Below are positions 1 through 64,000 of a DNA stretch of 64,000 nucleotides, in pieces (the stretch's first letter is position 1; each line of letters starts with the position of its first letter). Below the pieces are notes generated by a model that worked only from the letters and a program-made list of their open reading frames with translations, was not told where the DNA came from and ran no database searches. The stretch covers positions 1-64,000 of the forward strand of contig JAQGEQ010000346.1 of the NCBI GenBank assembly GCA_034620365.1, in the 5' to 3' direction. The position numbers and the translations under genes are program-made. The stretch comes from Pegea sp. RAD2-039. Its lineage: Eukaryota > Chordata > Thaliacea > Salpida > Salpidae.

Positions 1-1865
1 AGTTGATGAAGTAGTTGATGAAGTAGTTGATGAAGTAGTTGATGATGTAGTTGATGAAGTAGTTGATGACGTAGTTGATGATTTAGTTGATGAAGTAATT
101 GATGATGTGATTGATGATGTAGTTGTTGATGTAGTTGATGATGTAGTAGATGATGTAGTTGATGAAGTAGTTGATGAAGTAGTTGATGAAGTAGTTGATG
201 AAGTAGTTGATGATGTAGTTGATGAAGTAGTTGATGACGTAGTTGATGATTTAGTTGATGAAGTAATTGATGATGTGATTGATGATGTAGTTGTTGATGT
301 AGTTGATGAAGTAGTTGATGAAGTAGTTGATGAAGTAGTTGATGAAGTAGTTGATGAAGTAGTTGATGATGTAGTTGATGATGTAGTTGATGAAGTAGAT
401 GGTGAAGTAGTTGATGATGTAGTTGATGATGTAGTTGATGACGTAGTTGATGAAATAGTTGATGAACTAGTTGATGATGTAGTTGATGAAGTAGTTGATG
501 AAGTAGTTGATGATGTAGTTGATGATGTAGTAGATGAAGTAGTTAATGAAGTAGTTGATGACGTAGTTGATGAAGTAGTTGATAATGTAGTAGATGATGT
601 AGTTGATGAAGTAGTTAATGAAGTAGTTGATGACGTAGTTGATGAAGTAGTTGATAATGTAGTAGATGATGTAGTTGATGAAGTAGTTGATGAAGTAGTT
701 GATGAAGTAGTTGATGAAGTAGTTGATGAAGTAGTTGATGAAGTAGTTGATGAAATAGTTGATGATGTAGTTGATGATGTAGTTGATGAAGTAGATGGTG
801 AAGTAGTTGATGAAGTAGTTGATGATGTAGTTGATGATGTAGTTGATGAAGTAGCTGATGACGTAGTTGATGATGTAGTTGATGAACTAGTTGATGAAGT
901 AGTTGATGAAGTAGTTGATGAAGCAGTTGATGATGTAGTTGATGATGTAGGTGATTACGTAGTTGATGATGTAGTTGATGAAGTAGTTAATGAAGTAGTT
1001 GATGACGTAGTTGATGAAGTAGTTGATAATGTAGTAGATGATGTAGTTGATGAAGTAGTTAATGAAGTAGTTGATGACGTAGTTGATGAAGTAGTTGATA
1101 ATGTAGTAGATGATGTAGTTGATGAAGTAGTTGATGAAGTAGTTGATGAAGTAGTTGATGAAGTAGTTGATGAAGTAGTTGATGAAGTAGTTGATGATGT
1201 AGTTGATGATGTAGTTGATGAAGTAGATGGTGAAGTAGTTGATGAAGTAGTTGATGATGTAGTTGATGATGTAGTTGATGAAGTAGTTGATGACGTAGTT
1301 GATGATGTAGTTGATGAACTAGTTGATGAAGTAGTTGATGATGTAGTAGATGATGTAGTTGATGAAGTAGTTGATGATGTAGTTGATGAAGTAGTTGATG
1401 AAGTAGTTAATGAAGTAGTTGATGAAGTAGTTGATGATGTAGTTGATGATGTAGTTGATGAAGTAGTTAATGAAGTATTTGATGAAGTAGTTGATGAAGT
1501 AGTTGATGAAGTAGTTAATGAAGTAGTTGATGAAGTAGTTGATGAAGTAGTTGATAATGTAGTAGATGATGTAGTTGATGAATTAGTTGATGAAGTAGTT
1601 AATGAAGTAGTTGATGAAGTAGTTGATAATGTAGTAGATGATGTAGTTGATGAAGTAGTTGATGACGTAGTTCATGATGTAGTTGATGATGTAGTTGATG
1701 AGGTAGTTGATGAAGTAGTTGATGATGTAGTTGATGGAGTAGTTGATGAAGTAGTTGATGAACTAGTTGATGACGTAGTTGATGATGTAGTTGATGATGT
1801 AGTTGATGAGGTAGTTGATGAACTAGTTGATGAAGTAGTTGATAAATTAGTTGATGAAGTACATA
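1..1865 (+). repeat. 12-bp minisatellite array, codon-phased
   Basis: The basic unit is GTTGATGAAGTA with frequent changes of GAA to GAT or GAC. Larger blocks are repeated as well. A block marked by GATGAC, ATTTAG and ATTGTT near 61-135 returns 168 bp later. A 72-bp block starting near 542 repeats at once near 614 and again near 986 and 1058. The spacings I measured (72, 168 and 444 bp) are multiples of 12, so expansion kept codon phase. The array runs off the left edge of the window. Confidence 0.95.
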
Positions 1866-1885
1866 AGCATGTCAATTCATTTTAA
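2..1885 (+). CDS. Possible 3' end of a gene with (V-D-E/D-V)n repeats, partial
   Basis: One forward frame is open from the window edge to a TAA at 1883-1885, giving about 627 residues of V-V-D-E/D repeats and a short unique tail ending HKHVNSF. The other two forward frames hit a stop inside every unit. The most frequent change, GAA to GAT or GAC, keeps an acidic residue. Changes to Asn, Leu, Gly or Ala are rarer. The product would be extremely acidic with a four-residue period. I recognise no family, and no start or splice site is visible because the left side is cut off. A non-coding minisatellite would also keep this frame open, since the unit itself has no stop in it, so coding is uncertain. 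The complementary Ser/Thr-rich frame is interrupted and less likely. Confidence 0.35.
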   Translation, partial: VDEVVDEVVDEVVDDVVDEVVDDVVDDLVDEVIDDVIDDVVVDVVDDVVDDVVDEVVDEVVDEVVDEVVDDVVDEVVDDVVDDLVDEVIDDVIDDVVVDVVDEVVDEVVDEVVDEVVDEVVDDVVDDVVDEVDGEVVDDVVDDVVDDVVDEIVDELVDDVVDEVVDEVVDDVVDDVVDEVVNEVVDDVVDEVVDNVVDDVVDEVVNEVVDDVVDEVVDNVVDDVVDEVVDEVVDEVVDEVVDEVVDEVVDEIVDDVVDDVVDEVDGEVVDEVVDDVVDDVVDEVADDVVDDVVDELVDEVVDEVVDEAVDDVVDDVGDYVVDDVVDEVVNEVVDDVVDEVVDNVVDDVVDEVVNEVVDDVVDEVVDNVVDDVVDEVVDEVVDEVVDEVVDEVVDEVVDDVVDDVVDEVDGEVVDEVVDDVVDDVVDEVVDDVVDDVVDELVDEVVDDVVDDVVDEVVDDVVDEVVDEVVNEVVDEVVDDVVDDVVDEVVNEVFDEVVDEVVDEVVNEVVDEVVDEVVDNVVDDVVDELVDEVVNEVVDEVVDNVVDDVVDEVVDDVVHDVVDDVVDEVVDEVVDDVVDGVVDEVVDELVDDVVDDVVDDVVDEVVDELVDEVVDKLVDEVHKHVNSF

Positions 1886-2612
1886 CCTTATTAAATAATC
1901 GATATTTTTCGCTTTTATAGTTACTAGCAAATTTCACAAATTTATTTGGAGCAAACCCTTTAATGATTAATGCATCTGCTACTAATTATTATCTTAAAAT
2001 GTCATCATAAATTACAATTTTATTATCAGATTGTTAACTATAAATGCACATATAAATATCAAAACTATAAAGGCAAGATAAATGCACAAGGACAAAGGTT
2101 TATGATAAATACAACACACACAGTTTACGATTTAATTTTTTTTTGTTAAATTTAAAATTTAACAATTTAAAAGTTTAAGTTATTTTAGGTTCTGTTTGTG
2201 TAAACTTACATTGAAAAACTATATAGAATGTATCATGGTTACTTAAGTTAAAAGATTTTAGTAAGTACGATAAACAAAATTATAATTATTAATAAAATCT
2301 ATCTAAAAATTATTTCTTAAATTTCTAAAATCATTTCATTAAGTATTTAAATATATTTTGTAATAAAATAAAATTGATGGATTTATAAACAAAATGTCTT
2401 TTTTAGTTTCGGTGATAAAAATATAAATTTTCTTAAATTGCAAAACAATTTTATAAAAAAATTAAATGTTTTAACAAAAAGTTTTTTTTAATCCTGTTAA
2501 TTTATAAATTTTATATTTTATCGTTTTTCATAATTATCGAAATATTTATTAATATGTTGTTTTGGTTATCAGTATTTATTAGGATAATTTTAATTAAAAT
2601 TTGACTTTTCAG
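1886..2612. other. AT-rich spacer upstream of GPATCH3
   Basis: No convincing ORF is present. The only recognisable element is a pyrimidine-rich 3' splice acceptor (TTGACTTTTCAG) ending at 2612, directly abutting the GPATCH3 start codon. Confidence 0.6.
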
Positions 2613-5600
2613 ATGAATTCTACCAGTTTTAATGAACTTGTTGCTTTTCAAGATAATAAATATGATTGTTTAAAAGCTTTTTCTTACTGTATAGTAAGAA
2701 ATATTCCAATCATTTTAAGATCTTTTCACTTAAGATCATTTTTTTCTGAATTTGTGGAAAAAAATTGTTTTAAATGTTTCCATTTTAAACACAGATCTGA
2801 AGTTGTTGTTAATCAAGGTTTGTTTTGTTTGTATAAAAAATATAAAGTTTTATTAGCAAAATATTATTCATTTACATAAAATTTTAAACTCTTATTAATT
2901 ATTTATAATTGTAGAAACAATTTATATTTTATTTATTATTATATAATATTTTTACAGATGAGTCTAAAAGTAAAAGAACTTGTTGTGCTGTTGTTTCATT
3001 TTTTAATTCTCAGCAAAGAGAATCATTTATTCAAAAATTTGATGATAAATTTTGGCAATCTGATCTTAATGAAAAATGCATCATTCAAAAAATTAACATC
3101 AAAAAAGTCATCTCTAAAAAGTTAGGAATATATTTTTAAGTTATCAAAATTATATCTATTTTATATAAGTGAATATTTAATTAGAATTATGTTTAAATTT
3201 ATTTAATATTTTATCATATTTCATATATCTCTAGTTTAGATAATTGTTGTAACTTTTTTATGATAATTTAGTTTATATATTTCATTGACTTTAAAAAATA
3301 AAATATCTTTTTATATTTAAATTGAAGAGTATCTAGAATGGTTTATATATAGATAGATCTTTTATTTTATAATTTATAACTTTTATTCTGCTTTTTAAAT
3401 TATAATTTTTAAATAGAATTATTTAATTATTGTAATTTTATTTAGTTTATTTAGTTTTCAACTTATTACAAACATAAAATTTTAGTTCATATATATTTGT
3501 ACTTATTTATTTCAATTAATTTAAAGTAATTATTAATTTAATCTTTAATTTTTTTTATTTTGATGTTCATAAAAGTTATTTTATGAAATATAATTAAATC
3601 CAGCTTTGTGATAATTTTATCAATTTAATTTTTAATTTCTTTTTAGTATCAATCAATTTTTAACAAAAAAAGAGAAGAAAATTCAACAGAAGTTACAAGA
3701 TGGAGATGTAACCATTGAAGATCTTGCAAAGTTATCTGAGTTAAGACCTCCAACAAAAGTGCTTCCTCATGGGAATGTAGGGACCCCAACTCAAATTATT
3801 TTGGATCTAATTAGAAGTTGTAAATTTCCTCCAAGGTTTAATTCTTATCAATTTTATTGAAACATTCTTCTATTTTTGGTCCCAAATTAAACTAATTTTC
3901 ATCATTATTCACTGATATCTAATCCTCATCCTCCTAAGCCCTGTTTACAACCCCCTAAATCCTGTTTGCAACCCCCTAAACCCTGTTTGAATCCCCCTAA
4001 ATCCTGTTTACAACCCCCTAAACCCTATTTGTAACCCCCTAAACCCTATTTGTAACCTCCTAAACCCTGTTTGTACCCCCTAAACCCTATTTTAGCCCCC
4101 TAAACCCTGTTTGTACCCCCTAAACCCTATTTGTAGCCCCCTAAACCCTATTTGTAGCCCCCTAAACCCTATTTGTAGCCCCCTAAACCCTATTTATAGC
4201 CCCCTAAACCCTATTTGTAGGCCCCTAAACCCTATTTGTAACCTCCTAAACCCTGTTTGTAACCTCCTAAACCCTGTTTGCACCCCCTAAACCCTATTTG
4301 TAACCTCCTAAACCCTGTTTGTACCCCCTAAACCCTGTTTGCAGCCCCCTAAACCCTATTTGTAACCTCCTAAACCCTGTTTGCAACCTCCTAAACCCTG
4401 TTTACATCCTCCTAAACCCTGTTTACATCCTCCTAAACCCTGTTTGTACCCCCTAAACCCTATTTGTAGCCCCTAAACCCTATTTGCAGCCCCCTAAACC
4501 CTATTTGTAACCCCCTAAACCCTGTTTGTACCTCCTAATCCCTGTTTGCAGCCCCCTAAACCCTGTTTGTACCCCCTAAACCCTATTTGTAACCCTATTT
4601 GTCCTAAACCCTATAACCTCCTAAACCCTGTTTGTACCTCCTAATCCCTGTTTGCCCTAAACCCTGTTTGCCCCTAGTTTGCAGCCCCCTAAACCCTGTT
4701 TGTACCCCCTAAACCTCCTAAACCCTGTTTACAACCTCCCTCCTAAACCCTGTTTGTATTTGTAACCCCAGCCCCCTAAACCCTGTTTGTACCCCCTAAA
4801 CCCTGTTTTTTTATTTATCTTCTTTTAAAGACTCTATTTTTTTCAGACTAATCAAAAAACTTGGAATCAATAAACTTCTATCAAGACATCAATACAGTAA
4901 AGTCCCTCATGATTACTCTTCTTCCCAATCTTGCTCTTATCCATCCACTAACTTCCATCAAATCCCTGAAAAACAACAAAGTGAAGATGAAGATGACAAC
5001 AGAGGAGAAAGCTGGGAGCTTCACGAAGCTCTCACAGATGACGTCACTGCTCAAGATCGAAATAAAGAGCGATTATTTGAGGAAGACATCGAATTGAAGT
5101 GGGAAAAGGGGGGAAGTGGATTGGTTTTTTATACTGGTTGGTTTTTTTGGGGTTTTTTGGTTTCGTAATTTTTTGAGTTTTTTTTTTAGATGCTCAATAT
5201 TGGGCGAAAGAAGAGGGAGATTTTGATGAACAAAATACTGATAATTGGGATGTAGATATGAGTGAGATGTACGGGGAGGTTGGGGATCGTGACGCGCGAG
5301 ATTTTATGACGATTTGTGAAGAAGAAAGACTTCGTAAAGATCAAGATCTTCATCCTAATCTTGGAAATTTTGAAAGACACACTAAAGGGATTGGTCGACG
5401 GATAATGACTAGATCTGGTTGGGATCACTCTAATCCTGCTCTGGGATCATCTGAAAACGCGATTATTCATCCAATTGATGCAAATGGGCAAACCTCCAAA
5501 AAAGGTCTTGGATACATCGGGGAAAATTTGAACCTATCTGCGGGAACTGAAAGCTTTTATTCCCGCCAACAACGATATTTGGAACCGATTCCAAACTATC

Positions 5601-5944
5601 TCGCTTCATCGTCAAGAAGCAAATTACCTCAAAAAGATCGGAAAAAACTTCAACCAATAGAAGATGGTCTCGTGATTACTACTATATACGACGAACCGCT
5701 CGACATAGATTTACCTTGTGACGTCACTAGGTCACAAGCGTCCACCGCTCTAAAGCGAAGAAAAGTGAAAAATGATGAGGAGAAAAGAGAAGTTGAAATT
5801 CCAGCCCGAAATATTCATGGATCAAAATTAGTTCATCCAAACCGATGGATACATGATGAAGACACAGATGAAGAAGTTGAAAGACATTGTGTTAATTGGA
5901 AACCAACTCTTATAAATTTTGTTCCAGCTTCTATTTCAAAATAA
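2613..5944 (+). CDS. GPATCH3: G-patch domain-containing protein 3 (GPATCH3)
   Basis: Five coding exons join in phase: 2613-2817, 2958-3120, 3647-3835, 4847-5136 and 5190-5944, giving about 533 residues (human is about 525). The N-terminal stretch IPIILRSFHLRSFFSEF matches the human IPSVLRSAHLRSYFSQF region as I recall it. Exon 3 gives PHGNVGTPTQI, exon 4 gives an acidic stretch then IELKWEKGGSGLVFYT, and exon 5 gives EEGDFDEQNTDNWDVDMS followed by a G-patch-like core (FERHTKGIGRRIMTRSGW, then GLGYIGENL) and TIYDEPL. All are GPATCH3 landmarks in the right order. The vertebrate protein is nuclear and has been linked to RIG-I-like signalling and spliceosome contacts; no such role is shown here. 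The start ATG directly follows an acceptor AG. Intron 3 (about 1.0 kb) carries a minisatellite, and the next gene starts 70 nt after the stop. Confidence 0.93.
3900..4806 (+). repeat. Telomere-like ~20-bp minisatellite inside GPATCH3 intron 3
   Basis: About 45 imperfect copies of a 19-21 bp unit of the form CCCCCTAAACCCTGTTTGTA fill most of intron 3. Each unit holds CCCTAAACCC, like the plant-type telomere heptamer, but the TGTTTGTA spacer between copies rules out a plain telomere array. The complementary strand has four short G-runs within any two units. The frequent variant CTAAACCCTATTTGTAG resembles a branch site, pyrimidine tract and 3' splice acceptor. The array ends about 40 nt before the real acceptor at 4845-4846. 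Confidence 0.95.
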
Positions 5945-6014
5945 TTTGTTTCTAATCTTTGTATTTTTTTTTTAGTTTTTAAGATAAGTTTTTGATTTAA
6001 TTAATTTTTTTAAT
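5945..6014 (+). promoter_or_regulatory. Operon-like junction with 3' splice acceptor between GPATCH3 and RAE1
   Basis: Only 70 nt separate the GPATCH3 stop (5942-5944) from the RAE1 ATG (6015). They hold a run of ten T followed by AG at 5974-5975, a strong 3' acceptor, and no AATAAA in the first 30 nt. There is little room for a separate promoter. This is what an operon resolved by trans-splicing looks like. An unusually tight tandem pair with a 5'UTR intron starting inside GPATCH3 is the alternative. Confidence 0.6.
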
Positions 6015-7815
6015 ATGAGTCTGTTTGGAAATTCGTCTAATTTGTTATTTGGAGCAAATTCAAATAGCACAAGTAAGTTTGAACTTACATCTAACATCAT
6101 ATTCATCATTTAATTTTACAGATAACAAGTTTTCTACAAAAGGTTTGAAGCAATTCAAATTAATAATCTTTTAATTCTATTTACAAAATTATATTAAATT
6201 TAGCAACTGGGAGTCATAACCCTATGCATGATATTGAAGTGTCTAGCCCACCAGATGATAGTATCAGTTCTATTGAGTTTGGACCAAGTGGTATGCAAGG
6301 AAATTTTTTAATAGCTGGTTCATGGGCTAATGATGTAAGTGACTTTGTGATACTAGAAGTTAGGTTGTTGTGTGCTTCTAATTTAAATTATCAACTAAAT
6401 TGTGAATGGCTTTTACATTCACTAAAACTTGTCACAACAAACTCAACTGTTTGCTGATTGGTTGAAATTATCAGGTTCGATGCTGGCAAATTGAAAATTC
6501 AGGACAGACCACACCTAAGGCTCAACAAACAGCTCAGGGACCTATCTTGGATGTATGTTGGAGTGATGTAAGATCAAATCTTTCATCGGAATCTTTTATT
6601 TATTAATCTGTCTTCTTTTCAGGATATTTCTAAAGTTTTTTTAGCATCAGCTGATAAAACTGCTAAAATGTGGGATCTTGGTTCTAACCAATGTGTTCAA
6701 GTAAAATAATTACAAATTTATTTGCTGATAAAAGTTTCATTCAATTTGTAGGTTGCTCAACATGACCAACCAATCAAAACATGTCATTGGATTAAAGCTC
6801 CTAATTACTCCTGTTTGATGACTGGTAGTTGGGATAAGACTGTAAAAGTAAACAAATATTTTATATTTTTATAATAATTCGTCGAATTGATGATAATATT
6901 TATCAATATGTAGTTCTGGGACACTAGACAAGCTTCTCCAATGAAAACAATCAATTTGAGTGAAAGAGTTTATTGTGCGGATGTTGTGAGTTGATTCATC
7001 ACTTCTTCTTCATTTAGTTGTTGTTGATCTTCCATAGAAATATCCGATGGCGATGATTGGTTGCGCTGATCGACGTCTTTACTGTTTAAAGCTTGAAAAT
7101 GAACCAACTGAATTTCAGAAACAAGAATCACCTCTTAAGTTTCAAGTTGGTTACTTCTCTTAACTTCTAACATCAACATCTTCTATTACAACAGCATCGT
7201 TGCATCAGTATCTTTAAAGATAAGAGTCAGAGCACTCCTATAGGATTTGCTTTGGGAAGTATTGAAGGTCGCGTGGCGATTCAATACATCCAACCTTCTT
7301 CACCGTGAGTCTTTCTATCTTCTGACAAATGTTGATTTGTTTGATTTATAGAAGAGACAACTTCACTTTCAAATGCCATCGATCGTCAACACAAAATCAT
7401 TCCCAACCCCAAGATATTTACGCTGTGAGTTGGAACCTCAATTTTCAAGATCTAAAAATCTGTTTCCATGGTAACAGGTTAATGGAATTGCTTTTCATCC
7501 AACTTATGGGACTCTAGCAACTGTGGGATCAGATGGGAGATACGGATTTTGGGATAAAGATGCAAGAACTAAGATGAAAGGGTCTGAACAACTGGATCTT
7601 CCTATTTCAGCTTGTGCTATCAATCCTGCTGGCACAATATTTGCATATGCAGCTAGTTATGATTGGTCGAAAGTAACTAGCCAATCAGGAGTGTCTTTAG
7701 ATTAATTTGATGGTTTTTTTAGGGGCATGAATATTACAGTCCCCAACACAAGAATCGAATTCTTCTCCGCAATTTTGGTGATGAAATGAAACCTCGCGGG
7801 AAGAACAATCGATAA
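6015..7815 (+). CDS. RAE1: mRNA export factor RAE1 (Gle2), copy 1
   Basis: Twelve coding exons join in phase: 6015-6072, 6122-6142, 6204-6334, 6475-6567, 6623-6700, 6752-6847, 6914-6985, 7038-7145, 7195-7304, 7352-7424, 7478-7672 and 7723-7815, giving about 375 residues (human 368). It begins MSLFG and carries [83 protein letters not shown] and [14 protein letters not shown], all RAE1 signatures. The family is a seven-bladed WD40 propeller that binds the GLEBS motif of NUP98 at nuclear pores and the mitotic checkpoint protein BUBR1. A 21-nt microexon is present after exon 1. A second copy lies inverted at 59.8-61.6 kb. Confidence 0.96.
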
Positions 7816-8396
7816 AAAGATTAAATATTCGATTTTTTAGCAAATTGTTTTTTTATTTTCACTTTTATTTTCTACATTCATAATTTGTTGTTCGTTTGAA
7901 TTTTTTTTGTGATTTCAATAATACAAATACTCAATTAAGTGTTTAACTCGCTGAGATTTACCTTAAAATAGTTTCTTCTTCATCAATTACATTTGGTTCA
8001 TGAATATGAAGCATCATATAAAGAATACAAAAACTCAGTGGTTTTAAATAAGAATAAAAAATTAAATTTATTTCATTTAAAATAAATTTGAAAGTTAAGA
8101 ACATACCAATAAAAAAAGATTAAAAGTAAAAGATGTTTAAGACTGCAACTAGAGATAAGAGATTTCATAAGTAAGATATAATTCTGTTTCCAGATCTTCA
8201 ATATTAAAAAGATCAATTTAGATTTATAGTTACATCCGGGAAAGTTTCAATTTATGCTTTTAAGTTCAACTTCTTTAACTTGAGGAGGCTTTTGTTTTCA
8301 GATTCAATTCTGAAAACTTTGTGTAAATAGTTAAATATGAAAATAAATAGAAAGCAATTTGAAAATTTATAAAATATGAAGTTTTTTAGTTGAAAT
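7816..8396. other. Spacer downstream of RAE1 copy 1
   Basis: AT-rich sequence with no supportable gene. It should contain the RAE1 3'UTR. No canonical AATAAA lies within the first 100 nt after the stop; CAATAATACAAATA near 7916 is the nearest A-rich candidate. Confidence 0.5.
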
Positions 8397-9500
8397 CTCA
8401 AAACTCGTAAAATCGGAACTTAAAGAAAAATTTATAGATAAATAATTGTTCTTGATTTTTGCCGGAACCGGGATCACCGACCACCGAGGCCCATGTTTCA
8501 TTGTAGAGGTATCTATTGAATTGGCTATCGATATTTTTATATGGTATCCATAGAAATATTTTTTTTGATTTTGGGAACATCGTTGTTAATTTCAGATATA
8601 ATTTTGGTGATCATCTTCACACATATCATGTGCTACTCTAATGCGATCCAATTTTTTGTCAAGCCTTAGCTTATGCGCTCGAATTTTTTCCCAAACTTTA
8701 GCTTATACAGCATGGCAAGAAACTTGCGTTTGTTCCAATTTTCCTGAAAGGACACTTTCAACGGTCTTCGATGATCTGAGCTTTTTGCTCCAAGTCTAGT
8801 CATTGATACCTTTGGAACATCCACAAAATCAAGGCTTTGAGAAGACATTTGATAAAAAAACTCACTGTCATCATCTTTATCAGTCTCAGAGACATTAGAG
8901 ATGATGACATTGTTTTATCTGTATTCACGGTCCTTAGTAAGTTTTATGAACTTGTCGCTGACCTCCTTGGCAAGAAGCTGCACCATGTTAGCATTTTTGT
9001 CGGAACCGGGATCACCGACCACCGAGGCCCATGTGACTGGTATCTTTGTAGAGGCATCCAGTTCGTCCATTGATTTGGACAAACTAGATAAGTTCTCGTC
9101 AATTTTGGCAACATCGTTGTCAATTTCAGATATAAATTTGGCTAATTCAGCAGATATAGATCTGCTAATGTCGGATAATAGGTTAAAATTAGAGGAGGGA
9201 GTTGTTATATCCATGGATTTAATGCAGAACAATTTAAATCCTATTTGCTTCATTTGGTTGTTTTAAATATTTCATAAATTTTCTTCACTACAAGTGAGAT
9301 GAAACCAGAAGAGGTATTTGATACATTATATTTCCGGATCTTCACAAGAGCAAATTTTATTGCAGGATTGGCAATTGCCATGGCAAGCTTGTTTTAATAA
9401 AGTCGGTTTGTCAGAATTTTTTGTATACTGGAACATAAGATCTTGCCACTTTTATTTGGATCCACCATAGCTTTTACTTTCATTAAGAATTTTTAGTGTC
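8397..9500 (-). mobile_element. LINE ORF1 fragment (PHD-like finger and coiled region), degenerate
   Basis: On the minus strand, reading right to left, the broken frame has CQSCNKICSCEDPEI near 9340-9390, then WFHLTC and a FKLFC segment, the Cys/His spacing of the PHD-like finger of CR1/L2-type LINE ORF1 proteins. The open part at 8915-9253 (112 codons) continues with a coiled, polar stretch and the short motif TWASVVGDPGS, common in LINE ORF1. A second, more diverged piece of the same region lies at about 8440-8600, next to the first. It is 5' and 3' truncated with stops, so it is a fossil. A related piece is at 32.5 kb. I infer it is ORF1 of the LINE whose RT ends are scattered in the window, but the two parts are never seen joined. 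Confidence 0.7.
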
Positions 9501-10743
9501 ACCAACCCAAATAGTTCGAAACTATTTTTTATTCAGATAAAGTAATTTATCACAAGTAATATATAAATCACTTACTAAAAATAATTTTATCACAGCTTAT
9601 AGGTATTTATGCAGATAGAATATAATCTATAACCTGAAAATCTTATTCAAATTGAATTATATTATGTTTACTATACTGTATTTACAGCATTTCGTAGTAA
9701 AAATGTTTACCAACATTTCACAGAATCAATACAACGTATTTCTAGGCAAATAAATTACTAGAAATTCTGATAGTAACGTAAACAAAAATAAATAATACAA
9801 AATATAATGTTGTAGTATATCATTGTACGGGTTATTACTAAAAAATAAAAATTTGTTGTTTAAAACTAAAAGTATGTAGGAAATAAAAAAAAATTTGCAG
9901 TACAAAGTATATAGGGTCTGAATAAACTTCAATTTCAAATTTAAGAGAAATTTAACTTGTTCGTATTTATTTAACTCAAGTGGATTTACTTTTATTAGCT
10001 TTAAGTGTTTTTTATAAATATAAATAAAATTTATTGTTATGAAAATAAGCTGTTAAAACAGCCATTTTAGTCTGTGATTTTCACTATTCAAGTACTTAAG
10101 TCTTTTGTTAGACAAAGATTTCAGATCAGATTATCTTCAATGATATGAACTTAATGAACGGATATGAGTTATATTTATTGAATTTTTCGAAATTTGTGTT
10201 TCAACATGTGCTTACTGGTTAATTAATTTAAAATTTGTCAAAATTTATGCTTATTTCTTAATGTTTTATGTATAATTATATTTTAATTGTAATTTTTATG
10301 GAAATTTTCTTAATTGTTATTAAAACGTTTTTTCAATATGTTTAATGAATTTATGTTTTTTTAAGATTGATTAGTTTTAACTTCATATGTAGATGATTTT
10401 ATATATTTTGTTTATTTATATATTAGAGTAAATTTTTGTTGTTTTTTTATTAGTTTTGATAGTTTTTAAATTATATAAATTTGTTACTTAGATAACCTTT
10501 TAGTTTTTATATCTTAAAATTCTAAAAGTTATAAATAAATAATTTCAATATTATATTTGATTGTTTTTTTTTAGTAAAGAAATTTATAAATAAAAATATT
10601 TTATAAAAAATTTTATTTTTCAATGTTTATTTTACATAATTATATAAAACTGAATCATTTATTCATTTATTTAATTCATTTTTTTATAATATTTAATTTG
10701 AAAGTTTTCTAATTCATGTTTTTCATTCATAATTTCTTTTCAG
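9501..10743. other. AT-rich intergenic sequence
   Basis: Low-complexity AT-rich DNA with no supportable gene. A 3' splice acceptor (TTTCTTTTCAG) ends at 10743, 28 nt before the GMDS ATG. Confidence 0.5.
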
Positions 10744-10771
10744 AAATAATATTTATTTATTTTTCATCAAA

Positions 10772-12300
<1,529 letters not shown>

Positions 12301-14219
12301 ATGTAAATAATTAGCTTTTAACTCTTCAATACACAGAGTTTTCTATGCAGTAAATTTTATTCATTTTTTTTTGTGGTATTTTTAGAAATTTAATTTGTAT
12401 CTTGAACGTTTTTTTACAAACGATAAACATCTTCAAATTTTTTTTTTATTCTTTGTAATGAATTCCTTTAAATTTATTTATGAAATAGTCGATTATTACC
12501 TTTACTCTTCAAAACTAATCTTCTTTTAAATCTTTGTATATTACTAACTAATAAATCTTCAATTAAATCAATTTTTTATCGGATATTTATTCAATTTTCT
12601 TCAAGCAACATTTTTCTTATATATATTGCTGCGTATAATAAACATTTAGATAAATTATGTGAAATGTTTTACTAGCCAGGGTGCTTTTAATACAAATAAC
12701 TGAATTGTTTAAGATCAACACAAAGTTGATATAAATGATTAAACATCCTGTTTACTTTAATTTAATCAAATCTTATTCAGTTTGTTTAGAACAATTTTCT
12801 AAAATCTTTTTTAAGAAATCTTAGAAATTTTTAAAGTTGTCCGAAGCAATAGACCAAAACCTTTAAGCAAATTCGAATAGTTTAATATTTGCATAATTTA
12901 AAAATAAAATTCCAAGTACAAGAAATTTACATAACATTTCAATATTCTAGAAGGACTACAGATTTGAATTTTCAAAACTTCTCTGTACCAATAAAGAATA
13001 AATTTATTTTTCAACAATTTAAGGTCAAAAAATTGTCTTATAAAGAAATTATAAAAGATTTCTACCTCTTGAAAATTCACCAAGCATGAATTTAATATAT
13101 AGCTACAAATGAACAAAAAAAGCAATAACAGGAAATGAAGGCCAACTCATTCATTGACATTCAAAAATCTGTTAATAATTAGTTTAGATGTAAAATTTAA
13201 AAAGAGACAATTTTATCATCTCAGGTTTGTAATTAACGAATTAAATTCTACAAATTAAATCATTAGAAAGTTCTATTTGAAATTTAAATGAATATTTTAC
13301 AGAATAGACTTAAGGTTATAGGTTTTGCTGTACTTTATTGTTTGTATTATTTTTCTACAACTCTTGCTTCTTTACTTTATTTGTGAAAAACATTTTATGA
13401 TACTATTTACTTTAAAATTTCCTATATTTGAAGCTCTACTGACACCAAGCGGAAACCTTAAATTTTATTATTATTTTTATAAATTATTTTTGATAATTTA
13501 TTTGAAATTATCTTAAAAATTTAAATTAGATTTTTACTTAGGGAGAAAATTTAAAAAAATTTAAATTATTATTATTATTATTATTTTAAAATTAAAATTA
13601 ATTATTATTAAAATTTTTAGTTTTTTTCATGAAATTTTAACTCATGAAATTTTAATTATGTTTTATTGATAGCTGATTAATTATAATCACAAATAAGCTT
13701 TTTTTCCAGATAAAAATGTTAAAACAAAACAGTATTTTAGTTTTAGTTGTGAAATAATCAAAGTTTTTGTCAATCTTTAGGTAGACATAAGAATCCTAAT
13801 TAAATAAGCTCTGACTTTTTTGAGTTTCTATACTTTAGTTGAGAACCTAAATCAATAGATTGATTAAATTTTGACAAGGTTAAAGAAAATGAAAAACTTA
13901 AAAATAGTTAGCTTTTAAATTAATTATTTAGAACTTAATTTATATCAAATTGATTAAGAAAATTCTACTTTGAAAATATCTTTTTTAATTTCTTATTAAT
14001 TATTTTCAACAAAAATTTTTAATGAGAAGAAGATGATGGAATTTTTTTTATATTTCTTAAACCGAAATTCTCTTTTGCAGAAAGATCAAATTCTTGGAAC
14101 AATTCTTATTCATTTTCATAACTTTCAAATTTCTCGCAAATTTGGTTATGAGAAAAGTTAACTATTATATAAGAAAATTTCACCTATTTTAATATAATTA
14201 TGTTGAAAAATATGTTACT
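12301..14219. other. AT-rich intergenic sequence
   Basis: No gene can be supported. Short ORFs such as 12889-13089 have AT-driven composition (Phe, Lys, Ile, Tyr) and no recognisable domain. An (ATT)n tract lies at about 13568-13587. Confidence 0.5.
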
Positions 14220-15282
14220 GATAATTTATTTATTTATTTATTACAATAAATGTGAAGGAAGGTGCCTAAAGAGAGCACCTCTCGCTAACACACATTCTCA
14301 CAAATTAGATCTATTTGACGTGTAAACGAAAAAGCATATGACAGTGAAGAATTGCACAGAATCATAGTATTGTAAAAGAGAAAATTCACAGTTTAGAAAT
14401 GGCAATGTTGGCGATATTATAACAATTCAGCTTTTTTTTGAACAACACAAGTGATTTTGACATGACAATCTCTGATGGCAGATTGTTCCATGTACTGATT
14501 GTGCGGTATGAGAAAAAACTTAATCTGGTTAACGTAGCTGGTGGAGTACGCTTATTAAGATGTAATTTATGTCTTCTAAGTTGATATAACTTGAGGGAGG
14601 GACTAATGGAGAAGAAGTCATCAAACTGAAGATCAATTGGTTGTGAATAATTTTAAAAATCAGAATAAGGTCGTATTTAATTCTTCGGATTTTCAAAGTA
14701 TCTAGATTGAAGAAGCTGAGACGATGCTTATAACTCTCGTATTTGATATTAAGTTTCCTGCAAACCAATCTCGTAAATGTTGCCTGAACAGATTCGATTT
14801 TTCTGATATCACCAACTTGATATGGCATCCATGCACTGACATTGTATTCAAGAATAGGGCGTATGTACAGTTTGAAAAGGTTGACGAAAAACCATGGATC
14901 TTTAGACTTAAAAGTCTTTATGATGAGGTGGACAAGCTTGATAGATTTTTCAAAGATTCTGGAAACATAACTGTGCCATTTGAAGTCAGATGTCAGAGTA
15001 ATGTCGAGGTCTATGACTGAGGATACTCGTTCAAGAATAGATCCATTGATGTAGTATTGGTTGCTGGAGTTGGCACCTGGCTTACGGGAGAATGTTATAA
15101 CTTCAGACTTTGTTGGCTGGATTTTAAGTTGCCAATTCGCAGACCAGTTTTCTACGATGTTTAGTGCAGTTTGGAGTTTTGAGTGAGAACCAGATAATAG
15201 CTTGATGTCATCTGCATACACAAACACACTGACATTGTCTACTGTTATTAGTCTTCTGATGAGGTCTTCAATGAAATAATAA
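14220..15282 (-). mobile_element. 5'-truncated LINE, RT C-terminus and 3' end (longest copy in the window)
   Basis: The minus strand encodes, after FIEDLIRRLITVDN, the reverse transcriptase box FVYADDIKLLSGS, then LKIQPTKSEVITFSRKPG, a thumb-like part with KLYIRPILEYNVSAWMP, IRKIESVQATFTRLVCRKL and the RRIKYDLILIFKIIHN tail. The open part at 14529-15227 is 232 codons. The 3' end is at 14220, where TTTATTTATTTATTACAATAAATG reads as a (TAAA)n tail on the element strand. The motif set fits the CR1/Jockey group. The endonuclease, most of the RT and ORF1 are absent, so it cannot move by itself. Confidence 0.88.
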
Positions 15283-15877
15283 TGTTTAAAAATATTTAAA
15301 TGAAATTGTCTGCTAGCTGAAAAACTGAAATAATCTTTTTAAATGTTGTTCAGTATTGATTTTAATATCAGTGAAGATGTCTTCATATTCAATCTTCTAG
15401 TAACTTTTATTATTCTTTCAATGATTTATATGAATGTTTCAATTTATTCACAAACGATTGAAGAAATTATCAGAATATTAAAAAAAAACAAATAATTTTG
15501 AAAAGAAAATAATTTTGAGTAATAATTTTAAAAGCTCTAAAGATTTAGAATTTTCATAAATTCCACATTTTTAAGAGTTGACTAAAAAATTGAAAGTATT
15601 TTTATTGACTTTAAAACTTTAACGTAAGATATTTTCAAGTTTTTTAAAATATCAAAGTTTTGATATTTCTTAAACTCGTTAAATCGATATCAGCTACTTG
15701 AATAAAACGAATTTTTATTAACAACTATTTAAGTTAACAAATTATTATTTTTTTATTGAATTAATTAGTATAAGTTAATTAAATTAATTCAGATTATTTT
15801 TTAAATTGTTAGTAATTATCTTTACAGAATCAATTAAAATTTGTAAAGAATTATTAAAGAATTATTATTTGGTTAAC
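15283..15877. other. AT-rich spacer, SLC23 3' flank
   Basis: No gene seen. It must hold the 3'UTR of the minus-strand transporter gene that ends at 15878. Confidence 0.5.
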
Positions 15878-18800
15878 TTAAAAGCTTGTTTGAGCTGGGT
15901 TAGTTTCATCTCCTTCGAATGCTTCATTTGTTTCAGCAACTTGTTCAACACCACCAACATTATTAGACGTTGGGGTAGGGAGAAACGGTAGATATCGAGC
16001 CAAACTAAAATAAAAGCCATTTTCGATAATTTAGTTTTTTTTATCATTGTCTAAAAGTTAGATTAAAAACTTAAAATATTTTTTTGTTTAATTACAAATA
16101 ATACAAAATTTACAGACCCACAACAGTCTGGAATTACAGGGTTATAACATTTATCTTGTAAAGCTCTTTCAAATGGATTATTTTTAACTTTTCCAAATGT
16201 TTTTCCAACACCTCTTTCCTCATTGGTTCCTGGTAAAGTGTTATCAATTACAGCAGCAACTACTGCTCCAACTGTTAATGAAGAGTTGAGAAGAACAAAA
16301 AGTGTATTATCTAGATCTTCAATTCCAGTATTAATCTTTATTAGATTACTTTCAATTGCTTGTGGAACCATTAGGCCGGTGTAGAACGAAAAACCAATAA
16401 CAAAAATATTTCTATAAAAAAAAAGAAATTCATTTAATTAACCAAATTAATTACTTAACTACTTTTGATTTTATTAACTTCTATGTTTACTGATTTAGTT
16501 TAGAAAAAGTTTTAATTTACAAACTTAAAAAGTAATGTTTTAATTTCTACCAAAGTTTATTTTAAAGTTTGAATAAAATAAGTTTAAAAGATTTATAGTT
16601 CACTAGTTTAGCACCAAAAATTCTTTAACAGTTCTTTAACAACAATTCAACTTTTATTTTTCGCTTCACCTGCTAGAGGTTAAGTCTACATATCGAAGAT
16701 TGGTTAAACCGATCGCTATAATCATTCCAAACACTACCATAAAGATTCCTCCAAAAACAGGATCAGGAATACTTACAACAAAAGCTCCAAACTTAGTTAT
16801 ACATCCAAGAATTATACTCACGACTCCAGCGACTTGAATAACCTAAAAATAAAAATGAATTGAAGTAATTACAGGTTTAGTGATGCCAAGTTTGATTATA
16901 ATATATAATAATATGTATAAATATATATATAGTTAGAAACAGGGTCTAAACTGTCTACAATGCAATCTACAATTTTGCATTTGAAGTATTTCAGTTTATT
17001 TTAAATGCTGCAAAATAAGAAAATAATTTTAATTAGATTTTTCTAATTCTTTTTGCGTTTTGAAATTTGAACTAATAATTCAGATATTTTCAAATTTCTA
17101 AGATACTTTTATCACAAAGAAATCTGTTGAAGCTACAAAATTATTTACAAATAAAACAAAATTAATGAAAATAATCATCTTACCCTTCTACTTCCAACTC
17201 TAGTAATTCCAATCGCAGCAACATTTTCACTATAAGAAGTTGTTCCGGTTGTCGTTCCAACAACACCAGCAAGCAAACAACCAAAACCTTCCATCATAAT
17301 ACCACGATTCACAGCATGCTTTGGTAGTTGTGGGGCATGTGCCATGGTTGCACAGGCATTATAGTCCCCTATTGACTCAATGATACTTGCACAGATTGCT
17401 GTAAGCATTCCTACTGCACCAGCAACTGTAATCACTGGCAACCCCCATTGACCAGGATATGGACACCGAAACCTAGAAAAATTATAAAGTTGAAACTGTA
17501 AAAAGATTTGGATATTCACCATGGACTGGTGTATACTGAAGAAATTTTAGCGTCTGAACGAGCATTGTAAGAATCATCATTAGGATTATCTGAAAATACT
17601 CCAGCAGATGTAAGAATCAAAGAGAGAATCCAACCTAATATGATCGCAATGAAAACCTACAAGTGTCAAATAGTTTTAAAAGTTAAACTTTGAATTTTTG
17701 AAACTTTTTAATATTGAGTTTCTTTGTTATTTTGTTCAAATCTTTACGAAGTAAATATTAAATGTTTATTTTAAGATTATTTTTGAGCGATAGTTTTCTA
17801 AAAAACAGTAAAACAGCTAGATTTTAAGCCAACAATTTAACTTTCATCATTTTAAGCTTCCTTTTTTTCTATTTTTTTCTAATTTTTTATATTTTTGATT
17901 GAATTTTTTAAAAACTTTATTTTTAGAAGTAATTTATAATAATTATTATACTAACCTAGTTAACAAAAAATTACAAATAAATTAAAAAATATTTTACAAA
18001 TTTAAATAAAACTGATAATAATATAAACTCGAAATCAATAATCGTTTCACTACAGTGACTAATGTACTAAGTATATAAATTAGTATTTGTTAATTGAAAC
18101 TTATCTATCTTCTGACTTTAAATGGCGCAATTAAGTTTCCAAAATTTTTGCAAAATCAGACAACCTTGTCTTCCTTTTCATAAAGACCTTTAATTCTAAG
18201 GTCCCATGCTTTTTTATCAATCTTTTCAAATTGTACGTACGTCCAATTCTTGAATACAATGTCAGTGCATGGATGCCATATCAAGTTAGTGATATCAAAA
18301 AAATCGAATCTCTTCAGGCCACATTTACGAGATTAGTATGCAGGAAACTTAATATTAAATATGATAGTTATAAACATCCTCTCAGCTTCTTCAATTTAGA
18401 TACTTCAGAAATTCGATGAGTTAAATACGACTTAATTCTTATTTTTTAAATTATCCACAATTTAATTGACCTTAAATTCGATGATTTATTTTCCATTAGT
18501 CCTTCCCTCAAGTTATATCAACTCAGACGACACACATTACACCTTAATGAGCCCATATCACCAGGTACTTTAATGAGAGCAAATTTGTTTCTCATATCGC
18601 ACAATTAGTACATGGAATCAGCTGCCATCAGACATTGTCATGTCAGAATCACTCGCGTTGTTCAAGCAGAAGTTGAACCGTTATAATATTGCCAACATTG
18701 TCATTTCTAAACTGTGAATTTTTCACTTTCTAATATTATTAACATTCTATGTAATTGTTCACTGTTATATGTTTTGAGGACTACTGAAATGCCATGTGTT

Positions 18801-20380
18801 ACATCTTTTACTTTCTATATTTTTAACTAAATAGATGTTATTTGTGAGAATGTGTGTTAGCGGGAGGTGCTCTCTTCAGGCACCCTTCTTCGCATTTATT
18901 GTATTAAATAAAAAACAAATAGAAAAATAACCAGTTAGTTTGTAGGGAACAAACTCTTAAGGACATAATTTCTCGACTTTTTTAATTGTTTTTAAATTAA
19001 GCTTTTATCGGATAATTATTTTAAAATAGCTTATCAGTGTAATAGGAACATGTAACTTTATAAAGTTCAAATTTCACTTACCGGAAACAACTTAAAAAGT
19101 TCAAATGAAGATGCATAACATTTTTTTTCCTTCGAATATGTTAGAATAGGAAATTTCAAATTTTTCATATACTGAGAAGACACAACCAGTACAAATGCAG
19201 TACTATAATTAAAAAACAATTAGCTAATAACGAGCTATCTTTTCGAAAATTATTCAGTTTATGTAAATTTTTTTAAGATTAGAATATTTTAAAACTTTCT
19301 TAAATGATAAAATAATCTTGCGAGCAAACTTACAAAAATGCAATGCCCCAACTGGATTGAGCTTGCGCTGGAGCAACAGACACCAGTTGTATTCCAATTA
19401 AACTAATCGTTGTACAAATTGTAATTGGTCCAAATAACTTTGTCAAAAAGCCAATTATTCCAGTAGCACCAATAAGTATTTCAAATATTGATGCTACTAT
19501 AAGAGATCCTTGTAACTGATAAATATAATTCATAAGCTGAAAAATTATTGAAAAAAGCCATTATAGTTCACCTCTGCAACTCGTCTCATCCAAATTTGGT
19601 TTTCATCTAAATATTCGCCATTAATGGTTTCATCATACAACCACAAACCATTTCTACTTATGTTGAGTTTGTTCGGACAAACATTATGTGAAAGCTTCAT
19701 CAAAGAGAAAGCTGGAACTAAAAAGGCAAACGAACTACCTTGTAAGATTGGTAGCCTATAAAAAATGTTGAAAATTTAATTAATACTTTTCAAGATTTCA
19801 AAAATTGTTGAAAAACCTGGTTCCAAGAGTAGATTGAAGAATACTAGAAATACCATTGACAACTAGTACTGATGAAATTAAGTAGGTTTTAGCTTGGTTC
19901 CCTATCTCGTCGTCATTAATACATAAAGATGATGCTAGTGCTAATGGTGGTCCAACTGAACCACCAATTGCGAGAAAGCAATGCTAAAAATACCAGTTTT
20001 ACTATCTGCCTTGCAGCAATTTTTTTTCCTATACTTTTTGAGATGTTTTTTACGATTAACATTTTTTGTAGCTTAAATCAAACAAAACAACTCAAAGTTT
20101 ATTTAGTTAAATCCAAATTAAAAGTCATAATTTAGGTTTAGATCAAAAAATTTAAGATAAAAACCAAAGTAATAAACTCTATATTATAAAACTATTCATT
20201 TATTTAATGTTTCTTCAAGCATTTTAGCAAAAAACAAAACAAAGTATATACCTGAAAAGCAAACAAAACACAAAGATACCATGGTGGATTATCATTAACA
20301 CCGTACAAAATATCGTTTTGTTCTGTTGTTCCTTCATTTAAATTTCCTTCAGTATCTTCATCATTATTTTCATTAGACAT
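15878..20380 (-). CDS. SLC23-family nucleobase/ascorbate transporter
   Basis: Ten coding exons read right to left: 20252-20380, 19817-19983, 19572-19755, 19334-19536, 19082-19202, 17520-17656, 17184-17472, 16670-16842, 16118-16411 and 15878-16004. All phases agree, giving about 607 residues. The family is a 14-helix, Na+-coupled plasma-membrane carrier for L-ascorbate or nucleobases. Seen are the helix-1 FAFQHCFLAIGGS with its QH pair, ESIGDYNACATMAHAP near residue 346, GFGCLLAGVVGTTTGTTSYS, and the signature ENVAAIGITRVGSRR. The signature has Ala where most members have Gly after N-x (N-x-G), which may affect substrate choice. It ends ARYLPFLPTPTS like KYIPICP in vertebrates. The exon 9 donor is GTCTGT, chosen for phase. 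A LINE copy sits antisense in intron 5. The start ATG is 17 nt after an acceptor. Confidence 0.9.
18150..18915 (+). mobile_element. 5'-truncated LINE 3' end in an SLC23 intron, antisense to the gene
   Basis: Same family as the 14.2-kb copy. YVRPILEYNVSAWMPYQV, then KKIESLQATFTRLVCRKL, is readable at 18231-18419. It is followed by the shared 3' region (GTGTGTTAGCGGGAGGTGCTC) and a TTTATTGTATTAAATAAA tail near 18895-18910. Confidence 0.88.
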
Positions 20381-20842
20381 AATCTACTTCATAAAACTGA
20401 ACAAAAAGTCCTTTAATTTCAAATCTTATTCTTAGTAATGCTGTATAATGTTGACTTGGTAATAAATGAACCTTACAGCAGCTATTTATGAAAGGTTTAC
20501 GGTAAACAAACTTATGAAAAGCAGCATATGATTCATGAAAATAACAAAAATATTTTAAAAATTCAGCTTTTATTAGTTGTTATTCAAAATTGTAAAGTTT
20601 TACTTAAAAAAGGTTGTTGTTTAAGACTAACCAAGCAAAACTTTTTTTTACTCTATCAAATGGAGAAAAATGCGCAGTGATTTTTGAAGCAAATAAATGT
20701 GATTGACCAAAAAAATGTATTTAGAGAATGTTTGAAAACCTTCAAGGTTTTATAAACACATAAAGCTACTTTGTTTGTTTTTTTATATTATAAGTTACTA
20801 GTTCTTATATAAAGTATATAAATATTTAATTTTAACGATACT
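20381..20842. other. 5' flank of the SLC23 gene
   Basis: AT-rich, no ORF. A minus-strand acceptor (TTTTTGTTCAG, its AG at 20397-20398) lies just upstream of the SLC23 start. Confidence 0.5.
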
Positions 20843-21083
20843 TTTTTATCAATCTTTTCAAATTGTAAGTACGTCCAATTCTTGAATACAATGTTAGTTC
20901 ATAGATGCCATATCAAGTTAGTGATGTCAAAAAAATCGAGTCTGTTCAGGCCACATTTACGAGATTAGTATGCAGGAAACTTAATATTAAATATGATAGT
21001 TATAAACATCGTCTCAGCTTCTTCAATTTAGATACTTTAAAAATTCGACGGATTAAATACGACTTAATTCTTATTTTTTAAAT
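20843..21083 (+). mobile_element. Internal LINE RT fragment
   Basis: About 240 bp closely matching the 18.2-18.45 kb LINE segment (TTTTATCAATCTTTTCAAATTG through the RRIKYDLILIF coding part), cut at both ends. Confidence 0.85.
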
Positions 21084-21556
21084 AACTTTTGTCGTTCTGC
21101 ATGATTGCATCTAATATTTGGTTGCATTAACTGCAATATCAGCGATATTTAAACTTTAACATTCGGTTTCATAGAAAATCTTTTATTACCAAAAATCAGA
21201 AAAATCTAAACAAATTAAAGAGAATTATTTTGAAATAATAAAAAAAATTTCTAAAATCGACAAAAAAATAATATTCTAAAAGATTTTGCTTAAATCTTTA
21301 AAAGTATGCATGGCTAGCTTTACAAGAAATTGTAGCAGACATCAGCATATTTAAAAAGAAAAACAAACCACTATACCACCGTAGGCTATCCTTTGTATCG
21401 ACATCGAATAAAAAAAATTAATTGGGCGAATGTGTTTAAAACCTATTTTTTTTTTGTGGAAGCGCACTTATTGGTTAAGTGTGCTTACGATTCTCACAAC
21501 AAAAGATAACAGACGCTATTTAACACATTTCTATATTTTGCGCATAAATAAATATG
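21084..21556. other. Spacer, 3' flank of the TFIIIC90-like gene
   Basis: No gene found. The minus-strand gene at 21557 terminates into it. Confidence 0.5.
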
Positions 21557-23500
21557 TTACAAAAATTTTCCATTGCACAAAGGACATGGTGACATTAGAA
21601 GAGACTTGAGCCAGGATGGATAAGAAGAAAGTATGGAAAGCGAAGAGATGCCACAGAAAGTACAGATTCGTCTTTGAAAACTTTGAATGGGTAAGAACGT
21701 GAGACAACAGGCCGGCCAATAGACTCCTTCAGAAGATATGTACTCTTTAGCATCTTTACTAAGTGATAAACTTGTTAAAGTAAACAAACAAACAGCATTA
21801 GGCAGTTTGTGATTTTTCAAACGATTCAATATAGGCCATAATTTTGAAAAGTCCATTTTAGTAGAAAGATCTTTGTTCAAATTGATCCATTTGATAACTT
21901 CTGTAACAAAACACAACAACTTTAAATTGTTTGATTTTTTTGATTCTAATTGCTGTTCGGCATTCAGTAAAATTTTATGCATTTGCATAACCAATAATTT
22001 CTTTTCACAGTCTTCAAAAGATTCTTTGAAATTTTCAAAAGTTTTTCTTCTATTATAAAGAATACTCCACACAAACTGTAACTCTTTCACGTTTGTTGGA
22101 AGCACCTGAACTAACTTTTCAATCTCAGGATAATATCCTTCAAGATGCCTAAGTGAAACAAACCAATCAGACAAAGTTAATGGTGACTCTATATTCTGTA
22201 CCAGTTGTTTGATTTTTCTAGAATCAGCTTTAATAACAAAAACATTTAGAGTCGACTCATTCTCTTCTAATATACTTTTTGTAACCTTAGATCTTGAGTA
22301 CAAAGTAGCCAAATAGATGGAATTAGGAGAGATATCAGCAGTCAGAAGATATTCATCTACGTCTTCTGGGTTTAGAATAGATTGAAAGCCAACAAATTTT
22401 AATGATTTAAGATGTTTCAGATATATTTTACTCGCACAACCATCACAACTAATTGAAACAACTTCAATTTCATTCTTGGTTGTAAGGGTTCCTCTTATAG
22501 CTACAATTTCAAACATATGTTTTTTAAGATCCATAAATTTATCAATTACTTTTAAATGTGAGTTCAGTTTCAAACATATTACAGCGTTTGCTTTAGAAAA
22601 TATCAGTGCATTTTCATCAGCTGAAAGTCTAAACCAACTTATACTTTTAACTTGTAAATAATCTTCATCTTTCCATATTAGTTTTGGTTGAGTAAATGAA
22701 AAAGTTTTTTCATATTTATCAAATTTCATTTCAATAGCAACAAGTTTACCATTAGTAAATGCAACACAAATACTCAAGGAACAATCATTTATAAGTTTTT
22801 GATCATTATCACACATTTTAATTGCACAAATAGTTCCTTCACCACAACTAAATACTTGGCAAACTTTAATTATTGTTTTATTTTCTTCATCTTCTTTCAA
22901 AGTCCAAAATATCAAATGGCTACTTTCAGTAGCAGTACATAAAACACCACAACCATATGTTGCATTAAAATTATCTAATTTATAAAAGTCTAACCATTCT
23001 ATACATGTAATTGTAGTAAGTGAGGAATTGTCTTCATTTGCTTCAGATATGTTGGAACTCCAATAAATTTCAAGTAAAGATGTAATGTTGTCTAACGGAT
23101 TCCATTCTAAAAGTGGTTTTTTTATCCATGATAATAATGATGATGAATTAAATATAGCCATTAGATATTTCCTTCCACAATGTAAACAAATAAAACACTT
23201 CATGAAATGATCAGTTTTAGATCGAATTTTTTTTTCAAAACAATTAGGTGGTTTTTCAGGTGAATCAACTTTTTTTATATCAAAGTTTTCAAGACTTTTA
23301 ATCTTACTGATAGGAAATTGAATCAAATGAGAACTCATCTCTTTAACTTTAACTTCCATAAGATCACAAACCATAATAGAATGATCTGTGATAATGCCAA
23401 TAGAATTACTATTCATCCAGTGAATTTGATGACCTGTAGATATGTTATCACCCAATAATGAAGTATTAATCAGTTTAGCAGAATTAAATAAATAATCCAT
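21557..23500 (-). CDS. TFIIIC 90-kDa subunit (GTF3C4)-like
   Basis: One uninterrupted frame of 647 codons, intronless among intron-rich neighbours. TFIIIC90 is part of the TFIIIC2 complex that recruits TFIIIB to tRNA-type Pol III promoters; human GTF3C4 is longer (822 residues). The N-terminal 400 residues are propeller-like: repeated strands ending in ICLKL, LVAIEM and LIFWTL, including TAEIS-type loops (here ADISPNSIYLATLYS). The C-terminus carries the zf-TFIIIC pattern: GVYWPACCLTFLP, then RRICTFCG and about 30 residues later SPCPLCNGKFL at the very end. I rely mainly on that terminal zinc-binding pattern plus the N-terminal repeat layout, so the name is probable rather than certain. The start at 23500 lies 58 nt downstream of an acceptor (TTCTATTTTTAG). 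Confidence 0.68.
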   Translation of the reverse strand: MDYLFNSAKLINTSLLGDNISTGHQIHWMNSNSIGIITDHSIMVCDLMEVKVKEMSSHLIQFPISKIKSLENFDIKKVDSPEKPPNCFEKKIRSKTDHFMKCFICLHCGRKYLMAIFNSSSLLSWIKKPLLEWNPLDNITSLLEIYWSSNISEANEDNSSLTTITCIEWLDFYKLDNFNATYGCGVLCTATESSHLIFWTLKEDEENKTIIKVCQVFSCGEGTICAIKMCDNDQKLINDCSLSICVAFTNGKLVAIEMKFDKYEKTFSFTQPKLIWKDEDYLQVKSISWFRLSADENALIFSKANAVICLKLNSHLKVIDKFMDLKKHMFEIVAIRGTLTTKNEIEVVSISCDGCASKIYLKHLKSLKFVGFQSILNPEDVDEYLLTADISPNSIYLATLYSRSKVTKSILEENESTLNVFVIKADSRKIKQLVQNIESPLTLSDWFVSLRHLEGYYPEIEKLVQVLPTNVKELQFVWSILYNRRKTFENFKESFEDCEKKLLVMQMHKILLNAEQQLESKKSNNLKLLCFVTEVIKWINLNKDLSTKMDFSKLWPILNRLKNHKLPNAVCLFTLTSLSLSKDAKEYISSEGVYWPACCLTFLPIQSFQRRICTFCGISSLSILSSYPSWLKSLLMSPCPLCNGKFL

Positions 23501-25570
23501 TTTTACAAATTCATCAAAAATTGAGTTCTTGATTCAGAAAACTTATCTAAAAATGATTCTAAAAATAGAAGAAAAACACCTGAATCTATTAAATGACATA
23601 AAATATGTTTAGATTTCTATTCAATGATACAAAATTAATATAATAATAATAATACTATCAATAAATCTAACTAATATAAATTTCTGAGAAACAAATAAAT
23701 CAACTTCAATAAAAACCTTATTAAAAATATTTTTATTAATCAAATAAAAAAAAAATTAAAATAATATAAATAGACAATTTAAAGACAAATAATGATAATT
23801 AAATTACAAAAAACATAAAAAGGCATAAAATGAAACTTGTCAGGTATACTGTTAAGCAATATATAGATCATAGAATAGTAATAATTGTAATATAAATTTA
23901 GAGATATATAAATTTGAACTACTAAACCAAGAAAATGTATAATTAAGTTTAAAACAAAACTAAAATATATATGTATACATGCGATATTAAATAATAGTAT
24001 TTTTACTTGGTTCTTAAAAGTTCTTCTTTGGTTATTAAAAATGCGCTTAAAGGAAAAAGAACAAAGATATTAATAATATTAAAAATATGGAATATTGTAG
24101 TAGTAGACGAAATACTATTGACACTTTTCGCGCTGTACTAAAATGGCCTTAACTTGATTTGTCATTTTACAAAAATATACTTTTTATTTATTTATTTATT
24201 ACAATAAATGCAAAGGAGGGTGCCCGAAAAGAGCACTTCTCGTTAACACACATTCTCACAAATAACATCTATTTAGTCAAAAATATGGAGAGTAAAAGAT
24301 GTAAATCATGGCATTTCGATAGCACTCAAAGCATATAACAGTGAACAGTTACATGGAATGTTAATAATATAAAAAAGGAAAAATTCACAGTTTAGAAATG
24401 ACAATGTTGGCAATACTATAACGGTTCATCTTCTGCTTGAACAACGCGAGTGACTTCGACATGACAATGTCTGATGGCAGCTGGTTCCAAGTACTAATTG
24501 TGCGGTATGAAAAAAAATTCAATCTGATTAATGTACCACGTGATATGGGCTTATTAAGATATAATGTGTGTCGTCTGAGCTGATATAACTTAAAATAAAA
24601 AGCTCTGTATTTTCAAACTCGGTAATAACTAAAAAGTCTTTTACGCCAATTTTTTAGTAGAATATGTAAGGCAATCTCTTTAAAAATCCTCAAAAAATTC
24701 CCTTCCTAGCTTTTGCATTAACTGTAGTTAATCTGACTTTTTCATTTCTTTGATTTTAGTATACCATCTGATAGTGTTTCAAAAGATTTTTCTGTTGAGC
24801 GAATTTCAGTAAAAAAATAAAAAATTTTTGTATCAGATTAGTGATAAACTTTGAGAAGTTTATAAATCTATCATTTGATGGTTTTTAAAAACAGACGAAT
24901 ATTTCTATAAAAAGTTGATAATAACAACTATTTAAACAGTACTCTTTAGATTTGAAATTTATTATTTAAAAAGTTTTATCAAAATAATTCAAAGTATGTT
25001 TATAATAATCATTAAATATAGTTATTAAAAGGCTGATTAAAGATAACTATATTCAGCTTGACATCTTGAAATAGAAGTTCAACTTAAAGTCTTAAAGGCT
25101 TAACTTAAAGTAGAAAATATATCACTTAAACAATAATCTGTATTGTATTTACTAAAGATTATTTAAAATACATGAATAATAATAATAATAGTTATAAATA
25201 TAAATGAATTCTTTTTAGAGTTTTTAACTTAAAATATTGCTTAAGTTTTTCTTAACAGTTTTCTAGCACAGCTGTGAGAGAAGGTCACCATTTCTTATTA
25301 TGATTTTCATAAAGTTTTTGTAAATTAAACAACTTTGAAAAATTCTTAAATTGCAAAATTATATTTTATTCTTCCATTAAATTCGGTCTATAAAGTTTCT
25401 GATGAAAACAAAACAATATATCAATGTTTTGATAAGTTTTATTTTGCTAAGAAAGACTTGTTAGGCTTTGTAGATATATTGTAGACAAAAATATAGCTCT
25501 TTTATAACATTAAGTTAATAATATCAGTTTTAATCAGAAAAAAACAATAAAATATGATAAATAATTTTAA
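23501..25570. other. AT-rich intergenic sequence with one LINE piece
   Basis: Apart from the LINE fragment at 24183-24600 I see no gene. The TFIIIC90-like 5' flank, including an acceptor at 23559-23560, is at the left end. Confidence 0.5.
24183..24600 (-). mobile_element. LINE 3' end fragment
   Basis: The shared 3' terminal region (TTTATTTATTTATTACAATAAATG, then GAGCACTTCTCGTTAACACACATTCTCACAAAT), running on to GAGCTGATATAACTT. Minus-strand orientation; about 410 bp, without coding capacity of note. Confidence 0.88.
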
Positions 25571-26479
25571 TTATAATGAGTCTATAGTAACTAGGCTATT
25601 TTCAAACTCAACGAAAGGTTCAAGAAGCAAAAAAACAAATGCAACAGAAAAATAGGTAGCCCCAGATAAAGCTAAATAAAACGATTTTCCCAAAATATGA
25701 GAAATAAACTGAAGAGATTCTGATTTTCGACTTTTTACAAACCTTGCAAAAACAGCCAAGGCGGCTGTTACAAGAATAACTGAAAGTAAACAAAAAAATC
25801 ATAATTTAATCTAAATATTGAGTTTCAGTTTCGGTAAAGTACCTATCGAATAAATTTTCAAATAATTTACCTGTAATTAATGTTAGAAACAGAACTAGAT
25901 TTCTAAGAGTGGTATGATGAAAATGATGATAAAATAAATCAATGATTTGAATGATTAATCCAAACATTGAAATCAGTAGTGAAACGATAATCAGATTTTT
26001 AGTCACGAGCAACTTTCTTGGCGCAGCTAAATAATGATAAAATAAGATAAAGTTATCTGTAAAGTTAAGCTAAAAGTTTGATTCAAAAAGTATATAAATG
26101 AAACTTACAAGTATCAAAGTTCGAACTTACTTATCATAAACTGTTCAGCATTATCTAGTTCTATATAAACACTCTTATTCCCTGATGCCTCTTGAACGAT
26201 GTAATAAAAACCAAAAGATGTTGTCTAAAATATAATTCAACGCGTAAAATGATTAGCTTTTAGCTTTAGGAATAAATTTAGAAAGAAGACCTGAAGATTA
26301 GATGATTGGTGTTCTACTACTATCTCCCATTCATTATAAAAAGTTGAAGAAGATATCAAGAAAATTCCAGTTGAAAGTAAAAGAACCACTAGAATGATTG
26401 GTAAGTTGTGTGTAGTTTTCTTTTGTTTATTACTGAATAGTTTGATAATTGAGAAAATAAAACTATCAAAACAAGACAT
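25571..26479 (-). CDS. Four-helix membrane protein, tandem copy B (clarin/claudin-like topology)
   Basis: Four coding exons: 26291-26479, 26131-26224, 25871-26026 and 25571-25779, in phase, about 215 residues. Helix 1 is NLPIILVVLLLSTGIFLISS, then an outer loop (STFYNEWEIVVEHQ, TTSFGFYYIVQEASGNKSV with an N-glycosylation sequon), helix 2 NLIIVSLLISMFGLIIQII, helix 3 LVLFLTLITGVILVTAALAVF and helix 4 GATYFSVAFVFLLLEPFV. The loop pattern SFGxxY followed by a basic, Tyr-rich turn recurs in its upstream neighbour, and exon 2 of this gene matches exon 3 of that one in length class and phase, so the two are tandem paralogs. Helix order and the SFGLF/Y loop recall clarins and other claudin-superfamily proteins; I am not sure of the family. 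An acceptor at 26502-26503 lies 22 nt before the ATG and 97 nt after the neighbour's stop. Confidence 0.75.
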
Positions 26480-26599
26480 TATTAAATAACTTTCTATTAA
26501 TCTGTAATTAACACAAAATATATATTTTCAAAGGTTGAAATGATGATAACAAAAACAAAAAGAACGTTTTCGATTTTACAAGCAAATGTATTCATGTGT

Positions 26600-27728
26600 T
26601 TATAATGCAACTTCTACAACAAATGAATATATAGCTGCGATTAAAATACAGCTGGTACTAATACAACTGTAAAAAAATCCTGCGCCGAAATGTATTTCTG
26701 ATGGTTTACTAAACTGTTTAACTACAGTTATCCAATAAGAAAGCGCAGCAATGTTTGTCACTCCTACAAGCAAGTATGAATTAATAAAGAAGTTGTTGAT
26801 ACAATAAAAATACTTACCAATTATCAAAAATATGATACAAGGTATATATTTCGATTTTCTATTTAATGTAAATGATAACTTCAAGGCAATAATTATCCCA
26901 ATAATAGAGAGTAGAAAGCTTGATGAAAATGAATAACCAAAGTATGGAAGTACAGACAGATCTTGAAAGTAAATGTTATTTTTTTATGACAAAAACTAAA
27001 AAAGCCATTTTGTTATACTTTTGTTATTCCAATTAAACATCAGAGAACATGTTTTTCGATTCACTTCAAGATATATTGGCTCTATCAATTTTGATGTCTT
27101 GCAAACGTAAAAGAGTCCGAATGATAAGCTCTTCAAAAAAAGTAAGATTTTAATGTTTTTAAAACATTGAAATCTAAGAAATGAAATTTTTTCAATATAA
27201 TTCTATCTATTAACTAAAAATTGAATATATGTACAAAAATAAACAATGCTAAAAGTTAGAAAAGTCGTTAGCTTACATTTGTTTGATTATATCCATTAAA
27301 AATTTCAACCCAATCATTTTGTATCAAGGAAAGAAACTGGAAGATTGAAGCAAAGAAAGCTGGAACAAAACCAAATATAACTGGAAACAAAACTACTGAA
27401 CTTTGAGAAGATGCAGTTTCTGTTGAACCTGAAAAGTAAATAATTTTACATCAATTAAACATCTCAACCTTTTGTCATCACTTATTTCTGAGATGACTTC
27501 AATCTCTGAGAGATCATTTTCTATGACTTCATTGATGTAGCTGTGATTATCGTTTGGATATTTGACAATCAATGAACATCCGTTGTCAGTTGAGACATCT
27601 TTGTTTGGCTTGTTCTTCTTTGGTGTAGAATACTCTACTTGAAACGATGTTTCCTTGTTCTTTCTAACTTCTGTCTTCTCATCATCAGAATCCATTGATT
27701 CATTTAAAAATCTTACTCTATTCTTCAT
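26600..27728 (-). CDS. Four-helix membrane protein, tandem copy A (clarin/claudin-like topology)
   Basis: Five coding exons: 27482-27728, 27277-27428, 27019-27130, 26818-26961 and 26600-26763, in phase, about 272 residues. An 82-residue, acidic, probably cytoplasmic N-terminus unique to this copy precedes helix 1 (SVVLFPVIFGFVPAFFASIF), an outer loop (NDWVEIFNGYNQT with an N-glycosylation sequon, then SLSFGLFYVCKTSK), helix 2 FSSSFLLSIIGIIIAL, helix 3 IPCIIFLIIGVTNIAALSYW and helix 4 FFYSCISTSCILIAAIYSF. The exon 1 donor is GTGATG, required for phase. The start ATG is 2 nt after an acceptor (GTATTTCAG). It lies directly upstream of its paralog. The family assignment is a topology-based guess. 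Confidence 0.72.
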
Positions 27729-29640
27729 CGCTGAAATACTTAAAACTTCAATTAAACTAAAAATTAAAACTTACTTTTAACACAAAAATAACTTTTCTGA
27801 AATGTTTTTCCACCATGTTTTTTCTACTTTTTGTTTTTTAACTTTTCTTTAATAACATCTATCAAAAACTTAACGTTTTTAAACTCTGATAATCTTTAAT
27901 ATAAATAATCTTTTCTTGCATTAATTAAAAAAAATTTTCTCAAATTTAAATTTTTTGAATATAACCTTGTTAATACTTTTTACAAAAAAATTAACTTTTA
28001 GATTTTAATACTAAAGTAACTCCTATGAAGTAAAAACAATAGAAATAGGTTATTTTATAAAAACAAAGTACACTTTTTTCGAATAATATTTTGGCTTATT
28101 TGCTTGTAATTCAGAACTTTAAAATTAAACAACTTTTAAAATTCTTAGGAATTATTTTCACTTTAATAATAATGTCTTATTTCTGCTAAATAAAAACAAT
28201 TTTGGCTTAAAATAAGTAAAATATTCACAAACTTTGCAATAAATATTCATTATTAACTACTTTACATATATGCAAATAATATACCTAAACCTTTGGTTGC
28301 TTTTTCTATTTTAAAATAAACATTAGCTGAAGTAAATTAAGAAACTTCACATCTCAAACATAATTTTTTCATCTTCTGATTAATCGTAGCAATGTATTGT
28401 TTTTATTCTATAGAGTAATCTCTACACAGGTCATAGCAAAAATTTAATAAATTATAAAAATTTGATGTATAGAACTAATCCTTTACATAAAATAGTGTTT
28501 TCTAAAGTTAAACACAAAGTATCGAATATATATAAATATTATTTATACGAATCAAGCGCACAAAGTTAGACATTTCATTGCTCATAAATTTCTAGGCTTT
28601 TTTCCAATTTTTTTTTCAGCTTTTCCAAAATTATTTTGATTAAATCTGTAATTAATCGTCTTTAAAAATAAAAAATAAGTTATCAAAACTTGTTTAACTT
28701 AAGACATACTATCAAATTTCAAATAATAAAAAAGTCAAAAACGGCCAAATGGTTTGAAATTTGTCAAGAAATTTTTATTATATTTAAATTTAATTTATTA
28801 ATAGTTTATTCTTTACTATTAGAGTAAAACTGGCCAACTTTTTTTGAATTTTTCAAGATATTTTGTTTGCTATACTAGAAATTTGTCAAATAGTTTTTAT
28901 AATTGGAAATTTAATATTTTATTTTCTATTTTTACTCTGATAATTGTATTTTATTGAAATCTTAAAATGTTTAACTGAATTTCTATAAATTTTTAATTTT
29001 TTTGTTGAAGTAATTTCTTTATTGTTTTCAAATATTACTTATCTATTTGTTGATTTTGTATTTTATATAACATCAAGTAATTTAATATCATCTTGATTAT
29101 TCTTCTTCTACCTGTTATGTTTTCTAACACATGTTTAAAAAATTAAAGTAAATATAATTTTATTTTTTTCTGAAATTGTATAAATATAATTGTTATATCA
29201 TTTACTCATTGCTTATATTTACAGAATTTTAATTAATTTAACTTTATCTTAACTTATTAACTTATATTTACTCAAAAAGTCATTCTTTTTATTCCATCTT
29301 ATTCACTTTATTTATCAAATCATCAAAGACTTCTGTAGTTTACTCTTTTTGTATTTTACTAACTTATTTTGTTTTATTTGTTTTTTTTGTCATTTAACTA
29401 AACTTAAATATGTTTAATTTATATTGATAATTTTTATTATGATTAAAATTTGGGTTTTTGTATATTGATGTATAATTTATATTTTAAGCAATCTATTGCT
29501 AAATGTTTAATATTTTTGATTAAACTCCAAATTTGTTTATCTTATTTGCTTTTTCTGGAATTTGATTTTATAATTTTTTCTTAATCATTTATTTATAAAT
29601 TGTATTTAATAGATTTTTATAATTTTTATTAGATATTATT
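27729..29640. other. Very AT-rich intergenic sequence
   Basis: I find no gene or repeat beyond homopolymer-rich AT DNA. Confidence 0.5.
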
Positions 29641-29694
29641 ATTAGACCTTCAGTTTGATGATTTCTTTTCAATTAGTCCTTCCCTCAAATTAAT
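29641..29694 (+). mobile_element. Short LINE scrap
   Basis: About 50 bp (GATTTCTTTTCAATTAGTCC and following TTCCCTCAAATTA) matching the part of the LINE near 18480-18515. It ends 28 bp before the ZCCHC4 start codon. Confidence 0.6.
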
Positions 29695-29722
29695 TAATTT
29701 TATTAGATATTAAATATATTAG

Positions 29723-30976
29723 ATGACATTTGATAAAAGAAGTTTTGAAGTTTGTTTTGAAAATCAATGGTTTTATAAATCACCTAGATGCCCTCATGGA
29801 CCTATGCTATTATTTGAAAAGTTTGTATCTGGCAAACATAATGAACGAAGATACTTTGCATGTTCAGCAAGTAGAAATAGAAAAGAATGTAGTCATTTTA
29901 TTTGGGAAGATGATTTTAAAAGAGGAAAAACTCAAATGAAGAAACAGAAACTGGAATCACACTACCCTAAGTATGAAGATATTATTAAAATGAAGAACTT
30001 TTGTTTAGATTGTCAGAGATTTTTTATAGATGAACAAAACTGTGAGCATAAACTAAAAAAGCTAAATGATAAAGAATTTTCAAATCCATCACATTTACTT
30101 CAAGCTGTTCAAGCAAACAAGTTTAAAGCACAATATCATTTAAAAGAAAAGTCTTTAAGTTTTCTTTTCAATCAAATTCTACAACTTGGATACACTCATG
30201 TTATATGCATGGGGATGCCAAGATTACATGAAGCAATCCAAGCTCTAAACACAAACAAAATCACAAGCTTTTTATTAGATATCGATGAAAGGTTCAAAAT
30301 GTTTTGGCCATCTGATAAGTTTGCCAGATTTAATATGTTCAATCATTATTTTTTTGACTTAGATGGTGAAATAAATCTTGAAAAATTTTTATCTACATCA
30401 ATAAAAGTGTTAGTTGTGACAGATCCACCTTTTGGAGGGCTTATTGAGTGTTTAAATCAAACTTTGTTATGGTTTACAGAGATCTATAAAAGAAGATTAG
30501 ATACATTTCTCATATTTCCCTACTTTTTTGATAGAAAAATTAATGAAACAATGGAATCATTTGAAATGTTAGATTATATATTTGAATATGACAATCATAA
30601 AAAGTTTAGGATGAAAAAAAACTCACCTGTTAGACTTTTTACAAATATCAGTCTTGGAAATTTTAATCTTCCTGTTAAAGAAGGTTATAGATACTGCAAA
30701 GAATGCGAAAAGTTTGTCTTAGAGGAGAATAAACATTGCAAAATATGTGGAATATGCCCCTCTAAAAATGGGAAAACTTATATACATTGTAACAAATGTA
30801 ATTGTTGTGTTAAACCTGATTATACTCACTGCTTGAAATGTAATAGATGTCAACTTAATGGACATACCTGTCATGGTCAGATTGAATTAAAATGTCATAT
30901 TTGTGGAGATAAAAGTCATAAAAGAAAAATGTGTCCTCAAAGAGTTGATGTGAAACGAAAGAAATTTGATAATTAA
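29723..30976 (+). CDS. ZCCHC4: rRNA N6-adenosine methyltransferase ZCCHC4
   Basis: A single open frame of 417 codons with no introns. ZCCHC4 places m6A on 28S rRNA. In order it has a GRF-type zinc finger near residues 22-60 (PRCPHGPMLLFEKF, YFACSASRNRKECSHFIW), a Rossmann-like methyltransferase core (ICMGMPRLHEAI, LLDIDERFKMFWP), the catalytic DPPFGG motif at about 234-239, then a Cys/His-rich tail from about 322 to 412 with YCKECEKFV, HCKICGICPSK, HCNKCNCCVKPDYTHC and a final CCHC knuckle CHICGDKSHKRKMC. Human ZCCHC4 is 513 residues; here loops and ends are shorter. A doubtful small gene begins 83 nt past the stop. Confident call. Confidence 0.93.
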   Translation: MTFDKRSFEVCFENQWFYKSPRCPHGPMLLFEKFVSGKHNERRYFACSASRNRKECSHFIWEDDFKRGKTQMKKQKLESHYPKYEDIIKMKNFCLDCQRFFIDEQNCEHKLKKLNDKEFSNPSHLLQAVQANKFKAQYHLKEKSLSFLFNQILQLGYTHVICMGMPRLHEAIQALNTNKITSFLLDIDERFKMFWPSDKFARFNMFNHYFFDLDGEINLEKFLSTSIKVLVVTDPPFGGLIECLNQTLLWFTEIYKRRLDTFLIFPYFFDRKINETMESFEMLDYIFEYDNHKKFRMKKNSPVRLFTNISLGNFNLPVKEGYRYCKECEKFVLEENKHCKICGICPSKNGKTYIHCNKCNCCVKPDYTHCLKCNRCQLNGHTCHGQIELKCHICGDKSHKRKMCPQRVDVKRKKFDN

Positions 30977-31059
30977 AACTTCTTTATTTAATTAGAAATT
31001 TCTTCTATTATTTTAAATATATAATTATTTATTTATTATTTATTTTATTTATGTGTCAG

Positions 31060-31452
31060 ATGGCATCTTTTGAAAAAGACATTTTAGTCATTGATACTTC
31101 TAAAGATCAGATTACACTAAAATGCTTTAATGACGTCACGATGAAGTAATCCTTGCAACACACCGATGAGATTACATATGATGACGTCATCATCGCTATC
31201 TCTATTTCGTCGCCTTCGAAATGGTGTCTCGTCAACTTGGTTGCTGTTAGTTACCACGCGATGTCGAAGCGCTTGCGTTCCTGCTGCAAGTCACGCTTCA
31301 CTGCACACGTGACGTCACCAACGCGATTACTCACGTTCCGGAAGAGACGATCATTGTTACCACCATCGTTTGGTCGCGTCCATGACGTGCTGAATGGATC
31401 GCGTTCAAACGCGACTCATTTGCATATAAGTCTTTACTGCGATCATAAATAA
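31060..31452 (+). CDS. Doubtful small two-exon gene behind ZCCHC4
   Basis: An acceptor (TTATGTGTCAG) ends at 31059, directly before an ATG and 83 nt after the ZCCHC4 stop. Exon 31060-31145 (MASFEKDILVIDTSKDQITL and on) can be joined in phase over a GTAATC...GCTGTTAG intron to 31251-31452, giving about 95 residues that end at a TAA overlapping AATAAATAAA. Without splicing the frame stops after 29 codons. No family is recognised. The second exon is CpG-rich, unlike its neighbours, and may instead belong to the adjoining LINE remnant. Confidence 0.22.
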
Positions 31453-31514
31453 ATAAATTTCGAATTTCATAGAAAAATGTTTCTTTTTGTTCCTTGATCT
31501 TAATTTTTCTTCAT

Positions 31515-31790
31515 TTGTTTGTGGAGCAGTCATTCGGAGCGATCCGCTGCGATAACTTCCTAATTGCTGGTATCGATATTAAGCGACTTCATATCGCGCT
31601 TGCAAGTATCTTTAAAGCAAAGACAAGGACGACTGATGTTGCTTTTTGATAGCTCCCCGTACAACAGATCCTTTGGTCCGTCCCTCATCTATTCGACAGA
31701 CGTGTCCTTAGCTGTACATTGTTGTCACACCGCTGTGTCACTTCCTTGTTTCATATCTTTTGCTGCCACGTTAGATGTAGTCTACGACGA
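31515..31790 (-). mobile_element. LINE reverse-transcriptase tail remnant (second LINE type)
   Basis: The minus strand reads PKDLLYGELSKSN, then RPCLCFKDTCKRDMKSLNID, then a WEVIAADRSE-like end, with stops. This matches the conserved tail downstream of many LINE RTs (R-G-R-P, K-D-x-x-K-x-x-L-K-x-x-x-I-D, W-E, A-x-D-R). The sequence is CpG-rich compared with the window. The rest of the element is not seen. Confidence 0.65.
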
Positions 31791-32483
31791 AAATGAAAGA
31801 TATCTTCCCTAATTTTCGACAAATCCACTCGTGTACAAGAGCGTACTGCAGATGAAGGCTCGGTAGATGGCAGCTTTTGTTTTAATAAACAGCTTTAGAT
31901 TATTCCAGAAGCTGTGAGCCAAGATGCTTTACGATTGCTGGTCAAATATTAGAAATATTATTTTTCGAACAGTTTCATTGTTACTTTAAACAGAAAGCAG
32001 ATATTTTATTGTTTTTAAGTTTCTGTGAAAGTTTTTTATCATCTTGTTAACTCTACTACTGTTTTTATTTTCTTATCATCAAGAAACACGATTTTGAAAT
32101 AAATGATTACTTGAAGCTACAGTTAAATTATAAATGATATTGTTTTTGTACCAATTACAAAAGAAAAGTTAAATCCAAACTTGTTTTAAGCCAGAAAAGT
32201 CAAATAAAGTTGTAAAACTATTTTTAAAATAAGGAAGTAGAAACTGTTAGTATTATTCAGTTGTTAAATAAAGTGAAGTTATTAAATAATTGTTATTTCT
32301 TGAATAATAAAAACTAAAATATAGAAAATATAACGTGGAAAGCCAGCAGATAGTATGTTAATGGTATTTTAATAATTACACCTTTCAGTCTAAAACTAAC
32401 TTAAAATTAAAATAATTTTGTTTGAACTAATGAATGCTAGGAATATTCATTTTAAAATATTATGCAAGCTATTTTTAAATCCT
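31791..32483. other. AT-rich intergenic sequence
   Basis: No supportable gene. Confidence 0.45.
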
Positions 32484-32830
32484 CTGTCTTCACTGTCTAA
32501 AGTAAGTGTTTTGTTCGTGTCGATGACCTTCTTGGCAAGAAGCTGCACCATGTTAGCATTTTTGTCGGAACCAGGATCAGATTTCAGATTTAAGTTTTAC
32601 TGATTCAGTAGATACAGATTTGCTGATGTCGGATAATAGGTTTTGATTATAATTAGATGAGAGAGCTGTTGTGTCCATGGTTCTACATTTAATGCAAAAC
32701 CATTTAAATCCCATTTGCTTCATTTGGTTGTTTACAAATATTTCATAAAGTTTCTTGCTCACATCATTACAATTCTTAAAATAAATAAAAAAATTTACCA
32801 AATTTATTTATATATTACAAATAAAAAACT
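32484..32830 (-). mobile_element. LINE ORF1 fragment, related to the 8.4-9.5 kb piece
   Basis: The minus strand gives VSKKLYEIFVNNQMKQMGFK, then WFCIKC (end of the PHD-like finger), and LLSDISKSVSTESVKL, parallel to the 9.2-kb copy. The TTCTTGGCAAGAAGCTGCACC stretch at 32529-32550 is also shared. Here the region between is partly deleted and the frames are broken. Confidence 0.75.
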
Positions 32831-35346
32831 TTAAAAATAAATGGAAAAAGTGCTGAAAATAAACAGATGAAAAAAACTAGAATTTGTGAAATAAGACAAA
32901 CTGCAATCTCTTATATTTTCAGCTTACATAAGTTTGATTAAATTTATATTTAAAGCTGCAAATTAAAAAAGAAAAGTAAGAAATAGAATTAGGAAAAACT
33001 GGATATAAAGTAATGATTTTATCATGAAAGTTAAATTTAAAATAAAAACTTTTTCTTTATCATGTTTAGAAAATAGATTTCAATTCTGTAAGCCTGTAAG
33101 AGAACTTGTCTCATTTATTTTTGAAATGATTTCATTTTAGAATTGTGAAATGGTAAAACTATGATATTTGCACTATCAATGCGCTAAACGAAATAATTCT
33201 GTTTGTACTGCTTTGTAAGCTGCTTCTTATTAAAGTAGGTGGAGAATACACTAATTAAAAATTGTCTCTTTCATCCGTTTTCTTATCACTTTCATTCAAT
33301 TTTTTCTTCCTCTTTACTCTAGTAGTTTAAGCTTAGTGTTTAAGCCAAAGTTGTTTACTTTCAATGCTTTATTTACTTTCAGCATATTTTTATTCTAAGT
33401 TCTTTGAAATTGTTTAGAAATAATGTTATAGAACAAAGTGGTAAATATTGCTCATAAAAAATAGAAGTTATTGAGTTTCCATTAACAATAAGTTTTAGAA
33501 GTCACTTACATTAAGTTTTCCTATATTCTTTTTTATCCCGTTATTACTTGTTTATTGTTTAACATGATGATATATTCTTACAAAAATATTCCGTTGGTTA
33601 AGTCAGTTCTAATCGAAAAAATAATTTCGTCATTTATTTTACTTCCTTATATTTTAAAGTATACTTTATGCAAATTTTATACTTTTCAAAGTGAACATTT
33701 AAGTTATTTTCTTGTAGTAAACGATTTTCAAATTTTAATTTTTCAATTATTTTTTAGTTTTTAAAATTGCAAATCAGTTGTAAAATTCAGAAAAAATAAA
33801 TGGATGTTAAACGTAAAACTAATTTTGTCAAAACTATTTCAAATGATAGAATATAATATGTTTATAATATGTTGATATAATAACTACAGTTCTTAATGAA
33901 TTTTGCAAAGCTATACTTGTAAACTGATTCAAAAAGCAAATTTTTAAATCTATATTTAAATAAAAATAAAATCAGTTACTTTTTCTATTTAAAACTAATA
34001 ACATCACCTTAAATAAACATTTTTCTAGGTATAATTTGACTTTAAACTTAAAATATGATCAAAGTTATTTTAAAAAACTAGAATTTTTGACCTTTAACTT
34101 ATTAGTACTTAAAATAATATAAATGGTGCGCAAATAAATTTTATTCTAATTTTATTTTCTTATATTTTGTTTGTAACCAAATTTGAATTTGTAAAACGGT
34201 AACTAGACAGCTTATCGATTTTTTTAATGTTAAAAAAGCCAAAATCTGCTACTTGCTATGGCCTGAAGCGCTTTTCCAAATTGTTTAAAGTTCTTCACTT
34301 GTAACTACCTTTTGGTAGTTTATGTTTTTCTATTTTTATCGTATTTTTTACAGTTTATTTTTAAATTATAAATTTTCAACATAATTGAACTTTTTGTGTA
34401 TTTTCTTCTAATGTACTAATTAAAAGCTAATTTAATTTTTCTGTAATTTATCGTTTGAGTTGTCTTTTTGATTTAAAATTTAATTAAGCAACCATAATCT
34501 TTCTTATTTTCTATTTTTAACTTTATTTCTTTGTTTGTATCATCAAATAAATACTTTTTAATGTTTTTAAGCTTTATTTTTTTATATTGCTAGCTATTGT
34601 ATTTTCCAACAATAGTTTTTTGTTTCCTGTTTCAAAAATTGAAGCATTTTTTTAATATAATTTTAATATTTTCAAAAATTTGTTGGTCAATAGTTCTATG
34701 ATTATTTCAATGTTTGTTTTATTATTAAATATTTGACTTTATTTACATTTTTGACTAAATTTTGTTGTGAGTTTGTTTTACTAAATATTTTATTTCTTTA
34801 ATCTAAAAGTTCTTTCTATTTACATCTGTTAACTACAAAGTAAGCTTCGAAAATTTGATCATTTTCAATAATATTTATGAATAACTTATTTTTTTTTCTA
34901 TTCTAATAAAAACTGTTTAAAGAAATGGTTTTTAGATAAATAATTTCTGCAAATTTCCAATATAACTTTATTTATTTAATTTATAGAATTATTTTTCTTA
35001 TATTATGTTTTGAAGTTTATATTTTTGTTTACAAATAAATACTTTTAATGTAATGAAGTTTATCTTTATATGAAACTGTTTTATATGTTTGTTGTTTAAT
35101 CATTTCACAACTTTTAAAAATATAAATTATTTCTTATATGCAACTTTGTTATGATTATAACTTCATAGTTTTTATAAAACTTTTGATATTTTTATTTTAA
35201 GTAACAAACAATTTATTAATAATTCTAAAGTTTTTTTAAGTGTATCAGAAGTTTGTTTAAAATACAATAAATATAATAATCAAACTTTTTATCTTTCAGT
35301 TTTGTAAGTTTGATTTAATACTGTTAGAGAAAAGTTTAATACCTTA
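32831..35346. other. AT-rich intergenic sequence
   Basis: No gene supported. An acceptor (TATCTTTCAG) ends at 35299, 47 nt before the HIP1 start. Confidence 0.5.
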
Positions 35347-38300
35347 ATGTCTTTTCCAAACAAGTTACGAAGAAATGTACCTAGCTTAGATGCTGAGCGG
35401 GAAGCTTTTGAAAAAAGACAAGTAAGTTTTAATTAAAAAAATCTAAACTTTTTGTTTTCATAAATAAGGAACTTCTGATAAAGATTTTTATGAAAATAGA
35501 ATATAAAATGTCATTTTTTTAAAGATTTTTTTATGAAAACTGTAATTGATTAACTATCTATATTTCTTTTTATAATTCTTCTATTTATTATTATAATGTA
35601 TTTATAAAATTCTAAACTTTTTGCATAATTTATTGAAATATTGAAATAAATTGAAAGGTATTTAAATCAATCTTATAAATAATTTATGAATGCTTTTAAT
35701 CTTTTTAGATGAATTGTATTCAGAAAGCAATGAATGTGAATGAAGCAGCTGCTAAAGAAAAGCATATCAGATGTAAGACTCTATTAAATTTTAAAGATTT
35801 CAAATCAACAACATCTGAATCCTTTTTTTTAGCTACAATAATGGGAACTCATCATGAAAAATCAGCAAAAGCTTTTTGGAGTATTGTAAGAAGATTACCT
35901 TTATCACATGATCCAATGGTAGTTTGGAAGTTCTGTCATGTTCTACATAAAGTTTTAAGAGAAGGACACCCTAATGTAATTCATGTTTTTATATATTTTA
36001 AAAGTTAAAAGTTTGTTTTGATAATTAAGTTGGTTTGTTTATAAATATTTTACAAATATTGCAAGAACTAAAGCATCTTTTAAATATATATTTTCTTCTT
36101 TTATAAATATAAAAGACATTAAACTTACAAAACTGAAAAATAAAAAGTTTTATTATTTTATTTAAAATATTTTAATCAAATTTTCTCATACACTTAAAAA
36201 AGACTTTAAAATTATGAATAAATTGTTTACAAATATTAATATTTTTCTCACATCTATAGGCTGTAAAAGATTCAATTCAATACCGTAAAAATTTAAAAGA
36301 ATTATCAAAACATTGGGTAAGATCTTTTTAAAGTTCAGTTTTTACGTCAAAGCTCATTAAAAATTGTTTTTTAGAAAAGGTTTTCTCAAGGATATGGTTC
36401 GATTATCAGTTTATATCTGACTGCTTTATCAGCAAAACTTGATTTTCATCAAAAGGTTAAAACCTAGATGTATTTTTAAAACTAATTTTTGTGTTTACAT
36501 AAACATTTTTTAGTATAAAACTATACCTGGATCTTTAAAAATTACAGAAGAGCACCTCGAAGACATTTGTGGAAATGACATTAACATTTAGTGAGTAATT
36601 ATCTAATCAGTAAATCTTTAAACTCATTTTTTTTTTATCTAGTTTCGAACTTTGCGTTGATATATTTGAATGTATTGAAACACAGTTGATACTACAACAA
36701 GCAGGTGTGTTTCCAATCTCTTATTCAAGTAATTTACAAAATACTTTTCCAGTTTTTATCAAATTGGATATGTCTCGAGCTATATCACAAACTAACACTG
36801 GACAATGTCGACTTGCTCCATTAGTTTCTGTTATTTTAGACACAAATCAGTTATACAACTGCGCTATCAACATAATGTTCAAATTACACGGCTGTAGGTC
36901 ATGTTTACATTTTACTGATGTAATTTCCTTCACTTTTCAACTATTCAATGTTTACTTAAAGACTTTTTTAAAGACTTGAAGTGCTTTTTATTTTAGGTTT
37001 ACCAGCCGATGTATTACTCGGTCATCGAGAGAGGTTCACGACTTGTCATAAAGGATTAAGAAAGTTTTATCACATCTGTTCTAATCTGTATTATTTCAAG
37101 CGTCTGATGATGATACCTTCAGTTCCAGATGTCAGTTTCAACATTTTTTTCGTTGTAAAAACACTTTAAAGTTGTTATTTCTGGAAACACTAAAAGTACT
37201 TTTCTCCTTTCATAGAAAGTTCCTGATTTTTTGATAAAATCTGATGGGAGCCATGGACTAGAACCAGTTCAAGTGATGGAAGAACCAGAACCAGTAGACC
37301 GAGAACCATCTCCAGAACCAGTAAGTCACAATTTCAACCATTTTATCGCTCAACTGGTTTCAACTGGTTCAAGAGCGTTGGTCAACTGGTTGATACAACC
37401 ATTGATGACATCTTTAATGAGCCATCAGCACCTCCAATACCGCTCCCAGACGCTAGAGATCAATTGATCCAATCCCTAAGAGCTGAAATTCAAAGTCTTA
37501 AATCTGAGATTGAACTGATGCAATCTGAGGTGATTTAATCGCGTCGAATTGATGACGTCATTAACGCGATTTATTTAGCATTGTGAGGAGGTTAGTAGAC
37601 TGTTGATGAAGATCAAATCCTTGGAAACTGATCTTGAAGATCTGAAGATGATGAAAAAGGATTCTGAGGAAGAAGTTAAAAATTTGAAAAAGAAAATTGA
37701 AGAAGTTCAAGTTGAAGTTACTGATGGTGTAAAGACTCAATTAGTTACTGTTCAAAGTACATTTACTCGTCACGTGTTTTGTCACGTGTTTATTTGTTTG
37801 ATGTTTCAGAACGAGCTGAAAATAATGAAGAATTGTATCGAAAATTGAAACAGAAACATTTGGATTTAGTAAAGAATCACGCTGAACTTCTCCGAAAGGT
37901 TTTTTTTATCAACTAATTTGCTTCTTTGTTCATTTTGTTGTTTGTAGAACGCTGATACGAAAAAAGTCACTGAAAACCATCAACAAAACATCGAACAACT
38001 AACCTCAGAAAAAATCCAATTCACTCAACAACTAGAAGATTTACAGATGAAGATCAAAGATGCGGAGATTAAACAAGATCAAGATGAAGATTTAAAAAAG
38101 AAGAAGATGCAAGATTTACTCAGTAACATCCACTTTTAATCATAAGACTCTTTCATCGACTCTTCAACCTCAGATGCTGCTGTTGACGAATCACGTGACA
38201 TCATTCGCGACTCGATGACGTCAATAGAAGAAGAAGGAGCCGGAAGTCGAAAGTGTAGCGCGGGAACCTTACTATATGTGATCCAGCAAGCGCAATCAAG

Positions 38301-39849
38301 CGTGACACGTGTCGACGCCGGTTTCGACCAATTACAAGACTCACAAGGTTCATCTTCATCTTCCTATCAACATCTTCCTCGTCATCTTTCATTTCAAACA
38401 GAAATCGATGCTCTCATCCAAGCTCTTTCATCATTCGCTCATTGGTTGTCGAATGTTATCGAGAACGGCGTTGCCACTAGCAACATGACGTCATCAACTA
38501 ACTCAGGTGACAATAGAATGATTCAATGACGTCGTATTGAAGCGATTATGTCCGTAGATCTCGAAGATCTTTGCCGGAGTTGTGGTGATGAAGCGATAAA
38601 GTATCTGGAGTCTGTAAGATCAGATCGGATTGATTCGGATCAGTTGAAATTGAAATTGGGCGAAATGACCAAAATCACGACTGTACGTGGTCGGATGTTT
38701 TGATTGGCTCTTCATCTAGTTGCTTCTCTTGTAGAGTCTTCTTCCAACTGGATCGGATGTTGCTGGAGGAGATCTTTTGAATGTTGTTGAAGAAGAGATG
38801 AGTGCAACTTCGAAAGCTGTTGAAGAAGCAGCGAGAAGAATTGAAGCTTTATTGAATGAATCACGTGAACGAGATTCAGGTGTACATTTGGAAGTGAATG
38901 AAGGGTGAGAAAAACTAAATTCGACGAGAAAATCAAAATTTGACAAAAAAACCCAAAATTTCGAATTAATTTCAGAATCTTAGATTCTTGTAACGAATTA
39001 ATGAATCAAATCAAAGCTCTGGTGACGTCATCAAAAGAACTACAACACGAGATAGTCGATGAAGGAAGAGTAAGTGAAAAAATCCGATAATTATTGAATA
39101 ATTATCATTAATTTATCGGTTAGGGTGCTTCTTCACAAAAGGATTTTTATATAAAAAATTCCAGATGGACAGAAGGTTTGATTTCTGCTGCGAAAGCTGT
39201 CGGCTGGGGGGCGACCATGTTGACGTTTGTTTCTACTTTCTAGCTTCTTTTTTCTGATGATTTTGTTTATAGAGATGCTGCTGATAATGTGATCCAAGGA
39301 AAAGGAAAATTTGAAGAACTTATCGTTTGTTCGAATGAAATATCTGCAAGTACTGCTCAATTAGTAGCAGCTTCAAAGGTTTTGGTTTTAAATCTACTTT
39401 TCACAAACTGATGCTTCCTTTTTTAAAAGGTTAAAGCCTCAAAATACAGTGAGAAGCTGACTAAATTAAAAAATGCTTCACATAACGTCAATAGCGCTAC
39501 TGGTAAAGTTGTTGCTACTACCAACGCTGGTAGAGAACAATTAGATGAAGATAAAGATATCTTAGTTGAAATTGCTCAAAGTATTTCGTTGACTCAAATC
39601 AAAAGACAAGAAATGGATTCCCAGGTAATTATAAAACACTCCAATAAGATTCTTGTAATAAATAGAGTCTAGGTTCGTGTCTTGGAGTTAGAACAAGCTC
39701 TTCAACAAGAGAGGATAAAGCTGGGAGCAATCAGAAAGAAGCATTATGATCTAGAAAGGCGAAAAGAAGAGATGGAAGATGTTGTAGAAGAATCCACAAA
39801 AACATCTTTTTCACAGAAACCGCAGTTACCACCTAAACCAACAATTTAA
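35347..39849 (+). CDS. HIP1: Huntingtin-interacting protein 1 family (HIP1/HIP1R/Sla2)
   Basis: Twenty-one coding exons join in phase with introns often near 50 nt: 35347-35421, 35709-35772, 35833-35975, 36260-36316, 36375-36455, 36514-36590, 36643-36893, 36997-37130, 37216-37320, 37374-37529, 37579-37756, 37810-37898, 37948-38122, 38174-38506, 38558-38682, 38735-38904, 38976-39069, 39124-39224, 39273-39378, 39430-39624 and 39673-39849, about 961 residues. The family links clathrin coats and PIP2 membranes to actin. The ANTH domain (residues 26-290) has the K-x9-K-x-K-H lipid motif (KAMNVNEAAAKEKH), IMGTHHEKSAKAFW and FYHICSNLYYFKRLMMIP. A long coiled coil spans about 330-530. The C-terminal I/LWEQ actin-binding module has WTEGLISAAKAVGWGA and EELIVCSNEISASTAQLVAA. 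It ends with a basic, proline-rich PQLPPKP. I cannot separate HIP1 from HIP1R. Confidence 0.95.
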
Positions 39850-42800
39850 AAATTCACTTTGATGTTTTAGTGTTCAGCATACAACAACTTCAATCAAGTA
39901 TTTATTCTTACACATTTGTTAGTTTTGAAATTTACATTTGTTTGAAATTAAGCAGTTCCTCTTTTTTTTAAACTGAATATTTTTGTAGTTGAACGAATAA
40001 TGTATTTTCTTCTGGCTGCTACAACTGTAACTTCACTATTTTTATTCATAATACATTTCCTAAATGGTACACAAGTCTTGAAATTAAGCAGCACTTTTTC
40101 ATCATCATGATTTTATATTTGTGATGGAAATATCCTGAAATAAAATAGAACAATATTTGATATATTCATTTAATTTCAGAAAATATAATCTTATATATCA
40201 AAAAGTAAACTTTATTTAAAGAAAGGACTACTGTCGGTTGAAACCACAACATTTTGTTTCTATCTTTTGTTTCAACTTCACTTATCTACGTGTTTTAAAA
40301 CCACAAAATTTTTTAACATTTCCAAAATATTTACTTAAAATTGGTAATTATGTTGTTTATTCCAAAATAAATCTTCTAGAAAACCCCTTAAGATTATTTA
40401 TTTATTTAGTTTTTAGAAAGATCTTAGGAAATTACACAACACTTGATAACCTACTAAAACTTTTCTGCTGTTAAACTAATATTCAAATACTTTTTTACAA
40501 TTCAAGTAGAGCATAAAATATTTTCTACTTTTGAAGATTTTTTTAAGGAAGTTAAATTTTTAACTATTTTAGAGAAATGAGTATTTAGATATATAAGTGA
40601 ATAATTTCAATAGCAACTCTAACATAATAATATGAAGTAATTAGGTGACTTACTACATCAATTTGTTTCAACCAAAATACAAAAAGACCAAAATGTTTCA
40701 AGTTTTATTAGTCGATTTTTCAAATCCAAGTTTTCAGATTTTAACAGTAAGTAGTAATAAAGTGAAGTTCTATTAGATAGACTTTAAATTTAATTTATTT
40801 AAATTTAAATAGATAAACTTAAGTCAAAACTATTTTTGAATATCAGATATTTGTAGAGAGAGTTATTTATTTGTACAACTATAATTAGTTTATATTTTAT
40901 TTAATTGAAGTGTAAACTTCTAATTATTTTATTTTCAAGGTATCAAAAACAGCTTGATAAGAATAATCTATAATTGGCATTTTCAAATAATTGAACTAAT
41001 ATAATTATAATTGTATAAGCCACAAAACCCTAGTTTCCATTTTGTATTTTTTGGTACAATCCTTACATTACAAATCTGCTTAATTGCCACAACCAAGTCT
41101 TTTGTTTGAATTTCATTGATAGTATTTAGCACACGAACATATGCTTTTGAATTATATTAGTGATGAGATTTTTAAAGTAGAATAAAGTTTGAAACTAAGT
41201 CTCATCACATTTTTACTCAAGATTTTTTAAGAAAAAGCCCTTTTGTTTAAAAGCGTCCAAATATTCGTAAGTTTCGGATTCTATTCAGAAATACTTTGAT
41301 ATATAAGGAAGTATCTTCAATGATGCCGAAAATGGCAGCAGACAGTTTTCACATCTCAAGACATTTTCGTTCAAGACATGACTTCTGGTATCAGGATTTC
41401 AAAAGATCAGACTCGAAAGATGTGTTTGAAGGATTTACTTTTTGAGAGTTTCTCCTAATAATCGAAGTTACCCTAATGGTTACCCTAATTTAGAATACTT
41501 GAAAATACATTTGAAACATTTGAATATCTGTATTAGTAAACTAAATACTTCATAGCTTAGTACAAACTCATTAAGTTCTATTTTATTAAAATCTTATTTT
41601 CTTACTTGTTCTATATAATGTTAACTCAAAATAACAATAGATGCCCTCAACTTAATCTAATTTTTATTTCATATACTTGGTAAAGTTTTCAACGCGCTAA
41701 ATTTCAGATTGTGTTTTTTAAAGTATTTTTTGTTGACTAAAAGGAAAATCTGTCAAACATTTTTGTGAACATTTCCAGTAAAGTAAAAAATCTAAAATCA
41801 TTCTTCGCCTATCGACTCCCTTGAAAGCTTTTTTGTTGTACTCCAAAAGCCATACACAAAATAAATAATGACGGGTCACTTCATAATATTTTTACAAAAA
41901 TTAAAAGTGAATTAATTAAATTAATCATTAAGTAGTCTCCAACATTTTTTATACTTTTGCCTTGGAGCAAACCAAATGGAGGAATTAAAAAATATTTTAT
42001 AGAAAGAAATTTAAAAAACGATGTTCGGTCTTAATTAATTTATTTATTACAATAAATGTGAAGGAGGGTTCCTGGAGAGAGCACCTCTCGCCAACACACA
42101 TTCTCACAAATGATATTTATTAAGTTTATGAAATATAGAAAGCATAAGATGTAACACATGGCATTTCAGTAGACTTTAAAGCATATAACAGTGAACAATT
42201 ACATAGAATGTTAATAGTTAATAAAATAAGTTTAATGAAACTAAAAAAGAAAAAAAATGTAGCTTATATAAGGATTACTTACAACATTTTATTTTAAAAT
42301 TTAGTTTTTAACATTTGTATTTTAAATGCTCCATAACGTAGACTTCATAAAATTTTTCATAGACATTTATATTTTATATTTTAGATTGTATATTGTGTAG
42401 CTCATACAATCGAATTTTTTGTTAAATTTTGACCTAGAAAGCTGCTTAAAAATATTGTAATTTTTTATGTTTTATAAAACGTATAATTTTTATTTTGATA
42501 ATTAAATTTCATTAGCATAAAAAATATAAAAATTTTCAGTTAAAAATTGATTTAGTCCAAAAAGTCATTCGCTCAAAGCTATCTCGTGTTAAGTTTCACT
42601 TCTGTATAATTTCTCAGATTTTTGATTTCTTTTTATATTTAAAGATAGATTTTTGTCATATTTTCTTTGTTTTATTAGTTAAACTTTTTTATTTTTATTT
42701 AAAAAATATTTATTTTTGCTAGTTGAAATGTTGAATTTTGTTTATTCGTAATTATTTTAACTTTTTATATCAATTTGTTTATACTTTTTTTATGTGAATA

Positions 42801-43442
42801 CTTTCCTATAGTTTTAATCATAATTTAAACTTAGTTTAGTTTTTAATTAATATTTGAAATATTATTCAAAAATTTTAGAAAGTTTTTTTTCTACCAAATA
42901 AGAAATAATTTTTTGCTGATATATTTTATTTTAGTTTATTTTTAATTTTTATATTGTTGTAAAATTTTTAAGTCTTTAGCTTCAATTTTTTGTGTTATAT
43001 TCAATTTTTTAAAATTAAAGATTTAAATTTAATAATCTTTATGTTAAGATGGTTTTTATATCATAGTTTTTTTGTGTACCTTTTATATATTCTTTTTTAT
43101 ATTTATCTATTTATTTATTAATTTTAATAAACTTTTTTTATTGTAATTTATGTATTTATATGAAAATTATGATTCTAATATAATCTAAATATGTTTAAAA
43201 TAAAGTTTAAAATATGATTCTTATATAAAATAAGTAAATATATACAAATATATGCCATTGTTTAGTATATAGCTTTCTTTATGTAAAATTATTGTTCTTT
43301 TATTAACTATTGCTTTTAATAATTTTATTTTACTTTTCAAACCTTGATGGTTTATTTACCTTTTTTTGGCATTAATATTATTTTTTGTTGGTTTTACAGT
43401 ATATATTAGATTTTTTGATTTATTTAAATTAATCCTTTCAAG
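39850..43442. other. AT-rich intergenic sequence with one LINE piece
   Basis: AATAAAATAG near 40138 may serve HIP1 polyadenylation. Apart from the LINE end at 42.0 kb I see no gene. An acceptor (TTGGTTTTACAG) ends at 43399, upstream of eIF3i. Confidence 0.5.
42030..42235 (-). mobile_element. LINE 3' terminal fragment
   Basis: TTTATTTATTACAATAAATG, then GAGCACCTCTCGCCAACACA and further 3' family sequence; about 200 bp, minus orientation. Confidence 0.88.
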
Positions 43443-45490
43443 ATGGTTATGGTGAGTTGTTCATATTTTGTAGAATTAATAGTTATATTTATAAAAAGTT
43501 TGAAACTGTATTATGTTTTATGCTTACCAATGAAAAATGCTTATACATATAAAGTATTTTTATAATAGCTATGTTTTAATTTGTATAACAACTGATATAT
43601 TCAATTGATTTTGAATATTTAACTTAAACATTTTTTAACTTTTTCTTCAAATCTAATTAAATATGTATAAGAATTTATTTACTTTTTACAAAGTTAAGTT
43701 TTTAAACTGTTATTGGACTGATGAATTATCTGTCTAGTAACTACTTTGTATTGATACTAAATATAATCAAAATTTTGTTTTTATAATTGGTGCCAATATG
43801 TTCTCTGTTTTTTAATCTATACTACAATAAATTTAATATATTGCAATTATATTTATTATATATTATGTTACTAATGGTAACTATATGGTAGTATATTACT
43901 ACTTAATGTTTATTATTTCAATCTACAACTTTTAAAGTTTTTAAACTGTTATTGGTCTTATGAATTATCTGTCAAGTTGTAGGTTCCTTTTTTTAAATAT
44001 ATTCTTATTTTTTTATGTTTTGAACTCATAATGAATTAACTTTTATTTAGCTTTTGAAATTATTCAAATTTTATATCTAATTATTTGATAAATTTTTGTA
44101 GAAACCACTGGTTTTACAAGGTCATGAGAGATCAATTACTCAAATCAAATATAATAGATATGGAGACCTCTTATTCTCTGTTGCTAAAGATAATTGTCCA
44201 AGTGTATGGTTTTCAGCTGACGGAGAAAGGTTCCCTACATTAACAGCTTTTTATAGTAAATTTTTATATCAAGTTTAAATATATTTCAGATTAGGAACTT
44301 ATACTGGTCATCGTGGTACAGTCTGGTCAGTAGATGTCAATTGGGATTCTACTAAAATAGTAACAGGATCAGCAGACTTATCTTGTCGTTTGTGGGATTT
44401 AGAGACTGGTTTGTTTTGTTGAATTTTTAAATTGATGATTAATCTAATTGATGATTCTTTTAAGGTGACTCCTTGCTGAGTTTGGCGACTAAATCTTCAG
44501 TAAGAAGCTCCAACTTCAGCTACTGTGGTAACTTGATCTGCTATACTACAGATTTTCAAATGGGACAGACTCCCAAAGTGACTGTGGTTGATATCAGAGA
44601 CCCAGGTAGAGATGACTGAGACTTACATTCTCTATTTCATCTTTTAAATTCTTAGATAACTCAAAACCAGCTTTGGAATTTGCTGTGGACACAACAAAGC
44701 TGTCCAAGCCCATGTGTTCGTTGTGGGGCGATTTGGACGGTTATGTGCTTACTGGTCACGATGATGGGACAGTCTGTCAATGGGACATAAAGGTTTTGTC
44801 AGAGTTGTCATAACTTCTATTTATTTGTTGTTTTACAGACTGGAAAAAAACTTCTGCAGAAAAGGCATCATACTGGTTTGATAAAGAATATGCAAAAAAG
44901 TGAAGATGCCAGAATGTTACTAACTGCCAGCAAGGATAAAACTGCTAAGGTAATGATACAATACTCTTATTTCAAGACTTTTATCATCTTGATCTTTCAG
45001 TTAATGGATGCAGTAACCTTGGAACTGATGTATGAATTTAAGACTGAAAGACCAGTCAATTCAGCTGCTATATCACCAACTAGAGATCATGTAAGTTACC
45101 ATCAAACACCAGTAGATGGTTACTAGTTTCTATTCAGGTTGTACTTGGAGGTGGTCAAGAAGCGATGGAAGTGACAACAACTAGTACAAAAGTTGGTAAG
45201 TTTGATGCCAGATTCTTTCATCTCGTCTTTCAAGAGGAATTTGCTCGAGTTAAAGGACACTTTGGACCAATTAATAGTGTTGTATTCCATCCTAATGGTG
45301 ACAGGTGACAAACAAATTGATTTTGATGTTAAATCGGAAATCTTTAATAATTAATCATCTGCGTCATCTGTTTTATATTTTGCTCATGATTTTTTAATCA
45401 TTTAATAGCTTTTCAAGTGGCGGTGAAGATGGTTTTGTTCGCGTACATCAATTTGATCAAGAATACATGGACTTCACGATGGAGTACTAA
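43443..45490 (+). CDS. EIF3I: Eukaryotic translation initiation factor 3 subunit I (eIF3i)
   Basis: Nine coding exons join in phase: 43443-43451, 44102-44229, 44290-44408, 44465-44605, 44656-44792, 44839-44949, 45001-45090, 45138-45304 and 45409-45490, about 327 residues (human 325). eIF3i is a seven-bladed WD40 subunit of the eIF3 complex on the 40S ribosome. Seen are [104 protein letters not shown] and [12 protein letters not shown]. The first coding exon is only 9 nt (Met-Val-Met), followed by a 650-nt intron, the longest in the gene. Position 3 matches human Met1. AATAAA follows the stop at about 45549. Confidence 0.96.
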
Positions 45491-46246
45491 CAACTTCCAA
45501 TAACTTGTTTGCAGTTTTCGTGTTTAGTTTTTGGGACTCTAGGGATGAATAAATGAGATATACAGAATGAAAAAATTTTAATCACACAGATATCAGTTTT
45601 TTACTTTTAGTAAATATTTCTGCTTTTATATTACTTTTGGGTTAAAAGAAAGCAGATAAAAAGCTGTTTTTGGTTGGAATTTTTTGTTTGAATATTTTAT
45701 CTAATTATTAAATGAATATCCATAGAAAAATCTCAAATTGATTTATAGTGTTTAAGAAGAATAATAAAATTGATTCAAGTATCATGAAAGATCTGCTCTG
45801 TGTCTTTTGAAGTCTATTAAATAGAGTAGTCTTTGATGTAGTCGAAGCTATAATCTTTTTAAGAGACACAGCAGGTGATGCAGTCACTTTGATGTATGGT
45901 CATAAATGTGTCTGATGATCACACGGGAAGATGAAATGTAAACAGTAAATCCATTAAGAAACGTCTGTTTTAAAAAACAATCGAAAAATATATTTTGATG
46001 GATAATATAAAAGAATAAACATTGGTTTACTCATCAATATTTCAGGCTTATTTTCGACAAGTAGATTTTTTCCTTTTTTTATGTAAATAGCAAAATGATC
46101 AGTGGATCTTCATTTCTAACTTGTTAGCTTTATAAGATTATTCTTGACCTCTTGTTGAGGTGCTTAGTTGTTGAATTTAGCTGTTAAAAAGTTACTAGAT
46201 TAGAAACAAGATAGTTTAACCAGAAAGTTTGGTTTGTTTGATAATA
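45491..46246. other. Spacer between eIF3i and the unknown gene
   Basis: AT-rich; contains the eIF3i 3'UTR. A weak acceptor-like GAATTTAG lies near 46180, upstream of the next gene. Confidence 0.5.
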
Positions 46247-49046
46247 ATGAGTGGAAAATGTGATAAAACAGCTGGAAAAAAACGTAAATTAACTTGCGTC
46301 TTGCATTTCGATAGCGATGATGACGTCACATGTGATATAGATTTTACACCTTTCAGTAAAGTGAAGATTTCAATAAATGAAAAACTGGAAGAGTTGAAAA
46401 TGATGAGAGATTTACGGATGCAGCAACCGCTGTGTCCACGAATGAAAAAAATCTGTAAAGAAATTCCAGAAAAAATAGATAAAGATGAAATGGACTGGAA
46501 AGGATTTCATAACAAATGTCATCAACGATTCATGGATAACTCTCTTCCAAATGAACATCCAATTACTTCGACTTCAATTTCTGCTTCTTTTCAACCAATT
46601 TGTAATCAATGTGAACCACGTGATGTAAAGAATACTCTTAAATTATCCCTTACAGAGCAAAGTAAAATGCCGCGATTTATAAAAATTGCTGATAAGTTTA
46701 CAAACAGTACAGCTAAAGTTTCAGACTTTTGTATAGAATCAAATCCATTTAGTTTCTTTACAAATCTTACTACTGCACAAGACAGTGCTTTTAAAGTAGT
46801 CATCAACTTTGTACAGGATAGTATAATAGGAAACAAACAAGTTTCATCAGTTTCAGTTTTAGAAGAGATCTATTCCAACAAGTTAAAAGCAATCGGACAT
46901 CCAGAACAGTTCAGAAGAGATCAATTAAAATCCAGACTTCAAAATCATTCATCTTATGATAATTTAGAATTTACTAAAGTTACTAACAGAGGTCAATTGA
47001 ATGTGGATTTGGTTTATAGCTCTTATATCACAAAACAGGAAGCAGTTACTAACGCTTATAAGACTGGGAGCAAGTTTTATCTAGAAGACGCAGCTTTACA
47101 ATTACATAATCGAATTAAGATCGTTTTCAAAGAGTTTACAGCTACAACGCAATGGGAACCAGTTTTTTCGACTTCGAAAGGAATTTCAACACCGACTTCG
47201 CTTCTAACTTTTATTAATCAGATTGTTACTGGAAGCAGCACAAAGACTTCAATTACTCCACAGTTTAAAATCGACACCATTTGTCAGGTTCGTAGTCTGG
47301 AGTTAGTAGAATATTGTAAAGATGTTTAATATTTCAGGATATTTGCCGAGCTGCAATTGAAGAGTTTGGAAGTAAGGTAATAACAAGTTCTTGAAATCTA
47401 CTTGGAGTTATATTTAATTTATTTTGTAGAGTTTCCCTCATGAGGAAGTTATTTCTACAAAAAAAAATCAAAATTGCGACGTTATTAAACAATCAGTTCT
47501 GGATCTTCTTTTTGAAGATTTTGATGGAGAAGCTACAACTTCTGAAGATTCTTTCTTTATATTTGACGCATCAGTTATCATGGAATCGAATAAAGTAGAA
47601 AAAAATAAAGCTGAAGATCTATCACTTGAAATATTCAGAAAAATTTGCAAAAAGAAATCATTTGCGTTTTTATCAGGAGTTCAAAAGTCCGAAGACACTG
47701 AAAGTTTTTCAAAGAGGATATTTAAAGTATGGTCGAGTAATTCAATTCTTACTGAACTTAAACAAACTAAAATGGTTTTGTTTGTAATTGGAGATGCAAC
47801 ATACACCATATATGAGGAAAACAACCAGGTAATTACTCTCATATCTTGTATATTGCTTTAAAAGTTTCATTTTTTAGGTCAAAACAAAGTTAATACCAGA
47901 ACTTAAGACAACCCATACCTTATCGGCAACCAAAGTTATAAATCTCATAAAATATGTGGAGAAAATTGGATTCAATTTAGTTGTAATCAACTCATATGAT
48001 GATGATTTAATCTTTAATTTAATTTATCATTGTGATGATTTTAAGTTGAAAGTATTTTTGGATTTTGTGATGTCTAATAAGCCACAATGTTTTAATTTGA
48101 GTGAATTTGCAAAATTTAAAACACAAGACTTCTGTTCTGCTATCTTAGGCGCCCACATTTTTATGAATGATTTTAAAAGTGTGGTCAATAAGCCAAAGCA
48201 AGAAATAATGAGAAAACTTTTATACAATCCAAAGTTCCAGTCTACTTTCAGGTTATTAAACATTTCTTTTCATTTTTTTTAGTTTTTCAATTTAAATTAC
48301 GCCGACTGATTTGAAAATATTTTCAAAATTCAAAGTTTAAAGACAATTTTCCAACAATCGAAAGATGAACAAATAAATGAACCTTGGATCTACTAAACCA
48401 TTTAAGATTGCAGATAATTGATATCTATTAAAAATAATCTTAAAGACATATTTTCAAGTTCCCAATAATGTTGCAATTAATATAAAAATATAAATTTAAG
48501 TAATTTCGATTATACTTCAATCTTTTAAATAAGTTTCTAATAATTATTTAACTTGTTACCATAATTATTATAAATCAATTTTTACATTTTTATTTTATTT
48601 ATTACAATAAATGCGAAGGAAGGTACCTGAAGAGAGCACCTCTCGCTAACACACATTCTCACAAATAACATGTATTAAGTTAGAAATATAGAAAGTAAAA
48701 GATGTAACACGTGGTATTTCAGTGGTCCTCAAAACATATAACAGTGAACATGGAATTATCATTTATAAACAAATAATTATTTTACAGAGAGCTTGGAAAA
48801 AACTTTGATATAAATAAGGAGCTGATGATAGAACTTGAAGCTTTTATTTGTGTTCTTTTTAATAATCCACAAGAAACATCAATTGAAGCACTTATAAAGA
48901 AAAATGAATTTACAAATCAAAACATAAATCTTTTTTCAACTAAGAAACAATTTATCTCGAATATCTTAAATGTGAATCGTAATTTGATGATTTATAAAAA
49001 CTCCTTGGACAATTTTTTTATTATTAAGGAGTCAATTAGTGATTAA
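46247..49046 (+). CDS. Unrecognised 703-residue protein
   Basis: Five coding exons in phase: 46247-47287, 47338-47376, 47430-47828, 47878-48251 and 48788-49046. An upstream in-frame ATG at 46229 is possible; MSGKCDK at 46247 looks more natural. The N-terminus is basic then acidic (KKRKL, FDSDDDVTCD), followed by WKGFHNKCHQRFMDN, a His/Cys pattern (F-H-x3-C-H-x2-F) like the short WxxFHxxCYxxF motif I associate with large repeated protein families in invertebrate genomes. The middle has FFIFDASVIMES, and the second half is a mixed alpha/beta stretch with MVLFVIGDATYTIY and FNLVVINSYDDDLIFNLIYH. I cannot assign a function; a domesticated mobile-element protein is a guess. LINE DNA sits antisense in intron 4. 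AATAAA occurs at about 49096. Confidence 0.7.
48590..48752 (-). mobile_element. LINE 3' terminal fragment in an intron
   Basis: TTTATTACAATAAATGCGAAG, then GAGCACCTCTCGCTAACACA; about 160 bp inside intron 4 of the unknown gene, on the opposite strand to it. Confidence 0.87.
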
Positions 49047-49477
49047 AGATCTTTACCTTGTCGTTGTGTCTTAATGTTTATTGTCGTTGTTTAAATAAAA
49101 TCCCAAAAATAAAGACTTGCATGAAAGAAATGTTGTATTTTTTAAATAATTTATTGTCTTTCAATTAATCAATTAATAAATATTAAAAGATTATTTGAAA
49201 TAATTCTGCATAATAAAAACTACACAAAGGTTTTAGGTGAATTCTGTATTTATAATAAACCGTTTATTAAAATGTGTTTTTAAAAATATACATCTAAAAC
49301 TTTATACCTTGATTCACTTGGTTAAAGTATAATAAAAATCAGGATATGAAATTTAATTATAAATCTCTTGAAATATTTTTATATAAAGAAAGAAATTGTA
49401 AATTGTGTTAAAAGTAGTAAGAAGCAATTATTGTTATTAAAAAAATTAGATTTATTTAAATTATTTTAAAGATATTT

Positions 49478-49610
49478 ATTTATCTGAAAAGAGCACCTCC
49501 CGCTAACACACATTATCACGAATAACATCTATTAAGTCAGAAATATAGAAAGATGTAACACATGGTATTTTTCAAAGCATTACATACAAATATGGTTATG
49601 AATAATTACA
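49478..49610 (-). mobile_element. Degraded LINE 3' terminal fragment
   Basis: A diverged copy of the shared 3' end (GAGCACCTCCCGCTAACACA, then CACATGGTATTT); the TTACAATAAA core is lost. Confidence 0.75.
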
Positions 49611-49845
49611 TAAAATTATAATAATAATAAAATAATATATTATTGATGATGAATTTTTATTGAGTCTTATAAAGAAAATGAAGCCAAATTGAAAGCAATT
49701 TTATTAAACTGTTTATTGATGTTTAGATTAAACAGCTAAGAAGTCCATCAAATTTGAAATTTAAAATAATTTTTGAGGCTTTCTCCAAGTATATAAAAAG
49801 ACATAAAATCAAATATTAAAAAGATAATGAGATTGAAACTCAAGA

Positions 49846-51481
49846 TCAGATCTGTTGGAGTTCCCCACAGTGCTAAAAAAAGTCATAGATAAAGAAGAGA
49901 CAATATCAGATAGTGCTACTAACCGGTAAATCATAACAGTCTTTACGGATGTTAAAATCACAAAATGAAACGTGGCATTGAACAAGATTTGATGAAATGA
50001 GGGAATCTTCAGCTCCAACAAGTAGAGAAGACGCAAAGTTAAAAGTTGATCTACTTTTGGTTGATTGAGGATGACTAACTATAGAAGGAATGGAAGGACA
50101 TCCTTCTTCAATCAAAGCTATTGATAATTGAGGATCAGATCGATTTGATAATGAGCATTTTTTGATCTGTAAAAGAAACTGAAAAACCGAATTCTTATCT
50201 AATTTTATAAACTAACTTTTAGTATCACACCCGAAGCTGCAGTTTCAACTTTCACATAAATTCTGTCGCTCATTTTCAAAGGTTTTTTAATATTTGAAAT
50301 TGATTTGAGATAATTCTTATCTTTATACACTTTTATTGATGCACTGTAGTCTCCTTGAGTCAGAATTTGTGTTGAGATGTCACTGAAACAGAATATTAAA
50401 AATTTCACTCATAGATAAACGTTGAAAAGATTTGTTCCGTGTTTATTGTGAATCAACATTCAACGATTTTTTAAACAGCTTGAAAAGCAAAACCATTTTT
50501 CCCGTTTTCAGTTATAAGTTGATATCGAAACGTAAGCACTGATAGATATTAAAACGATTGTGTAAATATCATAAGTAGTCTTTAATATCATAAGAAGTCT
50601 TTAATATTTTCTTAAATGATTCCTTAGACTATTTGGAAGTTTTGAAACAAATATATAAAAACCTTTTATCAAAGTCAAATAGTTCTTAAAGTTTTTTAAT
50701 CTTTATATTTTTATTTATATTGAAAATATTTTTTTGTCAATATAAATTCTGAATTCTATGAACGTTTTAAATGATTAAATATTCATGTGACATAGAAAAA
50801 GCCATTTAATGAATGGCTGTAAGAAAAAAATCTTTAAAGTACTTTTAGTGATTATAAAGCTAAAAGTTTTAAACTGATTTAAATCAAAAGTTTTTTATTC
50901 TATATTTATTACAATTCTTTTTATTTTATCGTGAAATAAATTTTGTTTACGAACCGAGATATCAGTCCAATATTCAAACTGTGGATTTCTTCCAGTTTCT
51001 TATAAACACACGAGAATCTAATAGAAGTTGGTCTCTCGTGACTTACAGGTGTTCGACCTCCTAAATCAATTTTTAAAAGAACTAAAAACTCATAAACTTG
51101 TGATTCTTCATTTTCCTGAAAATTTACTATTCAGATCAAAAATATTTAATATTTGAAATTTACATATGATTTGTAAACACAATCTTTCAAATTACTCTTC
51201 ACTTCCCAAATATCTTTTTCTTTTCTTTCCCAAATACATGAATTTGAAGTTTTAAAAGATTTTCCATTTATCATCATTAATTTTTCTGGAGTATATTTGG
51301 TCATATTTCTGATATATTCATCACTGAATCTGTTTCAAAAGATTAATTTTTATTCATCACTTAAACTACTTCTCTACCTTGCTTTCATCTTTCCTCCATC
51401 ACAACTTATGTCGTGTCCCTTTTCACTTTTAGATCCAATCAAAAAACAACTTAAAACGAAAATTAAAACTTTTTCTTTCAT
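49846..51481 (-). CDS. Small secreted zona pellucida (ZP) domain protein
   Basis: Six coding exons in phase: 51378-51481, 51164-51329, 50955-51115, 50217-50382, 49924-50178 and 49846-49872, about 292 residues. A signal peptide (KVLIFVLSCFLIGS) starts the protein. ZP-N follows with HDISCDGGKMKA, the strand motif SIRFSCVYKK and a sequon NMT. ZP-C has LKMSDRIYVKVE, IEEGCPSIPS, an STFNFASSL strand and LVQCHVSFCDF. ZP domains polymerise into extracellular matrices or cuticle. No transmembrane helix or obvious furin site follows the domain: after DCYDLP only eight residues remain. This is unusual, since most ZP precursors are membrane-anchored. A further exon that I missed is possible. The ATG is 12 nt after an acceptor (AGTTTTACAG). 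Confidence 0.82.
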
Positions 51482-52414
51482 CACAAATTATATCTGTAAA
51501 ACTTTCGACAAAAAATACTTTAAACTGCTTCACGTGTTAATTTAAATGTAAACTTGAAAGCTAAAGATAAAAGCTAGGTTTCTTGCATATATATGTCCAC
51601 TTTGAGTGATTTTACTCAAGCTAATAACATAAAGTTTAGATCGGAAAACATAAATCACTAACTTCCTATTTTTATGTAACAACAACTACTCAATAACTTA
51701 ATATTTTAAAACTTAAGCAGATTCTGAAATGAGATTTTTTCACTAAAAAGCATTTTGCTGTAAACAGAATTTTAGAAATTAAAGTCTTATAAAAATATTT
51801 AATGGATTTGAAATTTATCTCAAGTCTTAACTTTGAAAAATTTTAAACAAATTATTAATTGATATCTAATTTTTTAATTTTTTTAATTGTTAGTTTATAA
51901 AAACTAATAACTTAAATATAGGAATAAGATTTTTTGCTATAGTAAAAACTAATAAGCAACCACCAATAATTCTTATTAAGTTTTAAGTAATAAAAGGTTA
52001 TTTACTTTTTTATATTAAAAGTTTTAAAAGATTTCTAAGTTTTATGAATTTTTTGTATAAATTAATATTTAATATTATTATTTTTATTGAATATAAATAC
52101 TTAAAAATTTAGAAATTTACGTTTAATTATTTGTTTGGAGATTTCTTAAAAAAATTGGATAAAAAAATATAATTTTTCAAAATTTTATTATTAAATAACT
52201 GAATTTCTTCAAAAATAATTGATTTAGAATTTTTAAGATTTTTATAATTAAAAAGTAGATTTCTAAACAGGATTAAAATTCTCACTACTTATGTCTTTGA
52301 TATTTTATTAATACAACGAAAATAGAAATTACCTCAATCAAATACATCAAAATTATTAATTTTCTTATCAATACCATCAACTACCAAAAAATATTTTCAA
52401 TTGCATGCTTTCAA
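51482..52414. other. AT-rich spacer
   Basis: 5' flank of the ZP gene and 3' flank of the receptor gene. No gene seen. Confidence 0.5.
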
Positions 52415-53290
52415 TCAGGTAATAGTCACAACTTTAATAGGAGAATGATGGGGTCGCTTTTCCTTCACTGTAGACTTGGGTTTGACTGCAATGATAATCA
52501 AACGAGTTTTCCAGTTTTCAAAGGAAAAGTTAAGAACTAGAAAGTTGAAGATACTGTTTAAACAAGCAGCAAAAGGTAGCAATGCAGCTTTAGTAAAAGG
52601 TAAATACCTTCCTGGTAAAGCAGCAATCGAAAGAAAGAAACAATCATTAAATAAAAATATTATCAAGCATCTCTTCAATCGATTGCAAACTCTTTTTAAT
52701 TTATCATGCCGTATACCTAATTGACTTTGATTATTTCTTATTTTGTTCAAAACCCATACAGACAACATAATAAAACAAATTCTACACATTATAGTTCCAA
52801 ACATTGTAGTTGTTGAAGTAGCCATCAATTGAAAAGAATAAGTATTATTTTTTTTACGTCCATCAAGTCCAATAACTTGGATATGAAAAGTTAATCTTGT
52901 TAATGAGAAAATTATTGTCAAAAAAAGGTTAAGTTTGCCGACCCAAATTAAAACTTGACTTTTGATTCTTAAACTTTTATATAAATCTTGAGTTCTTATC
53001 CACAGAACTGTTTGAATCCCACAGCAAATGAGAATTGACATAATGATATGTACATACATATTAATATACACATAAATACCAGCTACAGTTACACACTGAG
53101 ACACGACATTCCAAATACACAAGAAAAAAGTTTCTATAAAAATACAAAAAGCTGTCAATAAAATAAACTTATTATAAAAGTAAAGTTTTCTCTGGACATT
53201 TTTCTTGCTTGTTTTAGAAATGTTAATAGCGGCTACTAGTAGATATAAAGAAATCAGCACTAAAATTGAGTTTGGTATTGTTTCAAACAT
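52415..53290 (-). CDS. Orphan seven-helix receptor-like protein, intronless (paralog 1)
   Basis: A single 291-codon frame with seven hydrophobic segments: SILVLISLYLLVAAI, FILLTAFCIFIETFFLCIW, a Tyr-rich third (GIYVYINMYVHIIMSILICC), VLIWVGKLNLFLTIIFSL, a fifth around TTTMFGTIMCRICFIMLSVW, CLIIFLFNDCFFLSIAALP and SIFNFLVLNFSF, with a basic tail. No DRY motif and no NPxxY is visible; the seventh helix has LNSIFNFLVLNF. It shares KR-x(8-11)-N-D-x2-F-L-x4-L-P and F-x-x-W-K-x-R-L with the divergent neighbour at 54156, so the two are paralogs. It looks like a lineage-specific chemoreceptor-type GPCR, which I infer only from topology. Confidence 0.72.
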   Translation of the reverse strand: MFETIPNSILVLISLYLLVAAINISKTSKKNVQRKLYFYNKFILLTAFCIFIETFFLCIWNVVSQCVTVAGIYVYINMYVHIIMSILICCGIQTVLWIRTQDLYKSLRIKSQVLIWVGKLNLFLTIIFSLTRLTFHIQVIGLDGRKKNNTYSFQLMATSTTTMFGTIMCRICFIMLSVWVLNKIRNNQSQLGIRHDKLKRVCNRLKRCLIIFLFNDCFFLSIAALPGRYLPFTKAALLPFAACLNSIFNFLVLNFSFENWKTRLIIIAVKPKSTVKEKRPHHSPIKVVTIT

Positions 53291-53489
53291 TTTAATTAAA
53301 TTTGAGATTAGGGTGTGGTATTTATTAAGATTTTCTTTTTTCTTCTTTATCTCAAGTAAACAGGAAGTCGAAGATATCTTTGATTAGAAAAAAATGACTT
53401 TCTATCGAGAGCTAAGATAAATTTAAAGATTGAAATCTTATCTAGTTTAATTGAACTTAAATATTAATTTTTGTTTTATACAAGTCGAA

Positions 53490-53920
53490 AAACTATTTAT
53501 TTATTTATTCATTTATTACAATAAACGCAAAGGAGGGTACCTGAAGAGAGCACCTCTCGCTAACACACATTCTCACAAATAACATCTATTTAGTTAAAAA
53601 TATAGAAAGCAAAAGATGTAACACATGTTATTTCAGTAGTCCTTAAAGCATATAACAGTAAACAATTACATGGAATGTTAATAATATGAAAAAGTGAAAA
53701 ATTCACAGTTTAGAAATGAGAATGTTGGAAATATTATAACGATTCAACTTCTTTTTAAACAACGCGAGCGACTTCGACTTGACAATGTCTGATGGCAGCT
53801 GGTTCCAAGTACTAATTGTGCGGTATCAGAATAAATTTGCTCTGACCAATGTACCAGGTGATATGAGCTTATAAAGATGTAATATGTGTCGTTTGAGTTG
53901 ATATAATTTGAGGGAGTTTT
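53490..53920 (-). mobile_element. LINE 3' end between the two receptor genes
   Basis: TTTATTACAATAAACGCAAAG, then GAGCACCTCTCGCTAACACA and on to TTTGAGTTGATATAATTTGAG; about 430 bp, minus orientation. Confidence 0.88.
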
Positions 53921-54155
53921 AAATTGATTCATTTAACGATTTAATGTTTAGAATTTTAGATATTATAGCTTTAAGCAGAAAAGCGTTTAAATTTTTAAAA
54001 TAACATCTGTTTGGTTTAATGTCAAAAGCTTTAAGCAAAAATAAAAGGTAAAAGCTTCAAAAACGTTTTTTAAAAGCATATAACAAACATCCATGCTTTA
54101 TTTTTGAAATGAATTTTTAATGTAAAAGTTATAAAAGAAAAAAATTGAGGTATTC

Positions 54156-55109
54156 ATGGTAGATTCATTTCAGTTGACAATTATAGTAGAAGTCGAAATA
54201 ATGTTGGCACTAGTTACGGTTATTCCGTTACTTGTGATTACTATTTACTTAATTATTGTTTCTGCAATGTTTTGTTTGCGTAAACGAAAAGCTGCCGGTA
54301 AAGTGAAGCTGTATGATAAGTTAGTTTTAACAACTGCATCGGCGGTTCTTTTACAAGTCACGTTTCTACTTGGAGGCGTTCTTAGTAATAAAAGGTTAGA
54401 TAATTGGAGATTCAATCTCGTTTATGCCTTTATTAGAAGTATTTTTGGTGCTGCTAGTAGATGTATTGTTCAATTGACGTTATGGTTTCAAATGAGATGT
54501 ATTTTTAGCGGTCGAAGTTGCAATCAAAAGAACTATAGTTATCTGATTGGAAATATATCCGCAGGTTCTTTGATAGTTGCATCCACTGTTAGCTTGGTCG
54601 CTCATGTCTGTACTGAAGCCTTTAAATTAAAAGTCCTTTCTTGGACCTTACCCTGCCAAACATTCCTATGGATTAAACTGGTTCTTGTCTTTTGTCATTT
54701 GATTGATTTGTCTTCAAAAATGACTTTGATTGCATTGGTATTATATGAAGTTCTTCGTCAAAACCGGTGCAACTTTCAGAATGGTTTCAGTTGTGCCGAA
54801 CTTAAAGCTGTTGCTAAGCGTATGGTTATATGTATGATGCTTGCTCTTATCAATGACTTTGGTTTTCTTGCTGTGTCTCTACTTCCTAAGATTGAAGATA
54901 ATGCTCTTCAAGCCGAGCTTTTACCTTCATCTTCATGTATAAATAGTTCAGCAAATTTGTTAGTTCTTATCATCTCTTTTCCAACTTGGAAAGAAAGACT
55001 TTTTCCGTTTTGGAAAGAAACTACTCAAGAAAGCGACAGGACAGCAACTCAAAGTAAACAAGCTGCAACAGTTTGTACCGTCGATGGTAATACAACTCAA
55101 CATACATAA
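54156..55109 (+). CDS. Orphan seven-helix receptor-like protein, intronless (paralog 2)
   Basis: A single 317-codon frame. Hydrophobic segments include LALVTVIPLLVITIYLIIVS, KLVLTTASAVLLQVTFLLGG, SRCIVQLTLWFQM, IGNISAGSLIVASTVSLVAH, LVLVFCHLIDLSSKMTLIAL, VICMMLALINDFGFLAVSLL and SSANLLVLIISF, then a Ser/Thr/Gln-rich tail. KLYDKLVLTTA aligns with LYFYNKFILLTA of paralog 1, and KRMVICMMLALINDFGFL with KRCLIIFLFNDCFFL. The pair is head to head, 865 bp apart, with a LINE end between. Class A hallmarks are absent, so the call is a divergent GPCR-like family without known ligand. Confidence 0.72.
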   Translation: MVDSFQLTIIVEVEIMLALVTVIPLLVITIYLIIVSAMFCLRKRKAAGKVKLYDKLVLTTASAVLLQVTFLLGGVLSNKRLDNWRFNLVYAFIRSIFGAASRCIVQLTLWFQMRCIFSGRSCNQKNYSYLIGNISAGSLIVASTVSLVAHVCTEAFKLKVLSWTLPCQTFLWIKLVLVFCHLIDLSSKMTLIALVLYEVLRQNRCNFQNGFSCAELKAVAKRMVICMMLALINDFGFLAVSLLPKIEDNALQAELLPSSSCINSSANLLVLIISFPTWKERLFPFWKETTQESDRTATQSKQAATVCTVDGNTTQHT

Positions 55110-55910
55110 AATAGTGAAAACTTAATTTAGTTTGTGAAGCTAATAGAACTGAAGTCTTGCATGCTTGTTCTTTATCAAATATATGTAGTTTAAAAATTCA
55201 TAATTAAATCAAAATTTTTCCTAATTACATCATTACGACTAACAACTCTTTTTGTTTATATTGTGAGATTATTGTGTTGATGAATAGATATGTTAACCTT
55301 TGAAACGATATCCAATTTTAAAGATTTGTTTTTTGGTTTGTTGTTTCTGCATTCAATTGTCTAATCAATTTTTAAAACTGTAAATTACTTTCACATCAAA
55401 CCAGTGATTTGTTTAAACTGTGAAAACAAATTGTGAAAGCTATTTCAATTTATGAAATATTAAAAAGCTTTTCGACCGCCATTAAAAACAACAAAATCAA
55501 ACTTTTGTATTTCTTTAGTTTTTTGAAAATGCATTTGAACAATTTATTATAAATTTTTTAATTATTTAACTTAAAAAGGTTGAGATAGTTGGATAATTAA
55601 AAAAGATGAATAAATCAGTGTAAGCTAAGCTTTTAATAACTGACTTGTTTATAGAAAATTAAAAAGCAGTCTTTTAATCTTTTCTTGATTTACAAAAAAA
55701 AATATTTTCAAAAAATTAAATCCTCTAAAAAATTGAGATGATGTCTTTTAAATCTTTCAACAAATTTTGAAAATTATTAAAAAAACAGTTTATAAAAAAA
55801 ATCACAAAATAATTTTCGCTAAATTTTATTAATTCATTTCCAAAATTTTTAAATATTTTCTAAAAACTTTTTTGAAAGATTATTTAATTTGAAATAAGAT
55901 CTTTGCTAAT
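55110..55910. other. AT-rich spacer
   Basis: Convergent 3' flanks of the receptor (+) and phosphatase (-) genes. No gene seen. Confidence 0.5.
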
Positions 55911-58606
55911 TTAAAAAGATCTTTTTGAAAATTTTCGTTCACAGACTTCTTTTGAAGACGCTGCGGAAAAATATTCTAAAATACCAAGTGTGACATATCT
56001 TCTAAAAATTTGATATTCGCAGAGATTTCGACCTTCAGTTTCAAATATTACAAAATTGAATGAAAAAAATAGAAAAATACCTTTGCAAAAATTCGTCTTA
56101 TTCGTTACATTTTTTCCATTGAAAAGAATTTTGATAAAAAGTTTTCTATTCGGGGATTCCCAGAGTTCGAAAACAAGACGAGATGCGAATTTGGGCCAGC
56201 TAAGAATAAGAGTTTGAAATATATAAGTTTCTAAGAGGGGACTTACCCATATTCAGGTAAATGTAATGATTGTAAAAGAGGCCTCATCGTAAGATCATGA
56301 GTTGAATAGATGATAAATTTTTGAGATTTATGAGATCTATGAATAACTTTATTAATTGAATCTACAATATTTTCTAACATAGGTAACATAAGTAGCATAG
56401 ATCCATTTCTATTTGCTCCAAGTTCATTTGCTGATCTATAAATTTGTATTTTGTAAATTTGAATTTTTGTATTTATGTTTTTACTTTTCAGAACTTTCGT
56501 ATAACTTCAAGAGAGTGTTAAAATCCTTATCAGTTGGACATTGATTCTTACAAGGAATTGAAAGCATTTTACAATGAAATCCAACAATTAAAGAATCGAT
56601 CAAAGTTTCTAAGAAGTCGATACAAATTAAACTCAAAGTTAAAATTATCAACAAACAATAATTATCAACTTGCTTGTTCGCAAAGGTAAACTAAACTGTT
56701 TTGCTAAAAGCTGGACAGTTTTTGATTTCTTATTATATTGTTCATCTAATTTAACTGAATCAATCAACGCATTTGCATATGGACAATAACAATTATCTCC
56801 ACAGAACTTATAGGTAGGAACAAATCGAACTTTTACCTAGAAAGTAAACATTATTCAAATATCAATGCATACATGAGCTTACTTACAGAGTTGGTATAGT
56901 TAGGAAAGAAAGCTTTTAAAAGACCAGTCCCACTTTGTTTAGTTCTTTGGGTTTGAGTGGTAATCAAAATTATTTTATTTTTCAAGTTTTTGTAGAACTT
57001 CTCGTGTCTTGAGTACTTTTTTTGAAGTATTAATCCGTTATGTATTTGCTGTGCCTGGTAATTTAAAGCTTATTTTTTTTTGTATATCTAAAATGCTTTT
57101 TAATTTTTCATTATCGTTTAGTTTCTGATCTTCATAAATAATTCAAATGTATTTAAAAGGATCTTATAATACTTCCTACACCTTTATCTCAAAAATTTAT
57201 CTTTTAATTAAACTTACTAATCCAAGGATAGTTAGTTGACCAGAAGAACAAGTTTTTGAAGAGGTGTAAGGGATTAAATCTTTATTGTTCAATTGTTTAA
57301 TTAATTCATCTAGAGTTTGATTTGGGTAAATCTTAGATAATTGCTCAAATTTTTCTAAAAAAAGTTTAGATTTCAAGATGTTAAAAGCTGAAAATTAGGT
57401 AGAAAACAGAAAGTTATTTTCTAAATTTGAAGCTTATTTTGTTAATTTATTTAAAAATATTTAAAATTAACATTAATTAAGATAAATTTAAGGATTTATA
57501 CAAACTTTTATTGAAGTCGCAGAAGTCGATTTTATGATTAAATTTTTTGTAAAGATCAAAATTAAGTGGTGTTCTGTCACCATGTCTAGTCACCAATTGA
57601 ACCTGAATTAGTTTCATGTTCTCTTCTCCTGAACAATTTCAAAGAATTTTCATCAATAGAGAATTTTGTGAATCATACAAAAGAAAAACGGATTTAGAAA
57701 AGAGGGTGCATCAAATAAATAAATTGTTAAGACGAAATGTTATCTAATAAACCTTTTAAAATTTCCACACTGTAATTACTGTCAATTTTTTTCCCAATGT
57801 TGACATTATGATTACAGATTATCACATAAAATTTCAATTTTATGTTCAAACAGATTTCAATGTTATATAAAGTTGGATTTTGAAGTAAATAGATAAATTT
57901 ATTTTGGAATGTTTCAAAAACTTAATTAAAAATTTTTTAAAAACCTTCTTCTGCTTTTACTTCGTTTTCTGGAATGTTACAGAATGAAAAGGACAATTTT
58001 CTTGAAGAGGTTGAATTATCTATTTTGATAAAAAACATCTAGTTTATATTCATCTTAATTTAGAATAGACAAATAAACTTGTTTATTGGTTAAATATAAA
58101 TGCAAAAATATATAAATAATCAAAAATTTAAAAACTAAAGCAATTATTTTCTGTATGTATCAATTAGTAGAAATTAATTAGTTTGAAAAATCAAACCTTG
58201 GTCAAACTTTGAATCAAATTTCTTTAAAGTTTTTTCAATTTCAAATTCTGTAAAAAACATTTAAATAATCAAAGATTTCTCAGTTTTGTAATTATCAAAA
58301 ATTTATTAGTTTTTATTTAATTACTAAAACTTTTTTGGAAAACAAATATATTTTCACTCAATCAATTTTAGATTAACAGCATAAAGTTAAATTAGTTTTA
58401 AATTTATAATTCATTTTATTTGGACAACTAAATTTAGAAAACAAATTTAATTTTTTTATTGTTTTAAAACATAAGTTTGATCTTGTATACATCATCAAAC
58501 AAATACCTGATATATTTTTTGAAAACATCATCAGTAAAGATAAAACAAAACAAATCAACAAAAAGGAAATCCATAGTTTACTTGACTTGAGATATCTCAT
58601 AAACAT
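55911..58606 (-). CDS. PXYLP1: 2-phosphoxylose phosphatase 1 (PXYLP1)-like histidine acid phosphatase
   Basis: Ten coding exons in phase: 58507-58606, 58197-58247, 57945-58019, 57506-57628, 57218-57387, 56887-57054, 56692-56836, 56485-56608, 56247-56435 and 55911-56199, about 477 residues (human PXYLP1 480). PXYLP1 is a Golgi type II membrane enzyme that removes the phosphate on xylose of the glycosaminoglycan linker. A signal anchor (LWISFLLICFVLSLLMMF) lies at about 11-28. RHGDRTP, with the nucleophilic His, is at about 90-96. CSSGQLTILGL and TQTQRTKQSGTGLL are family motifs. ELGANRNGSMLLMLP leads to STHDLTMRPLL, the HD pair at about 365. WPKFASRLVFELWE follows. Another lipid or peptide acid phosphatase of this clan is possible. 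In the last exon a 48-nt in-frame stretch beginning GTATTT could be a further intron. Confidence 0.87.
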
Positions 58607-59791
58607 TTAAATAAAATGGTATTTCCTAAAAATAATCATTATTAATTGATAAATAAAAAAGTCCAGAAAAAGCTGCAGCTTAAATATTTGCCAAGTGATA
58701 ATTTATTTATGCTTTAAACATATTTGTTTATTAAGCAAACAAAATAAAATGAATTTTATTTGCTCAGTAACATTATTAGTTAAGTGAAGAAAATTTTAAG
58801 ATTCTAATTTTTTAAAACAGAATAATCTAAAAAGTTTATTTCTAAATTTGCTAGAAAAATAAATATTTACTATCATTATATTGTATATATATTACATTGC
58901 AATACGTTGCAGCACCAATTATTAAATATATTTGAAAATACACAAAGCGTGACCACAAACTTTGTTTTCGGGTGAATCCCCTTATTAAAAAAAAAACTTT
59001 TAATTTAAATTCTTTAAAAATTAAATTAAGTGTTAATTAAAGACATACTTAATTAAAATACATTTTAATTTATATATATTTTTAATTATTGTATTTGTTA
59101 GTATAAAAAAAATTATTTTAAAGTTATTTTAAGGTTTTTATGTTAAAAGTTTATTCAAAATGAGTAAAAAATTTAAAGAATTTGCAATTACAAGTCTGCT
59201 TATATAAAAAGTTCAACTTAATAAATGTTAAAAAACTGATTATAATGAAAATTAAAAATATTTTTGCCACGTTGTAAACTAATCTTTATGATTTTCATCA
59301 TTTGTAGACTTGTTCTGAGCAGATCTTGGTTTGAAGAACAAAAGTCGACTAAGTCGACGCCGTTACTTTAAAAAGGTAAAAACTTACCTTTTTGCATTAA
59401 AAATCATTGGTTTAAACTCAGACGTTTTTGCTTTATCCACAAATAAATGTAACATTAGCAATTTTTATCTAAATTAACAACAAACTCAAGCAATGAAAAT
59501 GAAACCTGAATTGCTGACTAAATAAATTACAAAATTCAATTTCTCTAAACACTTTAAAACAAATGACAATCTAGTTAAATAGTTAAGAATAAGCTTCCTG
59601 TGAACGGATAGTGACGCAAAAGAGAAATAAACCTGAAACGTTTTAAACATATTAGTATATTGTTTGAAACAAAACTTTTTAAAAACAAAGAAAAGTAGAA
59701 AATATCTTCACATTTGTAAATGGTTTTATTTCGAAAGCGTGAAAAGTATTTAATTACAAAATTTAATGGTTAATTATTTAACAAAAGGAAT
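58607..59791. other. AT-rich spacer
   Basis: 5' flank of the phosphatase, with a minus-strand acceptor at 58626-58627 (TGATTTTTAG), and 3' flank of RAE1 copy 2. No gene seen. Confidence 0.5.
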
Positions 59792-61621
59792 TCATCGGCT
59801 AGTTTTTCGTTGCTTCATTTCATCTCCTAAGTTCCGGAGAAGAATTCGATTCTTGTGTTGAGAATTGTTGTGTTCATGCCCCTAAAAAACCATCAAATTA
59901 ATCTAAAGACACTCCTGATTGGCTAGTTACTTTCGACCAATCATAACTAGCTGCATATGCAAATATTGTGCCAGCAGGATTGATAGCACAAGCTGAAATA
60001 GGAAGATCCAGTTGTTCAGATCCTTTCAGTTTTGTTCTTGCATCTTTATCCCAAAATGCAAACTTTCCATCTGATCCCACAGTTGCTAGAGTCCCATAAG
60101 TTGGATGAATAGCGATTTGATTAACCTGTAACCATGGAAAAGTAAACAAAATTGAAATTTTGATGAAGAATCAACTCACAGCATAAATATCTTGAACTGA
60201 TGTCTCTGTACTACGATGGCATTTGAAAGTGAAGTTGTCTTTGCTAAAAATAAAGATTAAAAACTGAAAGATTTGATAGAAAGACTCACGGTGAAGAAGG
60301 TTGGATGTATTGAATCGCCACGCGACCTTCAATACTTCCCAAAGCAAATCCTATAGGAGTGCTCTGACTCTTATCTTTAAAGATACTGATGCAACGATGC
60401 TGTTGTAATAGAAGATGTTGATGTTAGAAGTTAAGAGAAGTAACTAACTTGAAACTTAAGAGGTGATTCTTGTTTCTGAAATTCAGTTGGTTCATTTTCA
60501 AGCTTTAAACAGTAAAGACGTCGATCAGCGCAACCAATCATCGCCATCGGATATTTCTGTGAAAGATCAACAACAACTAAATGAAGAAGAAGTGATGAAT
60601 CAACTCACAACATCCGCACAATAAACTCTTTCACTCAAATTGATTGTTTTCATTGGAGAAGCTTGTCTAGTGTCCCAGAACTACAAATTGATAAATATTA
60701 TCATCAATTCGACGAATTATTATAAAAATATAAAAGATTTGTTTACTTTTACAGTCTTATCCCAACTACCAGTCATCAAACAGGAGTAATTAGGAGCTTT
60801 AATCCAATGACATGTTTTGATTGGTTGGTCATGTTGAGCAACCTACAAATTGAATGAAACTTTTATCAGCAAATAAATTTGTAATTATTTTACTTGAACA
60901 CATTGGTTAGAACCAAGATCCCACATTTTAGCAGTTTTATCAGCTGATGCTAAAAAAACTTTAGAAATATCCTGAAAAGAAGACAGATTAATAAATAAAA
61001 GATTCCGATGAAAGATTTGATCTTACATCACTCCAACATACATCCAAGATAGGTCCCTGAGCTGTTTGTTGAGCCTTAGGTGTGGTCTGTCCTGAATTTT
61101 CAATTTGCCAGCATCGAACCTGATAATTTCAACCAATCAACAAACAGTTGAGTTTGTTGTGACAAGTTTTATTGAATGTAAAAGCCATTCACAATTTAGT
61201 TGATAATTTAAATTAGAAGCACACAACAACCTAACTTCTAGTATCACAAAGTCACTTACATCATTAGCCCATGAACCAGCTATTAAAAAATTTCCTTGCA
61301 TACCACTTGGTCCAAACTCAATAGAACTGATACTATCATCTGGTGGGCTAGATACTTCAATATCATGCATAGGGTTATGACTCCCAGTTGCTAAATTCAA
61401 TAAATATAATTTTGTAAATAGAATTGAAAGATCATCAATTTGAATTTAATTTGAAAACTTGTTACATAATATATTTATAAGAATTTTGGAAAAAAGTGAA
61501 ATTTGAGAAATAGCAAAACATTTATATTCTTTATAAAGTATTATTAAATTAAAAAGTAAAAAAAAAACTTACATTTGTTATTAGATTTAGCACCAAAGCT
61601 TGACCCTCCAAATAAACTCAT
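59792..61621 (-). CDS. RAE1: mRNA export factor RAE1 (Gle2), copy 2
   Basis: Eleven coding exons in phase: 61573-61621, 61260-61390, 61027-61119, 60894-60971, 60747-60842, 60609-60680, 60449-60556, 60290-60399, 60180-60243, 59931-60125 and 59792-59881, about 361 residues. It carries the same WD40 signatures as copy 1 and the same intron positions, except that the 21-nt microexon is lacking (its place is plain intron with the splice signals changed). Several introns are nearly identical to copy 1, including the one after GSWAND. Differences cluster in exon 1 ([16 protein letters not shown]), in the [10 protein letters not shown] loop (3 residues shorter), at VNQIAIHP and [10 protein letters not shown], and in the last exon ([10 protein letters not shown], tail QRKTSR). 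The frame is open throughout. An acceptor lies 34 nt before the ATG. Confidence 0.95.
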
Positions 61622-63213
61622 TTTTAAAAATTATATTTTCAAAAATTAAATGATTCTATAAAAAATGAAAAAATGTTGATAAAGATAATCAATTATTTGA
61701 TGCATAAACAATAAAAAGACAAATCAAAAAATAAAATAAAAACACAAAAACAGAATCATAATTAATTTAAATTTAATATAAAATAATAAATAAAATAAAT
61801 TCAAATAATTTAGTTATCTAATTTAAATATAATATACCAAAATATAATTTTTATAAAAATTAATTATATTATTTTCCTAATTTAATGTTTTTCATGGCTA
61901 AAAAATAGATATAAAAATATGATTAGAATAAAAAATTTCTAAAAAAACTATTTTTATTTAAAACAGTAAAAATATAAATTATAAAATGTTAAAAAAGAAA
62001 ACTTGGAAAAATATCAAAAGATTAAAAATATTAGCTAAGAATGATATAAAATAAAAATACTGTAAAAATGATAATAAATTAAAAATTAAATAATAAATTA
62101 ATTTGTTTTAGTTAGAATACTATTTAACTAAGTTAAAATAAAAGTTAGTTTTCAAAATAAAAAATATTCCTTAGTCATAAATGAAAAAATATAAACTTGC
62201 AAAAACCATCACAAATAATATAGGAATAAATTATAAAATAATATATGAATATATTCTACATAACACTCATATAATTGACACAAAAATCATATATGCACAG
62301 ATATAAAAACAACATTATTAAAATCTTTAATAAAATTCACAAATAAATCTTACTAGACTATTTGTATTGAATATTTGTTAAATATGGCTCCTTTATTACA
62401 AACCCAAATTTATTAATATAAATGATTAATAAAATATATAACTGATAAAACAAATGAAAAAAGATGTAAAAGAAAAACTAGAATTTATATAATTAGTTTT
62501 TGAAAGCGTTTCAAAGCATGGTTCAATATAGTAATTATTGAAAAACGGATATTATGGTCAAATTCATTTAATCCTCATTAATAACACAGACCTAATGTAT
62601 TAAAACCTCATTTGACATAAAAAACAAAAGTATTTTTAACAAAAAATCAAAAATAATTTTAAGTAATTTTATTATTATGGTAAAATAAGTTCTTAGGGTC
62701 AAGTACAAAATAAAAAAATTAATATTTGTTTTATAATACCTTTCTGCAACGCTTTTGGTTAAATTTTTTAAATTTGTCTTTTAAAAATGAAATGCTAAAG
62801 TTACTTACATTGATTAAGTATGAGCTAATTTAACAACTTAACTTTGGATAATTGATTTGATTTTTCGAAAATATTCTCAGCAGAATAGCAAAAGTTTAAA
62901 ATATTTACTGTCCGATATTATTATCAAATTTCTCTTTGAGTTTTAACTTCTACATGTTTCCTAATGAAGCTAAATAGATTTTAAAAGTTAATCCCTATAA
63001 AAGTATTTTTTTGTAAAATTAGATGATCTATTTTTGCTCATATAAACAAAAGTCTAAAATATTTACTGTCCGATATTATTAGCGAATTTCTTTAATTATA
63101 TTAATTATTATTAATTAAATTCTGATAAACAATTTGACTATTTTTTCTATTAGAATCGCAGATTATTTTCGCTAAAAGGCGAAAAAGTTGAAAAGAAAAT
63201 AAATTCTATCTTT
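61622..63213. other. Very AT-rich intergenic sequence
   Basis: No gene is supported. It contains one 42-bp direct repeat pair listed separately. Confidence 0.5.
62890..63090 (+). repeat. 42-bp direct repeat pair
   Basis: Copies at 62890-62931 and 63048-63090 share AAAATATTTACTGTCCGATA and flanking bases with about four mismatches, start to start about 158 bp. It is too complex to be chance AT similarity. Confidence 0.85.
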
Positions 63214-63347
63214 TTAAATGTATTTTTGGTTGGTTGGATATTGCAAAGATTTGATCTTATAAAGATATTCCTCGTATAAAGAAGCGGGTAAACTGCGTCG
63301 AATGAGCTTTCCTGGTGATCGATACTCGGACGGATTCAAGCTTTGTA
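63214..63347 (-). CDS. Orphan terminal exon candidate
   Basis: After an acceptor-like AAAATTATAG (its AG at 63348-63349) the minus strand is open for 43 codons to TAA, reading QSLNPSEYRSPGKLIRRSLP, then ASLYEEYLYKIKSLQ. Composition is protein-like (Pro, Ser, Arg, Glu mixed) in AT-rich surroundings. Upstream exons are not found, and the flanking DNA to the right looks like LINE remnant, so it may be a pseudogene piece or part of that element. Confidence 0.35.
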
Positions 63348-63489
63348 CTATAATTTTCAAAGTGAGAAGTTCGACGGATGAGTTTATTCTAATTTGAGAA
63401 TTTGGTATGAAATGGTTTGAAAATGGTAGTGAGCTATTTGTGAGCTAATGAAAGTTTTGAGAAATTGGTTAGAGAAGTTAACGGTTATG

Positions 63490-63560
63490 AATTTTAATTT
63501 ACGTGGTGGGTCCATTTTAGGTCTTCAGAGATAAAGATTCCTAAGAGGTCTTTATTAACC
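63490..63560 (-). mobile_element. LINE RT scrap
   Basis: The minus strand reads DLLGIFISEDLKWTHHV at 63499-63549, the conserved LG-I-x-DLKW-x-HV segment just downstream of the RT active site in CR1/Jockey-type LINEs. Stops flank it on the downstream side. Confidence 0.6.
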
Positions 63561-63652
63561 TGAATTCGGAATCTTTTTTATCATCAAGTTTCCAGAACAA
63601 TTTAGTGATGTAGAGCTGTGTCTGATGTCATTGATATAAATATTGTAATACT

Positions 63653-63886
63653 AAAAACCTCAAGAAAACTTGAAGAAGTTTTATTAATTGTTGTTATCTA
63701 TCTGTTTTATTGTGATTTGCTGTTGTCTATCTTTAGGAAATGAAATGAAATCCGAAAGATAATTATATTATGATAGAGTAAGGGTTAAACTGTCTGGAAG
63801 TTGTTACTCATATAAAAGGCGAGTATTTGCAAATATCTGTATAAAGCACCACTGAAAACCTCAAGAAAATTTGAAAAAGTTTTATC
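63653..63886 (+). repeat. Direct repeat pair about 200 bp apart
   Basis: AACCTCAAGAAAACTTGAAG at 63657-63676 and AACCTCAAGAAAATTTGAAA near 63858, each followed by AAGTTTTAT and, further on, by TTTAAGGAAATG or TTTAGGAAATG. This is an old partial tandem duplication. Confidence 0.75.
63811..63819 (+). promoter_or_regulatory. Perfect TATA box at the right edge
   Basis: TATAAAAGG, the full consensus, lies between the two members of the repeat pair. A plus-strand transcript would start near 63840 and leave the window. No ORF is visible in the remaining bases, so this is only a candidate core promoter. Confidence 0.35.
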
Positions 63887-64000
63887 TTTATATATTTGTT
63901 GCTGATATTTAAGGAAATGCTTTATTCACGAGAGAAGAATATCGAGATAAGAATATATATATCTCATTAAAGTTGAAAGTACTCTATTATTTATTTAAAT

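Follow-up and report, generated by a model that had tools for sequence, protein, structure and literature searches.

Splice acceptors just upstream of start codons point to candidate spliced-leader trans-splicing in Pegea sp. RAD2-039

Most genes in the window, the whole 64,000-nt stretch of Pegea sp. RAD2-039 DNA analysed here (contig JAQGEQ010000346.1), carry a 3' splice-acceptor signal just upstream of the start codon. The first-pass annotation had proposed the possible addition of a spliced leader in trans, with 5' UTR introns and chance as its alternatives. The sites are given below, scored in bits with an acceptor matrix trained on 71 internal introns from a home-made gene finder, a set that includes wrong calls and some RAE1-like gene 1 introns that disagree with a reading by hand.

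2611..2612, plus strand: acceptor AG of the GPATCH3-like gene, 0 nt from the ATG at 2613; 6.6 bits
5974..5975, plus strand: acceptor AG of RAE1-like gene 1, ATG 6015 39 nt on, in-frame stop between; 8.9 bits
10742..10743, plus strand: acceptor AG of the GMDS-like gene, ATG 10772 28 nt on; 8.45 bits
20397..20398, minus strand: acceptor AG of the SLC23-like gene, ATG 20380 16 nt on; 6.8 bits
23559..23560, minus strand: acceptor AG of the TFIIIC90-like gene, ATG 23500 58 nt on; 9.8 bits
26502..26503, minus strand: acceptor AG of membrane protein A, ATG 26479 22 nt on; 8.9 bits
27731..27732, minus strand: acceptor AG first assigned to membrane protein B, ATG 27728 2 nt on; 5.2 bits
27757..27758, minus strand: alternative, stronger acceptor AG of membrane protein B, ATG 28 nt on; 8.2 bits
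29705..29706, plus strand: weak acceptor-like AG of the ZCCHC4-like gene, ATG 29723; 5.2 bits
35298..35299, plus strand: acceptor AG of the HIP1-like gene, ATG 35347 47 nt on; 5.3 bits
43398..43399, plus strand: acceptor AG of the eIF3i-like gene, ATG 43443 43 nt on; 9.05 bits
51494..51495, minus strand: acceptor AG of the ZP-like gene, ATG 51481 12 nt on; 6.9 bits
58626..58627, minus strand: acceptor AG of the phosphatase-like gene, ATG 58606 19 nt on; 7.8 bits
61656..61657, minus strand: acceptor AG of RAE1-like gene 2, ATG 61621 34 nt on; 10.7 bits

All 12 AGs of the first-pass annotation were found where it had placed them, each after a more or less T-rich stretch, and they score 5.2-10.7 bits against a median of 6.5 bits for internal-intron acceptors. 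Their distance to the ATG had been put at 0 to about 60 nt and measures 0-58 nt to the chosen ATGs, with one additional ATG each between the AG and the chosen ATG in the SLC23-like and TFIIIC90-like genes. For membrane protein B the AG first named is present, although the matrix prefers the one with its G at 27757. In the two receptor genes the signal is indeed missing, with scores of 0.85 and 2.4 bits, as it is at the open reading frame at 46247 (3.0 bits). An in-frame stop separates AG from ATG in 8/12 of the claimed genes, so that in these eight the AG lies in the 5' UTR; there is no such stop in the genes for GPATCH3, GMDS and membrane proteins A and B.

That an acceptor precedes most starts was borne out by comparison with background. 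In the 70 nt before the ATG, 13/16 window starts had a site scoring 5 bits or more, versus 254/861 noncoding ATGs (p = 2.8e-5), and 11/16 versus 130/861 had one scoring 6.5 bits or more. An independent set, Ras-family starts elsewhere in the genome, gave 17/27 at 5 bits or more within 70 nt (p = 4e-4). When the matrix was dispensed with and both sets were pooled (16 window and 27 Ras-family starts), a YAG lay within 60 nt of the ATG in 40/43 starts versus 546/855 noncoding ATGs, and the T content before the YAG nearest the ATG was 51% at starts versus 36% at noncoding ATGs (p = 2e-7). Raw gene-finder starts from 149 kb of other contigs, many of which look wrong or truncated by eye, were near background (12/36 at 5 bits or more). 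A PSMA1-like gene whose start is seemingly complete reaches only 3.4 bits, which counts against trans-splicing.

It is extremely improbable that the AGs are chance sites in AT-rich DNA, or that internal exons were taken for first exons. Chance does place a site of at least 6.5 bits at 15% of noncoding ATGs, but the enrichment was seen in two gene sets, window and Ras-family; the four claimed sites without an in-frame stop before the ATG could belong to misread internal exons, but the stops in the other eight genes argue otherwise, as does the fact that the proteins of both RAE1-like genes open with MSLFG, like the human RAE1 protein. At several sites a T or an A comes directly after TTTCAG or TTTACAG, which is near the initiator consensus, and a pyrimidine-rich AG could in principle mark the place where transcription begins, as part of a polypyrimidine start or of an initiator of the TCAGT kind, with no splicing involved. 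We regard this as very unlikely, given that a matrix built from introns only rates the sites as intron-like, that both CAG and TAG are used after the T-rich tract, and that a TATA-like word occurs 15-40 nt upstream in 2/30 versus 797/8883 in the background.

Conventional 5' UTR introns spliced in cis, with a noncoding first exon upstream and a donor that is distant or went unrecognised, would account for acceptors that fit the internal cis-intron model, in a window where most of the named genes have introns. Long introns do occur, with 2/71 internal introns above 400 nt, but 62/71 measure 200 nt or less, and upstream donors should then be within reach. The median score of the best donor in the 200 nt upstream was 4.68 bits for 13 window sites, 5.37 for the background and 6.89 for the 71 internal introns, with internal introns above the 5' sites at p = 4.4e-4 and 5' sites above background at p = 0.92. 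Results were alike with 120, 300 and 400 nt, and the Ras-family sites (15/17 scorable) were likewise without enrichment, at 5.37 versus 5.37 bits. The first-pass remark that donors are not evident is thus upheld for the sites as a group, which stand at or below background while the same test recovers the donors of internal introns; an individual gene may still have one. We judge such introns an unlikely explanation, and they fit poorly because upstream donors do not exceed background while internal introns show theirs, and because one acceptor lies just behind the preceding gene:

2613..7781, plus strand: GPATCH3-like gene followed by RAE1-like gene 1, an operon-like pair (limits taken from gene models, with an approximate end for RAE1)

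The acceptor G of RAE1-like gene 1 is 31 nt past the end (5944) of the GPATCH3-like stop codon, and a 5' UTR intron would have to start within the GPATCH3-like gene or in those 31 nt. The two RAE1-like copies have a 94% BLASTN match that starts only at 6152, and the DNA upstream is therefore outside any match; both copies nevertheless have strong acceptors.

The AGs are probably trans-splice acceptors, as predicted from the DNA, and the spliced-leader proposal of the first-pass annotation is supported, in that chance is unlikely in both the window and the Ras-family set, upstream donors do not exceed background and candidate multi-copy RNA genes with a GT beside the Sm site are present. The primary transcript would have its start upstream, whether at the gene's own promoter or, as for GPATCH3-like and RAE1-like gene 1, in the preceding gene. 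The leader would be carried by a short Sm-class RNA, transcribed from an snRNA-type promoter at another place in the genome, and the spliceosome would ligate the donor of this RNA to the good acceptor just before the ATG, the outron being discarded. Candidate leader RNAs and acceptors would meet, leaving the leader on the mRNAs, and trans-splicing could release downstream genes from shared transcripts.

The genome contains candidate leader RNA genes, which combine the snRNA promoter element with an Sm site followed by a 3' hairpin. The promoter element combined with GTW 1-7 nt before ATTTTNG matched 66 loci versus eight in a reversed-pattern control, and 61 of the 66 are on nine contigs (C8, C72, C102, C188, C224, C247, C267, C278 and C286). 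RNAs of one large class (A, on contigs C72, C94 and C282) were set aside as leader RNAs, GTW being near the Sm site in 1/8 types. Among the other types, GTW precedes the Sm site by 1-7 nt in 10/14, where shuffles give 3.24 (P = 7.9e-5), with both the class and the 1-7 nt rule drawn post hoc, after inspection. Across all 22 types there are 11 with GTW near the Sm site and 4.58 expected (P = 1.5e-3), and removal of two types found via a pattern that requires AGGT leaves 10/20 (P = 3.1e-3).

As to the multi-copy leader gene with an Sm site that had been suggested as a check, there are candidate families with GT beside the Sm site, but their 5' parts diverge and their donors are weak. Known leaders are mostly invariant. 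The would-be leader 5' parts differ greatly between families and also within them, and 14 loci on C102 have a mean identity of 84% in the promoter and 48% in the 24-letter 5' part of the RNA (81% and 39% for the nine loci without near-copies). The C188 group comprises 11 near-identical copies, with 80 letters read per copy. Most candidate donors are weak, at 5.7 and 4.2 bits in the C8 family and at most 4.5 bits in the C102 family, several copies of which are below 3, compared with a median of 6.4 bits for internal donors.

The system is best read as probable spliced-leader trans-splicing, perhaps with many leaders. It is possible, if doubtful, that dozens of leader RNA genes exist, with promoter, Sm site and hairpins conserved by family and a leader almost free to change, next to class A as a second class of Sm RNA with equally variable 5' parts and a shared promoter element. 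With the leader nearly free to change, mRNAs would therefore bear many different leaders and not one.

The same promoter element is present at the U1, U2, U3, U4, U6, U6atac and RNase MRP genes, and at U5-like and tRNA-Sec-like genes labelled by our own reading. Two other families driven by the element (one on C89 and others, one on C60, C89 and C93) showed no clear Sm site by eye, and a looser element pattern gave 1048 matches versus 132 in the control, many of which look like members of a LINE-like repeat family. The search for a short double motif of Sm type gave 0 matches, COX1 likewise had no match, and six leader-like words had no match in the literature searched. A leader gene linked to 5S was considered, as the spacer resembled the start of the bdelloid leader, and was rejected when an Sm scan of that 10-kb stretch came out empty. 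The 23-nt bdelloid rotifer leader GGCTTATTACAACTTACCAAGAG, as given in an excerpt of PMC3795323, had 0 matches at up to 3 mismatches in the 105.7-Mb assembly.

Lone acceptors together with leader candidates on snRNA promoters, both taken from DNA, could allow trans-splicing to be suspected in genomes that lack RNA data. If there are indeed many leaders, the leader sequence would be hardly constrained, which would bear on the purpose of leaders.

According to the portions of PMC7986045 consulted, trans-splicing has a patchy distribution among animal phyla (nematodes, flatworms, tunicates, cnidarians, ctenophores, rotifers, hexactinellid sponges and others), with one versus many origins under debate. 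The Pegea case resembles these systems in its lone acceptors near starts, its operon-like pair of genes on one strand, 31 nt apart, and its candidate multi-copy Sm-site RNA genes on an snRNA-type promoter element; it differs in being known from DNA alone, with no single invariant leader established. For the rotifer B. plicatilis, the available text of PMC1925144 describes an EST study that found no conserved leader. The Ciona search in PMC7986045 asked for an Sm motif that follows the donor by 2-25 nt, and the candidates here likewise have GT just 5' of the Sm site, but with an ATTTTNG-like core at 1-7 nt; Ciona has a single leader in that account, in contrast to the many unlike 5' parts here. 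In the glass sponge Aphrocallistes vastus, leaders are about 37 bp and predicted leaders are on 4% of long reads, as far as the extracts of PMC10282587 go; there the leader diversity among reads is ascribed to read error, and a compact genome, short introns and many different leaders among its reads are points of likeness. Hydra vulgaris, with SL-A and SL-B to SL-G (eleven variants across six long SLs) in the relevant part of PMC7986045, is similar in that its leaders are of several types and have AAUUUU-like Sm sites, whereas the Pegea candidates have a dozen or more 5' parts that are unlike one another.

The first-pass annotation had listed 12 acceptor AGs just upstream of start codons, and all 12 were found where it placed them. 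A simple gene model was trained on the window, and 71 internal introns from nine gene models supplied an acceptor matrix, on which internal acceptors had a median of 6.5 bits (each left out in turn) and the 12 listed sites scored 5.2-10.7 bits; eight of the 12 genes have an in-frame stop between AG and ATG. Gene names follow that annotation and rest here on reading of the translations only. For 16 gene starts set by us (the listed 12, a ZCCHC4-like gene, two receptors and an ORF at 46247), a site of at least 5 bits within 70 nt was present at 13, against 254 of 861 noncoding ATGs in the window, and one of at least 6.5 bits at 11, against 130 of 861 (Mann-Whitney p 2.8e-5).

The assembly totals 105,744,746 bases in 387 contigs, the window lying on contig C148, and includes a U6atac gene; a COX1 search gave no match. 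G+C per 4-kb window is 22-37%, and G-skew is strong over the first 4 kb of the window. Repeated sequences and reverse-transcriptase fragments in the window are as follows, the latter being probably LINE-like from their translations, with a YADD stretch in the longest.

About 467-1671: low-complexity repeat, open in several minus-strand frames
About 3930-4800: minisatellite of CCCCCTAAACCCTGTTTGTA-like units, within an intron of the GPATCH3-like gene
14386-15338 (-), 18131-18717 (+), 20822-21081 (+), 24385-24612 (-): reverse-transcriptase ORF fragments
6152-7790 (+) and 59814-61446 (-): inverted RAE1-like pair, 94% identity over about 1.65 kb (BLASTN)

The BLASTN match between the RAE1-like copies starts at 6152, leaving first exons and upstream DNA unmatched; strong acceptors are nevertheless present at both copies. 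The stop codon of the GPATCH3-like gene ends at 5944, and the first RAE1-like gene has its acceptor at 5974-5975, a spacing that hints at an operon.

Ras-family genes were chosen for independence from the earlier selection. There were 147 matches in the genome, 51 by our count starting at profile positions 1-3, from which 40 were picked and 32 taken (12 represented by shorter stretches); five had no in-frame ATG and were excluded, leaving 27 starts, two of which (L141 and L148) share a printed N-terminus. Sites of at least 5 bits occurred at 17 of the 27 (Fisher 4e-4) and of at least 6.5 bits at 12 (Fisher 3.6e-4; Mann-Whitney 3e-5). Independently of the matrix, a YAG lay within 60 nt in 40 of 43 starts compared with 546 of 855 controls, and the tract before the nearest YAG was 51% T at those 40 starts and 36% at the 546 controls. 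Two results were unfavourable: among raw gene-finder starts in 149 kb of other contigs the count was 12 of 36, close to the background rate, and an apparently complete PSMA1-like start scored only 3.4 bits. The signal may be present in roughly half of the genes.

Cis introns require donors. Among the 71 internal introns, 69 of which are 400 nt or shorter, the best donor within 200 nt upstream of the acceptor scored a median of 6.89 bits; at the 13 window sites of at least 5 bits the median was 4.68 and in background 5.37, which bears out the earlier remark that matching donors were not evident. Internal introns exceeded the 5' sites (p 4.4e-4), a comparison to be read with caution since coding exons lie within the stretches before internal acceptors and are mostly absent before 5' sites; the 5' sites showed no enrichment over background (p 0.92). 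Searching 120, 300 or 400 nt left the outcome unchanged. At the Ras sites, 15 of 17 could be scored, with 5.37 bits against a background of 5.37 (p 0.39), the short stretches giving less than 200 nt. Spliced-leader trans-splicing, which is already known in several animal groups, is probably the best reading of these lone acceptors.

For the leader itself, the snRNA genes offered a starting point. U1 and U2 genes (19 matches each) have in common an element, CCRCAAAY, about 48-49 nt upstream of the RNA. The pattern CCCACAAACNNNAANNTT had 77 matches compared with one in a reversed control, and Rfam identified U3, U4, U6 and RNase MRP behind the matches read; by our reading, U5-like and tRNA-Sec-like genes also follow the element. 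It likewise precedes small RNAs built as a 5' part, an Sm site and a hairpin, as well as other multi-copy RNAs. Three of these groups are:

C72, C94, C282 (L046-L050, L065-L074, L137): class A Sm-site RNAs behind the snRNA promoter element; 22 element matches on its contigs, 16 read
C36, C73, C89, C93, C128, C166, C254 (L051-L054, L075-L077): small RNA family with element and TATA-like box, then conserved CACTGATTTGCATTTCCATTGCATTTCGTGG; 15 element matches on its contigs, 7 read
C60, C89, C93 (L081, L131, L132): multi-copy RNA behind the element, containing GTGCAAAGCGGYTACTGCAGCCA-like sequence

Within class A the 3' hairpin is constant and the 5' part varies, and an additional inverted repeat frequently lies close to the expected RNA start; its tested members had no same-strand Rfam match. 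Most listed copies of the GTGCAAAGCGGYTACTGCAGCCA-like RNA have a TATA-like box, and no clear Sm site was found in those inspected. Further families (C8, C102/C247, C188, C224, C267/C286, C278) and single loci were found via looser patterns. Searches of the tested Sm-site RNAs against Rfam, with a cutoff of E 1, gave a single match, on the opposite strand (E 0.61).

A candidate donor, GTW, was sought 1-7 nt before the Sm core (ATTTTNG-like) in 22 distinct 5' types fully read before the rule was framed. It was present in 11, with 4.58 expected from shuffles (P 1.5e-3), types within one family being not fully independent. Under a post hoc split, it was found in one of eight class A types and in 10 of the 14 others (3.24 expected, P 7.9e-5), or in nine of 12 (P 1.5e-4) without L127 and L128, which came from a pattern requiring AGGT. 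Element, GTW and Sm core together matched 66 loci in the genome and eight in the reversed control, which is not alone a test of the GT because element and Sm site by themselves supply part of the excess; this added 11 near-identical C188 loci (80 letters of each read).

Two observations count against a leader role: candidate donor scores are mostly low, and the 14 C102 loci diverge in their 5' parts, the 24-letter RNA 5' part having a mean identity of only 48%, compared with 84% for the promoter. Identification of the element-driven Sm RNAs as the leaders is a lead with less than even chances. If true, the novelty would be many divergent leaders. In a glass sponge, many different leaders were reported and ascribed to read error, according to PMC10282587. 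PMC7986045 offers precedents for both features of the candidates: Ciona, where the donor is close to the Sm site, resembles them in the GT near that site, and Hydra and a chaetognath, where leaders are diverse, parallel their variable 5' parts.
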